Made by a program: the position numbers and the translations under genes
Assembly (NCBI RefSeq): GCF_003634935.1
Contig: NZ_RBXO01000001.1
Span: forward strand, 5,233,501 to 5,297,500
DNA from: Saccharothrix australiensis
GTDB lineage: Bacteria > Actinomycetota > Actinomycetes > Mycobacteriales > Pseudonocardiaceae
Direction: 5' to 3'
Length of the DNA stretch: 64,000 bases
Part shown: in pieces, positions 1-64,000 of the stretch
Layout of the letters: every line of letters starts with the position of its first letter
Numbering within the stretch: position 1 is the first letter of the stretch
The notes under the pieces: model-generated
What the model was told of the DNA's origin: nothing
The model's input: the letters and a program-made list of their open reading frames with translations, nothing else
Database searches by the model: none

Positions 1-996
1 GGCCAGCGCACGCGCCACGGGCGGCGGCGGGCCGAGCAGGGTGGCCTCCAGGGCGGCGAGGGTCAGCTTGTCGACGCGCAGCGCGCGGGCCGCCGGGTGG
101 CGGCGCAGCCGGTGCACCAGCTCGGCGGCACCGAGCAGCAGCCCGGCCTGCGGTCCGCCGAGCAGCTTGTCGCCGCTGGCCGTGACCACGGCGGCCCCGG
201 CGCGCAGGGCGCTCGTCGCGTCCGGCTCGTCGGGCAGCAGCGGGTGGGGCGCGAGCAGCCCGGACCCGACGTCGACCACGAGCGGCACGCCGAGGCCGGC
301 CAGCTCGGCGTCGTCCGGCGTGCCGGCGAAGCCGGTGACGCGGAAGTTCGACGGGTGCACGCGCAGCACGAACCCGGTCTCCGGGCCGATCGCCTCGGCG
401 TAGTCGCGCGGGTGGGTGCGGTTGGTCGTGCCCACCTCGCGCAGCCGCGAGCCCGCCGAGGTCAGCAGGTCGGGTATGCGGAACCCGTCGCCGATCTCCA
501 CCAGCTCGCCCCGGCTGATCACGATCTCGCGGCCGGGCGCCAGCACCAGCGCGCACAGCAGGAGCGCGGCGGCGTTGTTGTTGACCACGTGCACGTCGCC
601 CGCGGCCGGCACCGCGGCGGCCAGGGCGGTCAGCGCGCCGCGCCCGCGCCGGGCCCGCTTGCCGGTGCGCAGGTCGAACTCGACGTCCGTCCAGCCGGTG
701 GCGTCCGCGACGGCCGCCGCGGCGGCCTCCGACAGGGGCGCGCGGCCGAGGTTGGTGTGCACGACGACCCCGGTCGCGTTGATCACCGGCCGCAGCGAGG
801 ACGCCCGCGCCGGCAGCGCGGCGAGCACGGCGTCCACCACGCCGGCGGGCGCGACGAGCCCCTCCCGCGCCCGCTGCTGCGCCCGGACGACGACGTCCTT
901 GACCAGGGACCGGCCCAGCGCCGCCACGGCAGGCGCGAGCCTCGGGTCGGCCAGCACCAGGTCGGTGCGGGGTATCGCGCGCCGGGCGTCGGTCAC
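1..996 (-). CDS. selA: L-seryl-tRNA(Sec) selenium transferase SelA (C-terminus cut by window edge)
   Basis: PLP-dependent enzyme that converts Ser-tRNA(Sec) to Sec-tRNA(Sec) with selenophosphate in the cytosol. The minus-strand frame is open from a GTG at 996 to the window edge (332 codons seen). It holds the family landmarks: INATGVVVHTNLGRAPLS near residues 72-89, a VVNNNAAALLL segment, and the PLP-lysine motif SGDKLLGGPQAG with Lys277 (codon 166-168). The protein starts just downstream of tRNA-Sec on the same strand and faces away from selD. The usual length is about 430-460 residues, so roughly 100 or more C-terminal residues lie outside the window. Family assignment is secure; GTG 996 is the only plausible start close to the tRNA. 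Confidence 0.95.
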   Translation of the reverse strand, partial: MTDARRAIPRTDLVLADPRLAPAVAALGRSLVKDVVVRAQQRAREGLVAPAGVVDAVLAALPARASSLRPVINATGVVVHTNLGRAPLSEAAAAAVADATGWTDVEFDLRTGKRARRGRGALTALAAAVPAAGDVHVVNNNAAALLLCALVLAPGREIVISRGELVEIGDGFRIPDLLTSAGSRLREVGTTNRTHPRDYAEAIGPETGFVLRVHPSNFRVTGFAGTPDDAELAGLGVPLVVDVGSGLLAPHPLLPDEPDATSALRAGAAVVTASGDKLLGGPQAGLLLGAAELVHRLRRHPAARALRVDKLTLAALEATLLGPPPPVARALA

Positions 997-1008
997 CGGG
1001 CGCCGCCG

Positions 1009-1103
1009 TGGCGGAGGCGGACGGGAATCGAACCCGCCAGCGACAGGTGCTGCCGCTCAACGGTGTTGAAGACCGCGCCGGCCACCAGGCCGGGTACGCC
1101 TCC
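1009..1103 (-). tRNA. selC: tRNA-Sec (anticodon UCA)
   Basis: A 95-nt tRNA on the minus strand. The 5' acceptor GGAGGCG pairs with CGCCTCC and is followed by G and an encoded CCA. The D-arm is a six-pair stem CCGGCC/GGCCGG. The anticodon loop is CTTCAAC with anticodon TCA. The variable arm is long, with stem AGCGGCA/TGTCGCT (one G-T pair). The T-arm is GCGGG TTCGATT CCCGT. A UCA anticodon, a long extra arm and 95 nt are diagnostic of bacterial selenocysteine tRNA. The eighth acceptor pair would be T-C, a mismatch in the otherwise canonical extended acceptor. It lies between selA and selD. Confidence 0.95.
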
Positions 1104-1290
1104 TCGCGCCATCGGCCCATCGTGCCGGCCCGCGCGCCGCCGTGCTCGGCGCGAACCGCCCCGCTTGACCCGGCGTGGCGCCCCGCACACGATCGAGTTC
1201 CACGCCGCCCACGGCCGGCCCGCCCCTCCCCGGCCGCTTCCCGAGCGTCCCACCGTGCGCGCGGTCGCCCTACCCGCCACGCTGGTCCGG

Positions 1291-2295
1291 GTGACGACCC
1301 TCGCCGGACACCGGTTGACCCAGCACGCCCGCGGCGGCGGCTGCGCCTGCAAGATCCCTCCCGGCGAGCTGGAGGAGGTGGTGCGCGGCCTGACCGCCGC
1401 GCCGCCGCCGGACCCGCTCGGCGAGCTGGTCGTCGGCCTCGACGCGGGCGACGACGCGGCCGTGGTGCGCGTGCGCGGCGGCCTCGCGCTGATCGCCACC
1501 ACCGACTTCTTCACGCCCGTCGTGGACGACCCGTTCGACTGGGGTCGCATCGCGGCGGCCAACGCCCTGTCCGACGTCTACGCGATGGGCGGCGAGCCCG
1601 TGGTGGCGGTGAACCTGCTCGCGTGGCCGCGCGGGGTGCTGCCGCTCGAACTGGCGACCGAGGTGCTGCGCGGCGGGCAGGCGGTGTGCGCGGAAGCGGG
1701 CGCGCACCTCGCCGGCGGGCACAGCGTCGACGACGCCGAGCCCAAGTACGGGCTGGCCGTGACCGGCGTGGGCGACCCGGACCGCCTGCTGCGCAACGAC
1801 GCCGGCCGGGCGGGCACGCCGTTGTCGCTGACCAAGCCGCTGGGCGTGGGCGTGCTCAACAGCAGGCACAAGGCGACCGGCGAGGTGTTCCCGGCGGCGG
1901 TGGCGACGATGACCGCGCTCAACCGGGACGCGTCGCGCGCGGCGCTCGCGGCGGCTGCCTCGTGCGCGACCGACGTGACCGGTTTCGGGCTGCTCGGGCA
2001 CCTGTACAAGCTGGCGCGGGCGAGCGGCGTGACGGCGGTCGTGGACGCCGCGGCGGTGCCGTACCTGGACGGGGCGCGGGAGGCGCTGCGGGACGGCTAC
2101 GTCAGCGGCGGGACGCGGCGCAACCTCGACTGGGTGCGCCCGCACAGCGACCTCGCGGCGGTGCCGGAGGACGAGGCGCTGCTGCTGGCCGACGCCCAGA
2201 CCTCGGGCGGGCTGCTCGTGGCGGGCGAGGTCCCCGGCGCACCGGTGATCGGCGAACTGGTGCCGCGCGGCGAGCACACCCTCGTCGTGCGCTGA
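1291..2295 (+). CDS. selD: Selenophosphate synthetase SelD (Cys form)
   Basis: ATP-dependent selenide, water dikinase that makes selenophosphate, the Se donor for SelA. With GTG 1291 the protein has 334 residues, normal for the family. The N-terminal motif GGGCACKIPPGE carries Cys18 at the catalytic position (Cys in E. coli, Sec in some species) and Lys21. Further family motifs are GLDAGDDAAVV, TTDFFTPVVDDPFDWGRIAA, NALSDVYAMGG, AGGHSVDDAEPKYGLAVTG, ATDVTGFGLLGHL and ADAQTSGGLLV. Upstream in-frame codons (for example GTG 1258) are possible starts but would add residues not usual in SelD. It is divergent from tRNA-Sec/selA, so the three genes form one Sec-decoding locus. Confidence 0.95.
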   Translation: MTTLAGHRLTQHARGGGCACKIPPGELEEVVRGLTAAPPPDPLGELVVGLDAGDDAAVVRVRGGLALIATTDFFTPVVDDPFDWGRIAAANALSDVYAMGGEPVVAVNLLAWPRGVLPLELATEVLRGGQAVCAEAGAHLAGGHSVDDAEPKYGLAVTGVGDPDRLLRNDAGRAGTPLSLTKPLGVGVLNSRHKATGEVFPAAVATMTALNRDASRAALAAAASCATDVTGFGLLGHLYKLARASGVTAVVDAAAVPYLDGAREALRDGYVSGGTRRNLDWVRPHSDLAAVPEDEALLLADAQTSGGLLVAGEVPGAPVIGELVPRGEHTLVVR

Positions 2296-2441
2296 CACCG
2301 CGCCCCACCACCGACACTGGACCGCTCCGGTACCGGACGGCCGCCACGACCAGGGGAAGTCCGGCCCGGCGGCCGGGCGTCGAGGGGCAGGGAGCGGGTT
2401 CGTGGCCCAGCATGGTGGGGCACAACCGCGGAGGAGGACGC

Positions 2442-4064
2442 GTGCTGGAGGTCGTCGCCGTCTCGGTCCTGGCGCTCGTGGTCATCGCCGCCGCCGCGGC
2501 GCTCGCGCCGAAGGCGGGTCTCCCCGCCCCGCTCGTCCTCGTGCTGGTGGGCATCACCGTCGCGGTGGCCCCGGTGCTCGAGGACGTCGAGGTCGACCCG
2601 GAGTGGATCCTCCAGGGCCTGCTGCCGCCGCTGCTCTACGCCTCCGCGGTGTCCATGCCCGCCATGAACTTCCGCCGCGAGTTCCGCGCCATCAGCGGCC
2701 TGTCCGTCCTGCTGGTCGTGGCGAGCGCGCTCGTGCTGGGCGCGCTGTTCTCGTGGCTCGCGCCCGGCGTCGGGTTCGTCTGGGGCGTCGCGCTCGGGGC
2801 GATCGTCAGCCCCACCGACGCGGTCGCGACCTCGATCATCAAGCGCACGGGCATCCCGCACCGCGCCCTGGTGATCCTCGACGGCGAGAGCCTGCTCAAC
2901 GACGCCACCGCCCTGGTGCTGCTGCGCACCGCGGTCGTCGCCACGGCGGCCGGGTTCTCCTTCTGGGGCGCGGTGGGCACCTTCGCGTACGCGATCGTGG
3001 TCGCGGTCGTCGTCGGCGGCGTCGTCGGGTGGGCGAACCTGGCGGTCCGCCGCCGCGTGCCGGACGCGACGGTGAACACGATCCTGTCGTTCACCGTGCC
3101 GTTCGTGGCGGCGGTCCCGGCCGAGCTGCTGGGCAGCTCCGGCCTCGTCGCCGCCGTCGTGGCGGGGCTGATCACCGGTTCGCGCGCGCCACGCGTGCTG
3201 CCGCCGCGACACCGGATGTCGGACGCGCAGAACTGGGCGAGCGTCGAACTGGTCCTGGAAGGCGTGGTGTTCCTCGCGATGGGGCTCCAGCTGTCCACCA
3301 TCCTGAGCGAGGTGCAGCGCGAGCGCACCGGCCTCGGCACGGCGATCTGGATCGCGGTGGGCGCGCTCGTGGTGGTGCTGCTGGTGCGCGCGGCCTACGT
3401 GGCGCCCCTGCTGTGGGCGCTGCGACGGCGCGCGGCGCGCGGGCAGGCGCTCCAGCCGCGCATCGCCGCCGTGGGCAGACGCCTGGAAGCCGGTGAACCG
3501 GTACTGCGCCGGCACACCCACGCCACCCCGCGCGACCTGCAACGGTTCGCCACGCGGGTGCGCCGCTCCCTCGCCGACATCGACTACCTGCTGCGCCAGC
3601 CGCTGGGCGTCCGGGAGGGTGTGGTGGTGGTGTGGGCGGGGATGCGCGGCGCGGTCACCGTCGCCGCCGCGCAGACCCTGCCGGAGGACACGCCGCACCG
3701 CCCCCTGCTCGTCTTCGTGGCGTTCACCGTGGCCACCGCGTCGTTGCTGGTGCAGGGCGGCACGGTCGGTTTCCTGGTCGAACGGCTGTTCCCGCCAGGT
3801 CCGCCCGACGAGACCGACCGCGCCGAACAGGACGCCGAACGGCGACAGATCCGGGCACTGCTCGACGAGGCGGCCCGCACCACCCCACGCCGAGCGGGCT
3901 CGTCCGACGACGAGCACCACCTAGCGGTACTCAACGCACAACGCGCGGCACTCCTGGACACCCGCGACGAGGGAACGTTCGACGCGGAAACCCTATCCGC
4001 CGCACTACGCGACCTGGACGCCCGACAAATAACCCTGGAACTACGCGCCACCCCCACCACATAA
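2442..4064 (+). CDS. CPA1-family Na+/H+ antiporter (NhaP-type)
   Basis: Inner-membrane cation/proton antiporter of 540 residues. GTG 2442 follows a strong ribosome site, GGAGGAGGA at 2431-2439. About 12 hydrophobic segments fill residues 1-430. The motif IVSPTDAVATSIIKRTGIP with its Asp, followed by LDGESLLNDATALVLL, is the signature of the Na+/H+ exchanger fold. GMRGAVTVAAAQTLP in the late membrane part is also typical. The last ~90 residues are hydrophilic and charged (EQDAERRQIRALLDEA...), a cytoplasmic tail probably used for regulation. Transcribed alone; it converges on the MFS gene. Which ion is moved cannot be read from sequence. Confidence 0.9.
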   Translation: MLEVVAVSVLALVVIAAAAALAPKAGLPAPLVLVLVGITVAVAPVLEDVEVDPEWILQGLLPPLLYASAVSMPAMNFRREFRAISGLSVLLVVASALVLGALFSWLAPGVGFVWGVALGAIVSPTDAVATSIIKRTGIPHRALVILDGESLLNDATALVLLRTAVVATAAGFSFWGAVGTFAYAIVVAVVVGGVVGWANLAVRRRVPDATVNTILSFTVPFVAAVPAELLGSSGLVAAVVAGLITGSRAPRVLPPRHRMSDAQNWASVELVLEGVVFLAMGLQLSTILSEVQRERTGLGTAIWIAVGALVVVLLVRAAYVAPLLWALRRRAARGQALQPRIAAVGRRLEAGEPVLRRHTHATPRDLQRFATRVRRSLADIDYLLRQPLGVREGVVVVWAGMRGAVTVAAAQTLPEDTPHRPLLVFVAFTVATASLLVQGGTVGFLVERLFPPGPPDETDRAEQDAERRQIRALLDEAARTTPRRAGSSDDEHHLAVLNAQRAALLDTRDEGTFDAETLSAALRDLDARQITLELRATPTT

Positions 4065-4120
4065 CCCTCCGCCCCACCCACTCCGCCTCACCCCATCCCG
4101 TGGCCCGTACTCCGTGCCCC

Positions 4121-4189
4121 ACCCCCGCCCACGCCCCACTCCCACCCCCGCCCACGCCCCACTCCCACCCCCGCCCACTCGCACCCTTG
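4121..4189. repeat. 23-bp tandem repeat, C-rich, between convergent genes
   Basis: The unit starting ACCCCCGCCC begins at 4121, 4144 and 4167, an exact 23-bp period of nearly three copies made only of C, A, G and a few T. It lies between the ends of the antiporter and MFS genes and encodes nothing. It looks like slippage-prone spacer DNA. Confidence 0.75.
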
Positions 4190-4230
4190 CCCCGTCCCTC
4201 ACCCCGCTCCCGCTCCCACCCCCACGCCGC

Positions 4231-4361
4231 GAGGCCGCCGTCGGGTTGTCGCGCCTCATTTTCCGTCGATCACGCTTTTCGATCGACGGGAAATCAGGCG
4301 CGACGGCCCGACCACAGGGCGGCCGAGCCGCCGCGACGAAGTCGCGGCCAATCCAACACAG
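4231..4361 (+). repeat. Structured two-hairpin repeat, copy A
   Basis: One of four copies of a ~125-131 bp element (others at 57023-57405). Main hairpin: left arm 4240-4271, loop ACGCTTTTC 4272-4280, right arm 4281-4312, 32 nt per arm, paired throughout except a C-C mismatch and three T-G wobbles with T on the left arm. An outer clamp GGCCGCC (4233-4239) pairs with GGCGGCC (4318-4324). A second hairpin GCCGCGAC-GAA-GTCGCGGC spans 4330-4348. The 3' end CCAATCCAACACAG nearly matches that of copy D. The element overlaps the 3' end of the MFS gene on the other strand and supplies its stop codon. Confidence 0.9.
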
Positions 4362-5476
4362 CACGCCCCCAGCCACATCACCGCGGTGAGCCCGAGCCCG
4401 TCGACCACCAGGCCGCCCCCGAACGCGCCCAGCGCGATCGCCCCGTTGAACACCCCCGAGAACAGCGCGGAGGCCGGCTCGTGGGCGTGCGGCGCGGCGT
4501 TGAGCAGCCAGGTCTGCGTGCTCACCGAGACCGCGCCGTAGGCCAGTCCCCACACCACCAGCAGCACCGACGCGACCGGTACCGACGTGCCCACCAGCGG
4601 CACCAGCGCCATCGCCGCCGCGAGCACGCCGCTGACCACCAGGAGCGTCGCCCGGGGTGAGCGGGCCGCACCCGCGCCGCCGGCGAAGTTGCCCACGACA
4701 CCCGCCACCCCGTAGGCGAGCAGCAGCGCCGCGATGGTGCCCGGCGTGGCGCCGGACACCTCCTCCAGCACCGGCCGCACGTAGGTGTAGGCGGCGAAGT
4801 GCCCGACGACCAGCAGGACCACCACGACGAGCCCGGCCCGCACCGGCGGGTGGCCCACCAGCCGGAACGTGTCGCCCAGCCGCAGCCGCCCGCCCGCGGG
4901 CAGCCGGGGCAGCGCGAACACCAGCGCGACCAGCACGGCCAGCGCCAACCCGCCCGCGAGCGCGAACGACGCCCGCCACCCCACGACCTCACCGAGGTGG
5001 GTGCCCGTCGGCACGCCCAGCACGGACGCCACGGCGACACCGCTGAACACCAGCGACGTCGCCGGCCCCACCGCGCCCGGCGGCGCGAGGCGCGCGGCCA
5101 GTCCCCCGGCGAGGGACCACACCCCGCCCACGCCCAGCCCGACCAGCACCCGCGCGACCACCAGCACGGCGAACGAGGGCGACCACGCCGCCAGCGCGTT
5201 GCCCAGCGCGAGGACCGCCATCAGCGCGGCCAGCACCGCCCGCCGGTCGGTCGCGCCGAACAGCGGCACCAGCAGCGGCGCCGACACCGCCGCGACGAGA
5301 CCGGTCACCGTGAGGCTCAGCCCGGCGGCGCCCTCCGTCACGTCCAGGGCTCCGGCGATGGGGGTCAACAGGCCCACGGGCAGCATCTCGGAGGTGACCA
5401 CGGTGAAGGTCGCCAACGCCAGCGCCGCCAGGGCGGACCACGCGCGCACGCCGTGCCGTTCGTCGATCTTGTGCAT
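4256..5476 (-). CDS. MFS exporter (DHA1-like), C-terminus formed by repeat copy A
   Basis: Twelve-segment major-facilitator protein of 406 residues, most like arabinose-efflux/chloramphenicol-type H+ antiporters. It begins MHKIDERHGVRAW; early motifs are TSEMLPVGLLTPIA and the loop after segment 2, LFGATDRRAVLAAL. The segment-4 motif ARVLVGLGVGGVW matches motif B. ATG 5476 is chosen as the first Met next to a normal MFS N-terminus; no strong ribosome site is seen. The last ~35 codons (4256-4361) lie inside the structured repeat, giving a basic tail, LGRPVVGPSRLISRRS, and the stop. This tail is unlike MFS proteins and is probably a late acquisition. Divergent from a LysR gene that likely controls it; substrate unknown. 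Confidence 0.88.
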   Translation of the reverse strand: MHKIDERHGVRAWSALAALALATFTVVTSEMLPVGLLTPIAGALDVTEGAAGLSLTVTGLVAAVSAPLLVPLFGATDRRAVLAALMAVLALGNALAAWSPSFAVLVVARVLVGLGVGGVWSLAGGLAARLAPPGAVGPATSLVFSGVAVASVLGVPTGTHLGEVVGWRASFALAGGLALAVLVALVFALPRLPAGGRLRLGDTFRLVGHPPVRAGLVVVVLLVVGHFAAYTYVRPVLEEVSGATPGTIAALLLAYGVAGVVGNFAGGAGAARSPRATLLVVSGVLAAAMALVPLVGTSVPVASVLLVVWGLAYGAVSVSTQTWLLNAAPHAHEPASALFSGVFNGAIALGAFGGGLVVDGLGLTAVMWLGACCVGLAATSSRRLGRPVVGPSRLISRRSKSVIDGK

Positions 5477-5524
5477 GTGGTCCACACAACCGGCGGGCGG
5501 GAGCGGGAACAACGGCCGATCACT

Positions 5525-5542
5525 CACGCTTGCATGAGCGTG
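5525..5542. promoter_or_regulatory. Inverted repeat, probable LysR operator
   Basis: CACGCT and AGCGTG flank the six bases TGCATG in the 94-bp gap between the divergent MFS and LysR starts. A short dyad in such a gap is where LysR-type regulators normally bind. The dyad is seen; the assignment is inferred from position. Confidence 0.5.
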
Positions 5543-5570
5543 ACTACTCGATCGCACCGGGAGGGCGGAC

Positions 5571-6491
5571 GTGAGCGGTCTGGAGCTGCGGGAGCTGGAG
5601 GCGTTCCTCGCGCTCGCCGAGGAGCTGCACTTCGGGCGGGCGGGTCGGCGGCTGTACGTGTCGCAGAGCCGCGTCAGCCAACTGCTGCGGTCGCTGGAGC
5701 ACCGCGTCGGCGCGCCGCTGGTCGAGCGGACCAGCCGCCGCGTCCGGCTGACCCCGCTCGGTGAGCGCTTCCTCGCCGACCTCGGACCCGCCTACGCGGC
5801 GCTGCACCGGGCGGTGGACGAGGTCCGCGCGGCGGCGCGCGGTGTCGGCGGGTCGCTGCGGGTCGGGTTCCAGGGCGCGGTCGACGGCCACCTCGCGGAC
5901 GCGCTCACGCTGTTCGGCGACCGGCACCCGGACTGCGCCGTCGACCTGGTGGAGATCCCGCTGTCCGACCCGTTCGGCGCGCTGCGCAGGCGGGAGGTGG
6001 ACACGGCGGTCGTGCTGCTGCCGGTGCGGGAGCCGGACCTGGTGGTGGGCCCGGTGTTCTCGCGGCACGACCACACCCTGGCGGTGGCGGCCCGACACCC
6101 GTTCGCCGCGCGGGAGTCGGTGAACGCCGAGGAGCTCGCCGAGTGCAGGGTCATCGGCATCCACCAGGACGCGCCCCGGTACTGGCGCGCCGTGCACGCG
6201 CCGACCCGCACGCCCGCCGGCCGTCCGGTGCCGGCCGGACCCGCCGTGCACACCCTCCAGGAGGGCCTGAGCCTCGTCGCGGCGGACCGGGGCGCGATGC
6301 TGCTGTGCCGGGCGACGGCCGCGCACCACCGGCACCGCAGCTCGGTGGCGTTCGTGCCGGTCACCGGCCTGCCGGTGTCGGAACTCGGCCTCGTCCGCCA
6401 CCGCGACGACACCCGGCCCCCGGTCCGGGCCTTCGCGCGGGCCGTGGTGGAGACGCTGCCCGAGGAGACCGACAACGCGCTGACCGGGTGA
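5571..6491 (+). CDS. LysR-family transcriptional regulator
   Basis: 306-residue regulator. The N-terminal winged helix (residues 1-60: LRELEAFLALAEELHFGRAG, then LYVSQSRVSQLLRSLE) is a textbook LysR DNA-binding domain, with SQSRVSQ as the recognition helix. VRVGF-type periplasmic-binding effector domain follows from about residue 88 (GSLRVGFQGAVDGHL). GTG 5571 has a purine-rich site (GGGAGGGCGG) upstream. Divergent from the MFS gene across a short gap with a dyad, so it probably controls that exporter and itself. The effector is unknown. Confidence 0.93.
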   Translation: MSGLELRELEAFLALAEELHFGRAGRRLYVSQSRVSQLLRSLEHRVGAPLVERTSRRVRLTPLGERFLADLGPAYAALHRAVDEVRAAARGVGGSLRVGFQGAVDGHLADALTLFGDRHPDCAVDLVEIPLSDPFGALRRREVDTAVVLLPVREPDLVVGPVFSRHDHTLAVAARHPFAARESVNAEELAECRVIGIHQDAPRYWRAVHAPTRTPAGRPVPAGPAVHTLQEGLSLVAADRGAMLLCRATAAHHRHRSSVAFVPVTGLPVSELGLVRHRDDTRPPVRAFARAVVETLPEETDNALTG

Positions 6492-6603
6492 CCCCGCGGG
6501 CACTCGCGGCTCGCCTTACCAGGTGGCCGCGATGCTGGTGCAGAACGACGATGAACCGAATGTGGAGCCGATGATCACCCAGTAACACGCCTGGTCGAGA
6601 AGT

Positions 6604-6693
6604 GTCCTCCCCGCGCGAGCGGGGGTGGTCCGTGCGCCGCCGCCTCACGGCCTGCGGCGTTGATGTCCTCCCCGCGCGAGCGGGGGTGGTCCG
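6604..6693. CRISPR. Minimal type I-E-like CRISPR: two repeats, one spacer, no cas genes
   Basis: Two identical 29-bp repeats, 6604-6632 and 6665-6693, start GTCCTCCCCGCGCGAGCG and end GGGGGTGGTCCG. They are separated by one 32-nt spacer (6633-6664), giving the 61-bp period of type I-E arrays. The repeat holds the short dyad CCCCGC/GCGGGG expected of Cas6e hairpins and resembles actinobacterial I-E repeats. No third repeat, no AT-rich leader and no cas gene is visible in the window. It sits between the convergent LysR and NB-ARC genes. Strand of transcription cannot be decided. Confidence 0.8.
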
Positions 6694-6712
6694 GACCTTC
6701 GACAGGCCGCCG

Positions 6713-8773
6713 TCACCGCCCGCCGCAGTGCTCGCGCCAGTGCTCGAACCGCGCGAACAGCTCCCGCGCCGTCGCCCGGAGCCCCACGAGCCCCTGAGGC
6801 AGCCGGTGGTGGACGTCGGTGTGCTGTTCGAGGTCGTCGAGCATCGCGAGCAGCCGGGTGAACTCCGCCCGCACCGCCGCGGTGTCCGGTTCCGCCGCCT
6901 GGTGGGCCTCCCGCCACAGCCGCGTGACGAGCGTGAGCTGCGCGGTGACCCCGCTGACGTCGTGGTGACCCAACGCCGCGCGCTCGGCCCGGATGACGTC
7001 GCGGTGCCGGTCGAGGGTCGACGGGTCGCGCTCCAGGCACGAGTCGATCCAGCTCAGGTCGAACCGGCACGCCAGCGTCAGCGGGTGGGAAGGGCCGAGG
7101 TGGGCGGCGCAGTCGTCGGCCAGCGCCGCGATCCCCGCGCGGCGGCGCGCCGTGTCCTCCGGCGTCGCGGTGGTCCAGCCCAGCCAGGCCAGGTCGCGCC
7201 GCACGGTCAGCACGTCCGGGTGGTGCTCGTCCAGGTGCCTCCTGCGCACGTCGAGCACCCGGCCGAACAGGGTGCGGGCGCGGGCGTGCGCGCCGGTCAG
7301 GTGCGCGAGCAGCGCCACGGCCCGCGTGAGCCTGGTGGCGAACAGCTCCCACCGGGGCGGCAGGCCGCCGTGGCGGGTGACGTGGTCGACGACGTGCTCG
7401 CAGTGCGGCGCCAGCGCGGCCCAGCGGGACAGGTGGTCGGGATCGGTGGTGGACAGGTGGGTGGTGGTGCCGTCCAGGACGGCGGTGCACAGCGCGAGGT
7501 AGGGGTGCGGCGCGGCGAGCAGGTCGGGCTGGTGGCGGTTGGCCTCCCGGATCAACGGGTGCAGCAGCAAGCAGCGGGTGGTCGCGGTGGAGGCGCGGGG
7601 GTCGTGGAAGGTGACCTCGTCCACCAGGCCGAAGTCGGTGAGGGCGGTGAGGGTGCGGGCGACGTCGATGCCGGTGATGCCCTGGAACAGCGGCGAGTGG
7701 GCGAGGATGTCGGCGTCGACGACCGTGTACGGCAGCGGGGCCTGCGCGAAGCACGCCAGCCAGCGCAGCAGCGGGCGCGCCCTGGGCAGGCCGAGGTCGG
7801 CGAGCAGGTCCAGGCTCAGCTCCCACGTGCGGGTCAGCAGCGCGCGGTCGGCCAGCCCGCCGCCCAGGAGGTGCAGCCGGTCGACGCGGGGGAACTGCTC
7901 GCGCAGCACGCGCCGGTAGTGCTCGAAGTCGACGGGGAGGTCCAGCCCCGGCACGGGCGGGAGGTCCGCCGCGGCCCGCAGGTAGCGCCCGGCCAGGTGC
8001 AGGGCCAGCGGCAGCCCGCCCAGGGTGCGGGCCAGGCCCAGCGCCTGCTCGCGCGTGCCCGCGCGCGGCGCGAGGGCGAGCAGCAGGTCCGCGGCGTGCC
8101 CGGCGGCGAGCGGGCCGACCGGGTGCAGCCGGGTGTCCGGCGGCCAGGTGTCGGTGTTGCCGTCGCGGCTGGTGATGACGACGGCCCCGGTGCGCTGGCG
8201 CAGGGCGGGCAGCCAGGGGCGGTGGGTGCGCGTGTCGTCGGCGTTGTCGATGACGACCAGCCACGGCCCGGTCGCGGCGGCCAGCGCGTCGGCGAGGACG
8301 CCGATCGGGGACCGGGTGCCGGTCCACGCGGCGACGACGTGGTCGACCGGCGCGCCGGCGTTGAGCGCGACCTCGCGGAAGCCGGCCGACAGGGACGGGT
8401 CGGTGGACGCGTCGATCCACCACACCCTGGTCCGGGGGTGCCGCCGGAGCACGTGGTCGGCCAGGGCGAGGGCCACGGCGGTCTTGCCGCTGCCGCCCGC
8501 GCCGTGCAGGACGACAGTGGCGCCGTCCTGGCGCAGGGTGAGGTCGGCGAGGGCGTCGAGGAGCCGGTCGCGGCCGTGCAGGTCGATGGTGAGCCGGTCG
8601 ATCGGCGGCACCACCGACACCAGCCCGGTGACGACCGCGGGCTGGTGTCCACTGTGGATGGAGACGGCCCCGTGGACCGAGCCGACCTGGATCACGACCG
8701 CGTGGTGGTCGCCCGTGACGCGGTTGTGCACGTCTCCGGGTGTTGTCGGCCCTGCTGGCGGTGTGCGCACCAT
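6713..8773 (-). CDS. NB-ARC STAND ATPase with N-terminal RHIM-like motif
   Basis: 686-residue NLR-like protein. The N-terminal 45 residues have no folded domain but contain VVIQVGSVHGAV (about 26-37), a match to the h-Q-h-G core of RHIM/PP-type amyloid signalling motifs known at the N-termini of bacterial NLRs. NB-ARC follows: GRDRLLDAL, Walker A GAGGSGKT (91-98), Walker B WLVVIDNADD (171-180), TSR (201-203) and GLPLA (253-257). The C-terminal ~300 residues are helical and resemble degenerate TPR repeats. ATG 8773 is preceded by GGAAGG. No adjacent effector with a matching motif was found. Last gene of a three-gene operon; role in death or defence signalling is inferred from family precedent. 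Confidence 0.88.
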   Translation of the reverse strand: MVRTPPAGPTTPGDVHNRVTGDHHAVVIQVGSVHGAVSIHSGHQPAVVTGLVSVVPPIDRLTIDLHGRDRLLDALADLTLRQDGATVVLHGAGGSGKTAVALALADHVLRRHPRTRVWWIDASTDPSLSAGFREVALNAGAPVDHVVAAWTGTRSPIGVLADALAAATGPWLVVIDNADDTRTHRPWLPALRQRTGAVVITSRDGNTDTWPPDTRLHPVGPLAAGHAADLLLALAPRAGTREQALGLARTLGGLPLALHLAGRYLRAAADLPPVPGLDLPVDFEHYRRVLREQFPRVDRLHLLGGGLADRALLTRTWELSLDLLADLGLPRARPLLRWLACFAQAPLPYTVVDADILAHSPLFQGITGIDVARTLTALTDFGLVDEVTFHDPRASTATTRCLLLHPLIREANRHQPDLLAAPHPYLALCTAVLDGTTTHLSTTDPDHLSRWAALAPHCEHVVDHVTRHGGLPPRWELFATRLTRAVALLAHLTGAHARARTLFGRVLDVRRRHLDEHHPDVLTVRRDLAWLGWTTATPEDTARRRAGIAALADDCAAHLGPSHPLTLACRFDLSWIDSCLERDPSTLDRHRDVIRAERAALGHHDVSGVTAQLTLVTRLWREAHQAAEPDTAAVRAEFTRLLAMLDDLEQHTDVHHRLPQGLVGLRATARELFARFEHWREHCGGR

Positions 8774-8790
8774 GTGCGGCCTTCCGGGGG

Positions 8791-8850
8791 TGTGCGGGCA
8801 GGGGGGCGAGCGGGCAGGGGGCGTGCGGGCAGGGGGCGTGCGGGCAGGGG
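8791..8850. repeat. 15-bp G-rich tandem repeat upstream of the NB-ARC gene
   Basis: About four copies of a 15-16 bp unit (GCGTGCGGGCAGGGG and variants) lie between the GGDEF-EAL stop and the NB-ARC start. On the minus strand they would read as Pro/Arg/Thr-rich triplets if translation began upstream, but the ATG with a ribosome site at 8773 lies after them. Copy number is likely to vary. Confidence 0.7.
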
Positions 8851-8927
8851 GTGAAGCGGGCGGGACGCGGCGGGAGCGCCACCGCGACGCCGTCGCGCCG
8901 CGGTGGCCGTCCATCCACAGAGGACCG

Positions 8928-11438
8928 TCAAACGGCGATGACGCCGCCCAGGAGGTCCTGGATCTTCTGCGGCGCAAGGGGTCCGCCGAAGAACAACCCC
9001 TGCCCCAACTTCGCGGACAGCCGGCGCGCGTTGTCGCGCTGCGCCGCGGTGGTGATGCCCTTGACGGTGACCTCGTGGGTCAGCTCGTTGCCGATCCGGA
9101 TGAGGTTCGCGGCCACCGCCTGCCGGCACTGCTCCTGGGACGAACCGTCCAGCGAGGCGGTCAGCTGCGGCGGGATCACCACCGTCTGGAGGGTGAGCTT
9201 GGGCAGCGTGTCGTAGCGGGAGAACTCGGTGCCCAGGCCGTCCAGCGCGAGGGGCACGCTCAGCCCGCCCAGGTCCAGGAGGTGGCTGCGCGGGTCACCG
9301 TGCTCGTCGACCACGGCGGACTCGGGCATCGACAGCATCAGCTGGGACGCGGGCAGCACGGCCTCCTCCAGCGCGGCGCGGACGTGGACGACCAGGTCGC
9401 CGTTCCGGGCGAACCGGCGCGGGACGTTGACGGTGACGCGCGGCGCGGCCTTGCCCAGCGCCTTGCGCCACCGGGCCGCCTGCCGGACCACCGTGCGCAG
9501 CATCCACGGCACCCACGGCAGGGTCAGGCCGATCTCGTCGGCCAGCGCCACCAGGTCGTCGGCCGGCCGGACCCGGCCGTCCGGGTGGTGCCACTGCGCC
9601 GACGCCTCCGCGCCCACCACGACGCCGTCGCGCAGGCGCACGATGGGCGTGTAGGCGATGGTGATCTCGCCGTCCTCCAGCGCGCGGGGCAGCGCGGCGA
9701 GCAGGCGCACGCGGTCCTCGTCCGGGTCGCCGTGCGCCCGGCGCGGGAGCACCGCCTGCCACGGGGTGCCGCGGTCGCCGCCGACGTGCAGCGAGAACCC
9801 GGCTCGCGCCAGCAGTTCGACCGCGTCGGTGTCGCCGCGCGCCTCCGCGACGCCCACCGCCGGTGCCAGGGCCAGCTCCTGGCCGTCGATGCACATCGGC
9901 TCCGACAGCCAGTCCACCAAGCGCCGCAGCGTCCCGGTGACGCCGTGCCAGCTGTGCGGGTCGGTGAGCAGGACGCCGAAGGTGTCGCGGTCGAGCCGCC
10001 CCACGGTGGTGGCGGGCATTTCGGCGACCGCGGCGACGACGCGGGCGGCCAGCGTGGTGACCACCTTGTTGCGCACGCCCGGTCCCAGGGCGCGGGTGAT
10101 GGTGTTGAGGTCGCGGAACCGCAGGGCGCACAGCCCGATCGTGGTGCCGGGCCGCGCGTCGTCCAGGTGGGACTGCACGCGGTGCAGGAAGTTCCGCTGG
10201 TCGGGCAGCATGGTCACCTCGTCGTGGTCGTTGCCCGGCAGCAGCGCCCGCTGCCACGCGCGCAGGACCGTGGTGTCGTGCAGCAGCACGAGGAACCGGC
10301 CGGCGGGGCCGTCGGCGCGCCACTCCACCGCCGCGGACACCCTGGCGACGGGCGCGCCGGCGGCGCCCACGAGGGCGAGTTCGACGCCCGCGGCGGGTTC
10401 CTCGCCGGTGCTCGCCTCCGCCAGCGCGGCGGCCAGCGCCGCGCGATCGCCCTCCGCCACGACGTGGTCGCCGAGGTGGGTGCCCACGAGCGCGTCGGCG
10501 GGTCTGCCCAGCAGCGCGCACAGGGCCGGGTTGGCGTGGGTCACCGTGCCGTCCGCCGCCAGCGCGCACCCCGGCTGCGGCGACCGGTCGAGCACCGCCT
10601 CGTCCAGCCGCGCGCCCGGCGGCGGCAGCGGCGGTCGGCGCGCCGCCGCCCACGCCGCGCTGGTGATCCGCAGCTGCTCGTCCAGGACCCGGTCCCGCGC
10701 GCCGTCGGCGAAGCCGCCGGCCAGGGCCGCGATCACCTTCGACCGCCTGCCCGCGGTCGCGCCGCGCCTGGTCTCCAGCCACGGGATGATCAGCTCCAGG
10801 ACGTCCTGGAAGGACTGCGGCGTCAACCGCAGCCGCAGCGCCAGCTCCCGCCCGATCCGCTGGGCGGGCCACTCGCCGGGCCCGCGGCCGGACACCTCGC
10901 GCGCCAAGGCGTCCGCGAACCGCGTGAGTTCGTCTTCCAGCTCGTCGCTGGTCATCGCCAGGTAGCTGTTGGCGGACATGGTGCGCGCCCACTCGGCCAC
11001 GGTGTCCGCGAAGCCGACGGTGTCCGCGATGCCAGTGGTGGTGTCCACCAGGCCAACGCCGTTCACGGTGCCGATGGCGTCCACGGTGCCAACGCTGTGC
11101 TCCACGGTGCCCACGCTGTGCACGGTGTCGGCGGTGTCGATGGTGCCGGCGGTTCCGGCGGTGTCGATGGCGTCGGCGGCCTCCACCGCGTCCACCGCCC
11201 GGACGACCTCGCCGCCGGGCGGTGGCGTCGCGCCTGCCTCGTCGTCGCCGGGCACGCCGGCCGGCGCATGGGCGGCGTCCCCGCCGGCGAAGATCCACGC
11301 CAGCACCGCGTCCTGCTCCGCGACGCTGGTCCGGGCCGGCCGCGCCGCCGCCAGCAGCGCCAGCTTCTCCGCCGCGGCGCGCCGGCGCGCGAACGCCGCC
11401 GTGCCGGGTACCCACTGCACGATCCGCTGCCACATCAC
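8928..11438 (-). CDS. Degenerate PAS-GGDEF-EAL protein
   Basis: 836 residues, cytosolic. Residues ~1-85 are basic/helical; ~85-145 form a low-complexity run of VGTV-type repeats; ~285-390 resemble a PAS domain; a GGDEF-like domain follows, then an EAL-like domain to the C-terminus. Both catalytic sites look lost: GGDEF is replaced by GRLDRDTF, EAL by EAS (GAEASAQW), the DDFG motif by DGLG, the LKI motif by VVIPP, and the late EGVET by KGITT. It is therefore more likely a c-di-GMP receptor or protein-interaction module than a cyclase or phosphodiesterase. Start GTG 11438 overlaps the sigma-factor stop by 4 bp; 154 bp separate it from the NB-ARC gene. Confidence 0.85.
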   Translation of the reverse strand: MMWQRIVQWVPGTAAFARRRAAAEKLALLAAARPARTSVAEQDAVLAWIFAGGDAAHAPAGVPGDDEAGATPPPGGEVVRAVDAVEAADAIDTAGTAGTIDTADTVHSVGTVEHSVGTVDAIGTVNGVGLVDTTTGIADTVGFADTVAEWARTMSANSYLAMTSDELEDELTRFADALAREVSGRGPGEWPAQRIGRELALRLRLTPQSFQDVLELIIPWLETRRGATAGRRSKVIAALAGGFADGARDRVLDEQLRITSAAWAAARRPPLPPPGARLDEAVLDRSPQPGCALAADGTVTHANPALCALLGRPADALVGTHLGDHVVAEGDRAALAAALAEASTGEEPAAGVELALVGAAGAPVARVSAAVEWRADGPAGRFLVLLHDTTVLRAWQRALLPGNDHDEVTMLPDQRNFLHRVQSHLDDARPGTTIGLCALRFRDLNTITRALGPGVRNKVVTTLAARVVAAVAEMPATTVGRLDRDTFGVLLTDPHSWHGVTGTLRRLVDWLSEPMCIDGQELALAPAVGVAEARGDTDAVELLARAGFSLHVGGDRGTPWQAVLPRRAHGDPDEDRVRLLAALPRALEDGEITIAYTPIVRLRDGVVVGAEASAQWHHPDGRVRPADDLVALADEIGLTLPWVPWMLRTVVRQAARWRKALGKAAPRVTVNVPRRFARNGDLVVHVRAALEEAVLPASQLMLSMPESAVVDEHGDPRSHLLDLGGLSVPLALDGLGTEFSRYDTLPKLTLQTVVIPPQLTASLDGSSQEQCRQAVAANLIRIGNELTHEVTVKGITTAAQRDNARRLSAKLGQGLFFGGPLAPQKIQDLLGGVIAV
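11040..11180. repeat. Imperfect 18-21 bp in-frame repeat in the GGDEF-EAL gene
   Basis: Several imperfect copies of a unit like CCACGGTGCCAACGCTGTG encode short peptides VHSVGTV, EHSVGTV, DAIGTV and NGVGLV in series. The segment links the N-terminus to the PAS-like domain. It is in frame, so copy-number change would lengthen the linker without breaking the protein. Confidence 0.7.
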
Positions 11439-12022
11439 GCGTCACCCCTGTCCTGTTGTCCCCCGTGGCCTCCCCGCCGGGGGTCACCACGCCCCGGACC
11501 GCCACGCCGAGCCGTCCGGCCGTTCGTCTCGCCCAACCGCTGCCGGGCCTCCCACAGGTAGTTCGACACGGTGTGGGGTCGGCAGCCCAGCATCTCGGCG
11601 ATCTCCCCCGCGGCGAACCCGGCCACGTTGAGCCGCAACGCCTCCCGCAGGTGCACCGGTAATCGGTCGACGTCCGCGAGCACCTCCCGCAGCAGGCAGC
11701 TCGCCTCCGGGGTCCACCCCGGCGCGATCACCGCCCGGTGCCAGTCCTCCGGCTCGATCGGGGACGCCTGCCGCCGCCGGTTCCGCGCGCCGTCCCGGAT
11801 GCCGTTGAGGGCCACCGCGTACAGGTAGCTCCACCGCTCGCCGTCGAGGTCCCGCCAGTGCGCCCACAGCTGGTGGAACGCTTCGTTCGCGATCGCCTCG
11901 GCGTCCAGGTACGGCGCTTTGAGGTGGATCAGGTTGCGCAACTTGTCGTAGTGGGCACGGAAGAACCGCGTGAACTCCTCCGCGACGTCGTCGTCGCGGT
12001 CGTGCGGGGGAATGTGGATCAC
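11435..12022 (-). CDS. RNA polymerase sigma-70 family factor (ECF-like)
   Basis: 195 residues with the two-domain ECF layout. Region 2 spans about residues 12-80 (FTRFFRAHYDKLRNLIHL ... IANEAFHQLWAHWRDL), and region 4 about 115-165, with the helix-turn-helix GEIAEMLGCRPHTVSNYLWEA. The last ~30 residues are Arg/Gly-rich and unstructured. ATG 12022 starts the operon; the stop overlaps the next start by 4 bp, so it is translationally coupled to the GGDEF-EAL protein. No anti-sigma factor is next to it, so the degenerate GGDEF-EAL protein may take that role (inference). Confidence 0.88.
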   Translation of the reverse strand: MIHIPPHDRDDDVAEEFTRFFRAHYDKLRNLIHLKAPYLDAEAIANEAFHQLWAHWRDLDGERWSYLYAVALNGIRDGARNRRRQASPIEPEDWHRAVIAPGWTPEASCLLREVLADVDRLPVHLREALRLNVAGFAAGEIAEMLGCRPHTVSNYLWEARQRLGETNGRTARRGGPGRGDPRRGGHGGQQDRGDA

Positions 12023-12553
12023 GGACTGTCGCCCCGACCCGTCCTCGCGGCGAGAACCGTTCGCAGTGCCGTCCGTCGCGCGTCACCGGCGGCGCGGCGC
12101 GCCGCCGGTTCCCGTCCTCTCCCGGCGCACGCGACCACGACCGACCGGTGCACCGCGCGGCAAACCCGCCGACCGGGCCACCGGCCCGCCGACCCGGCCG
12201 CGCCCGGACGTCCGGGCGCGTCCACCGCGATCTCCTCGTGGGGCAGCAACACACAACCCTTCGAACTCGAACGGCCAAGGCAGCACGTCCCGTCGCGGAC
12301 GTACACCCCTCAGCACTCCGCCGGACCGCCGATATCCGTGCCGCACTCGCGATGTTCACTCGAAGGGCCCATGCCCCGTGCGGCGCGGACCGGTGAGACC
12401 ACTCGAATGGCGACCCGCGCCACGGGCAGGGTGGACCGAGGGCCGCCCCCGCCGCGGCAGCCGGGTGACGACGTCCACACCACTTCCCACCCCTTGGGCC
12501 TCCCGCAGAAGTGCGGACCGGCTCTATGATCATCTTCAGCGGAAGGAGCTGCC
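12023..12553. other. 531-bp divergent intergenic region
   Basis: Lies between the sigma-factor start (leftward) and the methyltransferase start (rightward) and must hold both promoters. I see no convincing open frame with a ribosome site. A TATGAT hexamer at 12525-12530, about 24 bp before the GTG, is the only good -10 candidate; no matching -35 at proper spacing is evident. No RNA gene is recognised. Confidence 0.5.
12525..12530 (+). promoter_or_regulatory. Candidate -10 element of the methyltransferase gene
   Basis: TATGAT in a GC-rich setting, followed about 10 bp later by the GGAAGG ribosome site and the GTG at 12554. A -35 element is not clear, so this rests on one hexamer and its position. 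Confidence 0.35.
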
Positions 12554-13330
12554 GTGCCCGACCACCCGGACCGCCACGCGCCAGCCGACTTCGACAGACC
12601 CAGCACCGCCCGCGTCCACGACTGGCTGCTCGGCGGCACGCTCAACACCCCCATCGACCGGGATGCCGCCGCGCCCGCCCTCGCCGCGCTCCCGGACCTG
12701 CCGGGCATCGTCCGCCGCAACCGGGCGTTCCGGAACCGGGCGGTGCGCCACCTGGCCGCCTCGGGCATCCGGCAGTTCCTCGACCTCGGCGCGGGCCTGC
12801 CGACGATGACGCCCACCCACCGCGTCGCCCACCAGCACGACGGCGACATCGCCGTCGTCTACGTCGACCGCGACCCGACCACCGTCGCGCACTCGCGGCA
12901 CCTGCTGGACGGGGTCGCGCGGGTCACCGCGGTCCGGGCCGACCTCCGGCGGGCCGACCAGGTGCTGCGCCACCCGGAGGCGCGCGGGCTGCTCGACCTC
13001 GACCGACCGGTGGGCGTCCTGGCGGTGGACGTCCTCGACACCCTCACCGACGACGACCGGCCCGGCCACGTCCTCGACGCCTACCTCGACGCGGTGGCGC
13101 CCGGCAGCGCGCTGGTCCTCACGCACCTCGCGACGGCGGCCGGGACCTCGGAGGAGCGTGGCACGGACCTCCTGCCCCGCGTCGCGCGGCCGCCGCGCGC
13201 CATCGCGGCCTGGCTGGCGCGCCTCACCCTCGTGGAGCCCGGCCTCACCGCGCCGGAGGCGTGGGGCGCGGGCGTCCCGGCGCCGGCGCCGCCCCACACC
13301 GTCGTGTGCGCGGTCGGCCGGCTGCCGTGA
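12554..13330 (+). CDS. SAM-dependent methyltransferase, DUF574/PF04672 type
   Basis: 258 residues. The N-terminus STARVHDWLLGGTLNTPIDRD, the FRNRAVRHLAASGIRQFLDLG motif I region, and the later VYVDRDPTTVAHSRHLL are the hallmarks of the large actinobacterial 'S-adenosyl methyltransferase' family. GTG 12554 follows GGAAGGAG. The D-L-G-A-G SAM-binding loop is intact (about residues 76-80). The family's substrates are mostly unknown and paralogues are abundant in actinomycetes. Single gene, convergent with the SigJ-like gene. Confidence 0.9.
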   Translation: MPDHPDRHAPADFDRPSTARVHDWLLGGTLNTPIDRDAAAPALAALPDLPGIVRRNRAFRNRAVRHLAASGIRQFLDLGAGLPTMTPTHRVAHQHDGDIAVVYVDRDPTTVAHSRHLLDGVARVTAVRADLRRADQVLRHPEARGLLDLDRPVGVLAVDVLDTLTDDDRPGHVLDAYLDAVAPGSALVLTHLATAAGTSEERGTDLLPRVARPPRAIAAWLARLTLVEPGLTAPEAWGAGVPAPAPPHTVVCAVGRLP

Positions 13331-13369
13331 GGCGTCGGCGGGCGGACGGGTAAGGCGGCACGGGCCGGG

Positions 13370-13486
13370 CGCACACGGCCGAGCGGACGGAGCAGGACGA
13401 GCAGAACCGGTCGGACGCAGCCGAGCACAGGGCAACGAAGCGCACACGGCCGAGCGGACGCAGTCGACGCACGCAGTCGACGCACG
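13370..13486. repeat. Direct repeats in a convergent intergenic gap
   Basis: The 20-mer CGCACACGGCCGAGCGGACG occurs exactly at 13370-13389 and 13441-13460, and the 13-mer CAGTCGACGCACG is repeated in tandem at 13461-13473 and 13474-13486. The stretch separates the ends of the methyltransferase and sigma-factor genes and carries no recognisable gene. Confidence 0.7.
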
Positions 13487-13579
13487 CGGCCGGGCGGTCG
13501 CAGACGAGCGGGCACGGCCGAGCGCACGCGGCCGGACGGGTGCCACCGATGCCCGCGCGGACCGCGCCGCCGGCCCGGC

Positions 13580-14458
13580 TCAGCCGACCGCCGCGAGCTT
13601 GCCGGGGTTCATCATCCAGAAGATCCGGTCGACGCCCTCCTCCGACGCCGCCACCGTCAGCACCGCGAACGCCACGCCGTCCCGGCGCAGCACCGCCGCG
13701 CCACCGCCGTTCACCGTCGCCCAGGACACCTCGGCACCCGCCCAGAAGCGCCCGGCGAACGCGCGGACGTACCGGGCCACCCTGCCCGCGCCGCACACCG
13801 GGATGCGCGACGCCCGCACCACGCCGCCGCCGTCGGCGTAGCTCACCACGTCGGCGGCGAGCAGCTCCTCCAGCGCCGCCAGGTCGCCCTCCCGCGCGGC
13901 GGCCACGAACGCCGCCAGCAGCCGCCGCTGCTCGGCACCGCCGACCGGCGCGCGGCGCTCGTCGGCGAGGTGGCGGCGCGCACGGCTGACCAGTTGGCGC
14001 GCCGCGGCCTCCGTCACCTGGACGATCTCGGCGATCTCGCGGTAGGAGTAGTCGAACGCCTCGCGGAGCACGTACGCCGCGCGCTGGGTCGGCGTCAGCT
14101 TCTCCAGCAGCAGCAGCACGGCGACTTCCAGCGCGGCGTCCCGCTCCGCGCCCAGCTGCGGGTCGGCCGAGGTGTCGACGGGCTCGGGCAGCCAGGGGCC
14201 GACGTAGACCTCGTGGCGCGCCCGCGCGGTGCGGCCGGCGTTGATCGCCAGCCGGGTGGTCGTGGTGGCCAGGTACGCGGCCGGGTTCCGCACCTCCGAC
14301 CGGTCGCGGGACTGCCAGCGCAGCCACACCTCCTGCAGGAGGTCCTCGGCGTCGGCGGCGCTGCCCAGCATCCGGTAGGCGATGCCGAACAGCCTCGGCC
14401 GCACCTCGGCGAACACGTCGACCGCCCGGACCGGCTCCGCGCCGACGCCTTCCGCCAT
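13580..14458 (-). CDS. ECF sigma factor, SigJ-type (ECF41-like) with SnoaL-like tail
   Basis: 292 residues. Region 2 (FGIAYRMLGSAADAEDLLQEVWLRW) and region 4 (LTPTQRAAYVLREAFDYSYREIAEIVQVTEAAARQLVSRAR) are followed by a ~110-residue SnoaL/NTF2-like C-terminal domain (LLAAFVAAAREGDLAALEELLAADVV...). Such fused tails are known to control activity in place of an anti-sigma factor. ATG 14458 has GGGGAGAGG upstream. It is divergent from an NAD(P)-binding protein gene, the usual neighbour, which is probably a direct target. Confidence 0.92.
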   Translation of the reverse strand: MAEGVGAEPVRAVDVFAEVRPRLFGIAYRMLGSAADAEDLLQEVWLRWQSRDRSEVRNPAAYLATTTTRLAINAGRTARARHEVYVGPWLPEPVDTSADPQLGAERDAALEVAVLLLLEKLTPTQRAAYVLREAFDYSYREIAEIVQVTEAAARQLVSRARRHLADERRAPVGGAEQRRLLAAFVAAAREGDLAALEELLAADVVSYADGGGVVRASRIPVCGAGRVARYVRAFAGRFWAGAEVSWATVNGGGAAVLRRDGVAFAVLTVAASEEGVDRIFWMMNPGKLAAVG

Positions 14459-14704
14459 GATCGGCACGTCCTCTCCCCTGCCGCGCCAGGACTTCCGCGA
14501 TCGTACCCGGCGCCCTCCGCCGATGATCACCTCCTCGGCGGCGTCACCGCCCGGCGCCGGACCACCGCACGCGACCGTCGGCCGCCCGGTCGGGTGATCC
14601 CGGCCACCGGCGGCGGCCGCGCTGTCACGATCCGGCGCTCCCCGCTGTCCTGGCTGGTGCGGGGCGTCCCGGACCGACCGGGGCGTCGACGAGAGGAGGC
14701 ACCC

Positions 14705-15445
14705 ATGAAGGTCGTCGTCATCGGCGGCACCGGGCTGGTCGGGTCGACCGTCGTGGCCCGGCTGGGCGAGCACGGGCACGAGGCGGTGGCGGCGGCGCCC
14801 TCGACCGGGATCGACGCCATCACCGGCAAGGGGCTGGCGGAGGCGCTGCGGGGCGCGGACGCGCTGGTCGACGTGTCGAGGTCGCCGTCGTTCACCGAGG
14901 AGGACGTGTCGGCGTTCTTCCGGACCGCCACCGCCAACCTGGTCCGGGCCGCTCAGGACGCCGGGGTCGGGCACTACGTCGCGCTGTCCGTGGTCGGGGC
15001 CGACCGCGCGCGGGAATCGGGCTACCTGCGCGCGAAGGTCGTGCAGGAGGGCCTGGTCCGCGCGTCCGGGCTGCGCCACACGGTGGTGCGCGCCACGCAG
15101 TTCTTCGAGTTCGGTGGCACCATCGCGGACTCGGCGACCGCGGACGGCGTCGTGACCCTGCCGGACGGTGGCGCGCAGCCGGTGGCCGCCGCCGACGTGG
15201 CCGCGGCGGTGGCCCGCATCGCGGTCGGCGCGCCGCACGACGGCCTGGTGGAGGTCGGCGGTCCCGAGGTGTTCACCGTGGCCGACTGGGTCCGGACCGT
15301 CCTGGCGGCGCGGCACGACCCCCGCACGGTGGTCGCCGACCCGCGCGCCCGCTACTTCGGCGCGCTGCTGGACGCGAAGACCCTGGTGCCCGGCCCCGAC
15401 GCGCTGATCGGCGAGGTCCGGCTGGCGGACTGGCTGTCCCGCTGA
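14705..15445 (+). CDS. NAD(P)-binding SDR-like protein (NmrA-type), partner of the ECF factor
   Basis: 246 residues with an N-terminal Rossmann motif VVVIGGTGLVGSTVVARL (GGxGxxG) and the usual order of an atypical SDR: ALVDVSRSPSF, HYVALSVVGADRA, then a GYLRAKVVQEGLVRAS segment with Tyr and Lys of the active-site pair. It probably acts as a cytosolic NAD(P)-dependent reductase or redox sensor. ATG 14705 follows GAGAGGAGG. Conserved divergent pairing with SigJ-type factors suggests joint regulation. Substrate unknown. Confidence 0.88.
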   Translation: MKVVVIGGTGLVGSTVVARLGEHGHEAVAAAPSTGIDAITGKGLAEALRGADALVDVSRSPSFTEEDVSAFFRTATANLVRAAQDAGVGHYVALSVVGADRARESGYLRAKVVQEGLVRASGLRHTVVRATQFFEFGGTIADSATADGVVTLPDGGAQPVAAADVAAAVARIAVGAPHDGLVEVGGPEVFTVADWVRTVLAARHDPRTVVADPRARYFGALLDAKTLVPGPDALIGEVRLADWLSR

Positions 15446-15483
15446 CCCCGCGCCCGCGCCGGGCACCCGCCACCCGGCGCGGG

Positions 15484-15560
15484 CGCACCACCCCGACGAG
15501 CGCCGCACCCGCACCACCCTGACGAGCGCCGCACCCGCACTATCCCGACGAGCGCCGCGA
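15484..15560. repeat. 26-bp tandem repeat between convergent genes
   Basis: Units beginning CGCACCACCC, CGCACCACCC and CGCACTATCC start at 15484, 15510 and 15536, an exact 26-bp period with a few substitutions; each includes GACGAGCGCCGC. It lies between the ends of the SDR gene and the ABC ATPase gene. No CRISPR-like spacers are present. Confidence 0.75.
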
Positions 15561-15629
15561 CCCGCACGGCTGCCCCACGGGCACCGACGGTGCGCGGGTG
15601 CGGCCGACGAGCGCGCACCCGCCACACGC

Positions 15630-17405
15630 CTACACCGCGGAGTCGAGGACGTCGGGCACCTCCAGCGTCGCGGCCACGAGGCCCCGCGTGTAGGGGTGCA
15701 CCGGCGTGGTGAGCACCGCGTCGGTGTCGCCCGACTCGACCACGCGCCCCCCGTTCAGCACGACGACGCGGTCCGCGATGCTGCGCACCACCGCCAGGTC
15801 GTGGGTCACGAAGACCATCGACAAGCCGTCCGCCAGCAGTGAGCGCAGCAGCTCCACCACGGCCGCCTGCACCGACACGTCGAGGGCGGAGGTCACCTCG
15901 TCGCAGAGGAGCACCTCGGGCTCGCACACCAGGGCGCGGGCGATCGCCACGCGCTGGCGCTGCCCGCCGGACAGCTCGGCCGGGCGGCGGTCGGCGAGCC
16001 GCGCCGGGATCTCCACGCGCTCCAGGGCTTCCCGCACCCGCCGCCTGCTGTCACGCGCGCTGACGCCGAAGTAGTGCCGCAGCGGCACGACCAGGCTGCC
16101 CTCCACGCTGCGATGCGGGTTGAGCGAGCCGTAGGGGTTCTGGAACACGTACTGCAACCCGCGCCGGGTGTCCTCGTCGCGGGCCCGCGCCGCCGCCGGG
16201 ATCGGTCGGCCCCGGAACGCCAGCGCCCCTTCCTGCTCCTCGTGCAGCCCCACGAGGCAACGCGACATCGTGGTCTTGCCGCTGCCCGACTCGCCGACGA
16301 CGGCCAGGCACTCGCCCCGCCCGAGGCCGAACGACACGTCGAAGAGGACCTGCCTGCCGCCGTGCCCGGCGTGCAGCCCGGACACCGACAGCACTTCCGG
16401 CTCCGCGTCGGATGCCACGCGCCGCTCGGCCGCGCGCGCCGGCACCCTCGGCGCCCGCACGACCTCGTCCGCGCGCGGGCACCGCGTCAGCGTCCCCGAG
16501 GGGCCGGGGACGAGCGCGGGCCGGGTCGCGCGGCACTCGGCCACGGCGTGGTCGCACCGCGGGGCGAAGACGCAGCCGCGCCGGTACCCGCCGACGCCGG
16601 GCGCGCGACCGGGTATCGGGACCAGGCGGTGCCTGCGGGTCGCGGACGGGACGGCGGCCAGCAGCGCCCGCGTGTACGGGTGGGCGGCACGGGTGAGCAC
16701 GTCGCGGTCCGCGCCGCTCTCGACCACCTCGCCGCCGTACACGACGGTGACGCGGTCGGCGACCTCGGCCACCACGGCGAGGTCGTGGGAGACGTAGATC
16801 GCCGCCATGTCGTGCTCGCGGCACAGTTCCCGCACCATCCGGAGCACGCGTGCCTGCGTGACGACGTCGAGCCCGGTCGTCGGCTCGTCCAGGACGAGCA
16901 GTCGCGGCCCGGCCGCCACCGCCATCGCGATGGCGACGCGCTGCTGCTGGCCGCCGGAGAGGCGGCGGGGGTGGCGCTTGAGGAACGCGTCGTCGGCAGG
17001 CAGGTCCACGGCCTCCAGCAACCGCCGGACGCGCGCCGACGCCTCCCGCCGGGGCAGGCGCAGCCCCTCCGTCAGCTGGGTCGCCAGGCTCAGGCTCGGG
17101 TTCAACGCGGTCGCCGGGTCCTGCGGCACGTAGGCGACGCGGCTGCCCCGCGCGCGGCGCAGCTCCCCCGGCGGCAGGGAGAGCAGGTCCAGCCCGTCGA
17201 CCACCACCCGCCCGGCGGTGATCGTCGCGCCCCTGCGCGCGAAACCCAGCAGGGCGAGCGCGAGGGTGCTCTTGCCCGAGCCCGACTCGCCGACCACGCC
17301 CATGACCTCACCCCGGTCGAGCCCGAAGGAGACGTCGCGGACGATGTCGTGCCCAGTGGCGTCGACGGTCACGGTGACGCCGGAGACCTCCACTGCCGTG
17401 GTCAC
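15630..17405 (-). CDS. Fused oligopeptide-type ABC ATPase (DppD-DppF-like)
   Basis: 591 residues holding two complete ATPase domains on the cytosolic face. Domain 1: Walker A GESGSGKST, signature LSGGQQQRVAIAM, Walker B LLVLDEPTTGLD, and the family C-terminal Cys motif (GCVFAPRCDHAVAEC). Domain 2: GESGSGKTT, LSGGQRQRVAIARAL, VLLCDEVTSALD. Both sites look active. GTG 17405 starts one base after the stop of the permease gene upstream. The fusion powers the two permeases of the same operon. Peptide, opine or nickel are possible substrates of the family; sequence does not decide. Confidence 0.93.
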   Translation of the reverse strand: MTTAVEVSGVTVTVDATGHDIVRDVSFGLDRGEVMGVVGESGSGKSTLALALLGFARRGATITAGRVVVDGLDLLSLPPGELRRARGSRVAYVPQDPATALNPSLSLATQLTEGLRLPRREASARVRRLLEAVDLPADDAFLKRHPRRLSGGQQQRVAIAMAVAAGPRLLVLDEPTTGLDVVTQARVLRMVRELCREHDMAAIYVSHDLAVVAEVADRVTVVYGGEVVESGADRDVLTRAAHPYTRALLAAVPSATRRHRLVPIPGRAPGVGGYRRGCVFAPRCDHAVAECRATRPALVPGPSGTLTRCPRADEVVRAPRVPARAAERRVASDAEPEVLSVSGLHAGHGGRQVLFDVSFGLGRGECLAVVGESGSGKTTMSRCLVGLHEEQEGALAFRGRPIPAAARARDEDTRRGLQYVFQNPYGSLNPHRSVEGSLVVPLRHYFGVSARDSRRRVREALERVEIPARLADRRPAELSGGQRQRVAIARALVCEPEVLLCDEVTSALDVSVQAAVVELLRSLLADGLSMVFVTHDLAVVRSIADRVVVLNGGRVVESGDTDAVLTTPVHPYTRGLVAATLEVPDVLDSAV

Positions 17406-17406
17406 G

Positions 17407-18474
17407 TCAGCCCTCCCCTTCCGCGCGGATCGTCCCGACCCGCTCCTGTCCGACCCGCCGCTTCCCGGTGCGCGTCCTTTCTGGGCGCGTCTTCCCGGTG
17501 CGGCCGACCGCCCTGGCGACCGACTCGGCCACCAGGTTCCCGCCGAGCGCCATCATGAGGATCAACGCGATCGGGGCCAGCACCGGGAGCGGGGCGATCG
17601 ACAGTCCGTCCTGGTTCTCGCCGACCATCAGCCCCCAGTCCGCCGCCGGCGGCGCGACGCCGAACCCGAGGTAGTTCAGCGAGGCGATCGCGGACACCGC
17701 CCACACCAGCCGCATCCCGGTCTCCACCAGGAGCGGCGAGGTCACGCCCGGCAGCACCTCCCGCAGCAGGACGCGCGTCGCGGGCAACCCGTTCGCCCGC
17801 GCCCAGAGCACGTGCTCGCTGCCGACCACGGGCAGCGCCGCCCCGCGCATCACGCGGGAGACGCCGGGCGCGAACGCCACACCGACGAGCACCGCGGTCA
17901 ACAGCGTGCCGCGCCCGAGCACGGACACGAACAGCAGCACGAAGATGATCTCGGGGAAGCTCAGCAGGACGTCCGTGCCGCGCATGAGCAGCGTGTCGAC
18001 GGCCCCGCCCCGGTAGGCCGCGGTGAGCCCGACGAGGCAGCCGAGGACCACGCCGAGGCCCGCCGCGAGGACCGCCATCCACGTGAGGCCGAGACCGCCG
18101 TGCAGCAGGCGGCTCAGGACGTCGCGGCCGAGGATGTCGGTGCCCAGCGGGAAGGTCCCGTCCGGTCCCGCCAGGGGCGGTCCGACGATCGCGTCCGGCG
18201 CGTGCGGCGCGACCAGGGGCCCGAACACGACCGGCAGGCCGACCAGCGCGAGGAGCACGAGCCCGAACCGCGCCTGCCCGGTGCGGACCGCGCGGCCGAG
18301 CGCGGAGGGCCCACCGGCGCCCGACGGCGGCGCATCGACGGGCGCGGAGGGCCCGTCGGCGTCCGGCGGCACCACGTCGAGGAGTGCGGGGGACCCGTCG
18401 GCGTCCGACGGCGGCGCGCCGGCGGCCGGTGCGGGTCCGGGTGTCCGTTCCGTTGCCACGGCTCGCTCCTTCAT
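17407..18474 (-). CDS. ABC importer permease (DppC-like)
   Basis: 355 residues. A hydrophilic N-terminal segment of ~70 residues with Pro/Ser/Asp repeats (DADGSPALL, DADGPSAP) precedes six membrane segments. The DppC/OppC family motif GTDILGRDVLSRLLHGGL and the ATPase-contact EAA loop (ARANGLPATRVLLREVLPG) are present. The N-terminal low-complexity extension is unusual. Start ATG 18474 overlaps the upstream permease stop by 4 bp. Confidence 0.92.
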   Translation of the reverse strand: MKERAVATERTPGPAPAAGAPPSDADGSPALLDVVPPDADGPSAPVDAPPSGAGGPSALGRAVRTGQARFGLVLLALVGLPVVFGPLVAPHAPDAIVGPPLAGPDGTFPLGTDILGRDVLSRLLHGGLGLTWMAVLAAGLGVVLGCLVGLTAAYRGGAVDTLLMRGTDVLLSFPEIIFVLLFVSVLGRGTLLTAVLVGVAFAPGVSRVMRGAALPVVGSEHVLWARANGLPATRVLLREVLPGVTSPLLVETGMRLVWAVSAIASLNYLGFGVAPPAADWGLMVGENQDGLSIAPLPVLAPIALILMMALGGNLVAESVARAVGRTGKTRPERTRTGKRRVGQERVGTIRAEGEG

Positions 18475-19472
18475 CGCGCCCCGCCCAGTGCCGCGAGGAC
18501 GTCCGCCAGGAGGTTGAACAGGTAGTACGCGGTCGCGAGGATGAGGATGGACGCCTGGAGCACGGGCAGGTCGTGCGAGTTCACCGCGCCGACGACCGCC
18601 GACCCGAGGCCGGGGTAGGAGTAGACGTGCTCGACCACGACGACGCCCGTGATGGTGACCGCCGCGACGAGACCGGCCGCCGGCAGGCTCGCCGCGACCG
18701 CGTTGGGCAGCGCGTGCCGGAACAGGACGCGCCGACCGCTGAGCCCCTTCAAGACCGCCGTCTGGACGTACTCGCTGTTCATCGCGTCGATGAACGAGGC
18801 GCGGACCAGCCGCCCCAGGTACATGACGCCCATCAGCGTGAGGGTGGTGACCGGCAGGACGAGTTCCGCCGGGTACCACCAGGGCAGGTCGCCCGGCGGG
18901 ATGTCCGACACCCCCGGCAGCACGTCGAGGACGGACGTGGCGAAGAACGCGATCAGCAGCATCCCCACGACGAACGCGGGCAGCGCGGTGAAGAGCGACG
19001 ACACCGCCACGAAAGCCTTGTCCAGCGCGCTGTCGCGCCGATGGGCGCTCACCACGCCCACGACCACGGCGAGCGGGAGGATCAGGGCCAGCGACGTGAC
19101 GCCCAGCGCGAACGAGTTGAACGCCCGCGGCCCGATGACGTCCGCCACGGGTTCGCCGCTCTCCAGCGACGTGCCCATGTTCCCGCTGAGCACGCCCGAG
19201 AGCCACTGCCAGTACTGCGCGACGAGCGACCGGTCGAGCCCGAGCTGCCCGCGCAGCGCCGCGACCTGCTCGGCCGTCGCGTCCTTGCCGAGGATGATCC
19301 GCGCCACGTCGCCCGGCAGCGCCTGCGTCACGAGGAACAGCAGGACCGAGACGAGGAGCAGCACGAGCACGCCGAGCAGGAGCCGGCGGACCAGCCACCG
19401 GGTCGTCGCGCCACCCGGACCCGGTGGCGCGCTTCGCGCGGGGACGGACGCCCGCGTCGTCAGTCGAGGCAT
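18471..19472 (-). CDS. ABC importer permease (DppB-like)
   Basis: 333 residues, six membrane segments. The first helix (LLLGVLVLLLVSVLLFLV) is followed by QALPGDVARIILG, the hallmark periplasmic start of DppB-type permeases, and LRGQLGLDRSLVAQYWQWL. The EAA loop reads TAVLKGLSGRRVLFRHALPNA. Start ATG 19472. A strong palindrome lies between it and the binding-protein gene, so this gene and those downstream may be expressed less than the binding protein. Confidence 0.92.
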   Translation of the reverse strand: MPRLTTRASVPARSAPPGPGGATTRWLVRRLLLGVLVLLLVSVLLFLVTQALPGDVARIILGKDATAEQVAALRGQLGLDRSLVAQYWQWLSGVLSGNMGTSLESGEPVADVIGPRAFNSFALGVTSLALILPLAVVVGVVSAHRRDSALDKAFVAVSSLFTALPAFVVGMLLIAFFATSVLDVLPGVSDIPPGDLPWWYPAELVLPVTTLTLMGVMYLGRLVRASFIDAMNSEYVQTAVLKGLSGRRVLFRHALPNAVAASLPAAGLVAAVTITGVVVVEHVYSYPGLGSAVVGAVNSHDLPVLQASILILATAYYLFNLLADVLAALGGAR

Positions 19473-19512
19473 GTCAACCTCCGCCGTTCGCGTGTGGTGG
19501 GTCGGTGCGGTG

Positions 19513-19542
19513 GGGCCTGCCCGAGCCGGCTCGGGCAGGCCC
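19513..19542 (-). terminator. Perfect 30-bp palindrome after the binding-protein gene
   Basis: GGGCCTGCCCGAGCC is followed directly by its reverse complement GGCTCGGGCAGGCCC. It sits just after the binding-protein stop (19555) and before the first permease start (19472). Such hairpins commonly stabilise or partly terminate the binding-protein message; there is no T-run. The function is inferred. Confidence 0.6.
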
Positions 19543-19554
19543 TTCCGGGTCGGG

Positions 19555-21123
19555 TCAGCGCCCGACCGTCACGTTCGTCAGGAAGGAGAGCGGGCGGCCG
19601 TTCACGTCCGGCACCAGCCCGCGGACGTCGGCGCGGTGGGGCATCAGCACGTTGACGAACGCCGGGGTGATCATCGCGCCCTGCTCGTGCTCGATGCGGT
19701 GCATCCGGTTCATGATCGGGCACCGCTCGCCCTCGGGTGCCACGAACAGCCGGTCGGCGAGCGCGACGAACTCGGGGTCGTCCCAGTGGGTGGCGTTGCC
19801 GACGCGGCCCGGCAGCAGGCCGCCCAGCACGGTCGGCAGGTACGGGATCGGGTTGAAGTCGATGAACGCTGGCCACTGGCCCCACTTCGACAGCAGCTCC
19901 GGCACCGTGACGACGTTGACCTCGACCCGAACGCCCGCCTTCGCGGCGTTCTCGGAGAACACCTGGGCCAGTTCCCGCATGCCGGGCAGGAGCCCGTCGG
20001 TCGTGATCGCGAACGACAGGTCGCCGTGGCCCGCCTCGGCCAGGAGCTGCTTCGCCCGCTCGACGTCCTGCTCGCGCTGGGACAGGTCCGGCGCGCCGCA
20101 CCTCGGCGTGCCGCCCTCGTGGTCGTTGGCCACCCGCGCGTACCCGCCGAAGGCGTTGGACACCACCTGCTCCCGGTCGACCAGCAGGCGCAGCGCCTGC
20201 CGCACCCGCACGTCGTCGAACGGCGCCACCGTCGTGTTGAGACCGATCCGCAGCGTGAAGTCGCCCTTGCTGTCGAGCAGTTCGACGTCGTCGCGGCCCG
20301 CGAGGGACTTCGCGATGGTGGGTGTCGCGCCCGACGCGATGTCGACCTGGTTCGACAGCAGGGCGTTCGCCTGCGCCTGCTGGCTCGGGTACTCGGTGAT
20401 CTCGACCGCGCCGAGCTTGGGCCGGTCGCCCCAGTAGCCGTCGAACCGCTCCAGTGTGGACTGCCGGCCGGCGGCGAAGCCCTTGACGGCGAACGGCCCG
20501 GTGCCGATCGGCCGCTCCGGCACCGAGCCGGCCTTGGTCATGGGCAGCAGGACGTTGGCCCAGATGTCCTTGAAGGGCGCGAAGGGCTCGCTCAGGCCGA
20601 CCCGGACGGTCAGCTCGTCCACCGCCGCCACGGCGGCCGGGTCGATCATCTCGATGAACGCCAGCCCCTGCACGGCGTTGGCGGGGTCGCGGAGGTGCTT
20701 GATGCTCGCGACCACGTCGGCGGAGGTGAAGCGGCTGCCGTCGGTGAACAGCACGCCGGGGCGGAGCTTGATCGTCCACGCGCGGAAGCCGTCGTCCGGC
20801 GTCATGTCGGTGGCCAGCCGCCACTCGACCTCGCCCTCGGGGCTCAGGCGGGTGAGGCCCTCGTACACCAGCGCGCTGCGGAGCTGCTGGGTGGGGCTCT
20901 GGTTGCTCGCGTAGGGGTTCAGGGTCTCGCCCGCGTCGGTGGCGGCGGCGATGCGGAGGGTGCCGCCCGCGCCCGCGCCCGCCCGCTCGGGCGGCGAGCA
21001 GCCCGCCAGGGTCGCCGTGACGAGCACGACGCCGGTCACCGCGCCGAGCAGCCGGGACGACGGGCGTCCGAACGGCGTGCCCGACCCGGCGACCGGCCGG
21101 GCGCGTGGGGGTCTGCGCAGCAC
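19555..21123 (-). CDS. Extracellular solute-binding lipoprotein, family 5 (DppA/OppA-like)
   Basis: 522 residues. After a basic start, the hydrophobic stretch LLGAVTGVVLVTATLAGC ends in a lipobox (LAGC), so the protein is a membrane-anchored lipoprotein. Family-5 binding-protein features include the early NPY motif (ETLNPYASNQ), FTSADVVASIKHLRD, GTGPFAVKGF and VRVRQALRLLVDREQVV. GTG 21123 is preceded by GGAGG and places the hydrophobic core normally; a longer N-terminal reading would push the signal too far inward. First gene of the importer operon, with an operator-like palindrome just upstream (21161-21174). Confidence 0.92.
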   Translation of the reverse strand: MLRRPPRARPVAGSGTPFGRPSSRLLGAVTGVVLVTATLAGCSPPERAGAGAGGTLRIAAATDAGETLNPYASNQSPTQQLRSALVYEGLTRLSPEGEVEWRLATDMTPDDGFRAWTIKLRPGVLFTDGSRFTSADVVASIKHLRDPANAVQGLAFIEMIDPAAVAAVDELTVRVGLSEPFAPFKDIWANVLLPMTKAGSVPERPIGTGPFAVKGFAAGRQSTLERFDGYWGDRPKLGAVEITEYPSQQAQANALLSNQVDIASGATPTIAKSLAGRDDVELLDSKGDFTLRIGLNTTVAPFDDVRVRQALRLLVDREQVVSNAFGGYARVANDHEGGTPRCGAPDLSQREQDVERAKQLLAEAGHGDLSFAITTDGLLPGMRELAQVFSENAAKAGVRVEVNVVTVPELLSKWGQWPAFIDFNPIPYLPTVLGGLLPGRVGNATHWDDPEFVALADRLFVAPEGERCPIMNRMHRIEHEQGAMITPAFVNVLMPHRADVRGLVPDVNGRPLSFLTNVTVGR

Positions 21124-21160
21124 TGGGCACCTCCGGTTCCGCGTGGCGGATGGTCCTGGA

Positions 21161-21174
21161 TCTAAGCCGTTAGA
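21161..21174. promoter_or_regulatory. LacI-type operator candidate 1
   Basis: TCTAA-GCCG-TTAGA, 14 bp, in the promoter region of the binding-protein gene. It shares perfect TCTAA/TTAGA arms and 4-bp spacing with a second site 99 bp away. Low-GC palindromes like this are rare in the surrounding DNA. A LacI regulator gene lies about 0.8 kb away. Confidence 0.65.
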
Positions 21175-21259
21175 CCGGGCTCCCCCTGCTCGGTCCGGGA
21201 TGAACTGCGCCACACAGTACGTCGACTCCGTGCGGCGCGGAAGAGGCAGCGCAGGTCTA

Positions 21260-21273
21260 TCTAATCGTTTAGA
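21260..21273. promoter_or_regulatory. LacI-type operator candidate 2
   Basis: TCTAA-TCGT-TTAGA with a central CG, typical for LacI-family sites. It precedes the cupin-like gene on the + strand. With site 1 it brackets the divergent promoter region, so one regulator could control both directions, possibly by looping. Confidence 0.65.
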
Positions 21274-21328
21274 ACGTTGCTAGCCTCGGCGCCGACCGCC
21301 AGGGGGAACCACCCGGAGAAGAGGGACG

Positions 21329-21793
21329 ATGACCAGTCCGTACGAGCACCTGTTCGTGAGGAAGATGCCGAACTGCATCGACGACCTCGTCAACGAAGGC
21401 GCCGCCGCCGGCGTCGTCGAACCGGACAACGTGGGCCCGGCGCTCGCCCTGATGCGCTCGAAGGACGTGCCCGCCAGCAAGATCCACCTGACCTACACGT
21501 GGATCAGGGAGTGCTCCGAGCCGGTGCAGTGGGTGAAGGAGCACGAGCACGACTACGACGAAGTCCTGATCTGGCACGGCAACGACCCCGACGACCCGGA
21601 CGACCTCGGCGCGGAGATCTACCTCGACATCGAGGGCGTCCGGCACACCATCACCACGAGCGGTTCCGTGTACCTCCCGGCGGGCGTCCGCCACTGCCCG
21701 CTCGGCTTCACCCGCGTCGACCGGCCGTTCCGCTTCAGCGCCTTGTCGTTGAGCCCGAACTACGAGTCCGACGAGCACGAGCCCGCGTCGTAA
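21329..21793 (+). CDS. Cupin-like protein of unknown function
   Basis: 154 residues, no signal or membrane segment. The order of strands and the His/Glu pattern (HEHDYDEVLIWHGND ... EIYLDIEGVRHTITTSGSVYLPAGVRHCPLGF) resemble a cupin: HEHDYDE may be motif 1 and GVRHCPLG motif 2. ATG 21329 follows AGAAGAGGGA. Its promoter shares LacI-like operators with the peptide-type importer, suggesting it acts on the imported compound. I do not recognise a specific enzyme family. Confidence 0.75.
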   Translation: MTSPYEHLFVRKMPNCIDDLVNEGAAAGVVEPDNVGPALALMRSKDVPASKIHLTYTWIRECSEPVQWVKEHEHDYDEVLIWHGNDPDDPDDLGAEIYLDIEGVRHTITTSGSVYLPAGVRHCPLGFTRVDRPFRFSALSLSPNYESDEHEPAS

Positions 21794-21896
21794 GGCGCGC
21801 CGGAGGACGTCGGTCCCGTCACGCGCTCGCGCGGCGGGGCCGGCGCGTCGTCAGCCGCCCACGTGCTCGCGGGAGCCGCACCCGTGACCGGGCGCG

Positions 21897-22949
21897 TCAA
21901 CCTCCTGCGGTGGCAACGGGTTCGCACCCGCACGTCACACCGATGCTGAGCGTGCCGTCCAGCACCACCGTCGCACCCGGACCGCCGCCCCCGTAGAAGG
22001 TCTCGTCCAGGGCGTCGAAAGCGCGGACGGCCAGTTCCTCGAACGGCAGGCGGACGGTGGTGAGCGGGAAGCTGCCGAGCCTCGCCTCGCGGACGCCGTC
22101 GAACCCCACCACCGCGAGGTCGTCGGGGACGCGCAGCCCCAGGCTCGTCGCCGTGCGGATCGTCACGAGCGCCTGCTCGTCGGTCGTGGCGTAGATCGCG
22201 CGGGGCCGGTCGTCGCCCTCCAGGACCCGCCGCACCGCCCGCTCCGCCTCGACCCGGTCGAAGAACGCCCGGACCAGCCTGCCCTCGGTGGGCAGCCCCG
22301 CGTCCTCCATCGCCCGCCGCCAGCCGCCCTCGCGGCCGATCGCCGGTCCCGCCTCGATCTCGCCGGCCACGCAGGCGATGTCGCCGTAGCCGTGCCCGAT
22401 CAGGTGCTCGACGACGAGCCGCGCGCCCCCGAAGTCGTCGAACGTCACGCTCGGCGAGGTGGGGTCGGGCGCGGCCCACTGCACGTACACGCGAGGGGTC
22501 TCGTCCTCGTGCCGAGGCTGCTGGCCGGTCGTGACGAAGATGCCGCGCGGGCGCAGCTCCGAGAACGCCTCGCCGTACTCGTCGCCGAGCGACGAGTGGT
22601 AGCCGGTGTTGCCGAGCAGCGTCAGCAGGCCGCGCCGCCGCCCCTCGGCCTCGACGCAGCGCGACAGCTCGCCGAAGAAGGCGTTCGCGGTGTCGGGCAC
22701 CAGCAGGCCGACGAGGTTGGACCGGCCGCCGCTCAACGCGCCCGCGAGCGGGTTGCGCCGGTAGCCGAGCATCCGGATGGCTTCCTCGACCTTGATCCGG
22801 GTCTTGTCCGACACGGGTCGGGGCCCGCCGTTGAGCACGTAGCTGACGACGGCCGTCGAGGTGCCCGCCAGCCGCCCGACGTCGTGGAGGGTGGGCCTGC
22901 GCGCGGAACCCGGCGTGCTCCTGGCTCCCACGCTGCCGCTCCCTGTCAC
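21897..22949 (-). CDS. LacI-family transcriptional regulator
   Basis: About 350 residues. The N-terminal HTH RPTLHDVGRLAGTSTAVVSYVLNGGPRPVSDKTR is a standard LacI DNA-binding region with hinge, followed by a periplasmic-binding-like core (NLVGLLVPDTANAFFGELSRCVE ... DDLAVVGFDGVREARL). GTG 22949 gives the longest N-terminus; GTG 22931, with AGGGAG at good distance, is an equal candidate. It reads toward the cupin gene end. The two TCTAA-N4-TTAGA sites nearby are its probable targets. Effector likely the importer's substrate. Confidence 0.92.
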   Translation of the reverse strand: MTGSGSVGARSTPGSARRPTLHDVGRLAGTSTAVVSYVLNGGPRPVSDKTRIKVEEAIRMLGYRRNPLAGALSGGRSNLVGLLVPDTANAFFGELSRCVEAEGRRRGLLTLLGNTGYHSSLGDEYGEAFSELRPRGIFVTTGQQPRHEDETPRVYVQWAAPDPTSPSVTFDDFGGARLVVEHLIGHGYGDIACVAGEIEAGPAIGREGGWRRAMEDAGLPTEGRLVRAFFDRVEAERAVRRVLEGDDRPRAIYATTDEQALVTIRTATSLGLRVPDDLAVVGFDGVREARLGSFPLTTVRLPFEELAVRAFDALDETFYGGGGPGATVVLDGTLSIGVTCGCEPVATAGG

Positions 22950-23119
22950 GTCCTCCGCCACCGGCCGGGGTCGGACACCGTCCGCGCCGTGGCCGCCCCT
23001 CCACTCTAGAGCACGGCGACGCCCGGCACACCGGACGGCGCACGGCGGGCCGGGTGGCGGCGTGGCGACGACGTCGCCGGGGGCAGCGGCGGTGCGGGCG
23101 CGGCACCGCGGAGTCCGGG

Positions 23120-24976
23120 TCACCCGACGGCGACCTCCTCCTCCACCACCTCCCGCCGGGTGGCGTCGAGCCGGGCGACGAACTCCCGCTGGATCGGCGC
23201 GACGGGCTCGGCCTCGGTGGGGCGCAACAGGAACGAGCACCCCTGCCCGACGTCGGACGCGACCTGCTCGGCCGCGTGCGGCACGCCCGTGTACCCGGCG
23301 ATCGCCGCGGCGATGACGTCGCCGGAGAACAGGCACAGGTCCGTCGTGCCGGTCCTGCGCACGTCGTCGGCGACCCGCTGGATGGCGCAGAAGCAGTTCT
23401 CCCGCGCGGTCCGGACGAGCAAACCCCCCTCGACGACCCGGTAGTCCTGCACGACGGCGCACACGTCCAGCCGCTGGCCGGACGCCTTCAGCGCCGCGCT
23501 GTGCTCGACCAGCCGCCGGGCGGCCTCCGCCGGCGTCACCGGCCCGTCCGCGCGCCGGGTGCTGCCCTCGACCGCGTACCGCGGCCACAGCGCCATCGCC
23601 TGCGTGCCGATCCAGGTCCAGTACAGCTGTTCCGAGGTCAGCTCGCCGTTGCCGAACGCGAAGTTGAACTGGTCGAACAGCGCGGGCTCGGTCAGCGGGT
23701 CGATCAGCCCCTCGGCCAGGCAGGTCCGGTAGTCCGGCGAACCGGGGATCGGGTAGAACGGGTTGGTGTAGAACCGCACCTCCCGCACCGCGCAGTTCAC
23801 CGAGTCCTGCACGATCTCGGTCAGCGTCTGGCCGGGCAGCCCGGCGATCAGCGAGCCGTTGACGCTCAGCCCGTACTTCTCGAACAACGACGCGCCCTCG
23901 GCGACCTTGGGCAGCGAGGTGAACCCCTTGCGCATCTTGCGCAGCCGCTTCACGTCGGTGGTCTCCAGGCCGAAGAACAGGCTCTCGAACCCGGCCGACA
24001 CCATCTTGCCGACCAGGTCCTCGGTCAGCTTGACCACGGTGATGCCGTTCGGCAGCCGCAACCGGACGTCGAGCCCGCGCGCCAGGATCTCGTCGCAGAT
24101 CGCGTGCACCCGGTCGACGTCGAAGGTGAAGTTGTCGTCCTCGATGAGGAACCGGCGCACGCCGAGCCGCTCGACGCAGTGCTCGATCTCGTCCACCACG
24201 TGCTTCGGCGACCGGGCGCGGAACTCCCGCCCGACCGTGGCGTGCACCGTGCAGAAGGTGCACGAGAACGGGCAACCGCGACTGGTGATCAACGTGGTCG
24301 TGTGGTCGTAGCGGGCGAAGTCCAGCTGGTCGACGGCGGGCATCGGCAGCGCGTCGAGGTCCGGCACGAACGGCGCGCGCGGCCGGACGTGCGGTGGCCC
24401 CGGCGTCCCGCACGCGCAGCGACCCGCGCCGCAGCGGAACGCCACGCCCGCCAACCCGTCGAACGGCCGGCCCTCCTCGATCGCCGCGACCAGCGGGACG
24501 ACCGTCGACTCGGCTTCACCGAGCACCACGGCGTCGATCTCGGGAACCTGCAAGGTGTGGTGGAAGAACACGGTCCCGTGCTGCCCGCCGAGCAGGATGG
24601 CCGCCTCGGGCAGCAACGACCTGGTCAGCCGCGCGAGGTCGTAGGCGGACTCGTAGAACGGCGTGAACATGCAGGAGATGCCGACGACGTCGGCCCGGCT
24701 CGCGGCGACGGCTTCGGCGATGCGCTCCCACCGGGCGCCCCAGTGCACGACGTGCCGCCACCGCGGGTGCGTCGCCAGCTTGAGCCGCTCGACACCGGTC
24801 AGCTCGTCGTCCGGGACCACGTGGTTGTCCTCGACGTGCGCGAGCGCGTCGAACACCACCGTCTCGTGACCGGCGGCGCGGAGGGTCGCGGAGAGGTACG
24901 CGAGCCCGATCGGTACGTGCCTGCCCACTTCCACCATGCACGCCCGAATCGGTGGTTTGACCAGAAGAATACGCAT
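23120..24976 (-). CDS. B12-binding-domain radical SAM enzyme
   Basis: 618 residues, cytosolic. Residues ~1-170 look like a cobalamin-binding Rossmann domain (MRILLVKPPI ... ILLGGQHGTVFFHH ... VVLGEAEST), but the usual DxHxxG is not evident. The radical SAM motif CxxxCxxC is in GCPFSCTFCTVH (Cys235, 239, 242), followed by FLIEDDNFTFDVDRV. The C-terminal ~200 residues form a helical extension. The family includes methyltransferases and ring-forming enzymes; the substrate is unknown. ATG 24976 follows GGGGA. Divergent from an MFS gene across 159 bp; the two may form a make-and-export or uptake-and-use pair. Confidence 0.88.
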   Translation of the reverse strand: MRILLVKPPIRACMVEVGRHVPIGLAYLSATLRAAGHETVVFDALAHVEDNHVVPDDELTGVERLKLATHPRWRHVVHWGARWERIAEAVAASRADVVGISCMFTPFYESAYDLARLTRSLLPEAAILLGGQHGTVFFHHTLQVPEIDAVVLGEAESTVVPLVAAIEEGRPFDGLAGVAFRCGAGRCACGTPGPPHVRPRAPFVPDLDALPMPAVDQLDFARYDHTTTLITSRGCPFSCTFCTVHATVGREFRARSPKHVVDEIEHCVERLGVRRFLIEDDNFTFDVDRVHAICDEILARGLDVRLRLPNGITVVKLTEDLVGKMVSAGFESLFFGLETTDVKRLRKMRKGFTSLPKVAEGASLFEKYGLSVNGSLIAGLPGQTLTEIVQDSVNCAVREVRFYTNPFYPIPGSPDYRTCLAEGLIDPLTEPALFDQFNFAFGNGELTSEQLYWTWIGTQAMALWPRYAVEGSTRRADGPVTPAEAARRLVEHSAALKASGQRLDVCAVVQDYRVVEGGLLVRTARENCFCAIQRVADDVRRTGTTDLCLFSGDVIAAAIAGYTGVPHAAEQVASDVGQGCSFLLRPTEAEPVAPIQREFVARLDATRREVVEEEVAVG

Positions 24977-25135
24977 TGCGTCCCCATTCGCCTCGATTTC
25001 CCCTTCGCTCGCCAAAGTACTCGCGGCCACCACCGGTCGTCGCGCGCGAGCACAGGTCGGCCGGTCGGTGGGAATACCCGGTGAATTGGAATCGCGGAAC
25101 ACGGGCGGACCGCCTGGTATGTTCGCGGTCGGCCG

Positions 25136-26350
25136 ATGATCGAGGGGCGGGGACCACCGTTGACAGCGCAAACCTCCGTTTCCTCGGGATTGACCACCGG
25201 CCTGTACCTGTTCGCCGCGTTGAACGATTTCGTCCCGGTCGTGCCGGTGGTCGTCCTGCTGTTCACCGACGCGGGGCTCGGCCCGGTCGAGGTGTCGTCG
25301 CTGTTCGCGATCCTGGCCTTCGCCGCGCTCGCGCTGGAGGTGCCGTCGGGCGCGTGGGCCGACGTCACGTCGCGCCGCCGGCTGCTGGCGCTCGGCGCGT
25401 CGGCGCGGGCGCTGTGCTTCGCGCTGTGGGTGCTGTTCCCCTCGTACCCGGCCTTCGTGCTCGGGGCGGTGCTGTGGGGCGCGTGCCACGCGTTGACCTC
25501 CGGCACGTTGGAGGCGCTGGTGTACGACCACCTGCGGGCCACCGGCGACACGGCCCGCTACCCGCGCCTGATGGGCCGGTCGCGGGTGGCCGCGCTGACC
25601 GCGAACGTGGCGGCCACGGCGCTGGCCGCGCCGCTGCTCGCCCTGGGGTCGTACGTCCTGGTGGAGGTCGTCAGCGGCGCGGTGTGCCTGGTGACCGCCG
25701 CGGTGGCGCTGTGCCTGCCGGAGGGCGCGGGGGCCCGGCGCCCGGAGCGCGGGCACCGGCTCACGGCCTACCTCGGGATGCTCGCGACGGGGCTGTCCGA
25801 GGTGCGCCGCGACGTCGTGGTGCGCCGGGCCGCGCTGCTCGCGGCGGTCCTGCCCGCCGTGCTGGTGCTCGACGAGTACCTGCCGCTGCTGGCGCGCTCG
25901 ACCGGGGTGCCGACCGCGACCGTGCCGCTGATGGTGATCCTCGCCGTGGCCGGGAAGGCGGCGGGCGGTTGGCTGGCGGGCAGGCTGGCCGCGCTGCGCC
26001 CCACCGCGCTGGCGCCGGCGCTGGGCGCGGCGGCGGTGCTGCTCGCGGTGGGCGCGTCGAGCGGGCACCCGCTGGGCGTCGTGCCGGTCGCCGCGGGGCT
26101 CGGCGTGGTGCAGTTGAGCATCGTGCTGGCCCAGGCGCGGCTCCAGGACGTGGTGCGCGGCACGGCGCGCGCGACCGTCACGTCGGTGGCGGGCCTGGGC
26201 ACCGACGCGGTGGCGATCGCGTTCTACGGCTGGTACGCGGTCGGGTCGGGCTGGTTCGGGATCGCGGCGCTGTTCGCCGGTTTCGCGGTGGTGCCGCTGC
26301 TGGTCGCCACCGCGATGCCGCGCTGGCTGCCCGGACCGGGCGCGCGGTGA
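25136..26350 (+). CDS. MFS transporter
   Basis: About 404 residues with 12 hydrophobic segments. An early acidic residue pair (LNDFVPVVPVVVLLF), then LEVPSGAWADVTSRRRLLALG, which matches MFS motif A between segments 2 and 3, establish the family. ATG 25136 lacks a good ribosome site. A TTG about eight codons later follows GAGGGGCGGGGACC and may be the true start. Divergent from the radical SAM enzyme; likely exports or imports its product. A bidirectional terminator follows. Confidence 0.85.
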   Translation: MIEGRGPPLTAQTSVSSGLTTGLYLFAALNDFVPVVPVVVLLFTDAGLGPVEVSSLFAILAFAALALEVPSGAWADVTSRRRLLALGASARALCFALWVLFPSYPAFVLGAVLWGACHALTSGTLEALVYDHLRATGDTARYPRLMGRSRVAALTANVAATALAAPLLALGSYVLVEVVSGAVCLVTAAVALCLPEGAGARRPERGHRLTAYLGMLATGLSEVRRDVVVRRAALLAAVLPAVLVLDEYLPLLARSTGVPTATVPLMVILAVAGKAAGGWLAGRLAALRPTALAPALGAAAVLLAVGASSGHPLGVVPVAAGLGVVQLSIVLAQARLQDVVRGTARATVTSVAGLGTDAVAIAFYGWYAVGSGWFGIAALFAGFAVVPLLVATAMPRWLPGPGAR

Positions 26351-26357
26351 GCGCGGG

Positions 26358-26384
26358 GCGGGGAGCCCTGCTCGGGCTCCCCGC
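26358..26384. terminator. Bidirectional hairpin terminator
   Basis: GCGGGGAGCCC (26358-26368), loop TGCTC, then GGGCTCCCCGC (26374-26384): a perfect 11-bp stem between the convergent MFS and lectin genes. No T-run on either side, as common in actinomycetes. Confidence 0.75.
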
Positions 26385-26392
26385 GGACCGGG

Positions 26393-26971
26393 TCAGGACA
26401 CCGTCCAGGTGTTGTGCGGCTGCTCGGCGCACTGCCAGAGGTCGATGCCCGCCCGCGGCGGTCCGCTGGTCTCCACGACGTTCAGGCAGAGCCCGGCGGT
26501 CTGGATCGCGACGAACTGGTGGCCACCGGACACGGCCTGGACGCGCCACCCCTGCCCTTCCCGGTCGCACCGCTCCACCCAGACCGGCTTGGGGTAGCCG
26601 CCGGGGTGGTAGGTCAGGCACTTGCCGGACTTCTGGTTGCGCAGCCGGAACTCGTACGAGGGCCGGTCGAGGATGGACAGCTGGTCGAAGAGCTGGTGCG
26701 GCTGGTCGGGGTCGCCTTCCCAGCGGCAGTCCCAGAGCTGGACGTTGGAGCGCGGCTTGTTCAGGGTCCGGGCGTCGACGTCGAGGCAGCGGTGGGGCGC
26801 GATCCGGGACACCAGGTGGGCGGCGGGGAACGCCGACACGCCGGTTCCCGGCGCGGTCAGGCCGGTGCCCGGCGCCGGCGCGCCGTGCGCGGCGGTGGCG
26901 CCGGCGGCGAGCAGGAGGACGGCGGAGGCGGCGGCCGCCGACAGCCGGGCCAGGCGTGCGAGGGATCTCAT
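26393..26971 (-). CDS. Secreted ricin-type beta-trefoil lectin
   Basis: 192 residues. A Sec signal (MRSLARLARLSAAAASAVLLLAAGATAAHG) likely cleaved after AHG, then about 150 residues with three beta-trefoil repeats: HRCLDVDARTLNKPRSNVQLWDC, GKCLTYHPGG and GLCLNVVETSGPPRAGIDLWQC. The QxW-type motifs (VQLWDC, IDLWQC) are present. Predicted to bind sugars outside the cell. No catalytic domain is attached, which is unusual but known. ATG 26971 follows GGAGG at about -9. Confidence 0.85.
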   Translation of the reverse strand: MRSLARLARLSAAAASAVLLLAAGATAAHGAPAPGTGLTAPGTGVSAFPAAHLVSRIAPHRCLDVDARTLNKPRSNVQLWDCRWEGDPDQPHQLFDQLSILDRPSYEFRLRNQKSGKCLTYHPGGYPKPVWVERCDREGQGWRVQAVSGGHQFVAIQTAGLCLNVVETSGPPRAGIDLWQCAEQPHNTWTVS

Positions 26972-27267
26972 GGAACCTCCAGGTGAGAGTGTGGTTCGCC
27001 TCAGGGGAAATCGACCACCCCCGCCCCGACCGGATCAGGTTATCGTTCGGCGCGGTCGGGGCAATACGGCGAACAGCGTTGCCGCGATCAGCGGAAAGCC
27101 ATATGGGACGCGGCATTCGCGCGGCCCCGGTACGCCGGTCGTATTCACCCGCCACCGGATCGACCCACAGTGGACCGACGAGTCGGGGCGAAGCACGCGC
27201 GGGTCGGTGACAAACGTCCTTCGCAGTGGAGGATCGCCCGCTTTCGCAAAAGTGGCGCGCGCTGTCC

Positions 27268-27948
27268 TCATCGCCCCGGTGTGATCACGCCGGTTTCATA
27301 GGCGACTATGACCAGTTGTGCGCGGTCCCGCACGTCGAGTTTGGCCAGCAGGCGGCTGACGTGCGTTTTGACGGTGCCCGTGCTGAGCCGCAGGTGCGCC
27401 GCGATCTCGGCATTGGACAGTCCTCGCGCCACCAGGACGAACACCTCCAGCTCCCGCGCGGTCAGCGCGTCCAGCTCGCCGGTGGCCGGCGGCGCGGGCG
27501 CCGGGCGGCTGAACGCGGCGATGAGCCTGCGGGTCACCGAAGGAGCCAGCAGCGCCTCGCCGGCCGCGATGGTCCTGATCGCGGCGAGCAGGTCGGCCGG
27601 TGGCGTGTCCTTGAGCAGGAAGCCGCTGGCTCCCGCGTGCAGCGCGGCGTGCACGTAGGAGTCCAGGTCGAACATGGTCAGGACGAGCACCCGCGCCTGC
27701 CCGGTCCCGCGGGAGTCGCAGATCCGGCGGGTGGCCTCGATGCCGTCCATCTCCGGCATGCGCACGTCCATCAGCACCACGTCCGGCCGGTGGACCGCGG
27801 CGAGTTCGACCGCTTGCGCCCCCGTCGCCGCCTCACCGACGGTGACCAGGTCCGGTGCGGTCTGGAGCAGGGCGCGGAAGCTGCCGCGCAGCAGGGCCTG
27901 GTCGTCCGCGATCAGGACGCGGATCGGCGCCGCGTCGACGCCGTTCAC
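27268..27948 (-). CDS. NarL-family response regulator
   Basis: 226 residues. Receiver domain 9-125: acidic pocket IADDQ, phosphoacceptor Asp61 in LMDVRMPEMDG, then LTMFDLD and LLKDTPPADL. C-terminal LuxR helix-turn-helix (LTARELEVFVLVARGLSNAEIAAHL ... GTVKTHVSRLLAKL). Start GTG 27948 overlaps the kinase stop by 4 bp, so it is coupled to that kinase. Targets not known; the secreted hydrolase upstream of the kinase is a candidate. Confidence 0.95.
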   Translation of the reverse strand: MNGVDAAPIRVLIADDQALLRGSFRALLQTAPDLVTVGEAATGAQAVELAAVHRPDVVLMDVRMPEMDGIEATRRICDSRGTGQARVLVLTMFDLDSYVHAALHAGASGFLLKDTPPADLLAAIRTIAAGEALLAPSVTRRLIAAFSRPAPAPPATGELDALTARELEVFVLVARGLSNAEIAAHLRLSTGTVKTHVSRLLAKLDVRDRAQLVIVAYETGVITPGR

Positions 27949-29141
27949 CCGTTCCGCCCGGACGTCGTGACCGCCGACGTGAGGGGCAGTCGCACGGATA
28001 CCGCGAACCCGCCGCCCCGCCTCGGTCCCGCGGTGAACCCGCCCTGGTACATCAGCACCCGTTCCTGGATGCCGATCAGCCCCTTGCCGCCCTCGGACCC
28101 GCGGCGGGCAGCCCCGCCACCGCGACCGGTTCCGCCGTCGACGACGTCGATCCGCAGGTCGCCCGCGCCCGCTCGGACCGTCACCTCGCAGCGCGTGGGC
28201 GCGGCGTGCTTCACCACGTTGGTCAACGCCTCCTGCACGATCCGGTAGGCCGTCAGCTCCAGGCCCGGCGTCAACGGCGGCGTGTCCCGCACGTCCAGTT
28301 CGACCGCTACCCCGGCCTTCTCGGCCATCCCGGCGAGATCGGCGAGGTCGGCGAGCCCCGGCTGCGGGCGCAACCGCCCGTCCTCGGCGTGTTCCCGGTC
28401 CGGGCGCAGCACACCGAGCATCCGGCGCATCTCGGCGAGCGCGGTGCGGCCGGCCGTCTCGATGTCCGCGAGCGCTGCCCGCACCTCGGGGTCGGCGTCG
28501 GGCCGGGAGCGCAGGGCGTGGTGGGCGACGCCGGCCCTGACCGCGATGAGGCCGACGCCGTGCGTGACGACGTCGTGCAGCTCGCGGGCGATCCGCAGGC
28601 GTTCCCCGGTGACGGCCTGCTCGGCGACCCGCCGCGCCGCCGCCGCGGCGTGGGTCCGTCGTTCCCGGACCACCTGGCCGAGGGTCCACGCGAGGCCGAG
28701 CGCGATCGCGCCGACCGGGAACAGGCTCGCGCTGCCCGGCTCGGGAGCGGGGTACAGGCCGAGCAGGGGGAGGACGACGGCGCCGACCACGCCGGCGACC
28801 AGGATCGCCCTGGTGGTCACCCGGACGCGTCCCGGACTGGTGAGCGCGACGGTGTAGAGCGCGAAGGCGGCGGCGAAGAACGGCTCGCCGACCAGGTCGA
28901 GGCTCACCGCCAGGACGGACAGCGCGGTGACCGTGCCGAAGACCGCACGAGGCCGGACCCGGCGCACCGACAGCGGCAGCGCGATACCGGCGGCGAGCAG
29001 GCACTCCGGCCAACCGCCCTGCCTGGCCAGGACGGTCGCCACCAGGACGACGGCGTACTCGAGCGCCAGCAGGCCGTCGAGCGCGATCAGGTGCTTGCGG
29101 CCGAGCCTGGCGAACGGCGACACCTCGTCGGACTCATGCAC
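27945..29141 (-). CDS. NarL-type sensor histidine kinase
   Basis: 398 residues. Four to five hydrophobic segments in residues 20-155 without a large outer sensor domain, suggesting the signal is felt within the membrane. HisKA_3 box RIARELHDVVTHGVGL with His189. The ATP-binding domain has RIVQEALTNVVKHA (N box) and GKGLIGIQERV (G box). ATG 29141. Forms an operon with the overlapping response regulator. Confidence 0.95.
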   Translation of the reverse strand: MHESDEVSPFARLGRKHLIALDGLLALEYAVVLVATVLARQGGWPECLLAAGIALPLSVRRVRPRAVFGTVTALSVLAVSLDLVGEPFFAAAFALYTVALTSPGRVRVTTRAILVAGVVGAVVLPLLGLYPAPEPGSASLFPVGAIALGLAWTLGQVVRERRTHAAAAARRVAEQAVTGERLRIARELHDVVTHGVGLIAVRAGVAHHALRSRPDADPEVRAALADIETAGRTALAEMRRMLGVLRPDREHAEDGRLRPQPGLADLADLAGMAEKAGVAVELDVRDTPPLTPGLELTAYRIVQEALTNVVKHAAPTRCEVTVRAGAGDLRIDVVDGGTGRGGGAARRGSEGGKGLIGIQERVLMYQGGFTAGPRRGGGFAVSVRLPLTSAVTTSGRNG

Positions 29142-29308
29142 GGCACAACGCTATCGGCGCCGATCACCGCGGACATCCATCCTCGGGATGTCGGTCCAGG
29201 GACAGAGGCGGCACCGGTTCCGGGGACCGGGGTGCGTCCCCGGACGGATCCCGGAGATCAACCTCCGCGCAGACGCGCGCGGCCATCAGCGCCCGGAACG
29301 ATCGGGAC

Positions 29309-30751
29309 ATGGCCAATCGACATCTCCGACGACTCATCACCCTGGTGGCGGTCGTCGCACTCGCACCGCTCACGGTCGCCCCGGCGATCGCGGAACCAGC
29401 GCCCGCCTCGCGCCTGGACTGGGCGCCGTGCCCGGACGGGGGCGGCAGGTCCGGGGTCGAATGCGCCACGCTCGACGTCCCCGTGGACTGGTCCGAGCCA
29501 CGCGGTCGGACCGTGACCCTCGTGCTCGGCCGGTTGAAGGCCGAGGGGCGTGCCCGAGGCAGCGTGCTGGTCGGCTTCGGTGGCCCCTCCGGCGGCTACG
29601 TGCGAGCGCTGGGCGACCTCTTCGGTGAGGCTTACGGCGGGCTGCGCCGCCGAATGGACGTCGTCACCTGGGACATCCGCGGCGGCCCCGGCAACCTCGG
29701 CATGAGCACCCCGCGCCTGCGATGTGACTGGCGGATGGCCGTGGTCCCCCGGTATCCGCGCGACGAGGCCGAATACGAGCAGCTCACCGCGACGAACCGG
29801 GCCGACGCGGAGAAGTGCCGCAGCACCGATCCGGAGCTGTTCGACAACATGGACTCGGCGAGCAACGCCAGGGACATGGAGGCGATCCGGCGCGCGCTCG
29901 GTGAGCCGAAGCTGAACTTCTACGGCGCTTCCTACGCGGGCTTCTTCGGCCAGGCATATGCCCGGCTGTTCCCCCACCGGGTGCGTACGCTGGTGCTGGA
30001 CGGCACCTGGAGCCACAGCAACGAGAACTGGCAGTCCGAGCTCGCCGCCCTCGCCCAGGACCACGAGCGGACCCTACGACGGTTCTTCGACTGGTGCGCC
30101 GCGGACACGTCCTGCGCGCTGCACGGCGGCGACGCATCCCGCCACTGGCGCGAGGTGACCGCGAGAGCGGACCGCGAGCCGATTCCCGCGCCTTCGGTGG
30201 ACGCCGACTACAGCGGGAGGGATTTGCGCGCCCTCGGGCTCCTCGCCGCGCTGCGCGGGCCCGAGCGGTGGGGCAGGCTCGCCGAGGCGATCCGGGACGC
30301 CGAGCGCGGCGACGCTTCGGGGTTCGCGCCGGCCGGCGCCCGCCTCCCCTACCCGGCCGTCCCGGCTCCCGGCGCGGTGGAGTGCCTCGACTGGCCACGC
30401 GCGCACGGCTACCAGCGCCTGTCCGCCATGACGGACCAGCTCCACCGAACCGCCCCGCACGTCGGCGCCTCGGCCCCGCTGCCGATGAACCTGCTGCGGT
30501 GCGAGGGGTGGCCGACTCCGGTGACCAACCCACCCCAGCCGCTGCCCCGGCACCTGCCGCCGCTGCTCGGCGCGGGGGCGTGGAACGAGATCGACGCGGT
30601 CGGCAGGGTCGTCGCCCAAGTGCCGGGCAGCAGGACGATCCGGCACGAAGCGGCCGGTCACACGCTGTACCTCGACAACCCGTGCGCGCGGGCGCACATC
30701 GATCGCTACCTCACCAGCCGGATCATGCCGGAACCGGGAACCGAGTGCTGA
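29309..30751 (+). CDS. Secreted TAP-like alpha/beta hydrolase
   Basis: 480 residues. A signal peptide (HLRRLITLVAVVALAPLTVAPAIA) is cleaved near residue 28-29. The hydrolase core has the oxyanion region FGGPSGGY, and the nucleophile elbow YGASYAG with Ser208. The late Asp and His are expected in DAVGRVV and EAAGHTLYL. The C-terminal TAP-like cap domain is typical of tripeptidyl aminopeptidases (SlpD/SlpE family) of streptomycetes, which trim peptides outside the cell. ATG 29309 has GGAACG upstream. Divergent from the two-component pair. Confidence 0.9.
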   Translation: MANRHLRRLITLVAVVALAPLTVAPAIAEPAPASRLDWAPCPDGGGRSGVECATLDVPVDWSEPRGRTVTLVLGRLKAEGRARGSVLVGFGGPSGGYVRALGDLFGEAYGGLRRRMDVVTWDIRGGPGNLGMSTPRLRCDWRMAVVPRYPRDEAEYEQLTATNRADAEKCRSTDPELFDNMDSASNARDMEAIRRALGEPKLNFYGASYAGFFGQAYARLFPHRVRTLVLDGTWSHSNENWQSELAALAQDHERTLRRFFDWCAADTSCALHGGDASRHWREVTARADREPIPAPSVDADYSGRDLRALGLLAALRGPERWGRLAEAIRDAERGDASGFAPAGARLPYPAVPAPGAVECLDWPRAHGYQRLSAMTDQLHRTAPHVGASAPLPMNLLRCEGWPTPVTNPPQPLPRHLPPLLGAGAWNEIDAVGRVVAQVPGSRTIRHEAAGHTLYLDNPCARAHIDRYLTSRIMPEPGTEC

Positions 30752-31115
30752 CGCCGTTGGCGGCCCGGCCGGGGGCTGGGTCGGCGTGAAGGACGCCGCC
30801 ACGTGGCAGAACGCCTGCACCACCGGGCGGTGGTCGGTCCGGCGGCGGGCGACCGCCGCCTGGCTCGCGCCGGCCTCCACCAGGTCGATGAGGCGCAACG
30901 GGTACCGGGCAGCGGGTGCCGGCGGCGCGCCACGTCCGCGCACGTCGCCGGCACGCCCAGGTTGCGCAACAAGGTCTCGGCCACCTCCCGCACCGACCTG
31001 GACCCACAACGGGGGCAACCACCAGCGGTGGCACATCGTGTTCCAGCCGCGCGAACGCGCTTCGACCGGTCGCGGCGGCCCGCGCGACCGGTCGCGGCGG
31101 CGGCCCGCGCGCGGG
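30752..31115. other. 364-bp gap with a possible gene remnant
   Basis: No intact gene is seen. On the minus strand, around 30860-31010, one frame reads GCPRCGSRSVREVAETLLRN and a neighbouring frame reads YPLRLIDLVEAGASQAAVAR then PVVQAFCHVAA. A zinc-ribbon-like CPRCG followed by helix-turn-helix-like text split over two frames could be a frameshifted remnant, but chance in GC-rich DNA is equally possible. The far end holds the direct repeat GACCGGTCGCGGCGG. Confidence 0.3.
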
Positions 31116-32180
31116 TCACTGCGCGGGGACGCCCTCGACGATCGACAGGCGCGTCCCGGTCGGGATCACGCGGGTCAGCTGGAGGTCCGCCGCCGCGAAC
31201 AGGGCCTCGAACTCGGCGCGCGTGCGCTCCCGCCCGGTCAGCGAACTCATCATCAGCAGGTCGATGACCTTGCCGGGATCGGGCTCGTTGCCCGGCGGGA
31301 CCACCGCGTCGACCACCAGGACGCGACCCCCCTCGGACACGGCCCGCCGGCAGTGCCGCAGGATGCGCGCGCACTGCTCGTCGTCCCAGTCGTGCAGGAT
31401 CCGCTTGATCAGGAACACGTCGCCGGGCGGCGCTTCGGTGAAGAAGTCGCCGGCGACCAGGTCCCAGCGGTGGTCCGCGCCGAGTTCGCCGAGCCGGTGC
31501 CCGGCCAGCACGTGCTCCCGGTCGAACAGCACGCCCCGCGCGTCGGGGTGGTCGCGCAGCACGGCCAGCAGCAGGCCGCCGTGACCACCACCGAGGTCCA
31601 CCACCACCGGCGACGGCGGCAGGTCGCAGGCCCGCGCGATGAGCGGGTTCTCCGGGTCGGACATGGCCGCCATGCCGACGTGGAAGACGGCCGCGGTGTC
31701 GGCGTCGCGCGCGAAGTGGTCGAAGAACGGCATCCCGAACAGCTCCTCGAACGCCGACGCGCCGGTGCGCACGGTCGTCGCCAGTTCGCCGGCGGGCCGC
31801 CAGAACGTCCGGTCGGTCAGCATCAGGACCGCCGGGCGGAACGACGACGCCACGTCCGCGCGCAGCAGCTCCGCCGCCGGGGTGAGCGCGAACCGACCGG
31901 CGTCGTCCTCGGTGAAGATGCCCCGCGTGGCCAGCAGCCGCAGCGTCCGGTACAGGTTGAGCGGGTCGGCACCGACCGCCTCGGCGAGTTCCGCGACCGG
32001 ACGCGGCCCGCCGGTCAGGTGGTCGGCCACGCCCAGCACCGCGGCGGCCCGCAGGGCGGCCGGGAACAGGTAGCTCATGGCGAGGTCCATCAGGGCGAAC
32101 CGGGGATCGGTCTCGCCCGGCCGCCCGGCGGGGTCGGGTGGGTTCTCCGCAGCCGTCACGCGACGGACACTACCGCTCAC
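31116..32180 (-). CDS. O-methyltransferase family 2 (plant COMT/DmpM-like)
   Basis: 354 residues. Dimerisation/wHTH N-domain (LGVADHLTGGPRPVAELAEAVGAD ... LYRTLRLLATRGIF), then the Rossmann core with SAM loop VVDLGGGHGGLL, FDREHV, GDFFTEAPPGDVFLIKRILHDW with the catalytic His in LHDWDD, and the C-terminal DLLMMSSLTGRERTRAEF. This is the standard small-molecule O-methyltransferase layout of natural-product pathways. No polyketide or peptide synthase is nearby, so its substrate is unknown. ATG 32180; GTG 32159 is an alternative start. Confidence 0.93.
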   Translation of the reverse strand: MSGSVRRVTAAENPPDPAGRPGETDPRFALMDLAMSYLFPAALRAAAVLGVADHLTGGPRPVAELAEAVGADPLNLYRTLRLLATRGIFTEDDAGRFALTPAAELLRADVASSFRPAVLMLTDRTFWRPAGELATTVRTGASAFEELFGMPFFDHFARDADTAAVFHVGMAAMSDPENPLIARACDLPPSPVVVDLGGGHGGLLLAVLRDHPDARGVLFDREHVLAGHRLGELGADHRWDLVAGDFFTEAPPGDVFLIKRILHDWDDEQCARILRHCRRAVSEGGRVLVVDAVVPPGNEPDPGKVIDLLMMSSLTGRERTRAEFEALFAAADLQLTRVIPTGTRLSIVEGVPAQ

Positions 32181-32204
32181 CGCAAGTGACAGCCGGCTTC
32201 CCGA

Positions 32205-33407
32205 TCAGGAGTTCCGGGCTCGCGGCGCGGGGGCCCAGGCCGTCGCGAACGCCGCCCACACCACCGGCGAGCACGCCGGGTCGCCGGTCCGCTCCCAGCG
32301 GGTGGCCTGCTCGCGCTGCCAGGCGCCGAGCGCGGCGACCGGGTCCGCGGCGGACTGCGCCCGGTCCACCGCCGACACCGCGCGGCCCAGCACCGGCGTG
32401 GGCGGGAAGCCCGGCACGAGCGCGGTCAGGCCCGCGTCGGTCGGCAGGGTCCACCGCGTCGACAGCACGTACTCCGCTCCACCGTGCACCATCGCCGTCA
32501 CCAGGCCGGACGGCTCGGCGAACCGGACGTCGCCGCCGCTCTCGCACGCCACCAGCGCCACCCGGTTGGGCATCCGCCACGGGCGGGGCGGTCCGGGTCG
32601 GTGGCCCAGCACGAGGTCGGCCGCCGTGAGCGGCCGGTGCGCGCCGACGGGCGCGGCCCGGCCCGTGGTGGTGTCGGCGCGGCACGACAGGTGCAGCCGC
32701 GCGGCCAGGCCGTGCCCGCCGGTCGTCACGTGGCCGACGTAGAGCAGGCGCGCCGCGTCGGCCAGCGCCCGCTCCAGGAAATCCCGGTCGACGTCGTCGC
32801 GCCGCACGCCGCCGGGCACCTGCCCCGCCGCCAGCGCGCGCAGCTCCGGGCCGACGTCGCCGAGCACGGAACCGAGCCCGGACGCGTCGCCGAAGCCCGG
32901 CACCCTCGGGTCGAGCACCCCGACGACCGGGCCGCGGAACGGCGACACCCGGCGGCCGACCGCGTTGCGCACGGTCGCGGGCGGGAGGACCGAGACGTCC
33001 GTCGTGTGCACGATCCGCTCGGCCTCGTCGACCCGCAGCGCCTCCCACGGCACCAGCGCCGTCGACGGTGACGGGCTGATCCGCAGGTGCGGCCGGACAC
33101 CCCGCTCCAGCAACGAATTCAGCTCGGCCGCCAACCGGTGGGGCACGAGGGCCCGCGCCAGTCGCGTGGCCAGGTCGACCTCCCGGTCGCGGTCCACCAG
33201 CGGGCCGCGGGTGAGCGACCGGGCCAGCGCCTCGTCCGCGCTCTCACCCGGCAGCGGCGAGGGCACGGCGCGGGCCAGGTCGTCCAACGCCTCCCGGACC
33301 AGGTCGCGCGGCACGCGGATCACCCTGGGCTCGTCCGGCCGGTCCTCCCACCGCCACGACGCGTAGAGGTCGCCCGCGTCCACGAGCTTCAGCTGCACGG
33401 CTACCAC
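32205..33407 (-). CDS. CHAT-domain (caspase-like) protease
   Basis: About 400 residues, cytosolic. An N-terminal ~100-residue region precedes a CHAT domain: LVPWEALRVDEA (about 118-129), LYVGHVTTGG with His226, VALVACESGGD with Cys288, and a C-terminal ALVPGF...AVSAVDRA helix. The His-Cys dyad of clan-CD proteases is intact, so cleavage activity is likely. GTG 33407 overlaps the TPR stop (TAG at 33401-33403); GTG 33398 is an alternative. Last gene of a four-gene operon. CHAT proteases often act with TPR proteins as sensors. Confidence 0.88.
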   Translation of the reverse strand: MVAVQLKLVDAGDLYASWRWEDRPDEPRVIRVPRDLVREALDDLARAVPSPLPGESADEALARSLTRGPLVDRDREVDLATRLARALVPHRLAAELNSLLERGVRPHLRISPSPSTALVPWEALRVDEAERIVHTTDVSVLPPATVRNAVGRRVSPFRGPVVGVLDPRVPGFGDASGLGSVLGDVGPELRALAAGQVPGGVRRDDVDRDFLERALADAARLLYVGHVTTGGHGLAARLHLSCRADTTTGRAAPVGAHRPLTAADLVLGHRPGPPRPWRMPNRVALVACESGGDVRFAEPSGLVTAMVHGGAEYVLSTRWTLPTDAGLTALVPGFPPTPVLGRAVSAVDRAQSAADPVAALGAWQREQATRWERTGDPACSPVVWAAFATAWAPAPRARNS

Positions 33408-35620
33408 GACGCCACCACCTCCGCCGACCGCACCGGGAAGCCGTAACGGCGCTCGGCGACCTCGATCCAAGCATCCAAAGTGGACGGTACGGCCGGGTCG
33501 AGCCGCACGCGCGGCGGCAGGGCGAAACCCGCCGCCGGGAACGCCGGGTCGTCGCCGACGCCGTCCAGGTACGCGGCCGCGTAAGGGAGATGGCCTTCCT
33601 CCGCGCTCGGCGGCGGTGGCAGCGCCACCAGTTCGTCACGTGCGAGCGGCGGTGCCCCAAGGGGGTCCACCGACACCCCGTCCGGACCCGACGACGCGCC
33701 CGCCGAACCCGGTGGCACACCCGCCGAACCCGACACCCCGTCCGGACCGGACCGCTCCCCGGCCGGAGCCGACCACCCGGCCGGGCTCAACGACACCGCG
33801 CCGGCGAGGTGGTCCACGTACTCGGCGGCCAGCCCGACGTCACCCACCGACGACAGCGCCGCGAACGCCGACCGGATCGCGGGCGCGGCGGCCAGCGCCA
33901 CCCAGCGCTCGCGCAGCGGGCCGTGGGCGAACCGCTGCCGCACCGCCTCGGCCGCCAGCGCGGCGGGCAGCGCGTGGTCCAGCGCACGCCCGCACAGCGC
34001 GCGCCGCTCCTCACCGTCCACCGTGGACGCCCAGCGGAGCAGCGCGTCCGCACGCCACCACGCGATGCCCAGCGCCACGTGCCACAGCCCCGCCCGCCCG
34101 GCGGTCCGCTCCGCCGCGCCGTACCGCCCGTCCGCCGCCGCGTACTCGCCCGACGCCTCCAGGGCGGCGCCGCGCACCTGGTCGACCGCGATCCGCTCGA
34201 CCGGCGTCGCGCCGTCGCCCAGTCCCGCCACCGCCCGGTCGAGCAGGTCCAGCGCCGCGCGCGGCCGACCCGCGCCGACCTCGACGGCCGCCCGCCCGAG
34301 CAGGCACACCACCAGGCCGTGCCGGTCGCCCGTCGCGCGCACCAACCCCTCGGCCTCGTCGTACAGCGCTGCCGCGCGCTCGTTGGCCGACTCCAGGTAC
34401 GCCAGCCGGGCGAGGCTGAGCACGGCGGTCGCCTCCGCCGCCGCGTCACCGGTCGCCCGCGCCAGGTCGCGGGCCAGGCCGAGGTGTTCCGCGCCGCCCG
34501 CCCGGTCGCCGGTCGCGCCCGCGATCCCGGCCAGCGTCGTGTGCACGAACGGCGCCAGTTCCGGCGCGGAGCCGTAGGCGAGGTCCAGCGCCGCGCGCGC
34601 CGCGTCCGCCGCCTCGGCGAACCGCCCGCAGGCGGCCAGCACGGACGCCCGGACGGCCGCGATCGACGGCTCACCGCCCGCGAGCGCCGCCGCCTCGTCC
34701 AGGTCCGCCAGCGCTTCCGCGTGCCGGGCCGCGTGCCGCAGGTTCCCGGCGCGGGCGAGCAGGGCGTTGACGAGGACGCCGACCGTGCCGTACTCGTCGC
34801 CGACGCGGGCGACGACGGTCCGGGCGCAGGTCACCGCCTCGGTGTTCCAGCGCAGCGCCGCCGCGCCGTCGCCGAGCGCACCGGCCGCCCCGGCCCGGTT
34901 GCCCGCGACGGCCGCGCGGCAGACCAGCGCCTCGGTGTCGTCGGACCCGAGCGTGGCGGCGTGGGCGGCGGCGAACGCCGACTCGGCGGCCTCGACCCGA
35001 CCCGCCGCCGCGAGCGCCGCGCCCTCCGCGTTGCGCCGGACGCACTCGTGCCACCGGGCGTCGACCGGGCGCACGCCACAGGGCCGTTCCGCCAGGTCCC
35101 GGAACTCCGCCGCGCGGGCCTCGTCACCGCCCGCCTCGGCGATCCGCGCCAGGTTCGCGTACGCGTGCGGGACGACCTCGGGCGCGTTCGCCGCGGCGAG
35201 GTCCACCGTGGCGAGCGCTTCCGCCTCCGCCTCCGCGAGCCTGCCCGCGACCATCAGCAGGCCGGTCCGGGCGTTGCGCAGCACGGCCTGCCCGCGCGCG
35301 TCGGCGTCGGCCAGACCGCGCGTCAGGTCCTGCCACGCCTCGTCCCAGCGATCCAGCCGCGCGAGGACTTCCCCGCGCGAGGCCACGACGACCGCGCGCG
35401 ACACCGGGTCGGCCAGGTCGACCGCCTCGGTGAGCAGGTCCAGGGCCTCGGCGGGCGCGCCGGACAGGTCCTCGGCGGCGGCCAGGTTGACCAGGGCGGC
35501 CACCCGTTCGTCGCCGACGGCCACAGCGAGCGCGGCGCGCAGCGCCGAGCGGCCCTCGGCGACGTCGCCGTGCTGGAGCAGCCGCACGCCCTCGTCGTTC
35601 AGCTCGGCCCACCGGCTCAC
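33401..35620 (-). CDS. TPR-repeat protein, partner of the CHAT protease
   Basis: 739 residues of alpha-helical TPR-like repeats from ~10 to ~590 (for example ALVNLAAAEDLSGAPAEALDLL, ARAAEFRDLA, AALYDEAEGLVRATGDRHGL). Residues ~640-680 are a Pro/Ser/Gly-rich linker with repeats of SGPDGVS and SAGVPPGSAGAS. The final ~70 residues end in a folded tail before the stop. Likely scaffold or sensor arm that controls the protease encoded next, as in TPR-CHAT proteins where both are one chain. Start GTG 35620 overlaps the upstream stop by 4 bp (GTGA). Confidence 0.85.
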   Translation of the reverse strand: MSRWAELNDEGVRLLQHGDVAEGRSALRAALAVAVGDERVAALVNLAAAEDLSGAPAEALDLLTEAVDLADPVSRAVVVASRGEVLARLDRWDEAWQDLTRGLADADARGQAVLRNARTGLLMVAGRLAEAEAEALATVDLAAANAPEVVPHAYANLARIAEAGGDEARAAEFRDLAERPCGVRPVDARWHECVRRNAEGAALAAAGRVEAAESAFAAAHAATLGSDDTEALVCRAAVAGNRAGAAGALGDGAAALRWNTEAVTCARTVVARVGDEYGTVGVLVNALLARAGNLRHAARHAEALADLDEAAALAGGEPSIAAVRASVLAACGRFAEAADAARAALDLAYGSAPELAPFVHTTLAGIAGATGDRAGGAEHLGLARDLARATGDAAAEATAVLSLARLAYLESANERAAALYDEAEGLVRATGDRHGLVVCLLGRAAVEVGAGRPRAALDLLDRAVAGLGDGATPVERIAVDQVRGAALEASGEYAAADGRYGAAERTAGRAGLWHVALGIAWWRADALLRWASTVDGEERRALCGRALDHALPAALAAEAVRQRFAHGPLRERWVALAAAPAIRSAFAALSSVGDVGLAAEYVDHLAGAVSLSPAGWSAPAGERSGPDGVSGSAGVPPGSAGASSGPDGVSVDPLGAPPLARDELVALPPPPSAEEGHLPYAAAYLDGVGDDPAFPAAGFALPPRVRLDPAVPSTLDAWIEVAERRYGFPVRSAEVVASW

Positions 35621-36660
35621 CGGCGACCCGCCGTCCGCTCGGTCCACGTCGCCGACGGCGCGCCCGACCGGGACCGGGCGTAGTCGAGGAGCGCCGCCCG
35701 GCGCGCGGGGGCGTCGGGGTCGGGTTCCGGCGTCGGCGCGGCGAAGTCCGGGGCGTACACGGTGAGCCGCCGCCGGTCCGGCGGCAGCAGGAGCACCGTC
35801 GGCGGCACCGGCACGCGGCCGACGTGCCTGCCGAGGCCGTCGACCCGGTCCAACGGCACGTCCACCCGGTCGAACCGCGCCGCCAGCCGGACCTCCGGCC
35901 GGGGGCCGGCGGCCACCGCGACGTCGAGGGAGGTCTCACCGCCGCGCCGGACGACCGCCCAGCGCGCCTCGGCCGCCGCGTCCACCGCGCCCGCGGGCAC
36001 CAGCGCCCAGTCGACCGCGTCCGATCCACTGTGGACGGTCACGCCGTCGACCCGGTCCGCGTCGCCCGCCGCGAGGGCGTACTCGGCGCGGCCGGCCCGG
36101 ACCGCCGGCGGCACCACGACGCCGTAGTCCTCGGCGAGCGCGGCGAGCCGCGCCGAGAGGCCCTCCACCCCGGGGTCGGCGGTGACCGCGCGCAGTGCCC
36201 GCGCGGTGGCGTCCTCGTCGTCCAGCAGGTGTTCCACGACGGCGGTCGCCACCGCGCGCTCGGCGCGCAGCACGGCGGGGTCGAGCGCGGGCACGCCCGC
36301 GATCGCGGAGGCGGGCCACCACGCCTCCGCCCAGTCCAGGTGGGCGACGGTGCGCGCCGCGTCGAGCGTCGCGGCTCCCGGGCCGCCGGCCGCCGGCCCG
36401 TCGGGGGGACCGCCCGTGCCGACCGCCACGGTGCCCGCGTCGCCGAGGATGCCGTCCGCCGCCTCGGGTCCGTACACCTCCCAGAGCCAGTCGGCCGCGC
36501 GGGCGGTGTCGTGGACGCGCGCCGCCGGCGCCGCGCCGCCGGTCAGGACGTCCCACGCGAGCAGCGCGCCACGCGCCTCCAGCACCGCCGCCCGCTCGGG
36601 GTGCGGCGGCCAGTCGCCGACCGCCACCCCGTCACCGGTCCGCACCACGCGCGCGCTCAT
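35617..36660 (-). CDS. Unrecognised 347-residue protein of the CHAT operon
   Basis: No signal peptide or membrane segment. Alternates helical and strand-like stretches; the C-terminal half has alternating hydrophobic/charged strands (WALVPAGAVDAAAEARWAVV, TSLDVAVAAGPRPEVRLAAR) that may be a beta-rich domain, then DRRRLTVYAPDFAAP. I recognise no catalytic motif. ATG 36660 overlaps the upstream stop and its own stop overlaps the TPR start, so its level is tied to the TPR and CHAT proteins. Confidence 0.75.
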   Translation of the reverse strand: MSARVVRTGDGVAVGDWPPHPERAAVLEARGALLAWDVLTGGAAPAARVHDTARAADWLWEVYGPEAADGILGDAGTVAVGTGGPPDGPAAGGPGAATLDAARTVAHLDWAEAWWPASAIAGVPALDPAVLRAERAVATAVVEHLLDDEDATARALRAVTADPGVEGLSARLAALAEDYGVVVPPAVRAGRAEYALAAGDADRVDGVTVHSGSDAVDWALVPAGAVDAAAEARWAVVRRGGETSLDVAVAAGPRPEVRLAARFDRVDVPLDRVDGLGRHVGRVPVPPTVLLLPPDRRRLTVYAPDFAAPTPEPDPDAPARRAALLDYARSRSGAPSATWTERTAGRR

Positions 36661-38204
36661 CCCGCCGCCCGCCGTTCCAGCGCGGACCGCAGGCGGTCGC
36701 GCTGGTCGAGGATCACCGACCGCAGCACGCCGTCGAGCACGTCCCAGAGCCCGTCCACCGGCACGGGTTCGCGCCGCAGCTCGCGGCCGTGCGTGCGGAC
36801 CCACAGCCGGCGCAGGTACGCCTGCCGCACGTCGAGCACGTCCGCCCGGACCCCGTCCGGCACGGCGGACGGCATCCGCCGCACGCGCCGCACGTACGCC
36901 TCGCGATCCCAGCGCGCCCGCAACCGCGCCGCCGCGTCGCTCGTCGCGCCGGCGTCCGACAGGCCGGCGGCGACCGCGCCGACGTCCACCGGTCCGGCGC
37001 CCGTCGGCGCGGCACCCGTCAGCTCGGCACCCACCGGTCCGGCACCCGTCGGCGCGGCGCCCGTCGGCGCGGCGTCCGACAGGCCGGCGGAGGCTGCCCG
37101 ACCCAGCACCATCACCACGCGGCCGACCTCCTCGGCGAGCTGCCACGGCCCGGCCGACCGCGCGATCTCCTGCCGCACCAACGACGGCACGTCGGCCAGG
37201 GCGTCCCGATGGGCGTTGGTCAGCGGGACGAACAGGCGTTCCACGATCGACCGGTCGAAGGGCTTGGGCAGGTTCCGCGTGGCCGCCGTCGCACCCAGCT
37301 CCGGCCGGACCGGGCGGTCGCGGTCGGACAGGCCGTGCGCCCGCGCCTGCCCCGGTTCCGCCAACCCGACCGCACCCCTGGCGCCCACCCGGTCGGCGAC
37401 CAGGGCGGCGAACAGGTCCGGGTCCGGGGCGGTCGCGCAGGTGGCGAGGAAGTCCTCCGGCCGCGCCGCCGGGTCCGGTCGCGCGCCGCCGGCACCGCCG
37501 TGGCCGGCGTCGGGGCGGCCTGACCGCCCCTGGCCGGCGACGTCGCGCCCCCGCCGGCCCCGATCGGCGACGTCGTGGTCGAGCCAGCCCCGATCGGCAC
37601 CATCGCCCGGCCGCCCCGCACCGACACCATCGCCCGGCCGCCCCGCACCGACACCGGTGCGGTCCGGTCCGCCACCCCACGCCTCGTCGAGCAGGCGGGT
37701 CAGCTCGGCCGCCTGGCCGGGGTCGGTCACGAACCGGCGCAGGCCGGCCGCCGTCGGCCCGCCCTGCCCGTGCACCTCGGCCAGCACGTCGGCGGCCCGC
37801 CCGGCGGCGGCCGGGTCGAGCCTCGGGTCGCCGTGCGCGGTCGCCAGTTCGTAGCAGCGCTGGAAGTACAGGTCCTGCGGGTTGCCGTCGGTGATGCCCG
37901 CGCGCCTGCGCTCCTTCTTGAGCACCAGGAACCACGCCGCGGTCGCGGCGAGCACCGGACCGGCCCGGACGACCCGCTCCCGCAACGCGTCGGCGTGCTC
38001 GGCGGCGACCGGGCCCGCCGCGAACTCCGGGTGCAGCACCGGGCGCAGCACCAGCGGGTCGAGGATCAGCTTCACCGTGCGGGCCAGCGGCCGACCGGCT
38101 TCGTTGCTCAGCGGCGCGACCGACTCGCCCAGCGCGGACCACGCCTGGTCGAGCAGCAGCCCCCTCGGTGTCGACGCCGTCGCGACGGCCCGCGCGGTGC
38201 TCAC
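36657..38204 (-). CDS. Unrecognised 515-residue protein, first gene of the CHAT operon
   Basis: The first ~190 residues are helical (LLLDQAWSALGESVAPLSNE, LILDPLVLRPVLHPEF). Two internal expansions break it: ~195-245 Gly/Arg/Asp-rich with a 27-bp direct repeat coding GAGRPGDGV twice, and ~375-410 with AAPTGAGPVG-type repeats. The remaining parts (KPFDRSIVERLFVPLTNAHRDAL ... LWDVLDGVLRSVILDQRDRL) look globular. No known domain recognised. GTG 38204; the operon promoter must lie in the ~100 bp before the divergent gene at 38305. Confidence 0.75.
   Translation of the reverse strand: MSTARAVATASTPRGLLLDQAWSALGESVAPLSNEAGRPLARTVKLILDPLVLRPVLHPEFAAGPVAAEHADALRERVVRAGPVLAATAAWFLVLKKERRRAGITDGNPQDLYFQRCYELATAHGDPRLDPAAAGRAADVLAEVHGQGGPTAAGLRRFVTDPGQAAELTRLLDEAWGGGPDRTGVGAGRPGDGVGAGRPGDGADRGWLDHDVADRGRRGRDVAGQGRSGRPDAGHGGAGGARPDPAARPEDFLATCATAPDPDLFAALVADRVGARGAVGLAEPGQARAHGLSDRDRPVRPELGATAATRNLPKPFDRSIVERLFVPLTNAHRDALADVPSLVRQEIARSAGPWQLAEEVGRVVMVLGRAASAGLSDAAPTGAAPTGAGPVGAELTGAAPTGAGPVDVGAVAAGLSDAGATSDAAARLRARWDREAYVRRVRRMPSAVPDGVRADVLDVRQAYLRRLWVRTHGRELRREPVPVDGLWDVLDGVLRSVILDQRDRLRSALERRAAG
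37599..37652. repeat. 27-bp in-frame direct repeat in the first CHAT-operon gene
   Basis: A unit beginning ACCATCGCCCGGCCGCCCCG starts at 37599 and again at 37626, 27 bp apart (nine codons). It adds GAGRPGDGV-like peptide units to the protein on the minus strand. Copy-number change keeps the frame. Confidence 0.7.
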
Positions 38205-38304
38205 CCGGACGAGCCTAGCCGGTCCGGCGTCCGCGCTGGTGGGGAGCCGTGCGCGGGGCGTTCCTGTGATCGGTAGGCGGCACCCGCGCCGGAAGCTCTG
38301 CGGC

Positions 38305-39444
38305 ATGACGACGAAGGGCCCGGACGGGATGTACCCGCCGTACCAGACACCGCAGCCGTACCAGGTGCCGTCGCTGCACCAGCCGGTCGCGCCCTACGAG
38401 ACGCCGCGCGTGCGCCGGCGCGCCCCGCTGCTCCTGCTGCTCCCGACGCTGCTGTTCGCCGTGCTGTTCTTCGGCGGCTCCTACCTGCTCGCGCCCGAGG
38501 CCGATGTCCGGGTCCAGCCCGACCCCGGCGTCGCCTCGGTGGACGGGCGCGACGTGCTGCTCGTGCCCTACGAGCGGCACGGCGCGCGCGGCATGTTCCA
38601 GCTGATGGCCCGCGACATGTTCCAGGTGCGGCTGGCCGCGCTGGACGCCGCGTCGGGTGACGTGCGGTGGGACACCCAGCTCTCCGACGAGCTGGTCTGG
38701 CAGGCGTCCGTGCTCGCCTCCGGGCAGCGCTACACCTACCTCGCCACCGACGGCGGCCTGGTGGTGCTGGACCTCGCCGACGGGTCGACGGTCGCCGAGG
38801 GCGACGGCGTCGAGGGCCTGGGCGACGCCTTCGTCGCCGCCCGCTGGGCCTACCGGTACGACCCGGACAACCGCCGCGTGGTCGTGATGAACGGCCACGG
38901 CGGCGTGCTGACCATCGCCCTGGACACCGCGGCGGCGACGCCCGCCGACCCGCGGACCGCGGCGACGTGGGCCGGGGTCCTGTCCGAGCGTGCGCTGCCC
39001 ACCACCCCGCCCGGACCCGTGACCGCGGCGGACGTGCCGGACGGGCGGGTCGAGCTGCGACCCCGACCCGGCGGCGCGCCGGGCCACGTGCTGGTCCGCA
39101 CCGGACCCGGCGGCGGGCCCGAGCCGGTCGGCGACGTCGTGTTCCACGGCGCGGGCCTGGTCGTGGACGGCACGGCGGCGGCCGGGTTCCCGACGGGCCA
39201 CGTGCTGGTCGTGCACAGCCGCGACCTGAACGACCGGGAGCGGTCGATCAGCGCGGTGTCCCTCGCCACCGGGCGGGTCACCGGCTCGGTGCCGATCGAC
39301 TCCACGACGTTCAGCCGCGCGACGGCCCGCGGCGACGGGACGGCGGCGGTCGGCGTCGGGTCCGCGGTCGTCCTGCTCACGCCCGACGGCCGGCTCACCG
39401 CGCGACCCGTCGGCACGACCGACCTGTTCGGCAACGCCTCCTGA
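38305..39444 (+). CDS. Membrane-anchored propeller-like protein (PA2928 family likely)
   Basis: 379 residues. A Pro/Tyr/Gln-rich cytosolic head (PPYQTPQPYQVPS) precedes one membrane helix (PLLLLLPTLLFAVLFFGGSYLL); the ~300-residue outside part has repeating beta-strand units such as LAALDAASGDVRWDTQLSDEL, ATDGGLVVLDLADG and ARWAYRYDPDNRRVVVMN, typical of PQQ/WD-like propellers and like the family named PA2928. Role unknown. ATG 38305 with GGAAGC upstream. Divergent from the CHAT operon. Confidence 0.75.
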   Translation: MTTKGPDGMYPPYQTPQPYQVPSLHQPVAPYETPRVRRRAPLLLLLPTLLFAVLFFGGSYLLAPEADVRVQPDPGVASVDGRDVLLVPYERHGARGMFQLMARDMFQVRLAALDAASGDVRWDTQLSDELVWQASVLASGQRYTYLATDGGLVVLDLADGSTVAEGDGVEGLGDAFVAARWAYRYDPDNRRVVVMNGHGGVLTIALDTAAATPADPRTAATWAGVLSERALPTTPPGPVTAADVPDGRVELRPRPGGAPGHVLVRTGPGGGPEPVGDVVFHGAGLVVDGTAAAGFPTGHVLVVHSRDLNDRERSISAVSLATGRVTGSVPIDSTTFSRATARGDGTAAVGVGSAVVLLTPDGRLTARPVGTTDLFGNAS

Positions 39445-39555
39445 GCACCGGCTCCCCGCACCCGACCCCCGCACCCGACCGCCCCGCACCCGGTCACCCC
39501 GCGCCGGGGGCGCGGACCGCCGCAGCGGGCCGGTCGGCCAACGCGGGCCGGCGGA

Positions 39556-39592
39556 GTGCCCGGTCCCGGACGGACGCACCGGGACCGGGCAC
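39556..39592. terminator. Bidirectional hairpin terminator
   Basis: GTGCCCGGTCCCG (39556-39568) pairs perfectly over 13 bp with CGGGACCGGGCAC (39580-39592), loop 11 nt, between the convergent propeller-like and amidohydrolase genes. Confidence 0.75.
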
Positions 39593-39603
39593 CTCTCACG
39601 CGG

Positions 39604-42591
39604 TCACCCCGACGCCGGGCGACCGGCGTACGGCGCGAGCAGTTCGTCCACAGTGGACACCCGGCCGTTCTTCACCACGGAGCGGACGTTCGCCAGGGCC
39701 GCCACGTCGCGGCTCGGGTCACCCTCGACGAACAGCAGGTCGGCCAGCTTGCCCTCCTCCACGCTGCCGAGGTCGTCCTCGACGCCCAGGTGCCGCGCGG
39801 GCACGAGGGTCGTGCTCTGCAACACCTGGAACGGCGTGACGCCGTACTTGCCCATCGCCCGCAGGTTGAGGTGCAGGCTCACCGCCATCGTGTCCAGCGG
39901 CGCGTCGGTGCCCGCCAGCACGGTGCCGCCGGCCGCCAGCAGCCGCTTGACGATGTCGACCTGGCGTCGCGCCTGCTCGGGCGAGCCGTCCAGGAAGCCG
40001 CACGGCCCCTTGCCCTGCGCGCACAGCAGCTTCGCGTTCAGGACCTGCCGCTCCTGGTCGGTGTAGAGCGTGCGCACCCGCCGGTCCTCGACCACCGCCG
40101 GGTCGTCGGCGAGCAGCGAGCTGGAGCTGAACAGCGTCGTGCTGACCGCCATCCCGCTGCGGGCCGCGAGCTGGATCACGTCCTTGTACGGGCCGTTGCC
40201 CGACGAGTCGCGGGCGAACGCGAAGCCCCACTTGGTCGGGCCGGTGAGGTGTTCCTTGCCGTCCACGCCGTGCGCCACACCGGGGTACAGGTAGTGCGAC
40301 GTGGTCGGGATGCCCAACCGGTGCGCGAAGTCGGTCACCCGCGCCTGCCAGTCGAACGGGAAGCGCTCGTAGGTCTTCACCAGGTCGTAGTCCAGCTCGC
40401 GCGCCCTGGACAGCTCCAGCGCCAACTGCTGCTCGCCGCGCACCGGGCGGGCGAACTCCCACCCGACCCGCGAACCCTCCAGCATCTCGCCGGTCATGAA
40501 GAACCGGGGCCCGGTCCGCGCGCCGGCGTCCAGCGACTCGCGGTCCTCCAGCGCCCGGTACGCCGGGTCGCCGGTGGAGCGGGTGGTGGTGATGCCGTAG
40601 GACAGCAGCAGCCGGCCCAGCCGGTCGCCGACGAACTTCGACCGCATCTCCTGGTGCACGTGCATGTCCACCAGACCGGGTGTGACGGTCAGCTTGCCGG
40701 CGTCGACGAACCGCCAGCCCGCGCCGACCCGGTCCGGGCGGTGCGGCTCGATCTTCTGGATCCGGTTGCCCACCACCAGGATGTCGACGTCGGTGCGCGG
40801 CGCGGCGTTGCGGCCGTCCCACAGGCGGCCGGCGTGGATCACCAGGCGCGTGTCCGGCTGGTCCCGCGCGTAGCCCAGGTCGACCGGCACGTCCTGCGTC
40901 TTCGCACCGTCCACGCTGGTCAGCCGCAGCCTGCCGTTGTTCAGGTACAGCAGGGTCTTGGCGTCACCCCAGCTCGGGGCGTCGCTCGCCTCGCGGGTGA
41001 CCTGCCGCGGCGGTCCGCTCGGCCCGCCGTTGGCGATCGGCAGCACCCAGATCGTGCTGTCCATCGAGAAGGCCAGCAGGCTGCCGTCCGGCGACCACAG
41101 CGGGCCGTCGTCGCCGCGGGTGGACACCGAGCCGAACGGCACGGGCTCGAACGTCCTCGTCCGGCCGGAGGCGACGTCGGCCAGCAGGATCTGGTTGCGC
41201 TCGGCGACGTTCACGGTGAGCGCCAGCGTCCGGCCGTCCGGCGACCACGACGGCCGACCGGGCGCGTTCTGCGGTCCCAGCACGCGGGTGGGCGTGCCGC
41301 CGGCCAGGTCCACCGTGAACGTCTGGGCGTTCTGGTCCTGGAACGCCAGCGCGCGGCCGTCCGGCGACCACGTGGGCGCGACCTCCGCGCCGGGCAGCGA
41401 CGTGACCCGCTGCTCCTTGCCGGTGGCCACCTCGACGGCGTACAGGTCCTCGGTGCCCGCCTTGTCCGAGGCGTAGGCGATCCTCGCGCCGTCCCGCGAC
41501 CACACCGGGTCGGTCTCGTGGAACTGGTCGCGGGTCAACCGCTTCGGCGGGCCGCCGACCGGCATCAGCCACAGGTCGTTCAGCGCCTTGAACACGACCG
41601 TCCGGTTGTCCGGTGACAGGGCGGGCGAGACGATGCCCCGCACCCGCTGCTCCCGGCGGCTGTCGAAGTCGTAGTCCTTGCGCTGGTAGGGCCGCCGGTC
41701 GAGGGAGAACGTCGCCTTGAACGGCACGACGCGCGTGGACGCGCTGCCGACGTGGGTGACCACGACGCGGCCGTTCGCGCCGTAGATCACCTCGTCGGCG
41801 GACAGCCAGCGCGGCGGGAACTGGAACACGTCGTCGAAGGTGCCGACCTGGCGCACCGCACCGGATTCCGCGACGGCGAGCGTCCGACCGGCGGGACCGC
41901 CGCGGACGAACGCGAGCCGCCGGCCGTCCGGCGACCACGACGGCGCGGCCACCGCGCCCTGCCCGGCCGGGACGACCGTGCGCACCGCGCCGGTCGCGAG
42001 GTCGACGCTCTCCACCGAGTTGCCCTGGACGTAGGCGATGCTGCGGCCGTCGGGCGCCCACGTCGGCTGGATCTCGCGGGTCCGGGCCGAGGTGATCCGC
42101 TTCAGCTCGCCGGAGGCCACGTCGACGGTCCAGATGTCCTCGGTGCCCTGGCGGTCCGAGGTGAACGCGATGTGCTTGCCGTCCGGCGACCACGCGGGGT
42201 ACAGGTCGTCGTACTCGCCGCGGGTCAGCTGCCGGGGGTCGCGGCCGTCCGCGTCCACCGTGCGGATGTGGAACATGCCCTCGACGAACGACTGGAGGGC
42301 GATGCGGCCGCCGTCCGGCGAGAACACCGGCCAGAACGGGTCGAGGAAGTCGTCGCCGATCGCGGTCGCCGCGCCACCCGCGCGCGGCATCGAGAACAGC
42401 TGCCCCTGGAGGTCGAAGACGATCCGGCCGTCGCGGGGCGACACCGCCACCGCGAGGTTCGTGCCCTCCTCGACGGTGACCGTGGTCGGGCCGCCGCGGC
42501 CGGGTTCGGCCTCGGCGGCGGTGGCCGACGACACGGCGAGGAGGCACACCAGCGCCACCCCGCCGAAGCGGCGTGTTTTCGCAGTACGCAT
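39604..42591 (-). CDS. Secreted TolB-propeller/amidohydrolase fusion
   Basis: 995 residues. Signal peptide (RRFGGVALVCLLAVSSATAAEA). Residues ~40-600 carry many TolB/PD40 repeats (WSPDG motif in FSPDGGRIALQS, PAWSPDGKHIAFTSDRQGTEDIW, PSWSPDGRRLAFV and others). Residues ~620-990 form a metal-dependent amidohydrolase: TPGLVDMHVHQEM (HxH metal motif), SHYLYPG, and TVLAGTDAPLD with the metal Asp. The family cleaves dipeptides or cyclic amides; the propeller may dock substrate or cell wall. ATG 42591 follows AAGGAG. A hairpin separates it from the PQQ-type gene. Confidence 0.9.
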   Translation of the reverse strand: MRTAKTRRFGGVALVCLLAVSSATAAEAEPGRGGPTTVTVEEGTNLAVAVSPRDGRIVFDLQGQLFSMPRAGGAATAIGDDFLDPFWPVFSPDGGRIALQSFVEGMFHIRTVDADGRDPRQLTRGEYDDLYPAWSPDGKHIAFTSDRQGTEDIWTVDVASGELKRITSARTREIQPTWAPDGRSIAYVQGNSVESVDLATGAVRTVVPAGQGAVAAPSWSPDGRRLAFVRGGPAGRTLAVAESGAVRQVGTFDDVFQFPPRWLSADEVIYGANGRVVVTHVGSASTRVVPFKATFSLDRRPYQRKDYDFDSRREQRVRGIVSPALSPDNRTVVFKALNDLWLMPVGGPPKRLTRDQFHETDPVWSRDGARIAYASDKAGTEDLYAVEVATGKEQRVTSLPGAEVAPTWSPDGRALAFQDQNAQTFTVDLAGGTPTRVLGPQNAPGRPSWSPDGRTLALTVNVAERNQILLADVASGRTRTFEPVPFGSVSTRGDDGPLWSPDGSLLAFSMDSTIWVLPIANGGPSGPPRQVTREASDAPSWGDAKTLLYLNNGRLRLTSVDGAKTQDVPVDLGYARDQPDTRLVIHAGRLWDGRNAAPRTDVDILVVGNRIQKIEPHRPDRVGAGWRFVDAGKLTVTPGLVDMHVHQEMRSKFVGDRLGRLLLSYGITTTRSTGDPAYRALEDRESLDAGARTGPRFFMTGEMLEGSRVGWEFARPVRGEQQLALELSRARELDYDLVKTYERFPFDWQARVTDFAHRLGIPTTSHYLYPGVAHGVDGKEHLTGPTKWGFAFARDSSGNGPYKDVIQLAARSGMAVSTTLFSSSSLLADDPAVVEDRRVRTLYTDQERQVLNAKLLCAQGKGPCGFLDGSPEQARRQVDIVKRLLAAGGTVLAGTDAPLDTMAVSLHLNLRAMGKYGVTPFQVLQSTTLVPARHLGVEDDLGSVEEGKLADLLFVEGDPSRDVAALANVRSVVKNGRVSTVDELLAPYAGRPASG

Positions 42592-42619
42592 GAGAGAGAC
42601 TCCTTGCGTTGCGCGGACG

Positions 42620-42658
42620 CGCTGCCGCACCGGCGGCGACGGGTGCGGTGCGGCAGCG
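42620..42658 (-). terminator. Hairpin between the PQQ-type and amidohydrolase genes
   Basis: CGCTGCCGCAC (42620-42630) pairs over 11 bp with GTGCGGCAGCG (42648-42658) in the 74-bp gap after the PQQ-type gene stop and before the amidohydrolase ribosome site. It may terminate or attenuate transcription. Confidence 0.6.
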
Positions 42659-42665
42659 GTGAACA

Positions 42666-44246
42666 TCAGAGTCCGAACGCGAGCAGGACGTTGCCGTGGT
42701 CGCTCGGGTAGGACGGCCAGTACCCGGACTGGACGTAGAGCATCCCGTTGGCCACGACCGCGCCGCCGTTGCCGGAGATCGAACTGCCGTGCCCGGTGAG
42801 CCCGTTCACCCCCTCGAACTCGCGGATGGTGTCGAATTCCCAGCGGACCTTGCCCGTGCCGGCGTCGTAGATCCGCATCTTGCCGTCGTCGCTGCCCTCG
42901 TAGACCAGGCCGGGACTGGTGGTCACGGCCGGGGTGTGGGCGAGCACGCACACCTTCGGGTGCTTGGCCGCGCCGCCGGTGGTGCAGCCGTCGGCCGGGT
43001 TCGGCGTCTCCCACAGCACGTCGCCGTCGACCGGGTCGAGCGCGAACACCGTGCCGGGGTTGCCGTAGTTCGTCGCCGTGTACAGGCGCTTGCCGTCGTA
43101 GCTGCTGCCCCACTGGATGCCGCTGAGGCCGCCGCCCGGCATGGGCTTGGACAGCTGCCGCCGCCACGACACCTCGCCGGTGCGCGCGTCGAACACGTGG
43201 AAGACGCCGCTCTTCTGCCCGATGCCGACCATCGTCCGCCCGTTGGCGCGGAACAGCGTCGGCGTCGCGCCGAGGTCGTAGTCCAGCGCGGTCCCGTCCT
43301 TCTGGCCGGGGCAGTACCCCTCCGCGTCCGGGAAGCCGCACAGCAGCCGCCAGGTGTCGGCCTTGGTCACCTGCTGCTTCCAGCGCACGCCGCCGGTCCG
43401 GGCGTCCAGGGCGAGCAGGCTGTCGAAGTCGCCCGTGGTGCCGGAGTACAGGTTGCCGGTGCCGACGTAGAGGGTGTTGGTGCGCTCGTCGACGACCGGC
43501 GAGCTCCACACGCCCGCGCCGGACGGCTCGTAGCGGGTCGCGCCGCTGGGCCAGGTGCCGACCGCCTGCGGCTCGGGCGTGGTGAAGTAGCGCCACGCCA
43601 GCTCGCCCGTCTCGGCGTCGAACGAGTCGACGTGGCCCCGGAACGTGCAGCACGGGTAGTTCCGGTCGGGGTTGATGTTCTCGCCGCTGGACGCGCCGAC
43701 GTAGATCCGGCCGTCGTGGTACAGCGGCGAGCTGGTGTGCATCCCGGCGACGTGGGGCTCGGTGTCCTTCGCCCACACGACCTTGCCGGTCCGCTGCTCC
43801 AGCGCGTACAGGAAGCCGCTGTTGTCGCCGAAGTACACCTTGCCGCGCGCCACCGCCGGCCCGTCGATCACGACCGCCCTCGGGTTGACCGGGGCCAGGT
43901 CGAACGTCCACCGGTTGGCGCCGGTCCGGGCGTCCAGCGCGTGGAATTTGCCGTCCGGGCTGCCGAAGTAGACGACGCCGTCCACCACGGCGGGCTGGCT
44001 CTTCGCCGGAAATCCGTTCTTCGGATAGGCGAATGCCCACTTCAGCTTGAGTTTTCCGACCGACCACGGCGCGATCCGGCGTTCCGCCGCGTTGAATCGC
44101 GAACCGGACTTGTCGCCCTGCCAGGTCGGCCAATCGCCGGACCGGTGCCCACTCGGCTCGCCGTGGGCGGAGGCCGCGCCGCCGACCAGCAGCGCGACCG
44201 CCGCGAGCACTGCCGAGACGCGGTGTTTCCCTTTGCGGACAGGCAC
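42666..44246 (-). CDS. Secreted PQQ-type beta-propeller protein
   Basis: About 526 residues. Signal peptide (HRVSAVLAAVALLVGGAASAHG). PQQ-binding-like repeats: WPTWQGDKSGSRFN, KFHALDARTGANRWTFDL, FLYALEQRTGKVVWA, SFDAETGELAWRYF, LLALDARTGGVRWKQQV, VFHVFDARTGEVSWRR. The NYPCCTF segment has a Cys pair like the vicinal disulfide of quinoprotein dehydrogenases. Similar to polyvinyl-alcohol dehydrogenase-like quinoproteins, but activity is not assured. Start GTG 44246 has AGGAG at -5; GTG 44252 two codons earlier is possible. Confidence 0.85.
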   Translation of the reverse strand: MPVRKGKHRVSAVLAAVALLVGGAASAHGEPSGHRSGDWPTWQGDKSGSRFNAAERRIAPWSVGKLKLKWAFAYPKNGFPAKSQPAVVDGVVYFGSPDGKFHALDARTGANRWTFDLAPVNPRAVVIDGPAVARGKVYFGDNSGFLYALEQRTGKVVWAKDTEPHVAGMHTSSPLYHDGRIYVGASSGENINPDRNYPCCTFRGHVDSFDAETGELAWRYFTTPEPQAVGTWPSGATRYEPSGAGVWSSPVVDERTNTLYVGTGNLYSGTTGDFDSLLALDARTGGVRWKQQVTKADTWRLLCGFPDAEGYCPGQKDGTALDYDLGATPTLFRANGRTMVGIGQKSGVFHVFDARTGEVSWRRQLSKPMPGGGLSGIQWGSSYDGKRLYTATNYGNPGTVFALDPVDGDVLWETPNPADGCTTGGAAKHPKVCVLAHTPAVTTSPGLVYEGSDDGKMRIYDAGTGKVRWEFDTIREFEGVNGLTGHGSSISGNGGAVVANGMLYVQSGYWPSYPSDHGNVLLAFGL

Positions 44247-44341
44247 GTCCACTCCTTTCGGGCGGGCGGCCTGTCCTCAACGTACTGGGCGGCTGCTCGG
44301 TTGCCTTGCGCCAAGCGAACCAAACTGCGAAACGAGACGAG

Positions 44342-45361
44342 TTATCCGCGTTCGGACAGATAGCGGGCACCCGTCGCCCGCAAGCGGGAATGCACCCCGT
44401 CAAATACCACGACGCCCGGCAGGACGCCCTTCGGCAATTTCGCGAGCATGGTGTAGTGGGTGTCCACCACGTTGCCCGCCGGCGCGAGCCCCGCCTGGCT
44501 CACGAGCTGGTAGGCGTCCAGGGCGTCGAGCCCGACCAGGTCCGCGGTCCAGCCGACCAGGTCGTGCTGGCTGATCCGGAACGCGTCCTCCAGCGGGCGC
44601 GCCGAGCCGGTCGACATCAGGAAGTCGTCGTCCTCCAGCCGGGGCCACGCCGGCGCACCGCCCTTGACCAGGTCGACCACGATCACGGTGGACATGGCCG
44701 CCTCGACCGCCGTGCCGCACACCTCGCCCTCGCCCTGGCGGCAGTGGCCGTCGCCGATGGAGATCAGCGCGCCGGGCACGTTGACGCCGAAGTACGCGGT
44801 CGTGCCCGCGCGCAGCTCCGGGGTGTCCATGTTGCCGCCGTGCGCGCCGGGCGTGATGCTCATGATCACCTCGTCGGCGGCGGGCGCGACGCCGACGGTC
44901 CCGTGCATGGGGTCCAGCGGCAGCTCGACCGAGAAGTCGCTCCGCCGCGCGTTGAACCGGCACACGCCCCTGGCCACGTCCACGTCGTAGAGCCAGACCC
45001 GCTCCGGCAGCGCCTCGTGCAGCATCGCCGTGGTGTGCGTGGCGGTCAGCGCGCCGAAGTGCGGGAAGGTCGTGGACACCGCCCAGTCCCTGGTCGGCCG
45101 GATGTCGACGAAGTGCACGGCCACCGTGTCGCCCGGCTCCGCGCCCTCCACCGCGATCGGGCCGGTCACCGGGTTCAGGTAGGGGAACTCGCACACCCGG
45201 CTCGGCAGGTCGTCGACACCCCGCACCGCGCCGCCGAAGCAGTCCTCGGTGGTCAGCTCCACCACGGTGCCCGGCTTGACGGTCAGCAGCGGCTCCCGCC
45301 CGCCGAACGCGTAGGCCAGGTCGGCCCGGTCCGGGTGCAGCCGCACGACCTCGATGCTCAC
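44342..45361 (-). CDS. fmdA: Acetamidase/formamidase family amidohydrolase
   Basis: 339 residues, cytosolic. Family motifs: VKPGTVVELTTEDCFGGAV, VEGAEPGDTVAVHFVDI, VGVAPA, PGAHGGNMDTPELRAGTTAYFGV, SIGDGHCRQGEGEVCGTAVE. These match FmdA/AmdA-type hydrolases that release ammonia from formamide or acetamide. Start GTG 45361 overlaps the permease stop by 4 bp, so uptake and hydrolysis are coupled. Shorter than the ~410-residue FmdA of methylotrophs, closer to acetamidases. Confidence 0.9.
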   Translation of the reverse strand: MSIEVVRLHPDRADLAYAFGGREPLLTVKPGTVVELTTEDCFGGAVRGVDDLPSRVCEFPYLNPVTGPIAVEGAEPGDTVAVHFVDIRPTRDWAVSTTFPHFGALTATHTTAMLHEALPERVWLYDVDVARGVCRFNARRSDFSVELPLDPMHGTVGVAPAADEVIMSITPGAHGGNMDTPELRAGTTAYFGVNVPGALISIGDGHCRQGEGEVCGTAVEAAMSTVIVVDLVKGGAPAWPRLEDDDFLMSTGSARPLEDAFRISQHDLVGWTADLVGLDALDAYQLVSQAGLAPAGNVVDTHYTMLAKLPKGVLPGVVVFDGVHSRLRATGARYLSERG

Positions 45362-46749
45362 TCGTCCTCCTCGTTCCCGCTGATACCGGCCAGTTCCGGC
45401 CGGCGGCCCGCCACGAGCAGACCGATCAGGACCACCACGCCGACGCCGAGCCAGACGAAGCCCACCGCCTGCGCCGCCACCTTCGCGTTGACCACCACGT
45501 AGGCCAGGATCGCGAACCCCACGACCGGCGCGACCAGGTGGGCCCACCAGTTCCGGCTGCGGCGGCGGATCACGTAGTGCGCGACCACGGACACGTGCAG
45601 CACCAGGAACGCGGTCATCGCGCCGAAGTTCACCAGCGAGCTGAGCAGCGCGATCCCGTCCTCGCGGGACTGCACGTACAGGCCGAGCACCAGGGACACG
45701 CCGGCGACCAGCAGCGTGGCGTTGACCGGGACGCGCCGCGTCGGGTGCACCTTCGCCAGGAACTTCGGCAGTTGCCGGTCCCGCGCCATCGCGAACAGCA
45801 GCCGGGACGTGGCGGCCTGCGCCACCAAGGAGTTCGCGAACCCCCACGACACGGCGGTGGCCGCCGCCGTCAGGGTGGCCAGCCAGCCGCCGCCCGCCGC
45901 CCGCGCCGCGTCGTAGAACGCCGTGCCGCCGCTGTCGCCGTTCGCGATCAGGCCCTCCGGGTCGGGCACCAGCAGCGCGGCCACCCAGGTCTGCACGATG
46001 AACAGCAGGCCGGTGACCAGCAGCGCCAGCACCATCGACCGGCCGATGGCGCGGGCGGGGCCGCGGTTCTCCTCGGCGAGCGTGGAGATGGCGTCGAACC
46101 CGAGGAAGCTGAGCACCGCGATGGACACCGCGCCGAACACCAGCGGCCAGGAGAACGCGGCGCTGTCGAACAGCGGCGCGAACGAGAAGCCCCGGCCCCT
46201 GCCCTGCGCCAGCGCGACGACCCCGATCACCAGGAAGCCCGCGAGGATGACCAGCTGCGCGACCAGCATGACGCGGTTGACCCTGGCGGTCGTCTCGATG
46301 CCGAGGTAGTTGACGGCGGTGTTGAGCAGCACGAAGGCGATCAGCCACAACCACACCGGCACGGCGGGCAGCAGCGAGTTCATCGCCACGCCCGCGATCA
46401 GGTAGAGCAGGCCGGGCACGAGCACGTAGTCGAGCAGGACCATCCAGCCGGCCAGGAACCCGACCGGCGCGGCGATGCCGCGCCCGGCGTAGGTGTAGAC
46501 CGAGCCCGCGATCGGGAACGCCTTGGACATCTGGGCGTACGAGTTGGCGGTGAACAGCATGGCGAGCATCCCGATGGCGTAGGCCAGCGCGACCATGCCG
46601 CCGGAGCCCTGGAACACGCTGCCGAAGATGCCGAACGGCGCGATCGGCACCATGATGATCAGGCCGTAGACGAGCAGGTCCTTGAAGCCGAGGGACCGCC
46701 GCAGTTCCTGGGTGTAGCCGTAGCGCTCCAGGCCCGTGTCCTGCGCCAT
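45358..46749 (-). CDS. APC-family amino-acid/amide permease
   Basis: 463 residues, 12 membrane segments. Motifs of the APC superfamily: SLGFKDLLVYGLIIMVPIAPFGIFG at the first helix, FPIAGSVYTYAGRGIAAPVGFLAGW, and FLGFDAISTLAEENRGPARAIG (segment 6 region). Related proteins sit next to acetamidase genes and may import the amide. ATG 46749 has GGAGGAC upstream. Coupled to the acetamidase gene; lies below the AmiC-like sensor on the same strand. Confidence 0.92.
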   Translation of the reverse strand: MAQDTGLERYGYTQELRRSLGFKDLLVYGLIIMVPIAPFGIFGSVFQGSGGMVALAYAIGMLAMLFTANSYAQMSKAFPIAGSVYTYAGRGIAAPVGFLAGWMVLLDYVLVPGLLYLIAGVAMNSLLPAVPVWLWLIAFVLLNTAVNYLGIETTARVNRVMLVAQLVILAGFLVIGVVALAQGRGRGFSFAPLFDSAAFSWPLVFGAVSIAVLSFLGFDAISTLAEENRGPARAIGRSMVLALLVTGLLFIVQTWVAALLVPDPEGLIANGDSGGTAFYDAARAAGGGWLATLTAAATAVSWGFANSLVAQAATSRLLFAMARDRQLPKFLAKVHPTRRVPVNATLLVAGVSLVLGLYVQSREDGIALLSSLVNFGAMTAFLVLHVSVVAHYVIRRRSRNWWAHLVAPVVGFAILAYVVVNAKVAAQAVGFVWLGVGVVVLIGLLVAGRRPELAGISGNEEDE

Positions 46750-47060
46750 GCCGTCCTCCTGCCGTGCGGTGGTGCGGGAAGCCTAGACACAGTCCTTCCG
46801 GTTGGAAAGGTTCCGGGCGGAAGCATTTCGCGGGGCGGTCGGCCGATCACGGCGCGTCGAACCGGACGACCGCGAGCCGGCCCGGACGACTCCGCACCGG
46901 GCGGTCGCGGACCGGACGGTCGCGGATCGGACGACAGCGGGGGCGGGTCCGACCGCACCCGGTCCGACGGCGGGGCGGCGGGTCCGGCAGCGGGTCCGTT
47001 GGCGGGGCGGCGGGTCCGGTGGCGACAGGGGTGTCGTGGCGACGCGGGCGGGTGCCGCGC
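46750..47060. other. 311-bp low-complexity intergenic region
   Basis: Between the AmiC-like gene end and the permease start. It contains repeated GGACCGGACG/GCGGATCGGACG and GGCGGGTCCGG motifs (46850-47030) and, near the permease, TCCTTCCGGTTGGAAAGG (46793-46810), whose TTCC/GGAA arms are a possible regulatory dyad. No gene or RNA is recognised. Confidence 0.5.
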
Positions 47061-48176
47061 TCAGAGCCGGGCGATCACCCTGAGGTCCAGCCCGTCCGCG
47101 CGGGCGAGGAAACCACCCGACCTCGGCGGGCCCAGCGGCGCGCCGGACCAGGCGTCCCGCTCCGCGCGGTGCAGCAGCGCCGCCGCGCCGGCCTGCGCCC
47201 GCCCCGCCGTCAGCCCGCCCGACCTGGCCAGCGCGGCGACCAGGTGCACACCGTCGTAACAACCCTCGGCGTAGGCGTCGAGCACCGGGGCCCGCCCGCC
47301 GAACAGCGACCGGTGCCGCTCGGCCAGCGCGATCCGCCGCTCGTCGCCCTGCCCGGCGAACGACCGCATCGCCGCGTACAGCTCGCCGGTGTCGTCACCG
47401 CCCGCCGCGAGCAGCGCGTTCTCCTCCAGCGACCCCGACAGCCGCACCACCCGCCCGGCCAGCGGCGACGCCGAGAACACCCGGTTGACCAGCGCCAGGT
47501 CCCGGCCGACCAGGCTGAGCAGCACCGCGTCCACCCGCGCCCGCGCCAGCCGGGCGACGATCTCCTCCGCGTCGACGCCCGGTCCGGGGAAGGGCACCAG
47601 CCTGGTCGTCACGACCTCCGCGCCGAGCGCACGCACCAGGTCCGCGACCACCCGGTGCACGGCGCGCGGCCAGATGTAGTCGCTGCCCACCAGCGCCCAC
47701 CGCCGCACCCCGCGCCGGTCCACCAGCCAGCGCACGGCGGGCGCGAGCTGCCTGCCCGGCGAGTCGCCCAGCAGCACCACGCCCGGCAATCGGGCGCCAC
47801 CCTCGTGCGGCGGCGTGAAGACGTACGGCGCACGTCCGGTCAACGCCGCCTCCAGCGCCCGGTGGACGTCGCTGGTGTGGAACCCGACGAACGCGTCCAC
47901 CAGCCCGACCAGGCCGACCGCCGACCGCGCCACCTCGTGCGGCAGCCGGCCGGCGTCCACCGGCACCAGCTGCACCCGCCGCCCGGCCACACCGCCCGCC
48001 GCGTTCAGCTCCGTCGCCGCCAGCGCCGCCGCGAGCAGCCCGGACGGCCCCGTCAGCCCGAGCGCGCCGGACAGCGGCAGCAGCAGCCCGAGCCGCAGCG
48101 CACCGGGGTCGGGTCCGTCGACCGCCACCCGCAGGTGGTCGCGCACCACGGCGTTCACGACCGCCGAGGAGTCCAT
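47061..48176 (-). CDS. AmiC-like periplasmic-binding-fold sensor (cytosolic)
   Basis: 371 residues related to type-I (LivJ/AmiC) binding proteins: LRLGLLLPLSGALGLTGPSGLLAAALAATELNAAGG, PVDAGRLP, FVGFHTSDVHRALEAALTGRAPYVFTPP, LVGSDYIWPRA, LDAYAEGCYDGVHLVAALARSGG. There is no signal peptide, so it acts inside the cell, like AmiC, which binds amides and controls amidase expression. Divergent from a MarR gene. An AmiC plus MarR-type regulator next to an acetamidase resembles the mycobacterial acetamidase system (established family knowledge). Confidence 0.85.
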   Translation of the reverse strand: MDSSAVVNAVVRDHLRVAVDGPDPGALRLGLLLPLSGALGLTGPSGLLAAALAATELNAAGGVAGRRVQLVPVDAGRLPHEVARSAVGLVGLVDAFVGFHTSDVHRALEAALTGRAPYVFTPPHEGGARLPGVVLLGDSPGRQLAPAVRWLVDRRGVRRWALVGSDYIWPRAVHRVVADLVRALGAEVVTTRLVPFPGPGVDAEEIVARLARARVDAVLLSLVGRDLALVNRVFSASPLAGRVVRLSGSLEENALLAAGGDDTGELYAAMRSFAGQGDERRIALAERHRSLFGGRAPVLDAYAEGCYDGVHLVAALARSGGLTAGRAQAGAAALLHRAERDAWSGAPLGPPRSGGFLARADGLDLRVIARL

Positions 48177-48223
48177 GGGCGGACAGTATGCTCGCCGACG
48201 AGTTCCCCGGTGAAAGGCTCGCC

Positions 48224-48649
48224 ATGTCCGACCGACCCCGACACCGCCTCGCCCGCGCGGACCTGGTGGACCTGCTCACCCGCACCCAGCGCGCCCTGGT
48301 CCGCGACCTCGGCGGCGTGCTGGAGGAGGAGGGCGTCACCGTCGACCAGTGGCGGGTGCTGCGCGCCCTGGCGGACGAGGAGCGCTCGATGGGCGAGCTG
48401 GCCGGCGCGCTGGAGATGCCGCACGCCACGCTGACCCGCATCGTCGACACCCTGGTCGACTCGGCGTTCCTCTACCGCTCGCAGTCCGGCGAGGACCGGC
48501 GCAAGGTCTCGGTGCACGTGTCCGACCCCGGCCACGCCAAGCTGGACCGCCTGGAATCCCTCGCCGCGGCCCACGAGCGCGCCCTCGCCGACCGCCTCGG
48601 CCCGGACACCGTGGCCGACCTGTCCACCCTGCTGCGCGGCCTGGCGTGA
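48224..48649 (+). CDS. MarR-family transcriptional regulator (amide cluster)
   Basis: 141 residues. Winged-helix core VDQWRVLRALADEERSMGELAGALEMPHATLTRIVDTLVDSAFLYRSQSGEDRRKVSVHVSDPG matches MarR, including the DRR wing. ATG 48224 is preceded by AAAGG at -7; ATG 48188 is a poorer start. Divergent from the AmiC-like sensor across 47 bp, so both share a promoter region. Likely regulates the amide genes on the opposite strand. Confidence 0.92.
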   Translation: MSDRPRHRLARADLVDLLTRTQRALVRDLGGVLEEEGVTVDQWRVLRALADEERSMGELAGALEMPHATLTRIVDTLVDSAFLYRSQSGEDRRKVSVHVSDPGHAKLDRLESLAAAHERALADRLGPDTVADLSTLLRGLA

Positions 48650-48679
48650 CCGCGCGGGCGCGCACCCCACCGGGTGCGG

Positions 48680-48823
48680 TCAGTCGGCCGCGTCGGCCTC
48701 CGGGGCGGTCTCGTCCGCCACCGGCAGCGGGGTGGTGGCCGCCTCGGCGGCGGCTTCCGCGTCGACGACCAGCTCCGGTCCGCCCCACTGGCGGTCCGTC
48801 GCGCCCATGCTGTGCTTGCCCAT
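48680..48823 (-). CDS. 47-residue acidic small protein
   Basis: ATG 48823 follows a strong site GAGGGGAG; the product starts MGKHSMGATDRQWGG and continues with an Ala/Glu/Asp-rich tail ending EADAAD. No cysteine, no membrane segment. The basic/Gly start and acidic tail could be a peptide precursor or a small regulatory protein, but no maturation gene is adjacent. Coding is supported by ribosome site and codon use; function unknown. Confidence 0.6.
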   Translation of the reverse strand: MGKHSMGATDRQWGGPELVVDAEAAAEAATTPLPVADETAPEADAAD

Positions 48824-49248
48824 CGTGGTGCTCCCCTCGACTTCCGCACGCTGGTACCCGGTCGACGCGCGGCCCACACCTCGGCGACGCCGGGACACCG
48901 CGAGCCGGCCTGCGAAAAGCCCTGCTTATGACGGAGATCACCGGGCGGGCGCGCCGCGCCGCCCACACCGGACGGCACCGCCCGGCGCGCCCGCGCGTCC
49001 ACACGGCACACGCGGGCCCCTCCGGCGTGCCCGCACGTCCGCCCCGCACACCCCCGCACCCGCCCAGCGTGCCCGCGCGCCCGGTCACGCGCACCTCAAT
49101 TCCCGCCCGGCGCGCCCGCGCGTCCACCCGCGACCCCGTCTTCCGACAGGGTGGGCGCGAGCCGCGCGGCAGGGGTGCCGCGCCGCCGCTCCCCGGACCT
49201 GACCGAGCGGTTTGCGGAAGCCCGCGGCGGCTTGTCAGGCTACGGATC
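48824..49248. other. 425-bp intergenic region with direct repeats
   Basis: Contains repeats of CGGCGCGCCCGCGCGTCCAC near 48979 and 49107 and a run of GCCCGCAC-type units, spacer-like DNA in a GC-rich genome. It must carry the promoters of the small protein (leftward) and the kinase-like gene (rightward). No other gene is recognised. Confidence 0.45.
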
Positions 49249-49824
49249 ATGGCGGATTGGCAGGTGCTGTTGGTGGGTGGCGCGTCGGGCAGCGGCAAGA
49301 GCGCGCTGTCCTACCCGGTGGCCCGCGCGCGGGGCGCGGCGCTGGTGGAGGTCGACGACCTGGTGGTCGCGCTCCAGAGCCTCACCACGGCGGAGGCGCA
49401 ACCCGAGCTGCACCACTGGCTCCGGCACTCCGACGAGGGCATGTCGGCCGACGACGTGCTCGACGCGCAGGTGGCGCTGGCGCGGGCGTTGACCCCGGCG
49501 CTGGACGCGGTCGTCGCCAACCACCTGGAGACCGCCCTCCCGCTGGTGCTGGAGGGCGACTACCTGCTGCCCGAGTTCTGCGCGAAGTGGACCGGCGCGG
49601 TGGTGCGGTCGGTGTTCGTGCACGAGCCCGACGCGGACCAGTTGGAGCGGAACTACCTGCGCCGCGAGCCCGACGCGGGCGCGCAGCGCAAGCGGGCGCT
49701 GGACTGCGCGCACTACGGCGACTGGCTCGCCGCCGAGGCCGCGCGCCACGGCCTGCCGGTGCTCTCCGCCCGACCGTGGTCGGACGCGCCGGCACGGCTG
49801 GCGGCGGCGCTCGACGCGGCCTGA
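49249..49824 (+). CDS. P-loop kinase-like protein
   Basis: 191 residues, cytosolic. Walker A GGASGSGKSALSYPVA; later VEVDDLVVAL and LEGDYLLPEF fit the base- and substrate-contact parts of small-molecule kinases such as 2-phosphoglycerate kinase-like or AAA_33 proteins. VFVHEPDADQLERNYLRR resembles the lid. Substrate unknown. ATG 49249, single gene. Confidence 0.8.
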   Translation: MADWQVLLVGGASGSGKSALSYPVARARGAALVEVDDLVVALQSLTTAEAQPELHHWLRHSDEGMSADDVLDAQVALARALTPALDAVVANHLETALPLVLEGDYLLPEFCAKWTGAVVRSVFVHEPDADQLERNYLRREPDAGAQRKRALDCAHYGDWLAAEAARHGLPVLSARPWSDAPARLAAALDAA

Positions 49825-50038
49825 CCACCCGACGCGCTCCGGACCACCCACCCGTCCCGATCGGACGCGACCGACACGCGGCCGGCACCCCGATCCCGCA
49901 CGGGACGGCGGACCCGTCGGGGCACCGGCGGTCCACCCGTCCGAACGGGACGTCCGATCATCACAGGACCGCTCGGGAACTCCTCGGCCCCACCACGCGA
50001 CTACCCGAGCGTGAGTGTCACCTACTTGGGGGTGTGAC

Positions 50039-50824
50039 GTGGTGGAAGTTCATGGGCGTCGGCAGGTCCTGCGGGCCGCGGCGGTCACCGGCGTGGCCGC
50101 CGCGGTCGGCGGCACGGCGGCCCTGGCCGGTCCGGTCGCCGCGGCGGCCGGCGAGGACACGGCCGCCGCCGGCGGGCGCAAGCGCCGGATCGGCGTCCTC
50201 GTGTACGACCGGATGACCCTGCTGGACGCGATCGGCCCCGCCGAGGTGCTGTCGCGGCTGCCGGGCCACTCGGTCAGCCTGATCGGCCGGCGGCGCGGCG
50301 ACGTGCGCGGGGACACCCGCCACGGCGCGGTGGTGGCCGACTACCGGATCGACGAGGTCGACCACCTCGACATCCTGCTCGTGCCCGGCGGCAGCGGGCG
50401 GGGCGCCACGGCCGTGGTCGAGCACGAGCCCACCATGCGGTGGATCCGCCACATCGACGCCAGGAGCACGTGGACCACCTCGGTGTGCACCGGGTCGCTG
50501 ATCCTGGCCTACGCCGGGCTGTTGCAGGGGCACCGGGCCACCACCTACTGGTCGGCCAAGGACGAGCTGAACGCCAAGGGCGCGGTGTACGTGCCCGAGC
50601 GCTTCGTCCGGTCCGGCAAGTACGTGACGGCCGCCGGCGTGTCGGCGGGCATCGACATGGGCCTCTACCTGTCCGCGCTGCTGGCCGACGACACGACCGC
50701 CAAGGCGGTCCAGCTCGCGCTGGAGTACGACCCGCAGCCCCCGTTCGACACCGGCAGCCCGGACAAGGCCGGTCCGGAGCTCCAGCAGCTCGCGATGCGG
50801 TTGCTGCTCCAGTCCCAGCACTGA
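50039..50824 (+). CDS. DJ-1/PfpI-family protein with Tat signal
   Basis: About 261 residues. The N-terminus VEVHGRRQVLRAAAVTGVAAAVGG is a twin-arginine-like signal, so export in folded form is likely. The core (RKRRIGVLVYDRMTLLDAIGPAEVLSRLPG ... ILLVPGGSGR ... TSVCTGSLILAYAGLL ... YVTAAGVSAGIDMGLYL) is DJ-1/PfpI of the isonitrile-hydratase/AraC-N type, with the nucleophile Cys in VCTGS. GTG 50039 is preferred over GTG 50015 because GGGGG precedes it at -6. Confidence 0.85.
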   Translation: MVEVHGRRQVLRAAAVTGVAAAVGGTAALAGPVAAAAGEDTAAAGGRKRRIGVLVYDRMTLLDAIGPAEVLSRLPGHSVSLIGRRRGDVRGDTRHGAVVADYRIDEVDHLDILLVPGGSGRGATAVVEHEPTMRWIRHIDARSTWTTSVCTGSLILAYAGLLQGHRATTYWSAKDELNAKGAVYVPERFVRSGKYVTAAGVSAGIDMGLYLSALLADDTTAKAVQLALEYDPQPPFDTGSPDKAGPELQQLAMRLLLQSQH

Positions 50825-50828
50825 GACC

Positions 50829-50907
50829 GGCCCCCGGTGACGCCGGGCCCTCGGCCCACCGTCACCGGGGCCGCGTGCCCCGCGCTCCCGTCGAGCGCGG
50901 GGCACGC
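50829..50907. terminator. Two adjacent hairpins between convergent genes
   Basis: Hairpin 1: GGCCCCCGGTGACG (50829-50842) with CGTCACCGGGGCC (50860-50872), one bulge. Hairpin 2: GCGTGCCCCGCGCTC (50873-50887) pairs perfectly over 15 bp with GAGCGCGGGGCACGC (50893-50907), loop CCGTC. Together they separate the DJ-1 and DUF3995 genes. Confidence 0.8.
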
Positions 50908-50913
50908 CCCGGT

Positions 50914-51348
50914 TCAGGCCCACGCCGCGAGCGAGCCCGCGGCCGCCGCCAGGGCCAGGCACAGCGGCGAGTAGACCCGCAGGTCGAGGCGCGCGAACTC
51001 GGTGCCCTTCCCCGGCGACGAGACCAGCCCGCGCACGCCGCGCAGCAGCAGGACCGCGGCGAGCCCGGCCGTCCCGACCACCGGCAGCCAAGCGGGCCCC
51101 GGCACCGGCAGCAGGCCGGCGCGACCCAGGACCAGGTACGCGGCCACCCCGAGCAGCACCACCACCACGGCCGTCAACGCGGGCGGGGGCAGCCGGTCGC
51201 CCTCCACCCCCACCACGCGCCGCGCGAACTCCTCGCGCGAGCGCAGCGGCCACGGCGAGAACATCCACACCACGTGCAACGCTCCGACGGCCGCCAACAC
51301 CAGGGCCGTGAGCAGGGCCAACACCGTCACCAGGGCCACCTCCCCCAT
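50914..51348 (-). CDS. DUF3995 four-segment membrane protein
   Basis: 144 residues with four hydrophobic segments. LHVVWMFSPWPL after the first helix and LRVYSPLCLALAAAAG at the end are typical of DUF3995 proteins. Function unknown; the family is small and membrane-bound. ATG 51348 is preferred over the in-frame ATG further upstream, because the operator palindrome (51360-51383) would otherwise lie within the gene. Confidence 0.82.
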   Translation of the reverse strand: MGEVALVTVLALLTALVLAAVGALHVVWMFSPWPLRSREEFARRVVGVEGDRLPPPALTAVVVVLLGVAAYLVLGRAGLLPVPGPAWLPVVGTAGLAAVLLLRGVRGLVSSPGKGTEFARLDLRVYSPLCLALAAAAGSLAAWA

Positions 51349-51359
51349 GTCCGTACGGC

Positions 51360-51383
51360 ACCGTACGGAGCTGTCCGTACGGT
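51360..51383. promoter_or_regulatory. 24-bp palindromic operator before the DUF3995 gene
   Basis: ACCGTACGGA and TCCGTACGGT are perfect 10-bp inverted arms around GCTG; a third CCGTACGG lies at 51351-51358. Each CCGTACGG is itself a palindrome. This size suits a TetR-type dimer pair, but no TetR gene is near; the adjacent MarR gene or a distant regulator could bind. Confidence 0.65.
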
Positions 51384-51402
51384 AGCGCACGGAACCTGAG
51401 GG

Positions 51403-51864
51403 TCACCCGGTGGCGGCGATCCGGGCCAGCACCCGCGCGAACACGCGCCCGAGCACGTCGACCTCCTCGTCGGTCAGCGCGTCGAACAGGTACCGCCGCA
51501 CCGCCTCGACGTGCGCGGGCGCGGCCGACTCGATCGCCGCCCGGCCCGCCGGTGTCAGCCGCACCATCGAGCCGCGCGCGTCCTCGGGGCACTCCTCGCG
51601 CACCACCAGCCCGCGCTTCTCCATGCGCGCGACCTGGTGGGACAGCCGACTGCGCTCCCAGCCGACCAGCGCGCCCAGCTCGCGCGCCCGCACCAGCCCG
51701 TCCGGCGCCTCGGACAGCGGCGCCAGCAGCGCGTAGTCGGCGTTGGACAGGCCCGCCTCGCGGACCAGGCCGCGCTCCAGGACCGCCGGCAGCTCGCGGT
51801 TCAGGTCGAGGTACGCGCGCCACACGCGCGCCTCCCGGTCGTCCAGCCATCGCGGTTCGCCCAC
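51403..51864 (-). CDS. MarR-family regulator of the LLM gene
   Basis: About 153 residues. MarR winged helix: GLSNADYALLAPLSEAPDGLVRARELGALVGWERSRLSHQVARMEKRGLVVREECPEDARGSMVRLTPAG. A longer N-terminus from ATG 51900 is possible but would place one of the two operator copies inside the coding region; GTG 51864 is therefore preferred, though its ribosome site is weak. Divergent from the LLM gene, with a repeated palindrome between them; likely represses both. Confidence 0.88.
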   Translation of the reverse strand: MGEPRWLDDREARVWRAYLDLNRELPAVLERGLVREAGLSNADYALLAPLSEAPDGLVRARELGALVGWERSRLSHQVARMEKRGLVVREECPEDARGSMVRLTPAGRAAIESAAPAHVEAVRRYLFDALTDEEVDVLGRVFARVLARIAATG

Positions 51865-51885
51865 CCGCGCCAGGCTAGCGGGTCG

Positions 51886-51921
51886 TTGACGCGTCATCAA
51901 TCTATTGTTGACGCGTCATCA
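51886..51921. promoter_or_regulatory. Double MarR operator, TGACGCGTCA x2
   Basis: TTGACGCGTCATCA occurs at 51886-51899 and 51908-51921. Each holds the perfect palindrome TGACGCGTCA, with a 22-bp period, about two helix turns. The right copy overlaps the -35 of the LLM promoter, so binding would block it. Confidence 0.8.
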
Positions 51922-51936
51922 TCCTGGGTCTACATT
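51908..51936 (+). promoter_or_regulatory. Sigma-70-type promoter of the LLM gene, apparently leaderless
   Basis: -35 TTGACG (51908-51913), 17-bp spacer, -10 TACATT (51931-51936). The expected start of transcription (~51943) falls on the GTG at 51943, so the message is probably leaderless; no ribosome site precedes that GTG. Confidence 0.7.
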
Positions 51937-51942
51937 GCCGTC

Positions 51943-52992
51943 GTGCGCACCGACAAGATGGAACTCGGCCTGCTGAGCTTCGCCGACCGCCACCCCGACC
52001 CGATCACCGGCGAGCAGGTCACGGTGGCCGACGCGCTGGCGAACCAGTTGGAGCGCATCAAGCTCGCCGACGAGCTGGGCCTGGGCTTCTACGGGCTGGG
52101 CGAGCACCACCTGGAGAACTACGCGATCTCCAACCCCGGCACGGTCCTCGCCGCCGCCGCGAGCATCACCAGCCGCATCACCCTCGGCAGCGCCGTCACC
52201 GTGCTCAGCACCGAGGACCCGGTCCGCGTCTACCAGCAGTTCACGACGCTCGACCAGCTCAGCCGCGGCCGGGCGGAGCTGCTCGCGGGGCGCGGGTCGT
52301 TCACCGAGTCGTTCCCGCTGTTCGGCGCGGCGCTGGAGGACTACGACGAGCTGTTCGAGGAGAAGCTCGCCCTGCTGCTCAAGCTGGACCGCGAGCAGCC
52401 GATCACGTGGTCGGGCCGGTTCCGCCCGCCGCTGGAGGACGCGCACGTCTACCCGCGCCCGTACGGGGAGCGGCTGCGCATCTCGATCGGCACGGGCGGC
52501 AACCCGGAGTCGTCGGTGCGGGCGGGCCTGCTCGGGCTGCCGATCGTGTACGCCGTCATCGGCGGCATGCCGGAGCGGTTCGGGCCGCTGGTCGACCTGT
52601 ACCGGCAGGCGGGCGAGGCGGGCGGGCACGCGCCGGCCGACCTGCACGTGACCATGAGCGCGATCGGCCTGATCGCCCGCAACTCGCAGGACGCCAAGGA
52701 CGCTTACCACCCGTACTGGCTGGAGACCATGAAGTACGGGTCACGGGCGCGCGGCTGGCCGGTGCCGTCGCGCGCCGAGTACGACGAGTGGACGCGGGGC
52801 GCGCGGTCGATCTTCGCGGGGAGCCCGCAGGAGGTCGCCGAGCGCCTGATCGCGGTAGGCCGCCTGACCGGCGCGAACCGGTACGCGATGCACATGGACT
52901 GGTCCGGCGTGCCGCACCGGCTGGTGATGGAGGCCATCGAGCTGCTGGGCACCGAGGTCATGCCCTTGGTGCACAAGGAACTGGCGGCCTGA
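51943..52992 (+). CDS. LLM-class flavin-dependent monooxygenase-like protein
   Basis: 349 residues. LELGLLSFADR-type first strand, ADELGLGFYGLGEHH, ITLGSAVTVLSTEDPVRVYQQFTTLDQLSRGRAELLAGRGSF, and RLRISIGTGGNPESSVRAG are luciferase-like TIM-barrel hallmarks (LLM class, F420- or FMN-linked). Start GTG 51943 (leaderless) or ATG 51958. Controlled by the divergent MarR repressor, so it is probably induced by a small toxic or aromatic compound. Exact substrate unknown. Confidence 0.9.
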   Translation: MRTDKMELGLLSFADRHPDPITGEQVTVADALANQLERIKLADELGLGFYGLGEHHLENYAISNPGTVLAAAASITSRITLGSAVTVLSTEDPVRVYQQFTTLDQLSRGRAELLAGRGSFTESFPLFGAALEDYDELFEEKLALLLKLDREQPITWSGRFRPPLEDAHVYPRPYGERLRISIGTGGNPESSVRAGLLGLPIVYAVIGGMPERFGPLVDLYRQAGEAGGHAPADLHVTMSAIGLIARNSQDAKDAYHPYWLETMKYGSRARGWPVPSRAEYDEWTRGARSIFAGSPQEVAERLIAVGRLTGANRYAMHMDWSGVPHRLVMEAIELLGTEVMPLVHKELAA

Positions 52993-53073
52993 CCACCCCA
53001 CCACCGCCGGCCGCCGACGCCACCCACCCGCCAGGGGCCGGGGCTGGACCGAACGCCCCAGCCACCCGACGCC

Positions 53074-53919
53074 TCAGCTGCCGAACGCCCGGACGACCGC
53101 CGCCATGTCGTCCGTCCCACCGTGGTCCGCCGCCACGCGGTACTGCTCGTGCAGGGCGCGCATCAGCCGATCGTCGGTGCCCGCCTCGCGCATCGCCGCC
53201 AGGATCAGGTCGGCGTCCTTCACCGCGCCCTCGACGCCGAACGACGGCGTGAAGTCCTCCGCGATCATCGCCCGCCCCTTCACCTGGGCGTAGCCGCTGT
53301 CCACCGCGCCACCGGAGATGGCGTCCAGGAACGCCGCGGGCTCCAACCCCAGACCTCGCGTCAGGGCGACGGCCTGCGCCGTGGCGGCGGTGATCGACAG
53401 CACCCACGAGTTGGCCGCCAGCTTGAGCCGCTGGCCGTCGCCGGGCCGCTCCCCCGCCCACACCGTCCGCGCGCCGATCGCGTCGAACACCGGCGCGACG
53501 CGGTCGCGCACGTCGCGCGGACCGGCGGCCAGCACGGTCAGCTTGCCCTCCTCGGCGGGCTTGCGGGTGCCGAGGACGGGCGCGTCGACGAACGGTGTCC
53601 CACCGGCCAACTCGACCAGGCGTTCGGTGCCCTCCAGCCCGACCGTGCCGCTCTGGACCCACACCGCGCCGTCGGCGAGCGCCAGGCCGCGCATCACCTC
53701 GGCGGTCGAGTCGGCGTCGAACAGCACGGTCAGCACGACGTCCGCGCCCGCCACCGCCTCCGCCGGGCTGCCTGCCACCGTCGCGCCGTCGCCGGCCAGC
53801 GGGCGGGCCTTCTCCGCGCTGCGGTTCCACACCGTCACGGCCAGCCCCGCGCGCAGCAGGCTCCGCGCCATGCCCGCGCCCATCATCCCGGTGCCCAACA
53901 CCGCAACCGACTTCGCCAC
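53074..53919 (-). CDS. NAD(P)-dependent beta-hydroxyacid dehydrogenase-like protein
   Basis: 281 residues. Rossmann motif VAVLGTGMMGAGMARSLLRAG, then VTVWNRSAEKARPL, ADVVLTVLFDADSTAEVM, FVDAPVLGTRKPAEEGKLTVLAAG and NSWVLS helix of the 6-PGDH/HIBADH fold. The catalytic Lys region GQRLKLAANSW is present. Similar proteins reduce imines (IRED) or oxidise beta-hydroxyacids; sequence alone does not decide. GTG 53919 follows GGAGGAAGGGAAA. Confidence 0.9.
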   Translation of the reverse strand: MAKSVAVLGTGMMGAGMARSLLRAGLAVTVWNRSAEKARPLAGDGATVAGSPAEAVAGADVVLTVLFDADSTAEVMRGLALADGAVWVQSGTVGLEGTERLVELAGGTPFVDAPVLGTRKPAEEGKLTVLAAGPRDVRDRVAPVFDAIGARTVWAGERPGDGQRLKLAANSWVLSITAATAQAVALTRGLGLEPAAFLDAISGGAVDSGYAQVKGRAMIAEDFTPSFGVEGAVKDADLILAAMREAGTDDRLMRALHEQYRVAADHGGTDDMAAVVRAFGS

Positions 53920-54109
53920 TGTGGGTTTCCCTTCCTCCCGACGCCTTCCGACGTCCTTCGCCGAACCGCAAATCTGCCACCGCGGCACCGGCGCCGCATC
54001 TTTCGTCTTCACTGGGACGGAGCAATTCCGCTTGCGCCCGAGCGGATCGCCGCCGTTGCCCCGGCCGCCGGCCCTACGGTGGTCCGGACGCACGCGTTCG
54101 GGGGGCGGT

Positions 54110-55288
54110 ATGGACGGCAGCACGGGCTCACCCCGCACCCCGCCACGGCCGCGCGGCATCGCGCTGGTCCTCGGCGGCCGGTTGATCTCGTTGCTGGGAC
54201 TGGGTTCCGCGCCGGTCCTGCTCTGGCAGGCCGGGGCGGGCCGGCCCGGCCTCGCCCTGATCCCGCTGCTGGTCGGCGGCGGCGCGGTCGTCCTCTGCGG
54301 CGAGCGGCTGCGGGCGCACGGGCGGCGACGCCTGGTGCGCGACGTGCCACCACCCGGACCGGGCGAGCTGTTCGTCCTGTACGTCAGAGCCTGGCGGCCC
54401 GCGCTCCGCGCCGAGGCCGCGCCACCCCGCCCGCTCCCCGCCGCGCGCACGGCCGAGGAGCACCTGTTCGACGCCCTCCGCGACCTGGGCCGCGTGGTCG
54501 CGGTCGGCCCGGCGGACGAGGAGCCGCCGCCCGCCGGCGCGCACCGGCTCGTGCTGCCGCACGACGACCGGCGGCGCGCGGTGCTCGACCTGATGGCGCG
54601 GGCGCGGCTGGTCGTGATCAGCGCGGACACCGACGCCGGCACCCGGTGGGAGTTCGCGGACGCGCTGCGGGTCGTGCCACCGGAACGGCTGCTGCTCGTG
54701 ATCACCCCCCGGCGCGGGGCGGCGCACCGGACCGGCACGGGATGCCGCGCCGTCGCCGCGCCGCGGACCGATGTGGACGGTGCGCTGCGGGCCAGGGCCG
54801 CCGAGCTGCACCAGGAGACCGGCCGCGCGTGGCGCCCGCCACCGCTCCCCGCGCACCCGACGCCGCCCGGCGGGGTGCTCGGGGTCGTCTCCTTCAGGGC
54901 CGGCTGGGAGCCGACGTGCCACGTGCCCGCGTCCCCGGGGCTCCGCCGCGCCGCCGCGCTCCGCCGCGCCCTCGCACCGGCCTACGGGCGGCTGACCGCG
55001 TACGAGGACGGGCTGACCGCCGACCCGGTGGTGGCGCGGCGGAGGCGGCGCGGCGAGCTGATCCGCGTGCTGGGCCTCGGCCTGGTGCTGTTCGCCGTGG
55101 TCCGGCTGGCCGTCGCGGCGTGGCGGCTGATGCGCCGCGACTGGGACCTCGGCCCCGGCGGGTGCTCGCTGTACGTGGTCGTGGCGACGCTGGTCGTGCT
55201 GCTGTGCGGGTGGGGCTCGGCGCGCCTCGGGCGGCGGATAGCCCTGCGGGCCGCGGCCCCGCCGAAGACGACACCCGCCCCGGTCTGA
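54110..55288 (+). CDS. Membrane protein with a TIR-like Rossmann domain
   Basis: 392 residues. Two N-terminal hydrophobic segments (IALVLGGRLISLLGLGSAPVLLW, LALIPLLVGGGAVVLCG), a ~260-residue cytosolic part, then two C-terminal ones. The cytosolic part starts GELFVLYVRAW and has EEHLFDALRDLGRVVAVGPAD, ARLVVISADTDAGTRWEFADAL and PPERLLLVITP, an order resembling the TIR/Rossmann-like domain of a broad actinobacterial family. It is a divergent copy. Function unknown; NAD-related activity is conjecture. ATG 54110. Confidence 0.7.
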   Translation: MDGSTGSPRTPPRPRGIALVLGGRLISLLGLGSAPVLLWQAGAGRPGLALIPLLVGGGAVVLCGERLRAHGRRRLVRDVPPPGPGELFVLYVRAWRPALRAEAAPPRPLPAARTAEEHLFDALRDLGRVVAVGPADEEPPPAGAHRLVLPHDDRRRAVLDLMARARLVVISADTDAGTRWEFADALRVVPPERLLLVITPRRGAAHRTGTGCRAVAAPRTDVDGALRARAAELHQETGRAWRPPPLPAHPTPPGGVLGVVSFRAGWEPTCHVPASPGLRRAAALRRALAPAYGRLTAYEDGLTADPVVARRRRRGELIRVLGLGLVLFAVVRLAVAAWRLMRRDWDLGPGGCSLYVVVATLVVLLCGWGSARLGRRIALRAAAPPKTTPAPV

Positions 55289-55414
55289 GTCGCACACCAC
55301 ACCGACCCGAGAACGGGCCGGCCCCGGGATCCGCCCGAGCGAGCCGGTCCCGGCGGCCCTCCGCGGCCCGACCCAGCGGGCCGGCCGCAGGAGGGCCTAG
55401 CAGCTCGCGGCGGG

Positions 55415-56056
55415 TCAGCGCGCGACGGTGAACCGACGGCGCTCGTGCGACGGCGTCTCGATCTCGTCCACCAGGGCGACCGCGTAGTCCTCGGCGCTGA
55501 TCCAGCTCACACCGTCGGCGTCGGTGACCAGGTCCTCCTCGCCGATCCGGTACTCGCCGGTGCGCTCGCCGGGCTCGATGGTCGCCGCCGGGCTGAGCGC
55601 GGTCCAGTTCACGTCCTCCACGCCGCGCAGGTAGTCCAGCGCGTCGCCGTGCGCGTGCATGATCTGGAGCAGCCAGTCGGGCAGGCCGGGCTTGTCCCAG
55701 ACCCGCGAGCCGTCGGCGGTGCGGAGGCTGCCCGCGCCGTTCACCACGATCAGCCGCGGCGAGCCGTCGACCGCGCGCAGCGCGCCGACCAGGGCCTTGG
55801 CCGCCGGCGCGATGGTGGCCTGGTGACCGGGGCCGTCACCGCCGCCGACCGCGCTGACCACCACGTCGTGCCCCGCGAGCAGGCCGGGCAGCGCGGCCTC
55901 GTCCAGCACGTCGCCCGCCTTGACGGTGACGTCGGTACGGTCGAGCTTGGCCGGGTCCCGGACGATGGCCGTGACGGTGTGGCCACGGCGCAGCGCCTCG
56001 TCGAGGATTCGCGAGCCGATGGTGCCGTTGGCACCGATGAGTGCGATGTGAGCCAT
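55415..56056 (-). CDS. NAD(P)-binding SDR-like protein (NmrA/YwnB type)
   Basis: 213 residues. HIALIGANGTIGSRILDEALRRGHTVTAIVRDPAKL is the Rossmann start with the GxxGxxG loop and basic NADP-type residue; VVVSAVGG, RLIVVNGAGSL and DVNWTALSPAATIEPGERTGEY follow, as in the YwnB/BVR-B atypical SDRs. ATG 56056. Divergent from an AraC regulator, probably its controller. Confidence 0.9.
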   Translation of the reverse strand: MAHIALIGANGTIGSRILDEALRRGHTVTAIVRDPAKLDRTDVTVKAGDVLDEAALPGLLAGHDVVVSAVGGGDGPGHQATIAPAAKALVGALRAVDGSPRLIVVNGAGSLRTADGSRVWDKPGLPDWLLQIMHAHGDALDYLRGVEDVNWTALSPAATIEPGERTGEYRIGEEDLVTDADGVSWISAEDYAVALVDEIETPSHERRRFTVAR

Positions 56057-56159
56057 GACTGAACGACTTCTCCAAAGTGGACAATGGGCGCGGTTCGCCG
56101 CCCGTGGTGCCATCCAAACCGAGGACCGTCGACCCGGCGAGGTCAGAGGGGGACACGTC

Positions 56160-57011
56160 ATGGTGAAAAAGCGACACATCCCGGATGTGTCGTACCACAA
56201 CCCGGCGGTCGCCGAACTCGGCGTCGAGGTGCTGTCGCTGGGCGTGCTGCGGCAGCGCGCCGGCGCCGGGCACGACCTGACGCGCCCGCAGCGGCCGGGG
56301 TTCCACCTCCTGATGCTGGTCACCTCCGGCACGGGAACGCACACGGTCGACTTCACGCCGTACCGGCTGCGGCCGGGCAGCGTGCTGTGGGTCCGGCCGG
56401 GTCAGGTGCAGCAGTTCCAGCCGCGGTCCCGCGTGGACGGTCCGCTGCTGCTCTTCCAGCCGGACTTCCCGCCGCCGGACGTCGCGAGCCCGTTCGGTCC
56501 AACGCACTGGCAGCTGGGCGCGCGGGACCAGCGGCTGGCCGCGACCGCCGCCGAGCACCTGGCGCGGGAGTACGCCGCGCTCACCCACGAGCCCGTCGCC
56601 GTGGCCGGCCGGCTGCTGGCACACCTGCTGGCGGCCCTCCTGCACCGACTCTCCTTGGCCGCGGGCGGGCAGTCACCCGCCTACAACGAGACCTTCCTGC
56701 GGTTCCGCGAGGCCGTGGAGCGGCACTTCACCACCACCCACCGGATCACCGACTACGCCCGCGCGCTCGGCTACTCCCCCCGCACCCTGGCCCGCGCCAC
56801 GCAGGACGCCGTGAGCATGAACCCCAAGGAATTCCTGGACCGCCGCATCATCCTGGAGGCGAGGCGCCTGCTGGCCCACACCGACCTGCCGGCCGCCACC
56901 ATCGGCACCCACCTGGGCTTCCCGGCCGCCACCACCTTCGCGAAGTACTTCCGCCACCGAACAGGCACCACCCCAGGCGACTTCCGAGCCACCACCCAGT
57001 CCCCCACCTGA
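56160..57011 (+). CDS. AraC-family transcriptional regulator
   Basis: 283 residues. N-terminal cupin sensing domain (HLLMLVTSGTGTHTVDFTPYRLRPGSVLWVRPGQVQQF), C-terminal AraC double HTH (ITDYARALGYSPRTLARATQDAVSMNPKEFLDRRIILEARRLLAHTDLPAATIGTHLGFPAATTFAKYFRHRTGTTPGDFR). ATG 56160 has AGAGGGGG at -8; the upstream ATG 56055 lacks one. It probably regulates the divergent SDR. Confidence 0.92.
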   Translation: MVKKRHIPDVSYHNPAVAELGVEVLSLGVLRQRAGAGHDLTRPQRPGFHLLMLVTSGTGTHTVDFTPYRLRPGSVLWVRPGQVQQFQPRSRVDGPLLLFQPDFPPPDVASPFGPTHWQLGARDQRLAATAAEHLAREYAALTHEPVAVAGRLLAHLLAALLHRLSLAAGGQSPAYNETFLRFREAVERHFTTTHRITDYARALGYSPRTLARATQDAVSMNPKEFLDRRIILEARRLLAHTDLPAATIGTHLGFPAATTFAKYFRHRTGTTPGDFRATTQSPT

Positions 57012-57022
57012 CCCCCGCCCCC

Positions 57023-57147
57023 GCGAGGCCGCGTCGGCCTGTCGCGGCTCATTCGCCGCCGATCACGCTTCACGATCGGCGGCGAATCAGCCGCGACGGC
57101 CCGACCACCAAGCGGCCGAGCCGCCGCCTGCGAAGCAGCGGCCACAA
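57023..57147 (+). repeat. Structured two-hairpin repeat, copy B
   Basis: First of three tandem copies. Main hairpin: left arm 57033-57064, loop ACGCTTCAC 57065-57073, right arm 57074-57105. Outer clamp GGCCGC/GCGGCC. Second hairpin CCGCCTGC-GAA-GCAGCGG (one bulged C). Nearly identical to copy C. Confidence 0.9.
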
Positions 57148-57272
57148 GCACGGCCGCGTCGGCCTGTCGCGGCTCATTCGCCGCCGATCACGCTTCACGA
57201 TCGGCGGCGAATCAGCCGCGACGGGCCGACCACCAAGCGGCCGAGCCGCCGCCTGCGGAGCAGCGGCCACAA
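57148..57272 (+). repeat. Structured two-hairpin repeat, copy C
   Basis: Exactly 125 bp after copy B. Left arm 57158-57189, loop ACGCTTCAC, right arm 57199-57230. Apart from the shared C-C mismatch and one T-G pair the 32-bp arms match fully. Second hairpin loop is GGA instead of GAA. It differs from copy B at only a few positions, so a recent duplication is likely. Confidence 0.9.
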
Positions 57273-57405
57273 GCACGGCCGCGTCGGGGTGTCGCGCCTC
57301 ATTTCCTGTCGATCACGCTTTTCGATCGACAGGAAATCAGGCGCGACGGCCCGACCACAGGGCGGCCGAGCCCGCCGTCTGCGGAGCAGCGGCAATCAAA
57401 CACAG
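57273..57405 (+). repeat. Structured two-hairpin repeat, copy D
   Basis: Exactly 125 bp after copy C. Left arm 57283-57314, loop ACGCTTTTC, right arm 57324-57355. Arm sequence is close to copy A (53 kb away), unlike the neighbouring B and C, and the 3' tail CAATCAAACACAG matches copy A rather than B and C. Second hairpin with GGA loop. About 50 bp upstream of the amine-oxidase start. Confidence 0.9.
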
Positions 57406-57454
57406 TTCACCGCACGCCAAGACCGATCCGCCGCGCGCGCCGAATACTCGGGGC

Positions 57455-59359
57455 ATGACCCACAGCCCACACCCGCTCGACCCGTTCACCGCGGCGGAGA
57501 TCACCCAGGTCAGGGACGCACTGGTGGCCGCGGGCAAGGTCGGCGAGACCACCCGGTTCCCCAGCGTGCTGCCCGTCGAGCCGCCCAAGGAGGTCGTGCG
57601 CGCGCACCGGCCGGGCGACCCGGTGACCAAGCGGGCGCGGGTGGTGCTGCTGGACACCGCGACCGGGGTCTCCGCCGAGGCCGTGGTGGACGCGACCGCG
57701 GGCGTGGTGGAGTCCTACCGCGAGCTGGAACCGGCCAAGGACGGCCAGCCGGCGATCCTGTTCGAGGAGTACGACCGCAGCGCCGAGCTGGTGCGGGCCG
57801 ACCCCCGCTGGCAGGCGGCGATGCGCAGGCGGGGCGTCGAGGACTGGTCGCTGGCGTTCGTCGCGCCGCTGTCGCCGGGCTTCTTCGACGAGCCGCTGCT
57901 GCGCGACCGGCGCGTGCTGCGCGCGTTGACGTTCCTGCGCGACCACGTGGACGACAGCCCGTGGGCCCACCCGGTCGAGGGCCTGCTCTGCGAGGTGGAC
58001 CTCATCGCGAACGAGGTCATCGCGGTCACCGACGAGGGCGACGTCCCGACGCCCGCCGAGCACGGCAACTACTCGGGCGCTACACCGCGCACGACGCTGA
58101 AGCCGATCTCGATCACCCAGCCCGAGGGCGTCAGCTTCACCGTCGAGGGCAACGAGGTCTCCTGGGAGGGCTGGCGGTTCCGGGTCGGCTTCAACGCCCG
58201 CGAGGGCCTGACGCTGCACCGGATCGGGTTCGGCGGCGACCCGGTGCTGTACCGGGCGTCGATGGCCGAGATGGTGGTGCCCTACGGCGACCCCGCGCCG
58301 TGGCGCAACTGGATCAGCTACTTCGACGCGGGCGAGTACCTGCTCGGCAAGAACGCCAACTCGCTGCGGCTGGGCTGCGACTGCCTGGGCGTGATCCACT
58401 ACTTCGACGCCGTGCTCGCCGACGACCACGGGCAGCCGGTCGCCATCCCGCAGGCGATCTGCATGCACGAGGAGGACTACGGCGTGCAGTGGAAGCACAC
58501 CAACGTCCTCACCGGCGCGTCGGACGTGCGGCGGTCGCGGCGGCTGGTGGTGTCGTCGTTCAGCACCATCGGCAACTACGACTACGGATTCTTCTGGTAC
58601 TTCTACCTCGACGGCACGATCGAGCTGGAGGCCAAGGCGACCGGCGTCGTGTTCTGCGGCGCGGGCGGCGACTCGCCCTACGGCGCGGAGATCGCGCCCG
58701 GCCTGGCGGCGCCGGTGCACCAGCACCTGTTCTGCGCCCGCCTGGACACCGAGGTGGCGAGCGAGGCGAACACCGTCGACGAGATCGACTTCGTCGGCGT
58801 GCCGACCGGGCCGGACAACCCGCGCGGCAACGCGTTCACGACGACCACCACCGTGCTGGACCGCGAGTCGACGGCGGCGCGCCTGGCCGACCCGCTGCGC
58901 GGTCGGACGTGGGTGGTGCGCAGCGCCGACCGCGTGAACCGGCTGGGCAAGCCGCGCGCCTACCAGCTGGTGCCGAAGCCGGGCCCGACGCTGCTGGCGC
59001 AGCCCGACGCGACGGTCGCCGCGCGGGCCGCGTTCGCCACCAGGCACCTGTGGGTGACCCGGTTCCACGAGGACGAGCGCTACCCGGCGGGCGAGTACCC
59101 GGACCAGCACCCCGGCGGCGCGGGGCTGCCGCGGTGGGCCGCGCAGGACCGCCCGCTGGTGGACGCCGACCTGGTCCTGTGGCACGTTTTCGGGCCCACC
59201 CACCTGCCCCGGCCGGAGGACTGGCCGGTGATGCCGGTGGACTACAGCGGATTCCTGTTCAAGCCGCTCGGATTCCACGACCGCAATCCCACGCTGGACC
59301 TGCCCGATTACTCGGCCTGCCGGCACTGCCCGCCCGGTGAATGCCACTGCGCCCATTGA
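57455..59359 (+). CDS. Copper amine oxidase (TPQ-dependent)
   Basis: 634 residues, close to the usual length. The topaquinone precursor Tyr375 is in the motif IGNYDYGFFWYF; catalytic base Asp291 in SYFDAGEYLLG; copper ligands are His422 and His424 (VHQHLF) and a third His in GPTHLPRPEDWPVMP near the C-terminus. It oxidises primary amines to aldehydes with H2O2 and NH3; tyramine- or histamine-type substrates are common in actinobacteria. No signal peptide, so probably cytosolic. A Cys-rich end (CRHCPPGECHC) is unusual. ATG 57455, downstream of the tandem structured repeats. Confidence 0.95.
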   Translation: MTHSPHPLDPFTAAEITQVRDALVAAGKVGETTRFPSVLPVEPPKEVVRAHRPGDPVTKRARVVLLDTATGVSAEAVVDATAGVVESYRELEPAKDGQPAILFEEYDRSAELVRADPRWQAAMRRRGVEDWSLAFVAPLSPGFFDEPLLRDRRVLRALTFLRDHVDDSPWAHPVEGLLCEVDLIANEVIAVTDEGDVPTPAEHGNYSGATPRTTLKPISITQPEGVSFTVEGNEVSWEGWRFRVGFNAREGLTLHRIGFGGDPVLYRASMAEMVVPYGDPAPWRNWISYFDAGEYLLGKNANSLRLGCDCLGVIHYFDAVLADDHGQPVAIPQAICMHEEDYGVQWKHTNVLTGASDVRRSRRLVVSSFSTIGNYDYGFFWYFYLDGTIELEAKATGVVFCGAGGDSPYGAEIAPGLAAPVHQHLFCARLDTEVASEANTVDEIDFVGVPTGPDNPRGNAFTTTTTVLDRESTAARLADPLRGRTWVVRSADRVNRLGKPRAYQLVPKPGPTLLAQPDATVAARAAFATRHLWVTRFHEDERYPAGEYPDQHPGGAGLPRWAAQDRPLVDADLVLWHVFGPTHLPRPEDWPVMPVDYSGFLFKPLGFHDRNPTLDLPDYSACRHCPPGECHCAH

Positions 59360-59784
59360 GACCCGCCGAGGCCCGCTGTGCGGCCCATCGAGGCCGACCG
59401 GGAACACCCGCCGACCGGTCGGTGAACCGGCCCCGAAGCGCCCGTCGCCCCGCGCCGGCGGCGGGCGCCGAGGGCTGCCCGAACGCCGTCGACGGTGCAT
59501 ATGCACGCGCAGCACCGGGAGGTGACCGCAGCGTTACCGAATCGTGTACACCGGGGGCGCGCGACCATTGCGCGGGCACTTTCCCGTGAATCGTCCACAT
59601 GATCGGCCCTGACCGGCCGAAAAGCGCCTCCGCGGCGCGCCGGCGACACGCCGCGCGGGCGGTGCCGGAACACCGCTCATCTTTTCTGAACAGGTACTTC
59701 AGTATTTTTACGGACCGGTGAACCACCCGGTCGGTACCACTCTTGCCCAACCACCCCGGAAGTGTCGACAGGACGGTGGAACCG
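59360..59784. other. 425-bp region before the branched-chain-type importer
   Basis: Probable promoter region of the importer operon. It contains a perfect 12-bp palindrome GTGCATATGCAC (59495-59506), a possible operator, and a strikingly AT-rich patch 59680-59712 (CATCTTTTCTGAACAGG ... AGTATTTTTAC), the best place for a promoter. No gene or RNA recognised. Confidence 0.5.
59495..59506. promoter_or_regulatory. 12-bp perfect palindrome, operator candidate
   Basis: GTGCATATGCAC is rare in this GC-rich DNA. It lies ~135 bp after the amine-oxidase stop and ~280 bp before the importer. A GntR- or TetR-type site is possible, but no regulator is adjacent. Confidence 0.4.
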
Positions 59785-60498
59785 GTGAGCGTGCTGTCCG
59801 TTGAGGACGTGTCGGTGGACAGGTCCGGACTGCCCATCGTGCGCGGCGTGTCGCTGCGGGTCGACGAGGGTTCGGTGACCGCCCTGCTCGGCGCGAACGG
59901 CGCGGGCAAGACCACCCTGCTGGAGGGCGTCTCCGGCGCCCTGCCGGTGTCCTCGGGCGCGATCACGCTCGCCGGCGAGCGGGTCGAGCGGCTGCGGGCC
60001 TGGCGGCGAGCGCGGGCCGGCCTCGCGCACGTCGAGCAGAACCGGACCGTCTTCCGGGAGATGTCCACGCTGGACAACCTGCGCGCCGCCTGCCGGCGCG
60101 GTGACACGCCCGACCGCGTGTTCGAGCTGTTCCCCGAGCTGCGCAAGCAGGTGGCCGCGCCCGCCGGGCTGCTCTCCGGCGGCGAGCAGCAGATGCTCGT
60201 GGTGGGCCGCGCCCTGCTCGGCAGGCCGAAGGTGCTGCTCATCGACGAGATGTCGCTGGGCCTCGCGCCGATCGTGGTGGCCCGGCTGGCCGCCGCCGTG
60301 CGGGCCCTCGCCGACGACGGCGTGGGCGTGCTGCTGGTCGAGCAGTTCGCCACCCTGGCCCTCGGCCTCGCCGACCGGGCCTACGTCATGGCCCGCGGCC
60401 GGATCGTGTTCTCCGGCGACGGCGGCGGGCTGCGCGGCGACGAGGACCTGCTCCGGTCGCTCTACCTGGGCGACACGCCCTCCGAGACCGGAGTCTGA
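59785..60498 (+). CDS. Branched-chain-type ABC ATPase (LivF-like)
   Basis: About 237 residues. Walker A GANGAGKTTLLEGVSG, LAHVEQNRTVFREMSTLDNL (LivF Q-loop region), signature LLSGGEQQMLVVGRALL and Walker B VLLIDEMSLGLAP are intact. Complete ATPase site, unlike its partner in the next gene. Start GTG 59785 next to GGTGGA; other in-frame codons upstream are possible. Its stop lies a base before the start of the LivM-LivG fusion. Confidence 0.9.
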   Translation: MSVLSVEDVSVDRSGLPIVRGVSLRVDEGSVTALLGANGAGKTTLLEGVSGALPVSSGAITLAGERVERLRAWRRARAGLAHVEQNRTVFREMSTLDNLRAACRRGDTPDRVFELFPELRKQVAAPAGLLSGGEQQMLVVGRALLGRPKVLLIDEMSLGLAPIVVARLAAAVRALADDGVGVLLVEQFATLALGLADRAYVMARGRIVFSGDGGGLRGDEDLLRSLYLGDTPSETGV

Positions 60499-60499
60499 A

Positions 60500-62236
60500 G
60501 TGGACATCCTGCGTCGCGGGCCGCACCCGGTGGTGCTCGGCCTCCTGCTCGCCGCCGCCGTCGCCGCCCTGGTCGCCGGGTTCGCGAACAGCAACTACAC
60601 CTTCATGCTCACCGGCGCGGCCGTCAGCACGGTGTTCATGCAGAGCTACGGCCTCATCACCGGCCGGGCGGGCGTGATCTCCCTGTGCCAGCTCAGCTTC
60701 GCCGGCATCGGGGCGTGGGTGGTCGGCTGGGCCAACGTGGCCGGCGTGCCCGGCGGGTTCACCGCGTGGCTGCTGCTCGGCGGCCTGGCCGCCACGGTCG
60801 CCGGCGTGCTGGTCGGCCTGCCCGCGCTGCGGCTGCGCGGGGTCAACCTGGCGGTCGCGACGTTCGCCTTCGCCATCGCGCTCGACGTGGTGCTCACCGG
60901 CATCCCGTTCCCCGGCCAGGGCAACTACCGGCTGGTCGAGCGGCCGGCGGGCTTCACCACCGACAGCGGGTACTTCGTGTTCACCGTCGTCGTCGTCACG
61001 GTGATCTTCCTCGGCCTGCGGCACCTGGACCGCACGCGGGCCGGTGGCGCGCTGGTCGAGATCCGCCACTCCGAGCGGGCCGCCGCCGCGCACGGTATCA
61101 GCGTGGCGCGGGGCAAGCTGACCGCGTTCGCGCTCAGCGCGTTCGTCGCGGGTGTCGGCGGCGGGCTGATGGCGGGCCAGCTCGGCGTCGTCACGGCGGG
61201 CAACTTCGCGGCCTTCGCGTCCGTGTCGCTCTTCGCGATCGCCCTGTTCGTCGGCACCAACAACGTCGAGGGCGCGATCGCGGGCGGCCTGATGGGCGCG
61301 GTCTTCCCCTCGGTCCTGGACGCCCTGGGCGTGCCGCAGGACCTCGCCGCGCTGTTCTTCGCCGTCGGCGCGGTGCAGGTGCTGCGCCTGGGCGGCAGCC
61401 AGACCGACCTGCTGCGGTCGCGGCGCAGGCGGCGGAAGGCCGCCGAGCGGGGCTCGCTGCCGATACCGCACGCCAACCCCAAGCCGCTCGTGCCGATCCG
61501 GCTGCGCGCGCCGCGCGACACCGCCGACGCCACGCCCGCCCTGGAGGTGCGCGACCTGACGGTGCGGTTCGGCGCGCTGACCGCCAACGACGGCGTCTCG
61601 CTGGTCGTGCCCAAGGGCCACGTGGTCGGCCTGGTCGGCCCGAACGGCGCGGGCAAGTCCACCCTGATCAACACCGTCACCGGGTTCACCGACCACTACA
61701 CCGGCCGGGTGCTGCTCAACGGCGAGCCGGTGGACGGCCTGCCCGCGCACCGCCGCGCCCGGCTTGGCCTGCGCCGCAGCTTCCAGCAGCTGCGGGTGCC
61801 CGAGCAGCTCACCGTCGGCATGTTCCTCCAGGTCGCGGCGGGCCGGACGCTGCCGGCCGAGGAGGTCGACGAGCAGCTCGCGCTGTTCGAGTGCCCGGCC
61901 GCGGACGTGCCGATCGACACCGTCGACGTCGCCACCCGCCGCCTGCTGGAGGTCGCGGGCCTGGTCGCCGGCCGCCCGCCGGTGCTGCTGCTCGACGAGC
62001 CCGCCGCGGGCCACTCCGGCGCGGAGACCGAGCTGCTGCAACGACGGCTGTCGGAGGTCCCCGAGCGGTTCGACACCGCCGTCCTGCTGGTGGAGCACGA
62101 CATCGAGCTGGTCCGCTCCACGTGCGACTCCGTCGTCGTCCTCGACTTCGGGCGCGTCATCGCCGCCGGCCCACCCGACGAGGTGCTGGCCGACCCGGCG
62201 GTGATCGCCGCCTACCTGGGTTCCGCAGCCCACTGA
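60500..62236 (+). CDS. LivM-LivG fusion (permease + degenerate ATPase)
   Basis: 578 residues. Residues ~1-300 form a LivM-type permease (YGLITGRAGVISLCQLSFAGIGAW, LRGVNLAVATFAFAIALDVVL, NNVEGAIAGGLMGAVFPSVLDALG). From ~345 an ATPase follows: Walker A GPNGAGKSTLINTVTG, Q-loop RRSFQQLRVPEQL, Walker B VLLLDEPAAGHSG. The ABC signature, LSxGQ in LivG, is replaced by VDVATRR, so only one canonical ATP site may remain in the dimer with LivF. Fusion of permease and ATPase is known in actinobacteria. Start GTG 60500. Confidence 0.9.
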   Translation: MDILRRGPHPVVLGLLLAAAVAALVAGFANSNYTFMLTGAAVSTVFMQSYGLITGRAGVISLCQLSFAGIGAWVVGWANVAGVPGGFTAWLLLGGLAATVAGVLVGLPALRLRGVNLAVATFAFAIALDVVLTGIPFPGQGNYRLVERPAGFTTDSGYFVFTVVVVTVIFLGLRHLDRTRAGGALVEIRHSERAAAAHGISVARGKLTAFALSAFVAGVGGGLMAGQLGVVTAGNFAAFASVSLFAIALFVGTNNVEGAIAGGLMGAVFPSVLDALGVPQDLAALFFAVGAVQVLRLGGSQTDLLRSRRRRRKAAERGSLPIPHANPKPLVPIRLRAPRDTADATPALEVRDLTVRFGALTANDGVSLVVPKGHVVGLVGPNGAGKSTLINTVTGFTDHYTGRVLLNGEPVDGLPAHRRARLGLRRSFQQLRVPEQLTVGMFLQVAAGRTLPAEEVDEQLALFECPAADVPIDTVDVATRRLLEVAGLVAGRPPVLLLDEPAAGHSGAETELLQRRLSEVPERFDTAVLLVEHDIELVRSTCDSVVVLDFGRVIAAGPPDEVLADPAVIAAYLGSAAH

Positions 62237-62264
62237 AACACCCCATCCCCCGAAGGGACGCATT

Positions 62265-63431
62265 GTGATCAGGAAGCACCTCAGGGCGGGCGCCGCGCTC
62301 GCCGCCGCCGCGCTCACGGCCTCCGCCGTCGTGGGCTGCGGCAGCGGCGGCGACGACACCATCAAGATCGGTGCCGTGGCCGGTCTCACCGGCCAGTTCA
62401 TCACCGCCGAGGTGGCCAAGACCGCCCAACGCGTGTTCGACGACGCCAACGAGGCGGGCGGCGTCAACGGCAAGAAGATCGAGTACATCGTCAAGGACGA
62501 CGCGGGCAACCCGCAGCGCACCGCCCAGGTCGCCCGCGAGCTGGCGGACGCGGGCGTGGTCGCGATGGCGGGCTCCGCCAGCTTCACCGACTGCGACGTC
62601 AACGACGCGTTCTACCGGCAGCAGAAGATCAGCTCGGTGATGGCGGTCGCCGCCACCCCGAAGTGCTTCCAGAGCCCCAGCATCGCACCGGTCAACGTCG
62701 GGCCGTTCACGCTGATGACCGCCGTGCTGCTGCACGCGACGCAGAAGCTGAACGACAAGAACGTCTGCAACTTCAGCTCCCTGCTGCCCGGCAACGAGGA
62801 GGCGGTCAAGGAGGCGCTGGCGCGCTGGGAGCGGCTCAGCGGCCAGAAGCTCAAGGTCAACGACCTGACCGTGCCGCAGAGCGGCGACCTCACGCCGTAC
62901 CTGCTCAAGGCCAAGCAGGCGGGCTGCGACGCCATCCTGTTCAACCCGGCCGAGTCGCTGGTCGTGCCGTGGCTACAGGCCGCGAAGACCCAGGGCATGG
63001 ACGACGTGGACTTCCTGCTGCTCGCGCCCGCCTACACCGACAGCGTGGCGAAGGCCGTCGGCGGTCTCGGCCTGAACGTCTACGCGGGCAGCGAGTTCGA
63101 GCCGTTCACCGCGGAGAGCCTGGCCAACAAGGGCTGGCGCGACACCGTGTCCCGCGCGGGCGCGCAGGCCACCGCGTTCTCCCAGGGCGGCTACCTGTCC
63201 GCGAAGTTCCTGGTCGAGGTGCTCAAGACCATCGACGGCGACGTCACCCGCGACTCGGTCAACGCCGCGCTCCGGGACATGACGCCGATCGAGGACCCGA
63301 TGCTGGGCACGCCGTGGGAGTTCGGCCCCGGCCAGACCCACGCGCCGAACCAGGGCTCCAAGATCGTCCGGCTCACCGGCCTGCGGTGGGTCGTGGTCGA
63401 CGACACCTTCGTCACCGTGCCCGACGCCTGA
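62265..63431 (+). CDS. Branched-chain-type substrate-binding lipoprotein (LivK-like)
   Basis: 388 residues. Signal with lipobox VVGC (residues ~22-25), then TIKIGAVAGLTGQFITAEVAKTAQRVFDDANEAGGVNGKKIEYIVKDDAGNPQRTAQVARELADAGVVAM, the type-I binding-protein fold. VNVGPFTLM and GCDAILFNPAES follow. Membrane-tethered on the outer face. Substrate might be an amine or amino acid, given the oxidase upstream (inference). GTG 62265 with CGAAGGGACG upstream. Confidence 0.92.
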   Translation: MIRKHLRAGAALAAAALTASAVVGCGSGGDDTIKIGAVAGLTGQFITAEVAKTAQRVFDDANEAGGVNGKKIEYIVKDDAGNPQRTAQVARELADAGVVAMAGSASFTDCDVNDAFYRQQKISSVMAVAATPKCFQSPSIAPVNVGPFTLMTAVLLHATQKLNDKNVCNFSSLLPGNEEAVKEALARWERLSGQKLKVNDLTVPQSGDLTPYLLKAKQAGCDAILFNPAESLVVPWLQAAKTQGMDDVDFLLLAPAYTDSVAKAVGGLGLNVYAGSEFEPFTAESLANKGWRDTVSRAGAQATAFSQGGYLSAKFLVEVLKTIDGDVTRDSVNAALRDMTPIEDPMLGTPWEFGPGQTHAPNQGSKIVRLTGLRWVVVDDTFVTVPDA

Positions 63432-63443
63432 CCGGAGGCCGCT

Positions 63444-64000
63444 GTGCTGCAACTGTCCGCGGCCATCGCGGGACTGGTCACCGGCGGGGCCTACGCCCTG
63501 ATGGGGCTGTCCACCCTGCTCACCTACCGGCTCGTCGCGGTCGTCAACTTCGCGCAGGCCGCCGTCGGCGCGTTCGGCGCGTTCGCGATGGTCGTGCTGC
63601 ACGACGCGGGCCTGCCGCTGTTCCCGGCCGTCCTGTGCGGCCTGGTCGTGGGCGCCGGGGTGCACATGGGGCTCGGTGCGGTGATGGTGCGCTGGTTCGC
63701 GGAGGCGAGCGAGGGCGTGAAGGCCGCGGTGACCATCGCGGCCTTCACCGGGCTCGTCGCCGTGGGGTTGCGGCTGTTCGGGGCACAGCACCCGCACCGG
63801 TTCCCCAGCCCGTTCGACAGCCCGGCCGTCACGGTGGGCGGCGTCGTGGTGACCTGGACCGCGGTGGTCACGATGGCCCTCGCGGTGCTGTTCGCGGTGT
63901 TGCCCACCATGCTGCTCAAGCGGACCCGCGTCGGCCTGCTGCTGCGTGCGCTGGCGGAGCGGCCGACCACCGCCGAGCTGATCGGCGTGCGGGTGCCGCG
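63444..64000 (+). CDS. Branched-chain-type ABC permease (LivH-like), cut by window edge
   Basis: 185 codons visible. GTG 63444 follows GGAGG at -6. LivH hallmarks: AAIAGLVTGGAYALMGLSTLLTYRLVAVVNFAQAAVGAFGAFAMVVL (start and NFAQG-like motif) and KRTRVGLLLRALAERPTTAELIGVRV before the edge, the usual ATPase-contact region. Completes the importer with LivM-LivG, LivF and LivK. Confidence 0.92.
   Translation, partial: MLQLSAAIAGLVTGGAYALMGLSTLLTYRLVAVVNFAQAAVGAFGAFAMVVLHDAGLPLFPAVLCGLVVGAGVHMGLGAVMVRWFAEASEGVKAAVTIAAFTGLVAVGLRLFGAQHPHRFPSPFDSPAVTVGGVVVTWTAVVTMALAVLFAVLPTMLLKRTRVGLLLRALAERPTTAELIGVRVP

Follow-up and report, generated by a model that had tools for sequence, protein, structure and literature searches.

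What is the folded repeat that recurs in the window (the whole 64,000-nt stretch of Saccharothrix australiensis DNA analysed here), and how could it have reached its present sites? An earlier note, made from the sequence alone, had described four copies, all on the + strand, and offered a REP/MITE family or a structured RNA as the main options. The four copies are where it placed them, A standing alone and B, C and D forming a tandem array at 57023-57405 (Table 1), except that copy A starts at 4229 rather than 4231, because the 5' end GCGAGG is invariant. Copies B and C only seem to be cut at their 3' ends because their tails vary, and the terminal G of copy D aligns with host sequence in the relatives. 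The answer we favour, with a probability of roughly 0.55, is a REP/MITE-like mobile repeat that is non-autonomous and whose folded single + strand is recognised by a trans-acting enzyme.

Table 1. Positions of the element copies and of their parts in the window.
Feature	Positions	Strand
Copy A, full element, 5' GCGAGG to 3' CACAG, convergent genes on either side	4229..4361	+
Copy A, P1 outer helix, 5' arm	4229..4239	+
Copy A, P2 (32-bp hairpin), left arm	4240..4271	+
Copy A, P2 loop, 9 nt, ACGCTTTTC	4272..4280	+
Copy A, P2 right arm	4281..4312	+
Copy A, P1 3' arm, preceded by a one-sided 6-nt bulge	4319..4327	+
Copy A, P3 small hairpin, C-GAA-G loop (loop 4338-4340)	4330..4348	+
Copy A, 3' tail, unpaired, CAATCCAACACAG, fixed end CACAG	4349..4361	+
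Copy B, array unit 1, the sole array unit with a complete 5' end GCGAGG	57023..57147	+
Copy C, array unit 2, 5' end clipped, fused to the tail of copy B	57148..57272	+
Copy D, array unit 3, P2 subtype different from B and C	57273..57405	+
Intergenic gap with the array, from AraC-type regulator gene (+, ends 57011) to copper amine oxidase gene (+, starts 57455)	57012..57454	

The two hairpins of the original description, the 32/9/32 P2 and the small 3' P3 with its C-GRA-G loop, both fold as claimed, and the folds of single copies (A and D of the window and two others from the genome) lie 9.5-11.5 s.d. below those of dinucleotide shuffles, none of which was equally stable. Two further parts had been overlooked: an outer helix, P1, in which GCGAGGCCGC pairs with GCGGCCTCGC, and a fixed 3' tail, AATCCAACACAG. 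In host copies two of the ten P1 pairs are usually open (about 40 of 51); all are paired in the folds from other genera. Between copies B and D, for which at least five paired changes had been reported, exactly five pairs (alignment columns 34/78, 41/71, 42/70, 44/68 and 46/66) have changed on both sides without loss of pairing, and the covariation of P3 is likewise seen, between A and B and between A and D. The C.C mismatch said to be common to all four copies is present in A, B and D by alignment and in C by reading; it is kept in 42 of the 51 aligned host copies, the remaining nine having G-C or C-G.

The same pattern holds for the family. The host alignment (A1) has double changes at 23 of 50 pairs (127 cells versus 37.6 in shuffles), with 93.5% of cells paired as against 30-45% after sliding, and in the alignment of the relatives (A4) they occur at 35 of 49 pairs (383 cells versus 86.5). 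The relatives contributed 91 loci, 84 of them from Saccharothrix; A4 and the counts draw on 74 of these 84, and the ten left out all contain a copy. The folded strand is the + strand: G.T cells outnumber A.C cells by 98 to 6 (A1), 203 to 19 and 185 to 12 in three alignments, the excess in A1 being concentrated, with 88 of the 98 cells in three columns. Copies A, B and D obey the rule that puts T on the left of every G-T pair, but the wider family breaks it, the left-hand base at column 28 being G in 29 of 51 copies. Selection on structure rather than on sequence is only partly right as a description: pairing is kept as the letters change, but P3, the tail and, within Saccharothrix, the P2 loop are largely conserved in sequence. 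Between genera both the P2 sequence and its loop differ. Double changes in DNA palindromes can also arise by hairpin-templated repair, and they therefore show that pairing was kept, not that an RNA is made.

A real family should have further copies, and at least 134 that match the full model were counted in the host genome. Of 25 Saccharothrix genomes, the host among them, 22 have matches (all but G004, G012 and G014), as have one of 11 other genomes of the family and none of 24 others of the order, the counts for relatives in this survey being lower bounds with 54 candidates scored per genome; a sample of the family gave 63 of 297 genomes and 7 of 46 genera, again as a lower bound with 10 candidates scored per genome. 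Within Saccharothrix the number of copies per genome runs from 0 to at least 134. With the covariation model (R1), copies in further genomes can be located and tallied. Antibiotic producers are plentiful in the actinobacterial family to which Saccharothrix belongs.

The copies are intergenic and mostly lie directly past gene ends. At the 103 fetched host loci, a subset of the 134, no copy falls within a predicted gene and 44 lie between convergent genes; among the relatives, where 67 of 75 alignment rows could be classed by gene context (one identical row was removed to give 74 in one analysis), a single copy (L225) was flagged within a predicted gene. In 20 of 31 cases in the relatives the element's 3' end coincides with the opposing gene's stop codon or lies close to it. 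Copies in codirectional gaps prefer the gene strand (49 of 73, p 0.005). With respect to the replication fork there is no strand bias (58 of 113 host loci run with the fork and 55 against it, taking the origin at dnaA, 332 kb, and a terminus that was assumed to lie opposite without confirmation by GC skew). The intergenic DNA of the host is rich in low-complexity C tracts, and its genome has several close pairs of copies on opposite strands.

The 3' end of the element is fixed (CACNG), and incomplete copies are strongly asymmetric about it. In 864 contiguous kb (the window and three blocks, two of them copy-rich) there are 47 matches, six of which are partials that reach the 3' end without the 5' sequence, five in arrays and one with P2 lost. 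Over all fetched host loci, 15 array units without the 5' part compare with one copy (L094) without the 3' part; the 18 host units that lack a complete 5' part comprise these 15, two with their 5' end but with P2 lost, and one lone copy without a 5' end. The raw counts were 19 without the 5' and 4 without the 3' part in the host, and 8 and 2 in the relatives, from which we removed one copy split at a block border (L323/L324), one cut at the locus edge (L249), the variant tails of window copies B and C, and an interrupted copy (L184). Stand-alone copies nearly always retain the 5' end. Among partial ones, five have the GCGAG 5' end and have lost P2 (L096 is ambiguous), so that 5' truncation was rejected for these five, and four lack the 5' end, the interrupted L184 being one of them. 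Internal pieces were absent among 145 host hits and 91 hits in the relatives, a search that pieces shorter than about 38 nt would escape.

The extra units of the arrays share this 3' end and begin at varied internal points, nearly always just after a G. At 22 of the 23 distinct host junctions (null 0.352, p 1.6e-9) the base before the start point, taken by majority of the parent copies, equals the terminal G of the tail; the match is weaker in the relatives (6 of 8, p 0.02). Short tails are repeated, and 10 of the 15 units with a neighbour match another copy better. At the outer borders we see no clear target-site duplication: flanking repeats of at least 4 nt accompany 14 of 108 host copies, with about 17 expected, and 8 of 63 copies in the relatives, with about 4.6 expected, where there may be a small effect. 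There are no terminal inverted repeats either, GCGAGG... and ...AATCCAACACAG not being inverted copies of each other by reading. Six sites could be aligned with relatives; at two of them (L080 and L085) the copy ends in CTCAG and a relative carries the same five bases at precisely that point, and the left boundary was resolved at none of the six.

Mobility itself seems probable from the scattered sites, the two empty sites and the uneven copy numbers. On the preferred reading, the form recognised would be a single + strand carrying the P1/P2 arm, then the P3 mini-hairpin and then a 12-nt tail; a trans-acting nuclease or transposase would make the 3' end, cutting and joining at CACA|G, and the moving form would be single-stranded DNA rather than RNA. 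New copies would enter intergenic DNA, usually immediately beyond a gene's 3' end, at an adjoining G or CAG and without target-site duplication. The array units that start internally would have arisen later, with the same 3' terminus as their anchor, either by insertion into a resident copy, the 5' side being settled by homology, or by polymerase slippage from the 3' terminus. A dedicated function in the host is improbable; the element would persist where the harm is small, sometimes providing the stop codon of an opposing gene.

As for a mobilising enzyme, neither the Y1/RAYT nor the reverse transcriptase profiles found one in the host genome. The earlier note had suggested looking for a RAYT-type transposase, and the host has no candidate (PF01797, with control matches in 5 of 14 named genomes), on which ground Y1 was rejected as the mobiliser. 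The reverse transcriptase domain RVT_1 (PF00078; control matches in 3 of 14) also gave no candidate in the host; it occurs in 10 of 25 Saccharothrix genomes, two of which (G012 and G014) lack element copies, and was set aside since its presence shows no visible relation to copy number. Y2_Tnp (PF04986) matched none of the 25, but the control genomes were equally silent, so that this is not evidence of absence. At 12 loci where copies lie close together, none of the predicted genes between them looked like a partner (the first 60 residues being judged by eye), copy D has no match in phages or plasmids, and one exact pattern of P3 plus tail is absent from viral contigs. The attC motif is RYYYAAC, which the tail resembles, but no pairing partner that would make it an integron attC was seen. 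Rfam 15 reported only tRNA-Sec in the 64-kb window at the gathering score and no family matching the element; for copies B-D at E up to 10 the hits were sub-threshold, mostly to microRNA and other long-hairpin models, and were rejected. A literature search lying outside most subscription journals gave no paper on the element family among the matches listed.

Of the two original options the REP/MITE-like one fits the copy number, the seven genera and the kept pairing, if not the lack of a RAYT-type gene. That the element is a classical REP, moved by a RAYT-type Y1 transposase since lost from the host, is improbable. It is palindromic, intergenic and abundant, with close opposite-strand pairs, and some Saccharothrix species do have Y1; however, these are only 5 of 25, two of them (G018 and G023) hold just 3 and 2 copies, the genome with most copies has no Y1 candidate, the element is at least three times as long as a REP, and the fork-strand bias is absent. 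We are similarly sceptical of a functional structured RNA, such as a 3'-UTR stabiliser, terminator or sRNA under selection at gene ends: the strong fold and covariation and the location past genes would suit it, but not at least 134 copies, tandem arrays, a range from none to that number within one genus, the divergence of P2 and its loop between genera or the missing Rfam match at the gathering score in the window.

The arrays raise other possibilities. A SINE-like retroelement, whose RNA ends in CACAG and whose reverse transcription is primed at a target CTG/C, with template jumps of the polymerase leaving units without the 5' part, would account for the fixed 3' end, the short-match junctions, the repeated tails, the different source copies, the + strand G.T pairing and the preference for the gene strand. 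We think it unlikely, given a host without an RVT_1 candidate, an RVT_1 distribution with no visible relation to copy number, stand-alone copies that nearly always have their 5' end, and the lack of a clear target-site duplication. A further reading, to which we give about the same limited credence, is copying anchored at the 3' end, in which one linear strand, of RNA or of DNA made without Y1, ends in CACAG and joins a target G or CAG and a polymerase jumps from an internal G to the 3' end of another copy; if true, this would be a SINE-like life style without a recognisable reverse transcriptase or RAYT, sustained by host polymerase or an unknown enzyme. Ordinary tandem duplication by replication slippage, unconnected with mobility, could draw on the short matches and the abundant C tracts, but is very hard to reconcile with duplicated pieces that stop at the element's 3' end, the lack of internal pieces above the detection size and the better match to another copy in 10 of 15 units.

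How does the element compare with known short repeats? PMC3733652 describes REPs as 20-40 bp long, with one end tagged GTAG or CGTC, and found for the most part downstream of coding sequences in gaps whose flanking genes converge or point the same way; it gives the CGTC type no known dedicated transposase and mentions untagged REP-like repeats in M. tuberculosis, although the word Actinobacteria is absent from the paper. The Saccharothrix element resembles these super-families in being palindromic, intergenic, near gene ends and without a known dedicated transposase, but it measures about 131 bp, folds into three helices and carries a constant tail ending in CACNG; it lacks the REP size and tag and is REP-like only in the wide sense (high-copy, intergenic, palindromic, at gene ends). 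ERIC/RU-1 (127 bp) and YPAL/RU-2 (168 bp) are close in size and share stem-loops, intergenic location and the want of a proven mobiliser; according to PMC2229807, ERIC has terminal inverted repeats, a TA terminus and a target-site duplication, and YPAL duplications of 3-26 bp, whereas our element has no clear duplication. It shows neither hallmark of DDE-type MITEs, terminal inverted repeats and target-site duplication. In MITEs derived from IS200/IS605, as in REPINs, a single strand folds with hairpins close to either end and no target-site duplication is made, and lagging-strand insertion of this type would tend to give a replication-fork bias; the element shares the folded strand with hairpins and the insertion without duplication, but its host has no Y1 candidate and the lagging-strand bias is missing. 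Eukaryotic SINEs and R2 template jumping likewise yield units that are anchored at the 3' end and joined end to end over a short match, though here no reverse transcriptase was found in the host, lone copies are rarely truncated and there is no clear target-site duplication. The GC clusters of yeast mitochondria (PMC4478555) are likewise mobile palindromes, small and GC-rich, which fuse with one another and whose mechanism is unsettled between DNA and RNA; they differ in being mitochondrial, in having short AG/ACT repeats on their flanks and in length, the one studied there having 42 nt. The bacterial short palindromic repeats that spread without a known enzyme gain a large family here. How ERIC, YPAL and the CGTC REPs move is left open by PMC2229807 and PMC3733652, and testable clues to the movement of such orphan repeats come from the constant 3' terminus, from the joining of units over one base and from the way in which the 3' end docks on stop codons.

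The four element copies reported in the window by an earlier note are real and lie where it placed them (see the table of features). They belong to a Saccharothrix repeat family that is itself real, of a broad kind already known and, as far as our searches extend, undescribed. Each copy runs from about GCGAGG to CACAG, the 5' ends of copies C and D being clipped, and folds into three helices, namely an outer helix (P1), a hairpin of 32 bp with a 9-nt loop (P2) and a small 3' hairpin (P3), with a one-sided bulge of 6 nt separating the last strand of P2 from P1; the 12-nt tail that comes after P3 is unpaired. When four copies (A, D and two from elsewhere in the genome) were each folded alone, their energies were lower than those of dinucleotide shuffles by 9.5 to 11.5 standard deviations. 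The P3 loop is C-GGA-G in 29 and C-GAA-G in 22 of the 51 aligned host copies, and we take this conserved C-GNA-G loop to be of the type known from very stable DNA mini-hairpins. Since the 3' P1 arm can, in 24 of the 51, pair with the 5' P3 arm as a perfect 6-bp hairpin (GGCGGC-CGA-GCCGCC) competing with both P1 and P3, an alternative fold is possible.

The double changes that the note had described between copies B and D amount to exactly five pairs altered on both sides. Across the 51 host copies such changes occur in 23 of 50 pairs (127 cells, versus 37.6 in shuffles), and the proportion of paired cells drops from 93.5% to 30-45% once the partner is slid by one to three columns. The alignment of 74 distinct copies from relatives, biased in favour of the structure because it was made by fitting to the model, has double changes in 35 of 49 pairs (383 cells versus 86.5 in shuffles). 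Hairpin-templated repair can also generate double changes; they are therefore evidence that pairing is kept, as the note had claimed, and no proof of an RNA. Because G.T cells exceed A.C cells in all three comparisons (98 versus 6, 203 versus 19 and 185 versus 12, the majority of the G.T cells being confined to a few columns), the + strand is, judging from these sequences, the folded one.

A covariance-model search of the host genome, a check suggested in the note, yields many further copies. The model, built from 51 copies, finds 134 full-model places, eight mirror-strand and two fragment matches in the 7.86-Mb genome (144 in total), the 134 places merging into 113 independent loci when arrays are counted once; a DNA search that scored only 40 of 217 candidates gave at least 63 matching pieces. 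Copy density rises around dnaA (at 332 kb in G000:C1, the host genome), with 53 of the 113 loci no further than 1 Mb away, nearly twice an even share. A second subfamily, whose P2 has a different sequence, is in part arrayed in tandem (128-129 bp), with some of the arrays mid-chromosome. Copies at ten loci (L019, L022, L024, L034, L035, L036, L037, L038, L083 and L088) have in common additional sequence on their 3' side, of the form CTCTA...CACCGCTCCCGC; the element may thus be longer in one subfamily, or that subfamily may sit within a different repeat. In one copy (L010, 4932-5058) the apex and loop of P2 read inverted (CCAAAAGCGGG), as if cruciform-flipped.

Coordinates of the features
Feature	Sequence	Position	Strand
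Element copy A	window	4229-4361	+
Element copy B	window	57023-57147	+
Element copy C	window	57148-57272	+
Element copy D	window	57273-57405	+
Second subfamily, examples (others exist)	G000:C1	1782873-1783267	
	G000:C1	1237445-1237838	
	G000:C1	7332601-7332995	
SelA gene	window	1-996	-
Selenocysteine tRNA (Rfam RF01852)	window	1013-1103	-
AIRS-domain gene	window	1255-2295	+

A 19-nt loop pattern occurs in 91 stretches of a named genome collection; 84 are from Saccharothrix, and the remaining seven hold no element copy. In a first whole-genome sample there were matches in 22 of 25 genomes of the genus (host included), one of 11 others in the family and none of 24 others in the order, while a wider family sample gave matches in 63 of 297 genomes, spread over 7 of 46 genera. 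Genomes of the genus have from none (G004, G012, G014) to 134 matches, these being lower bounds. Nine loci from other genera retain the same types of P1, bulge, P3 and tail, with a different P2 and P2 loop.

By a codon-based gene caller, all 103 host copies in the fetched loci are intergenic: convergent gaps hold 44, same-direction gaps 30 oriented with the genes and 17 oriented against them, and divergent gaps 12. The corresponding figures for 67 copies from relatives are 23, 19 and 7, and 17, with one flagged inside a gene. Same-direction copies tend to be oriented with the genes (49 of 73 for host and relatives together, p = 0.005); the host alone falls short of significance (30/47, p = 0.08). 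In relatives the 3' end is -12 to +3 nt from the stop codon of the opposing gene in 20 of 31 facing copies, and in 15 of these 20 the distance is negative, placing the stop codon within the element tail; in the host it is -12 to +10 nt in 23 of 61.

Most copies have CACNG at the 3' end. The terminal G is retained in 86 of 90 host copies, and the 74 copies from relatives end in CACAG (34), CACTG (11), CACGG (9), CACCG (3) or otherwise (17). Twelve sites were queried against relatives and six aligned. At two of the six (L080 and L085) the relative has CTCAG, which is a stop codon in reverse orientation, precisely at the end of the host copy, which itself reads CTCAG and not CACAG. The final G of copy D aligns with a G in relatives. 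A predicted opposing MFS-type gene ends within copy A, at 4256, and two relatives (G011 and G006) resemble this site only from 4364 onwards, in its right flank; copy A has therefore apparently taken the place of that gene's end. On their left side, both window sites lack synteny in the relatives compared, and a clean left boundary was found at none of the sites compared. The 60 nt to the left are rich in C (0.50) and poor in G (0.24). Low-complexity tracts of this composition, often tandemly repeated, directly precede the element in the window (4060-4228) and at many other copies (e.g. L010, L016, L030), independently of the direction of the upstream gene. There is no clear target-site duplication, as flanking repeats of at least 4 nt are not in excess in the host (14/108, about 17 expected from permuted pairs) and only slightly commoner in relatives (8/63, about 4.6 expected).

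The array units behave as if anchored at the 3' end. An element-derived 11-mer directly follows 47 of 123 distinct 3' ends in the host and 11 of 79 in relatives. Where the next unit begins varies, from 12 to 131 nt before the 3' end, to which the unit then extends; there is a hotspot of starts just past the P2 loop (model position 57-58 in 9 of 15 profile-found array units). With each junction judged by what most parent copies have, the base preceding the start matches the tail's terminal G at 22 of 23 distinct junctions in the host (expected 0.352, p = 1.6e-9) and at 6 of 8 in relatives (expected 0.333, p = 0.02); best-parent scoring, which is biased upwards, gives 24/25 and 8/9. A unit of array type is joined after CACTG in another genus also (L355). 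Plain slippage, an unlikely source of the array units, would give internal duplications as well, and none that failed to reach the 3' end was seen among the matches analysed. Compared with their upstream neighbour, 15 units had their best match in that neighbour in five cases (one a tie) and in another copy in ten. For five of the isolated partial copies 5' truncation was considered and rejected, as they begin with GCGAG and it is P2 that is missing (L096 is ambiguous).

We read the element as a non-autonomous, REP/MITE-like mobile repeat, in which a trans-acting enzyme would recognize the folded + strand and act at CACA|G. A RAYT-type transposase, which the note had proposed looking for, has no candidate in the host by PF01797 (Y1), with matches in 5 of 25 genomes of the genus. 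Nor does PF00078 (reverse transcriptase) match in the host; it does so in 10 of the 25, two of them copy-free. Genes between close copy pairs at 12 loci, judged by eye, are ordinary-looking and include no mobilizer candidate. A search with PF04986 (Y2) gave no match, but none in the controls either. With no reverse transcriptase found, the moving form is more likely single-stranded DNA than RNA. There is no replication-fork strand bias, the position of the terminus being assumed.

Among the nearest kinds are the GTAG and CGTC REPs (PMC3733652) and ERIC and YPAL (PMC2229807); the Saccharothrix family is set apart from these by its size, its three helices, a 3' tail that is fixed and the lack of a clear target-site duplication. 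A REP survey that includes three Actinomycetota genomes (PMC12306157) does not contain the word Saccharothrix, and no description of this family is among the literature matches listed. It is the 3'-anchored behavior, so far without explanation, that makes the family worth following. Finally, the window begins with a selenocysteine locus, in which the tRNA, SelA and AIRS-domain genes adjoin; the last of these is probably selD.
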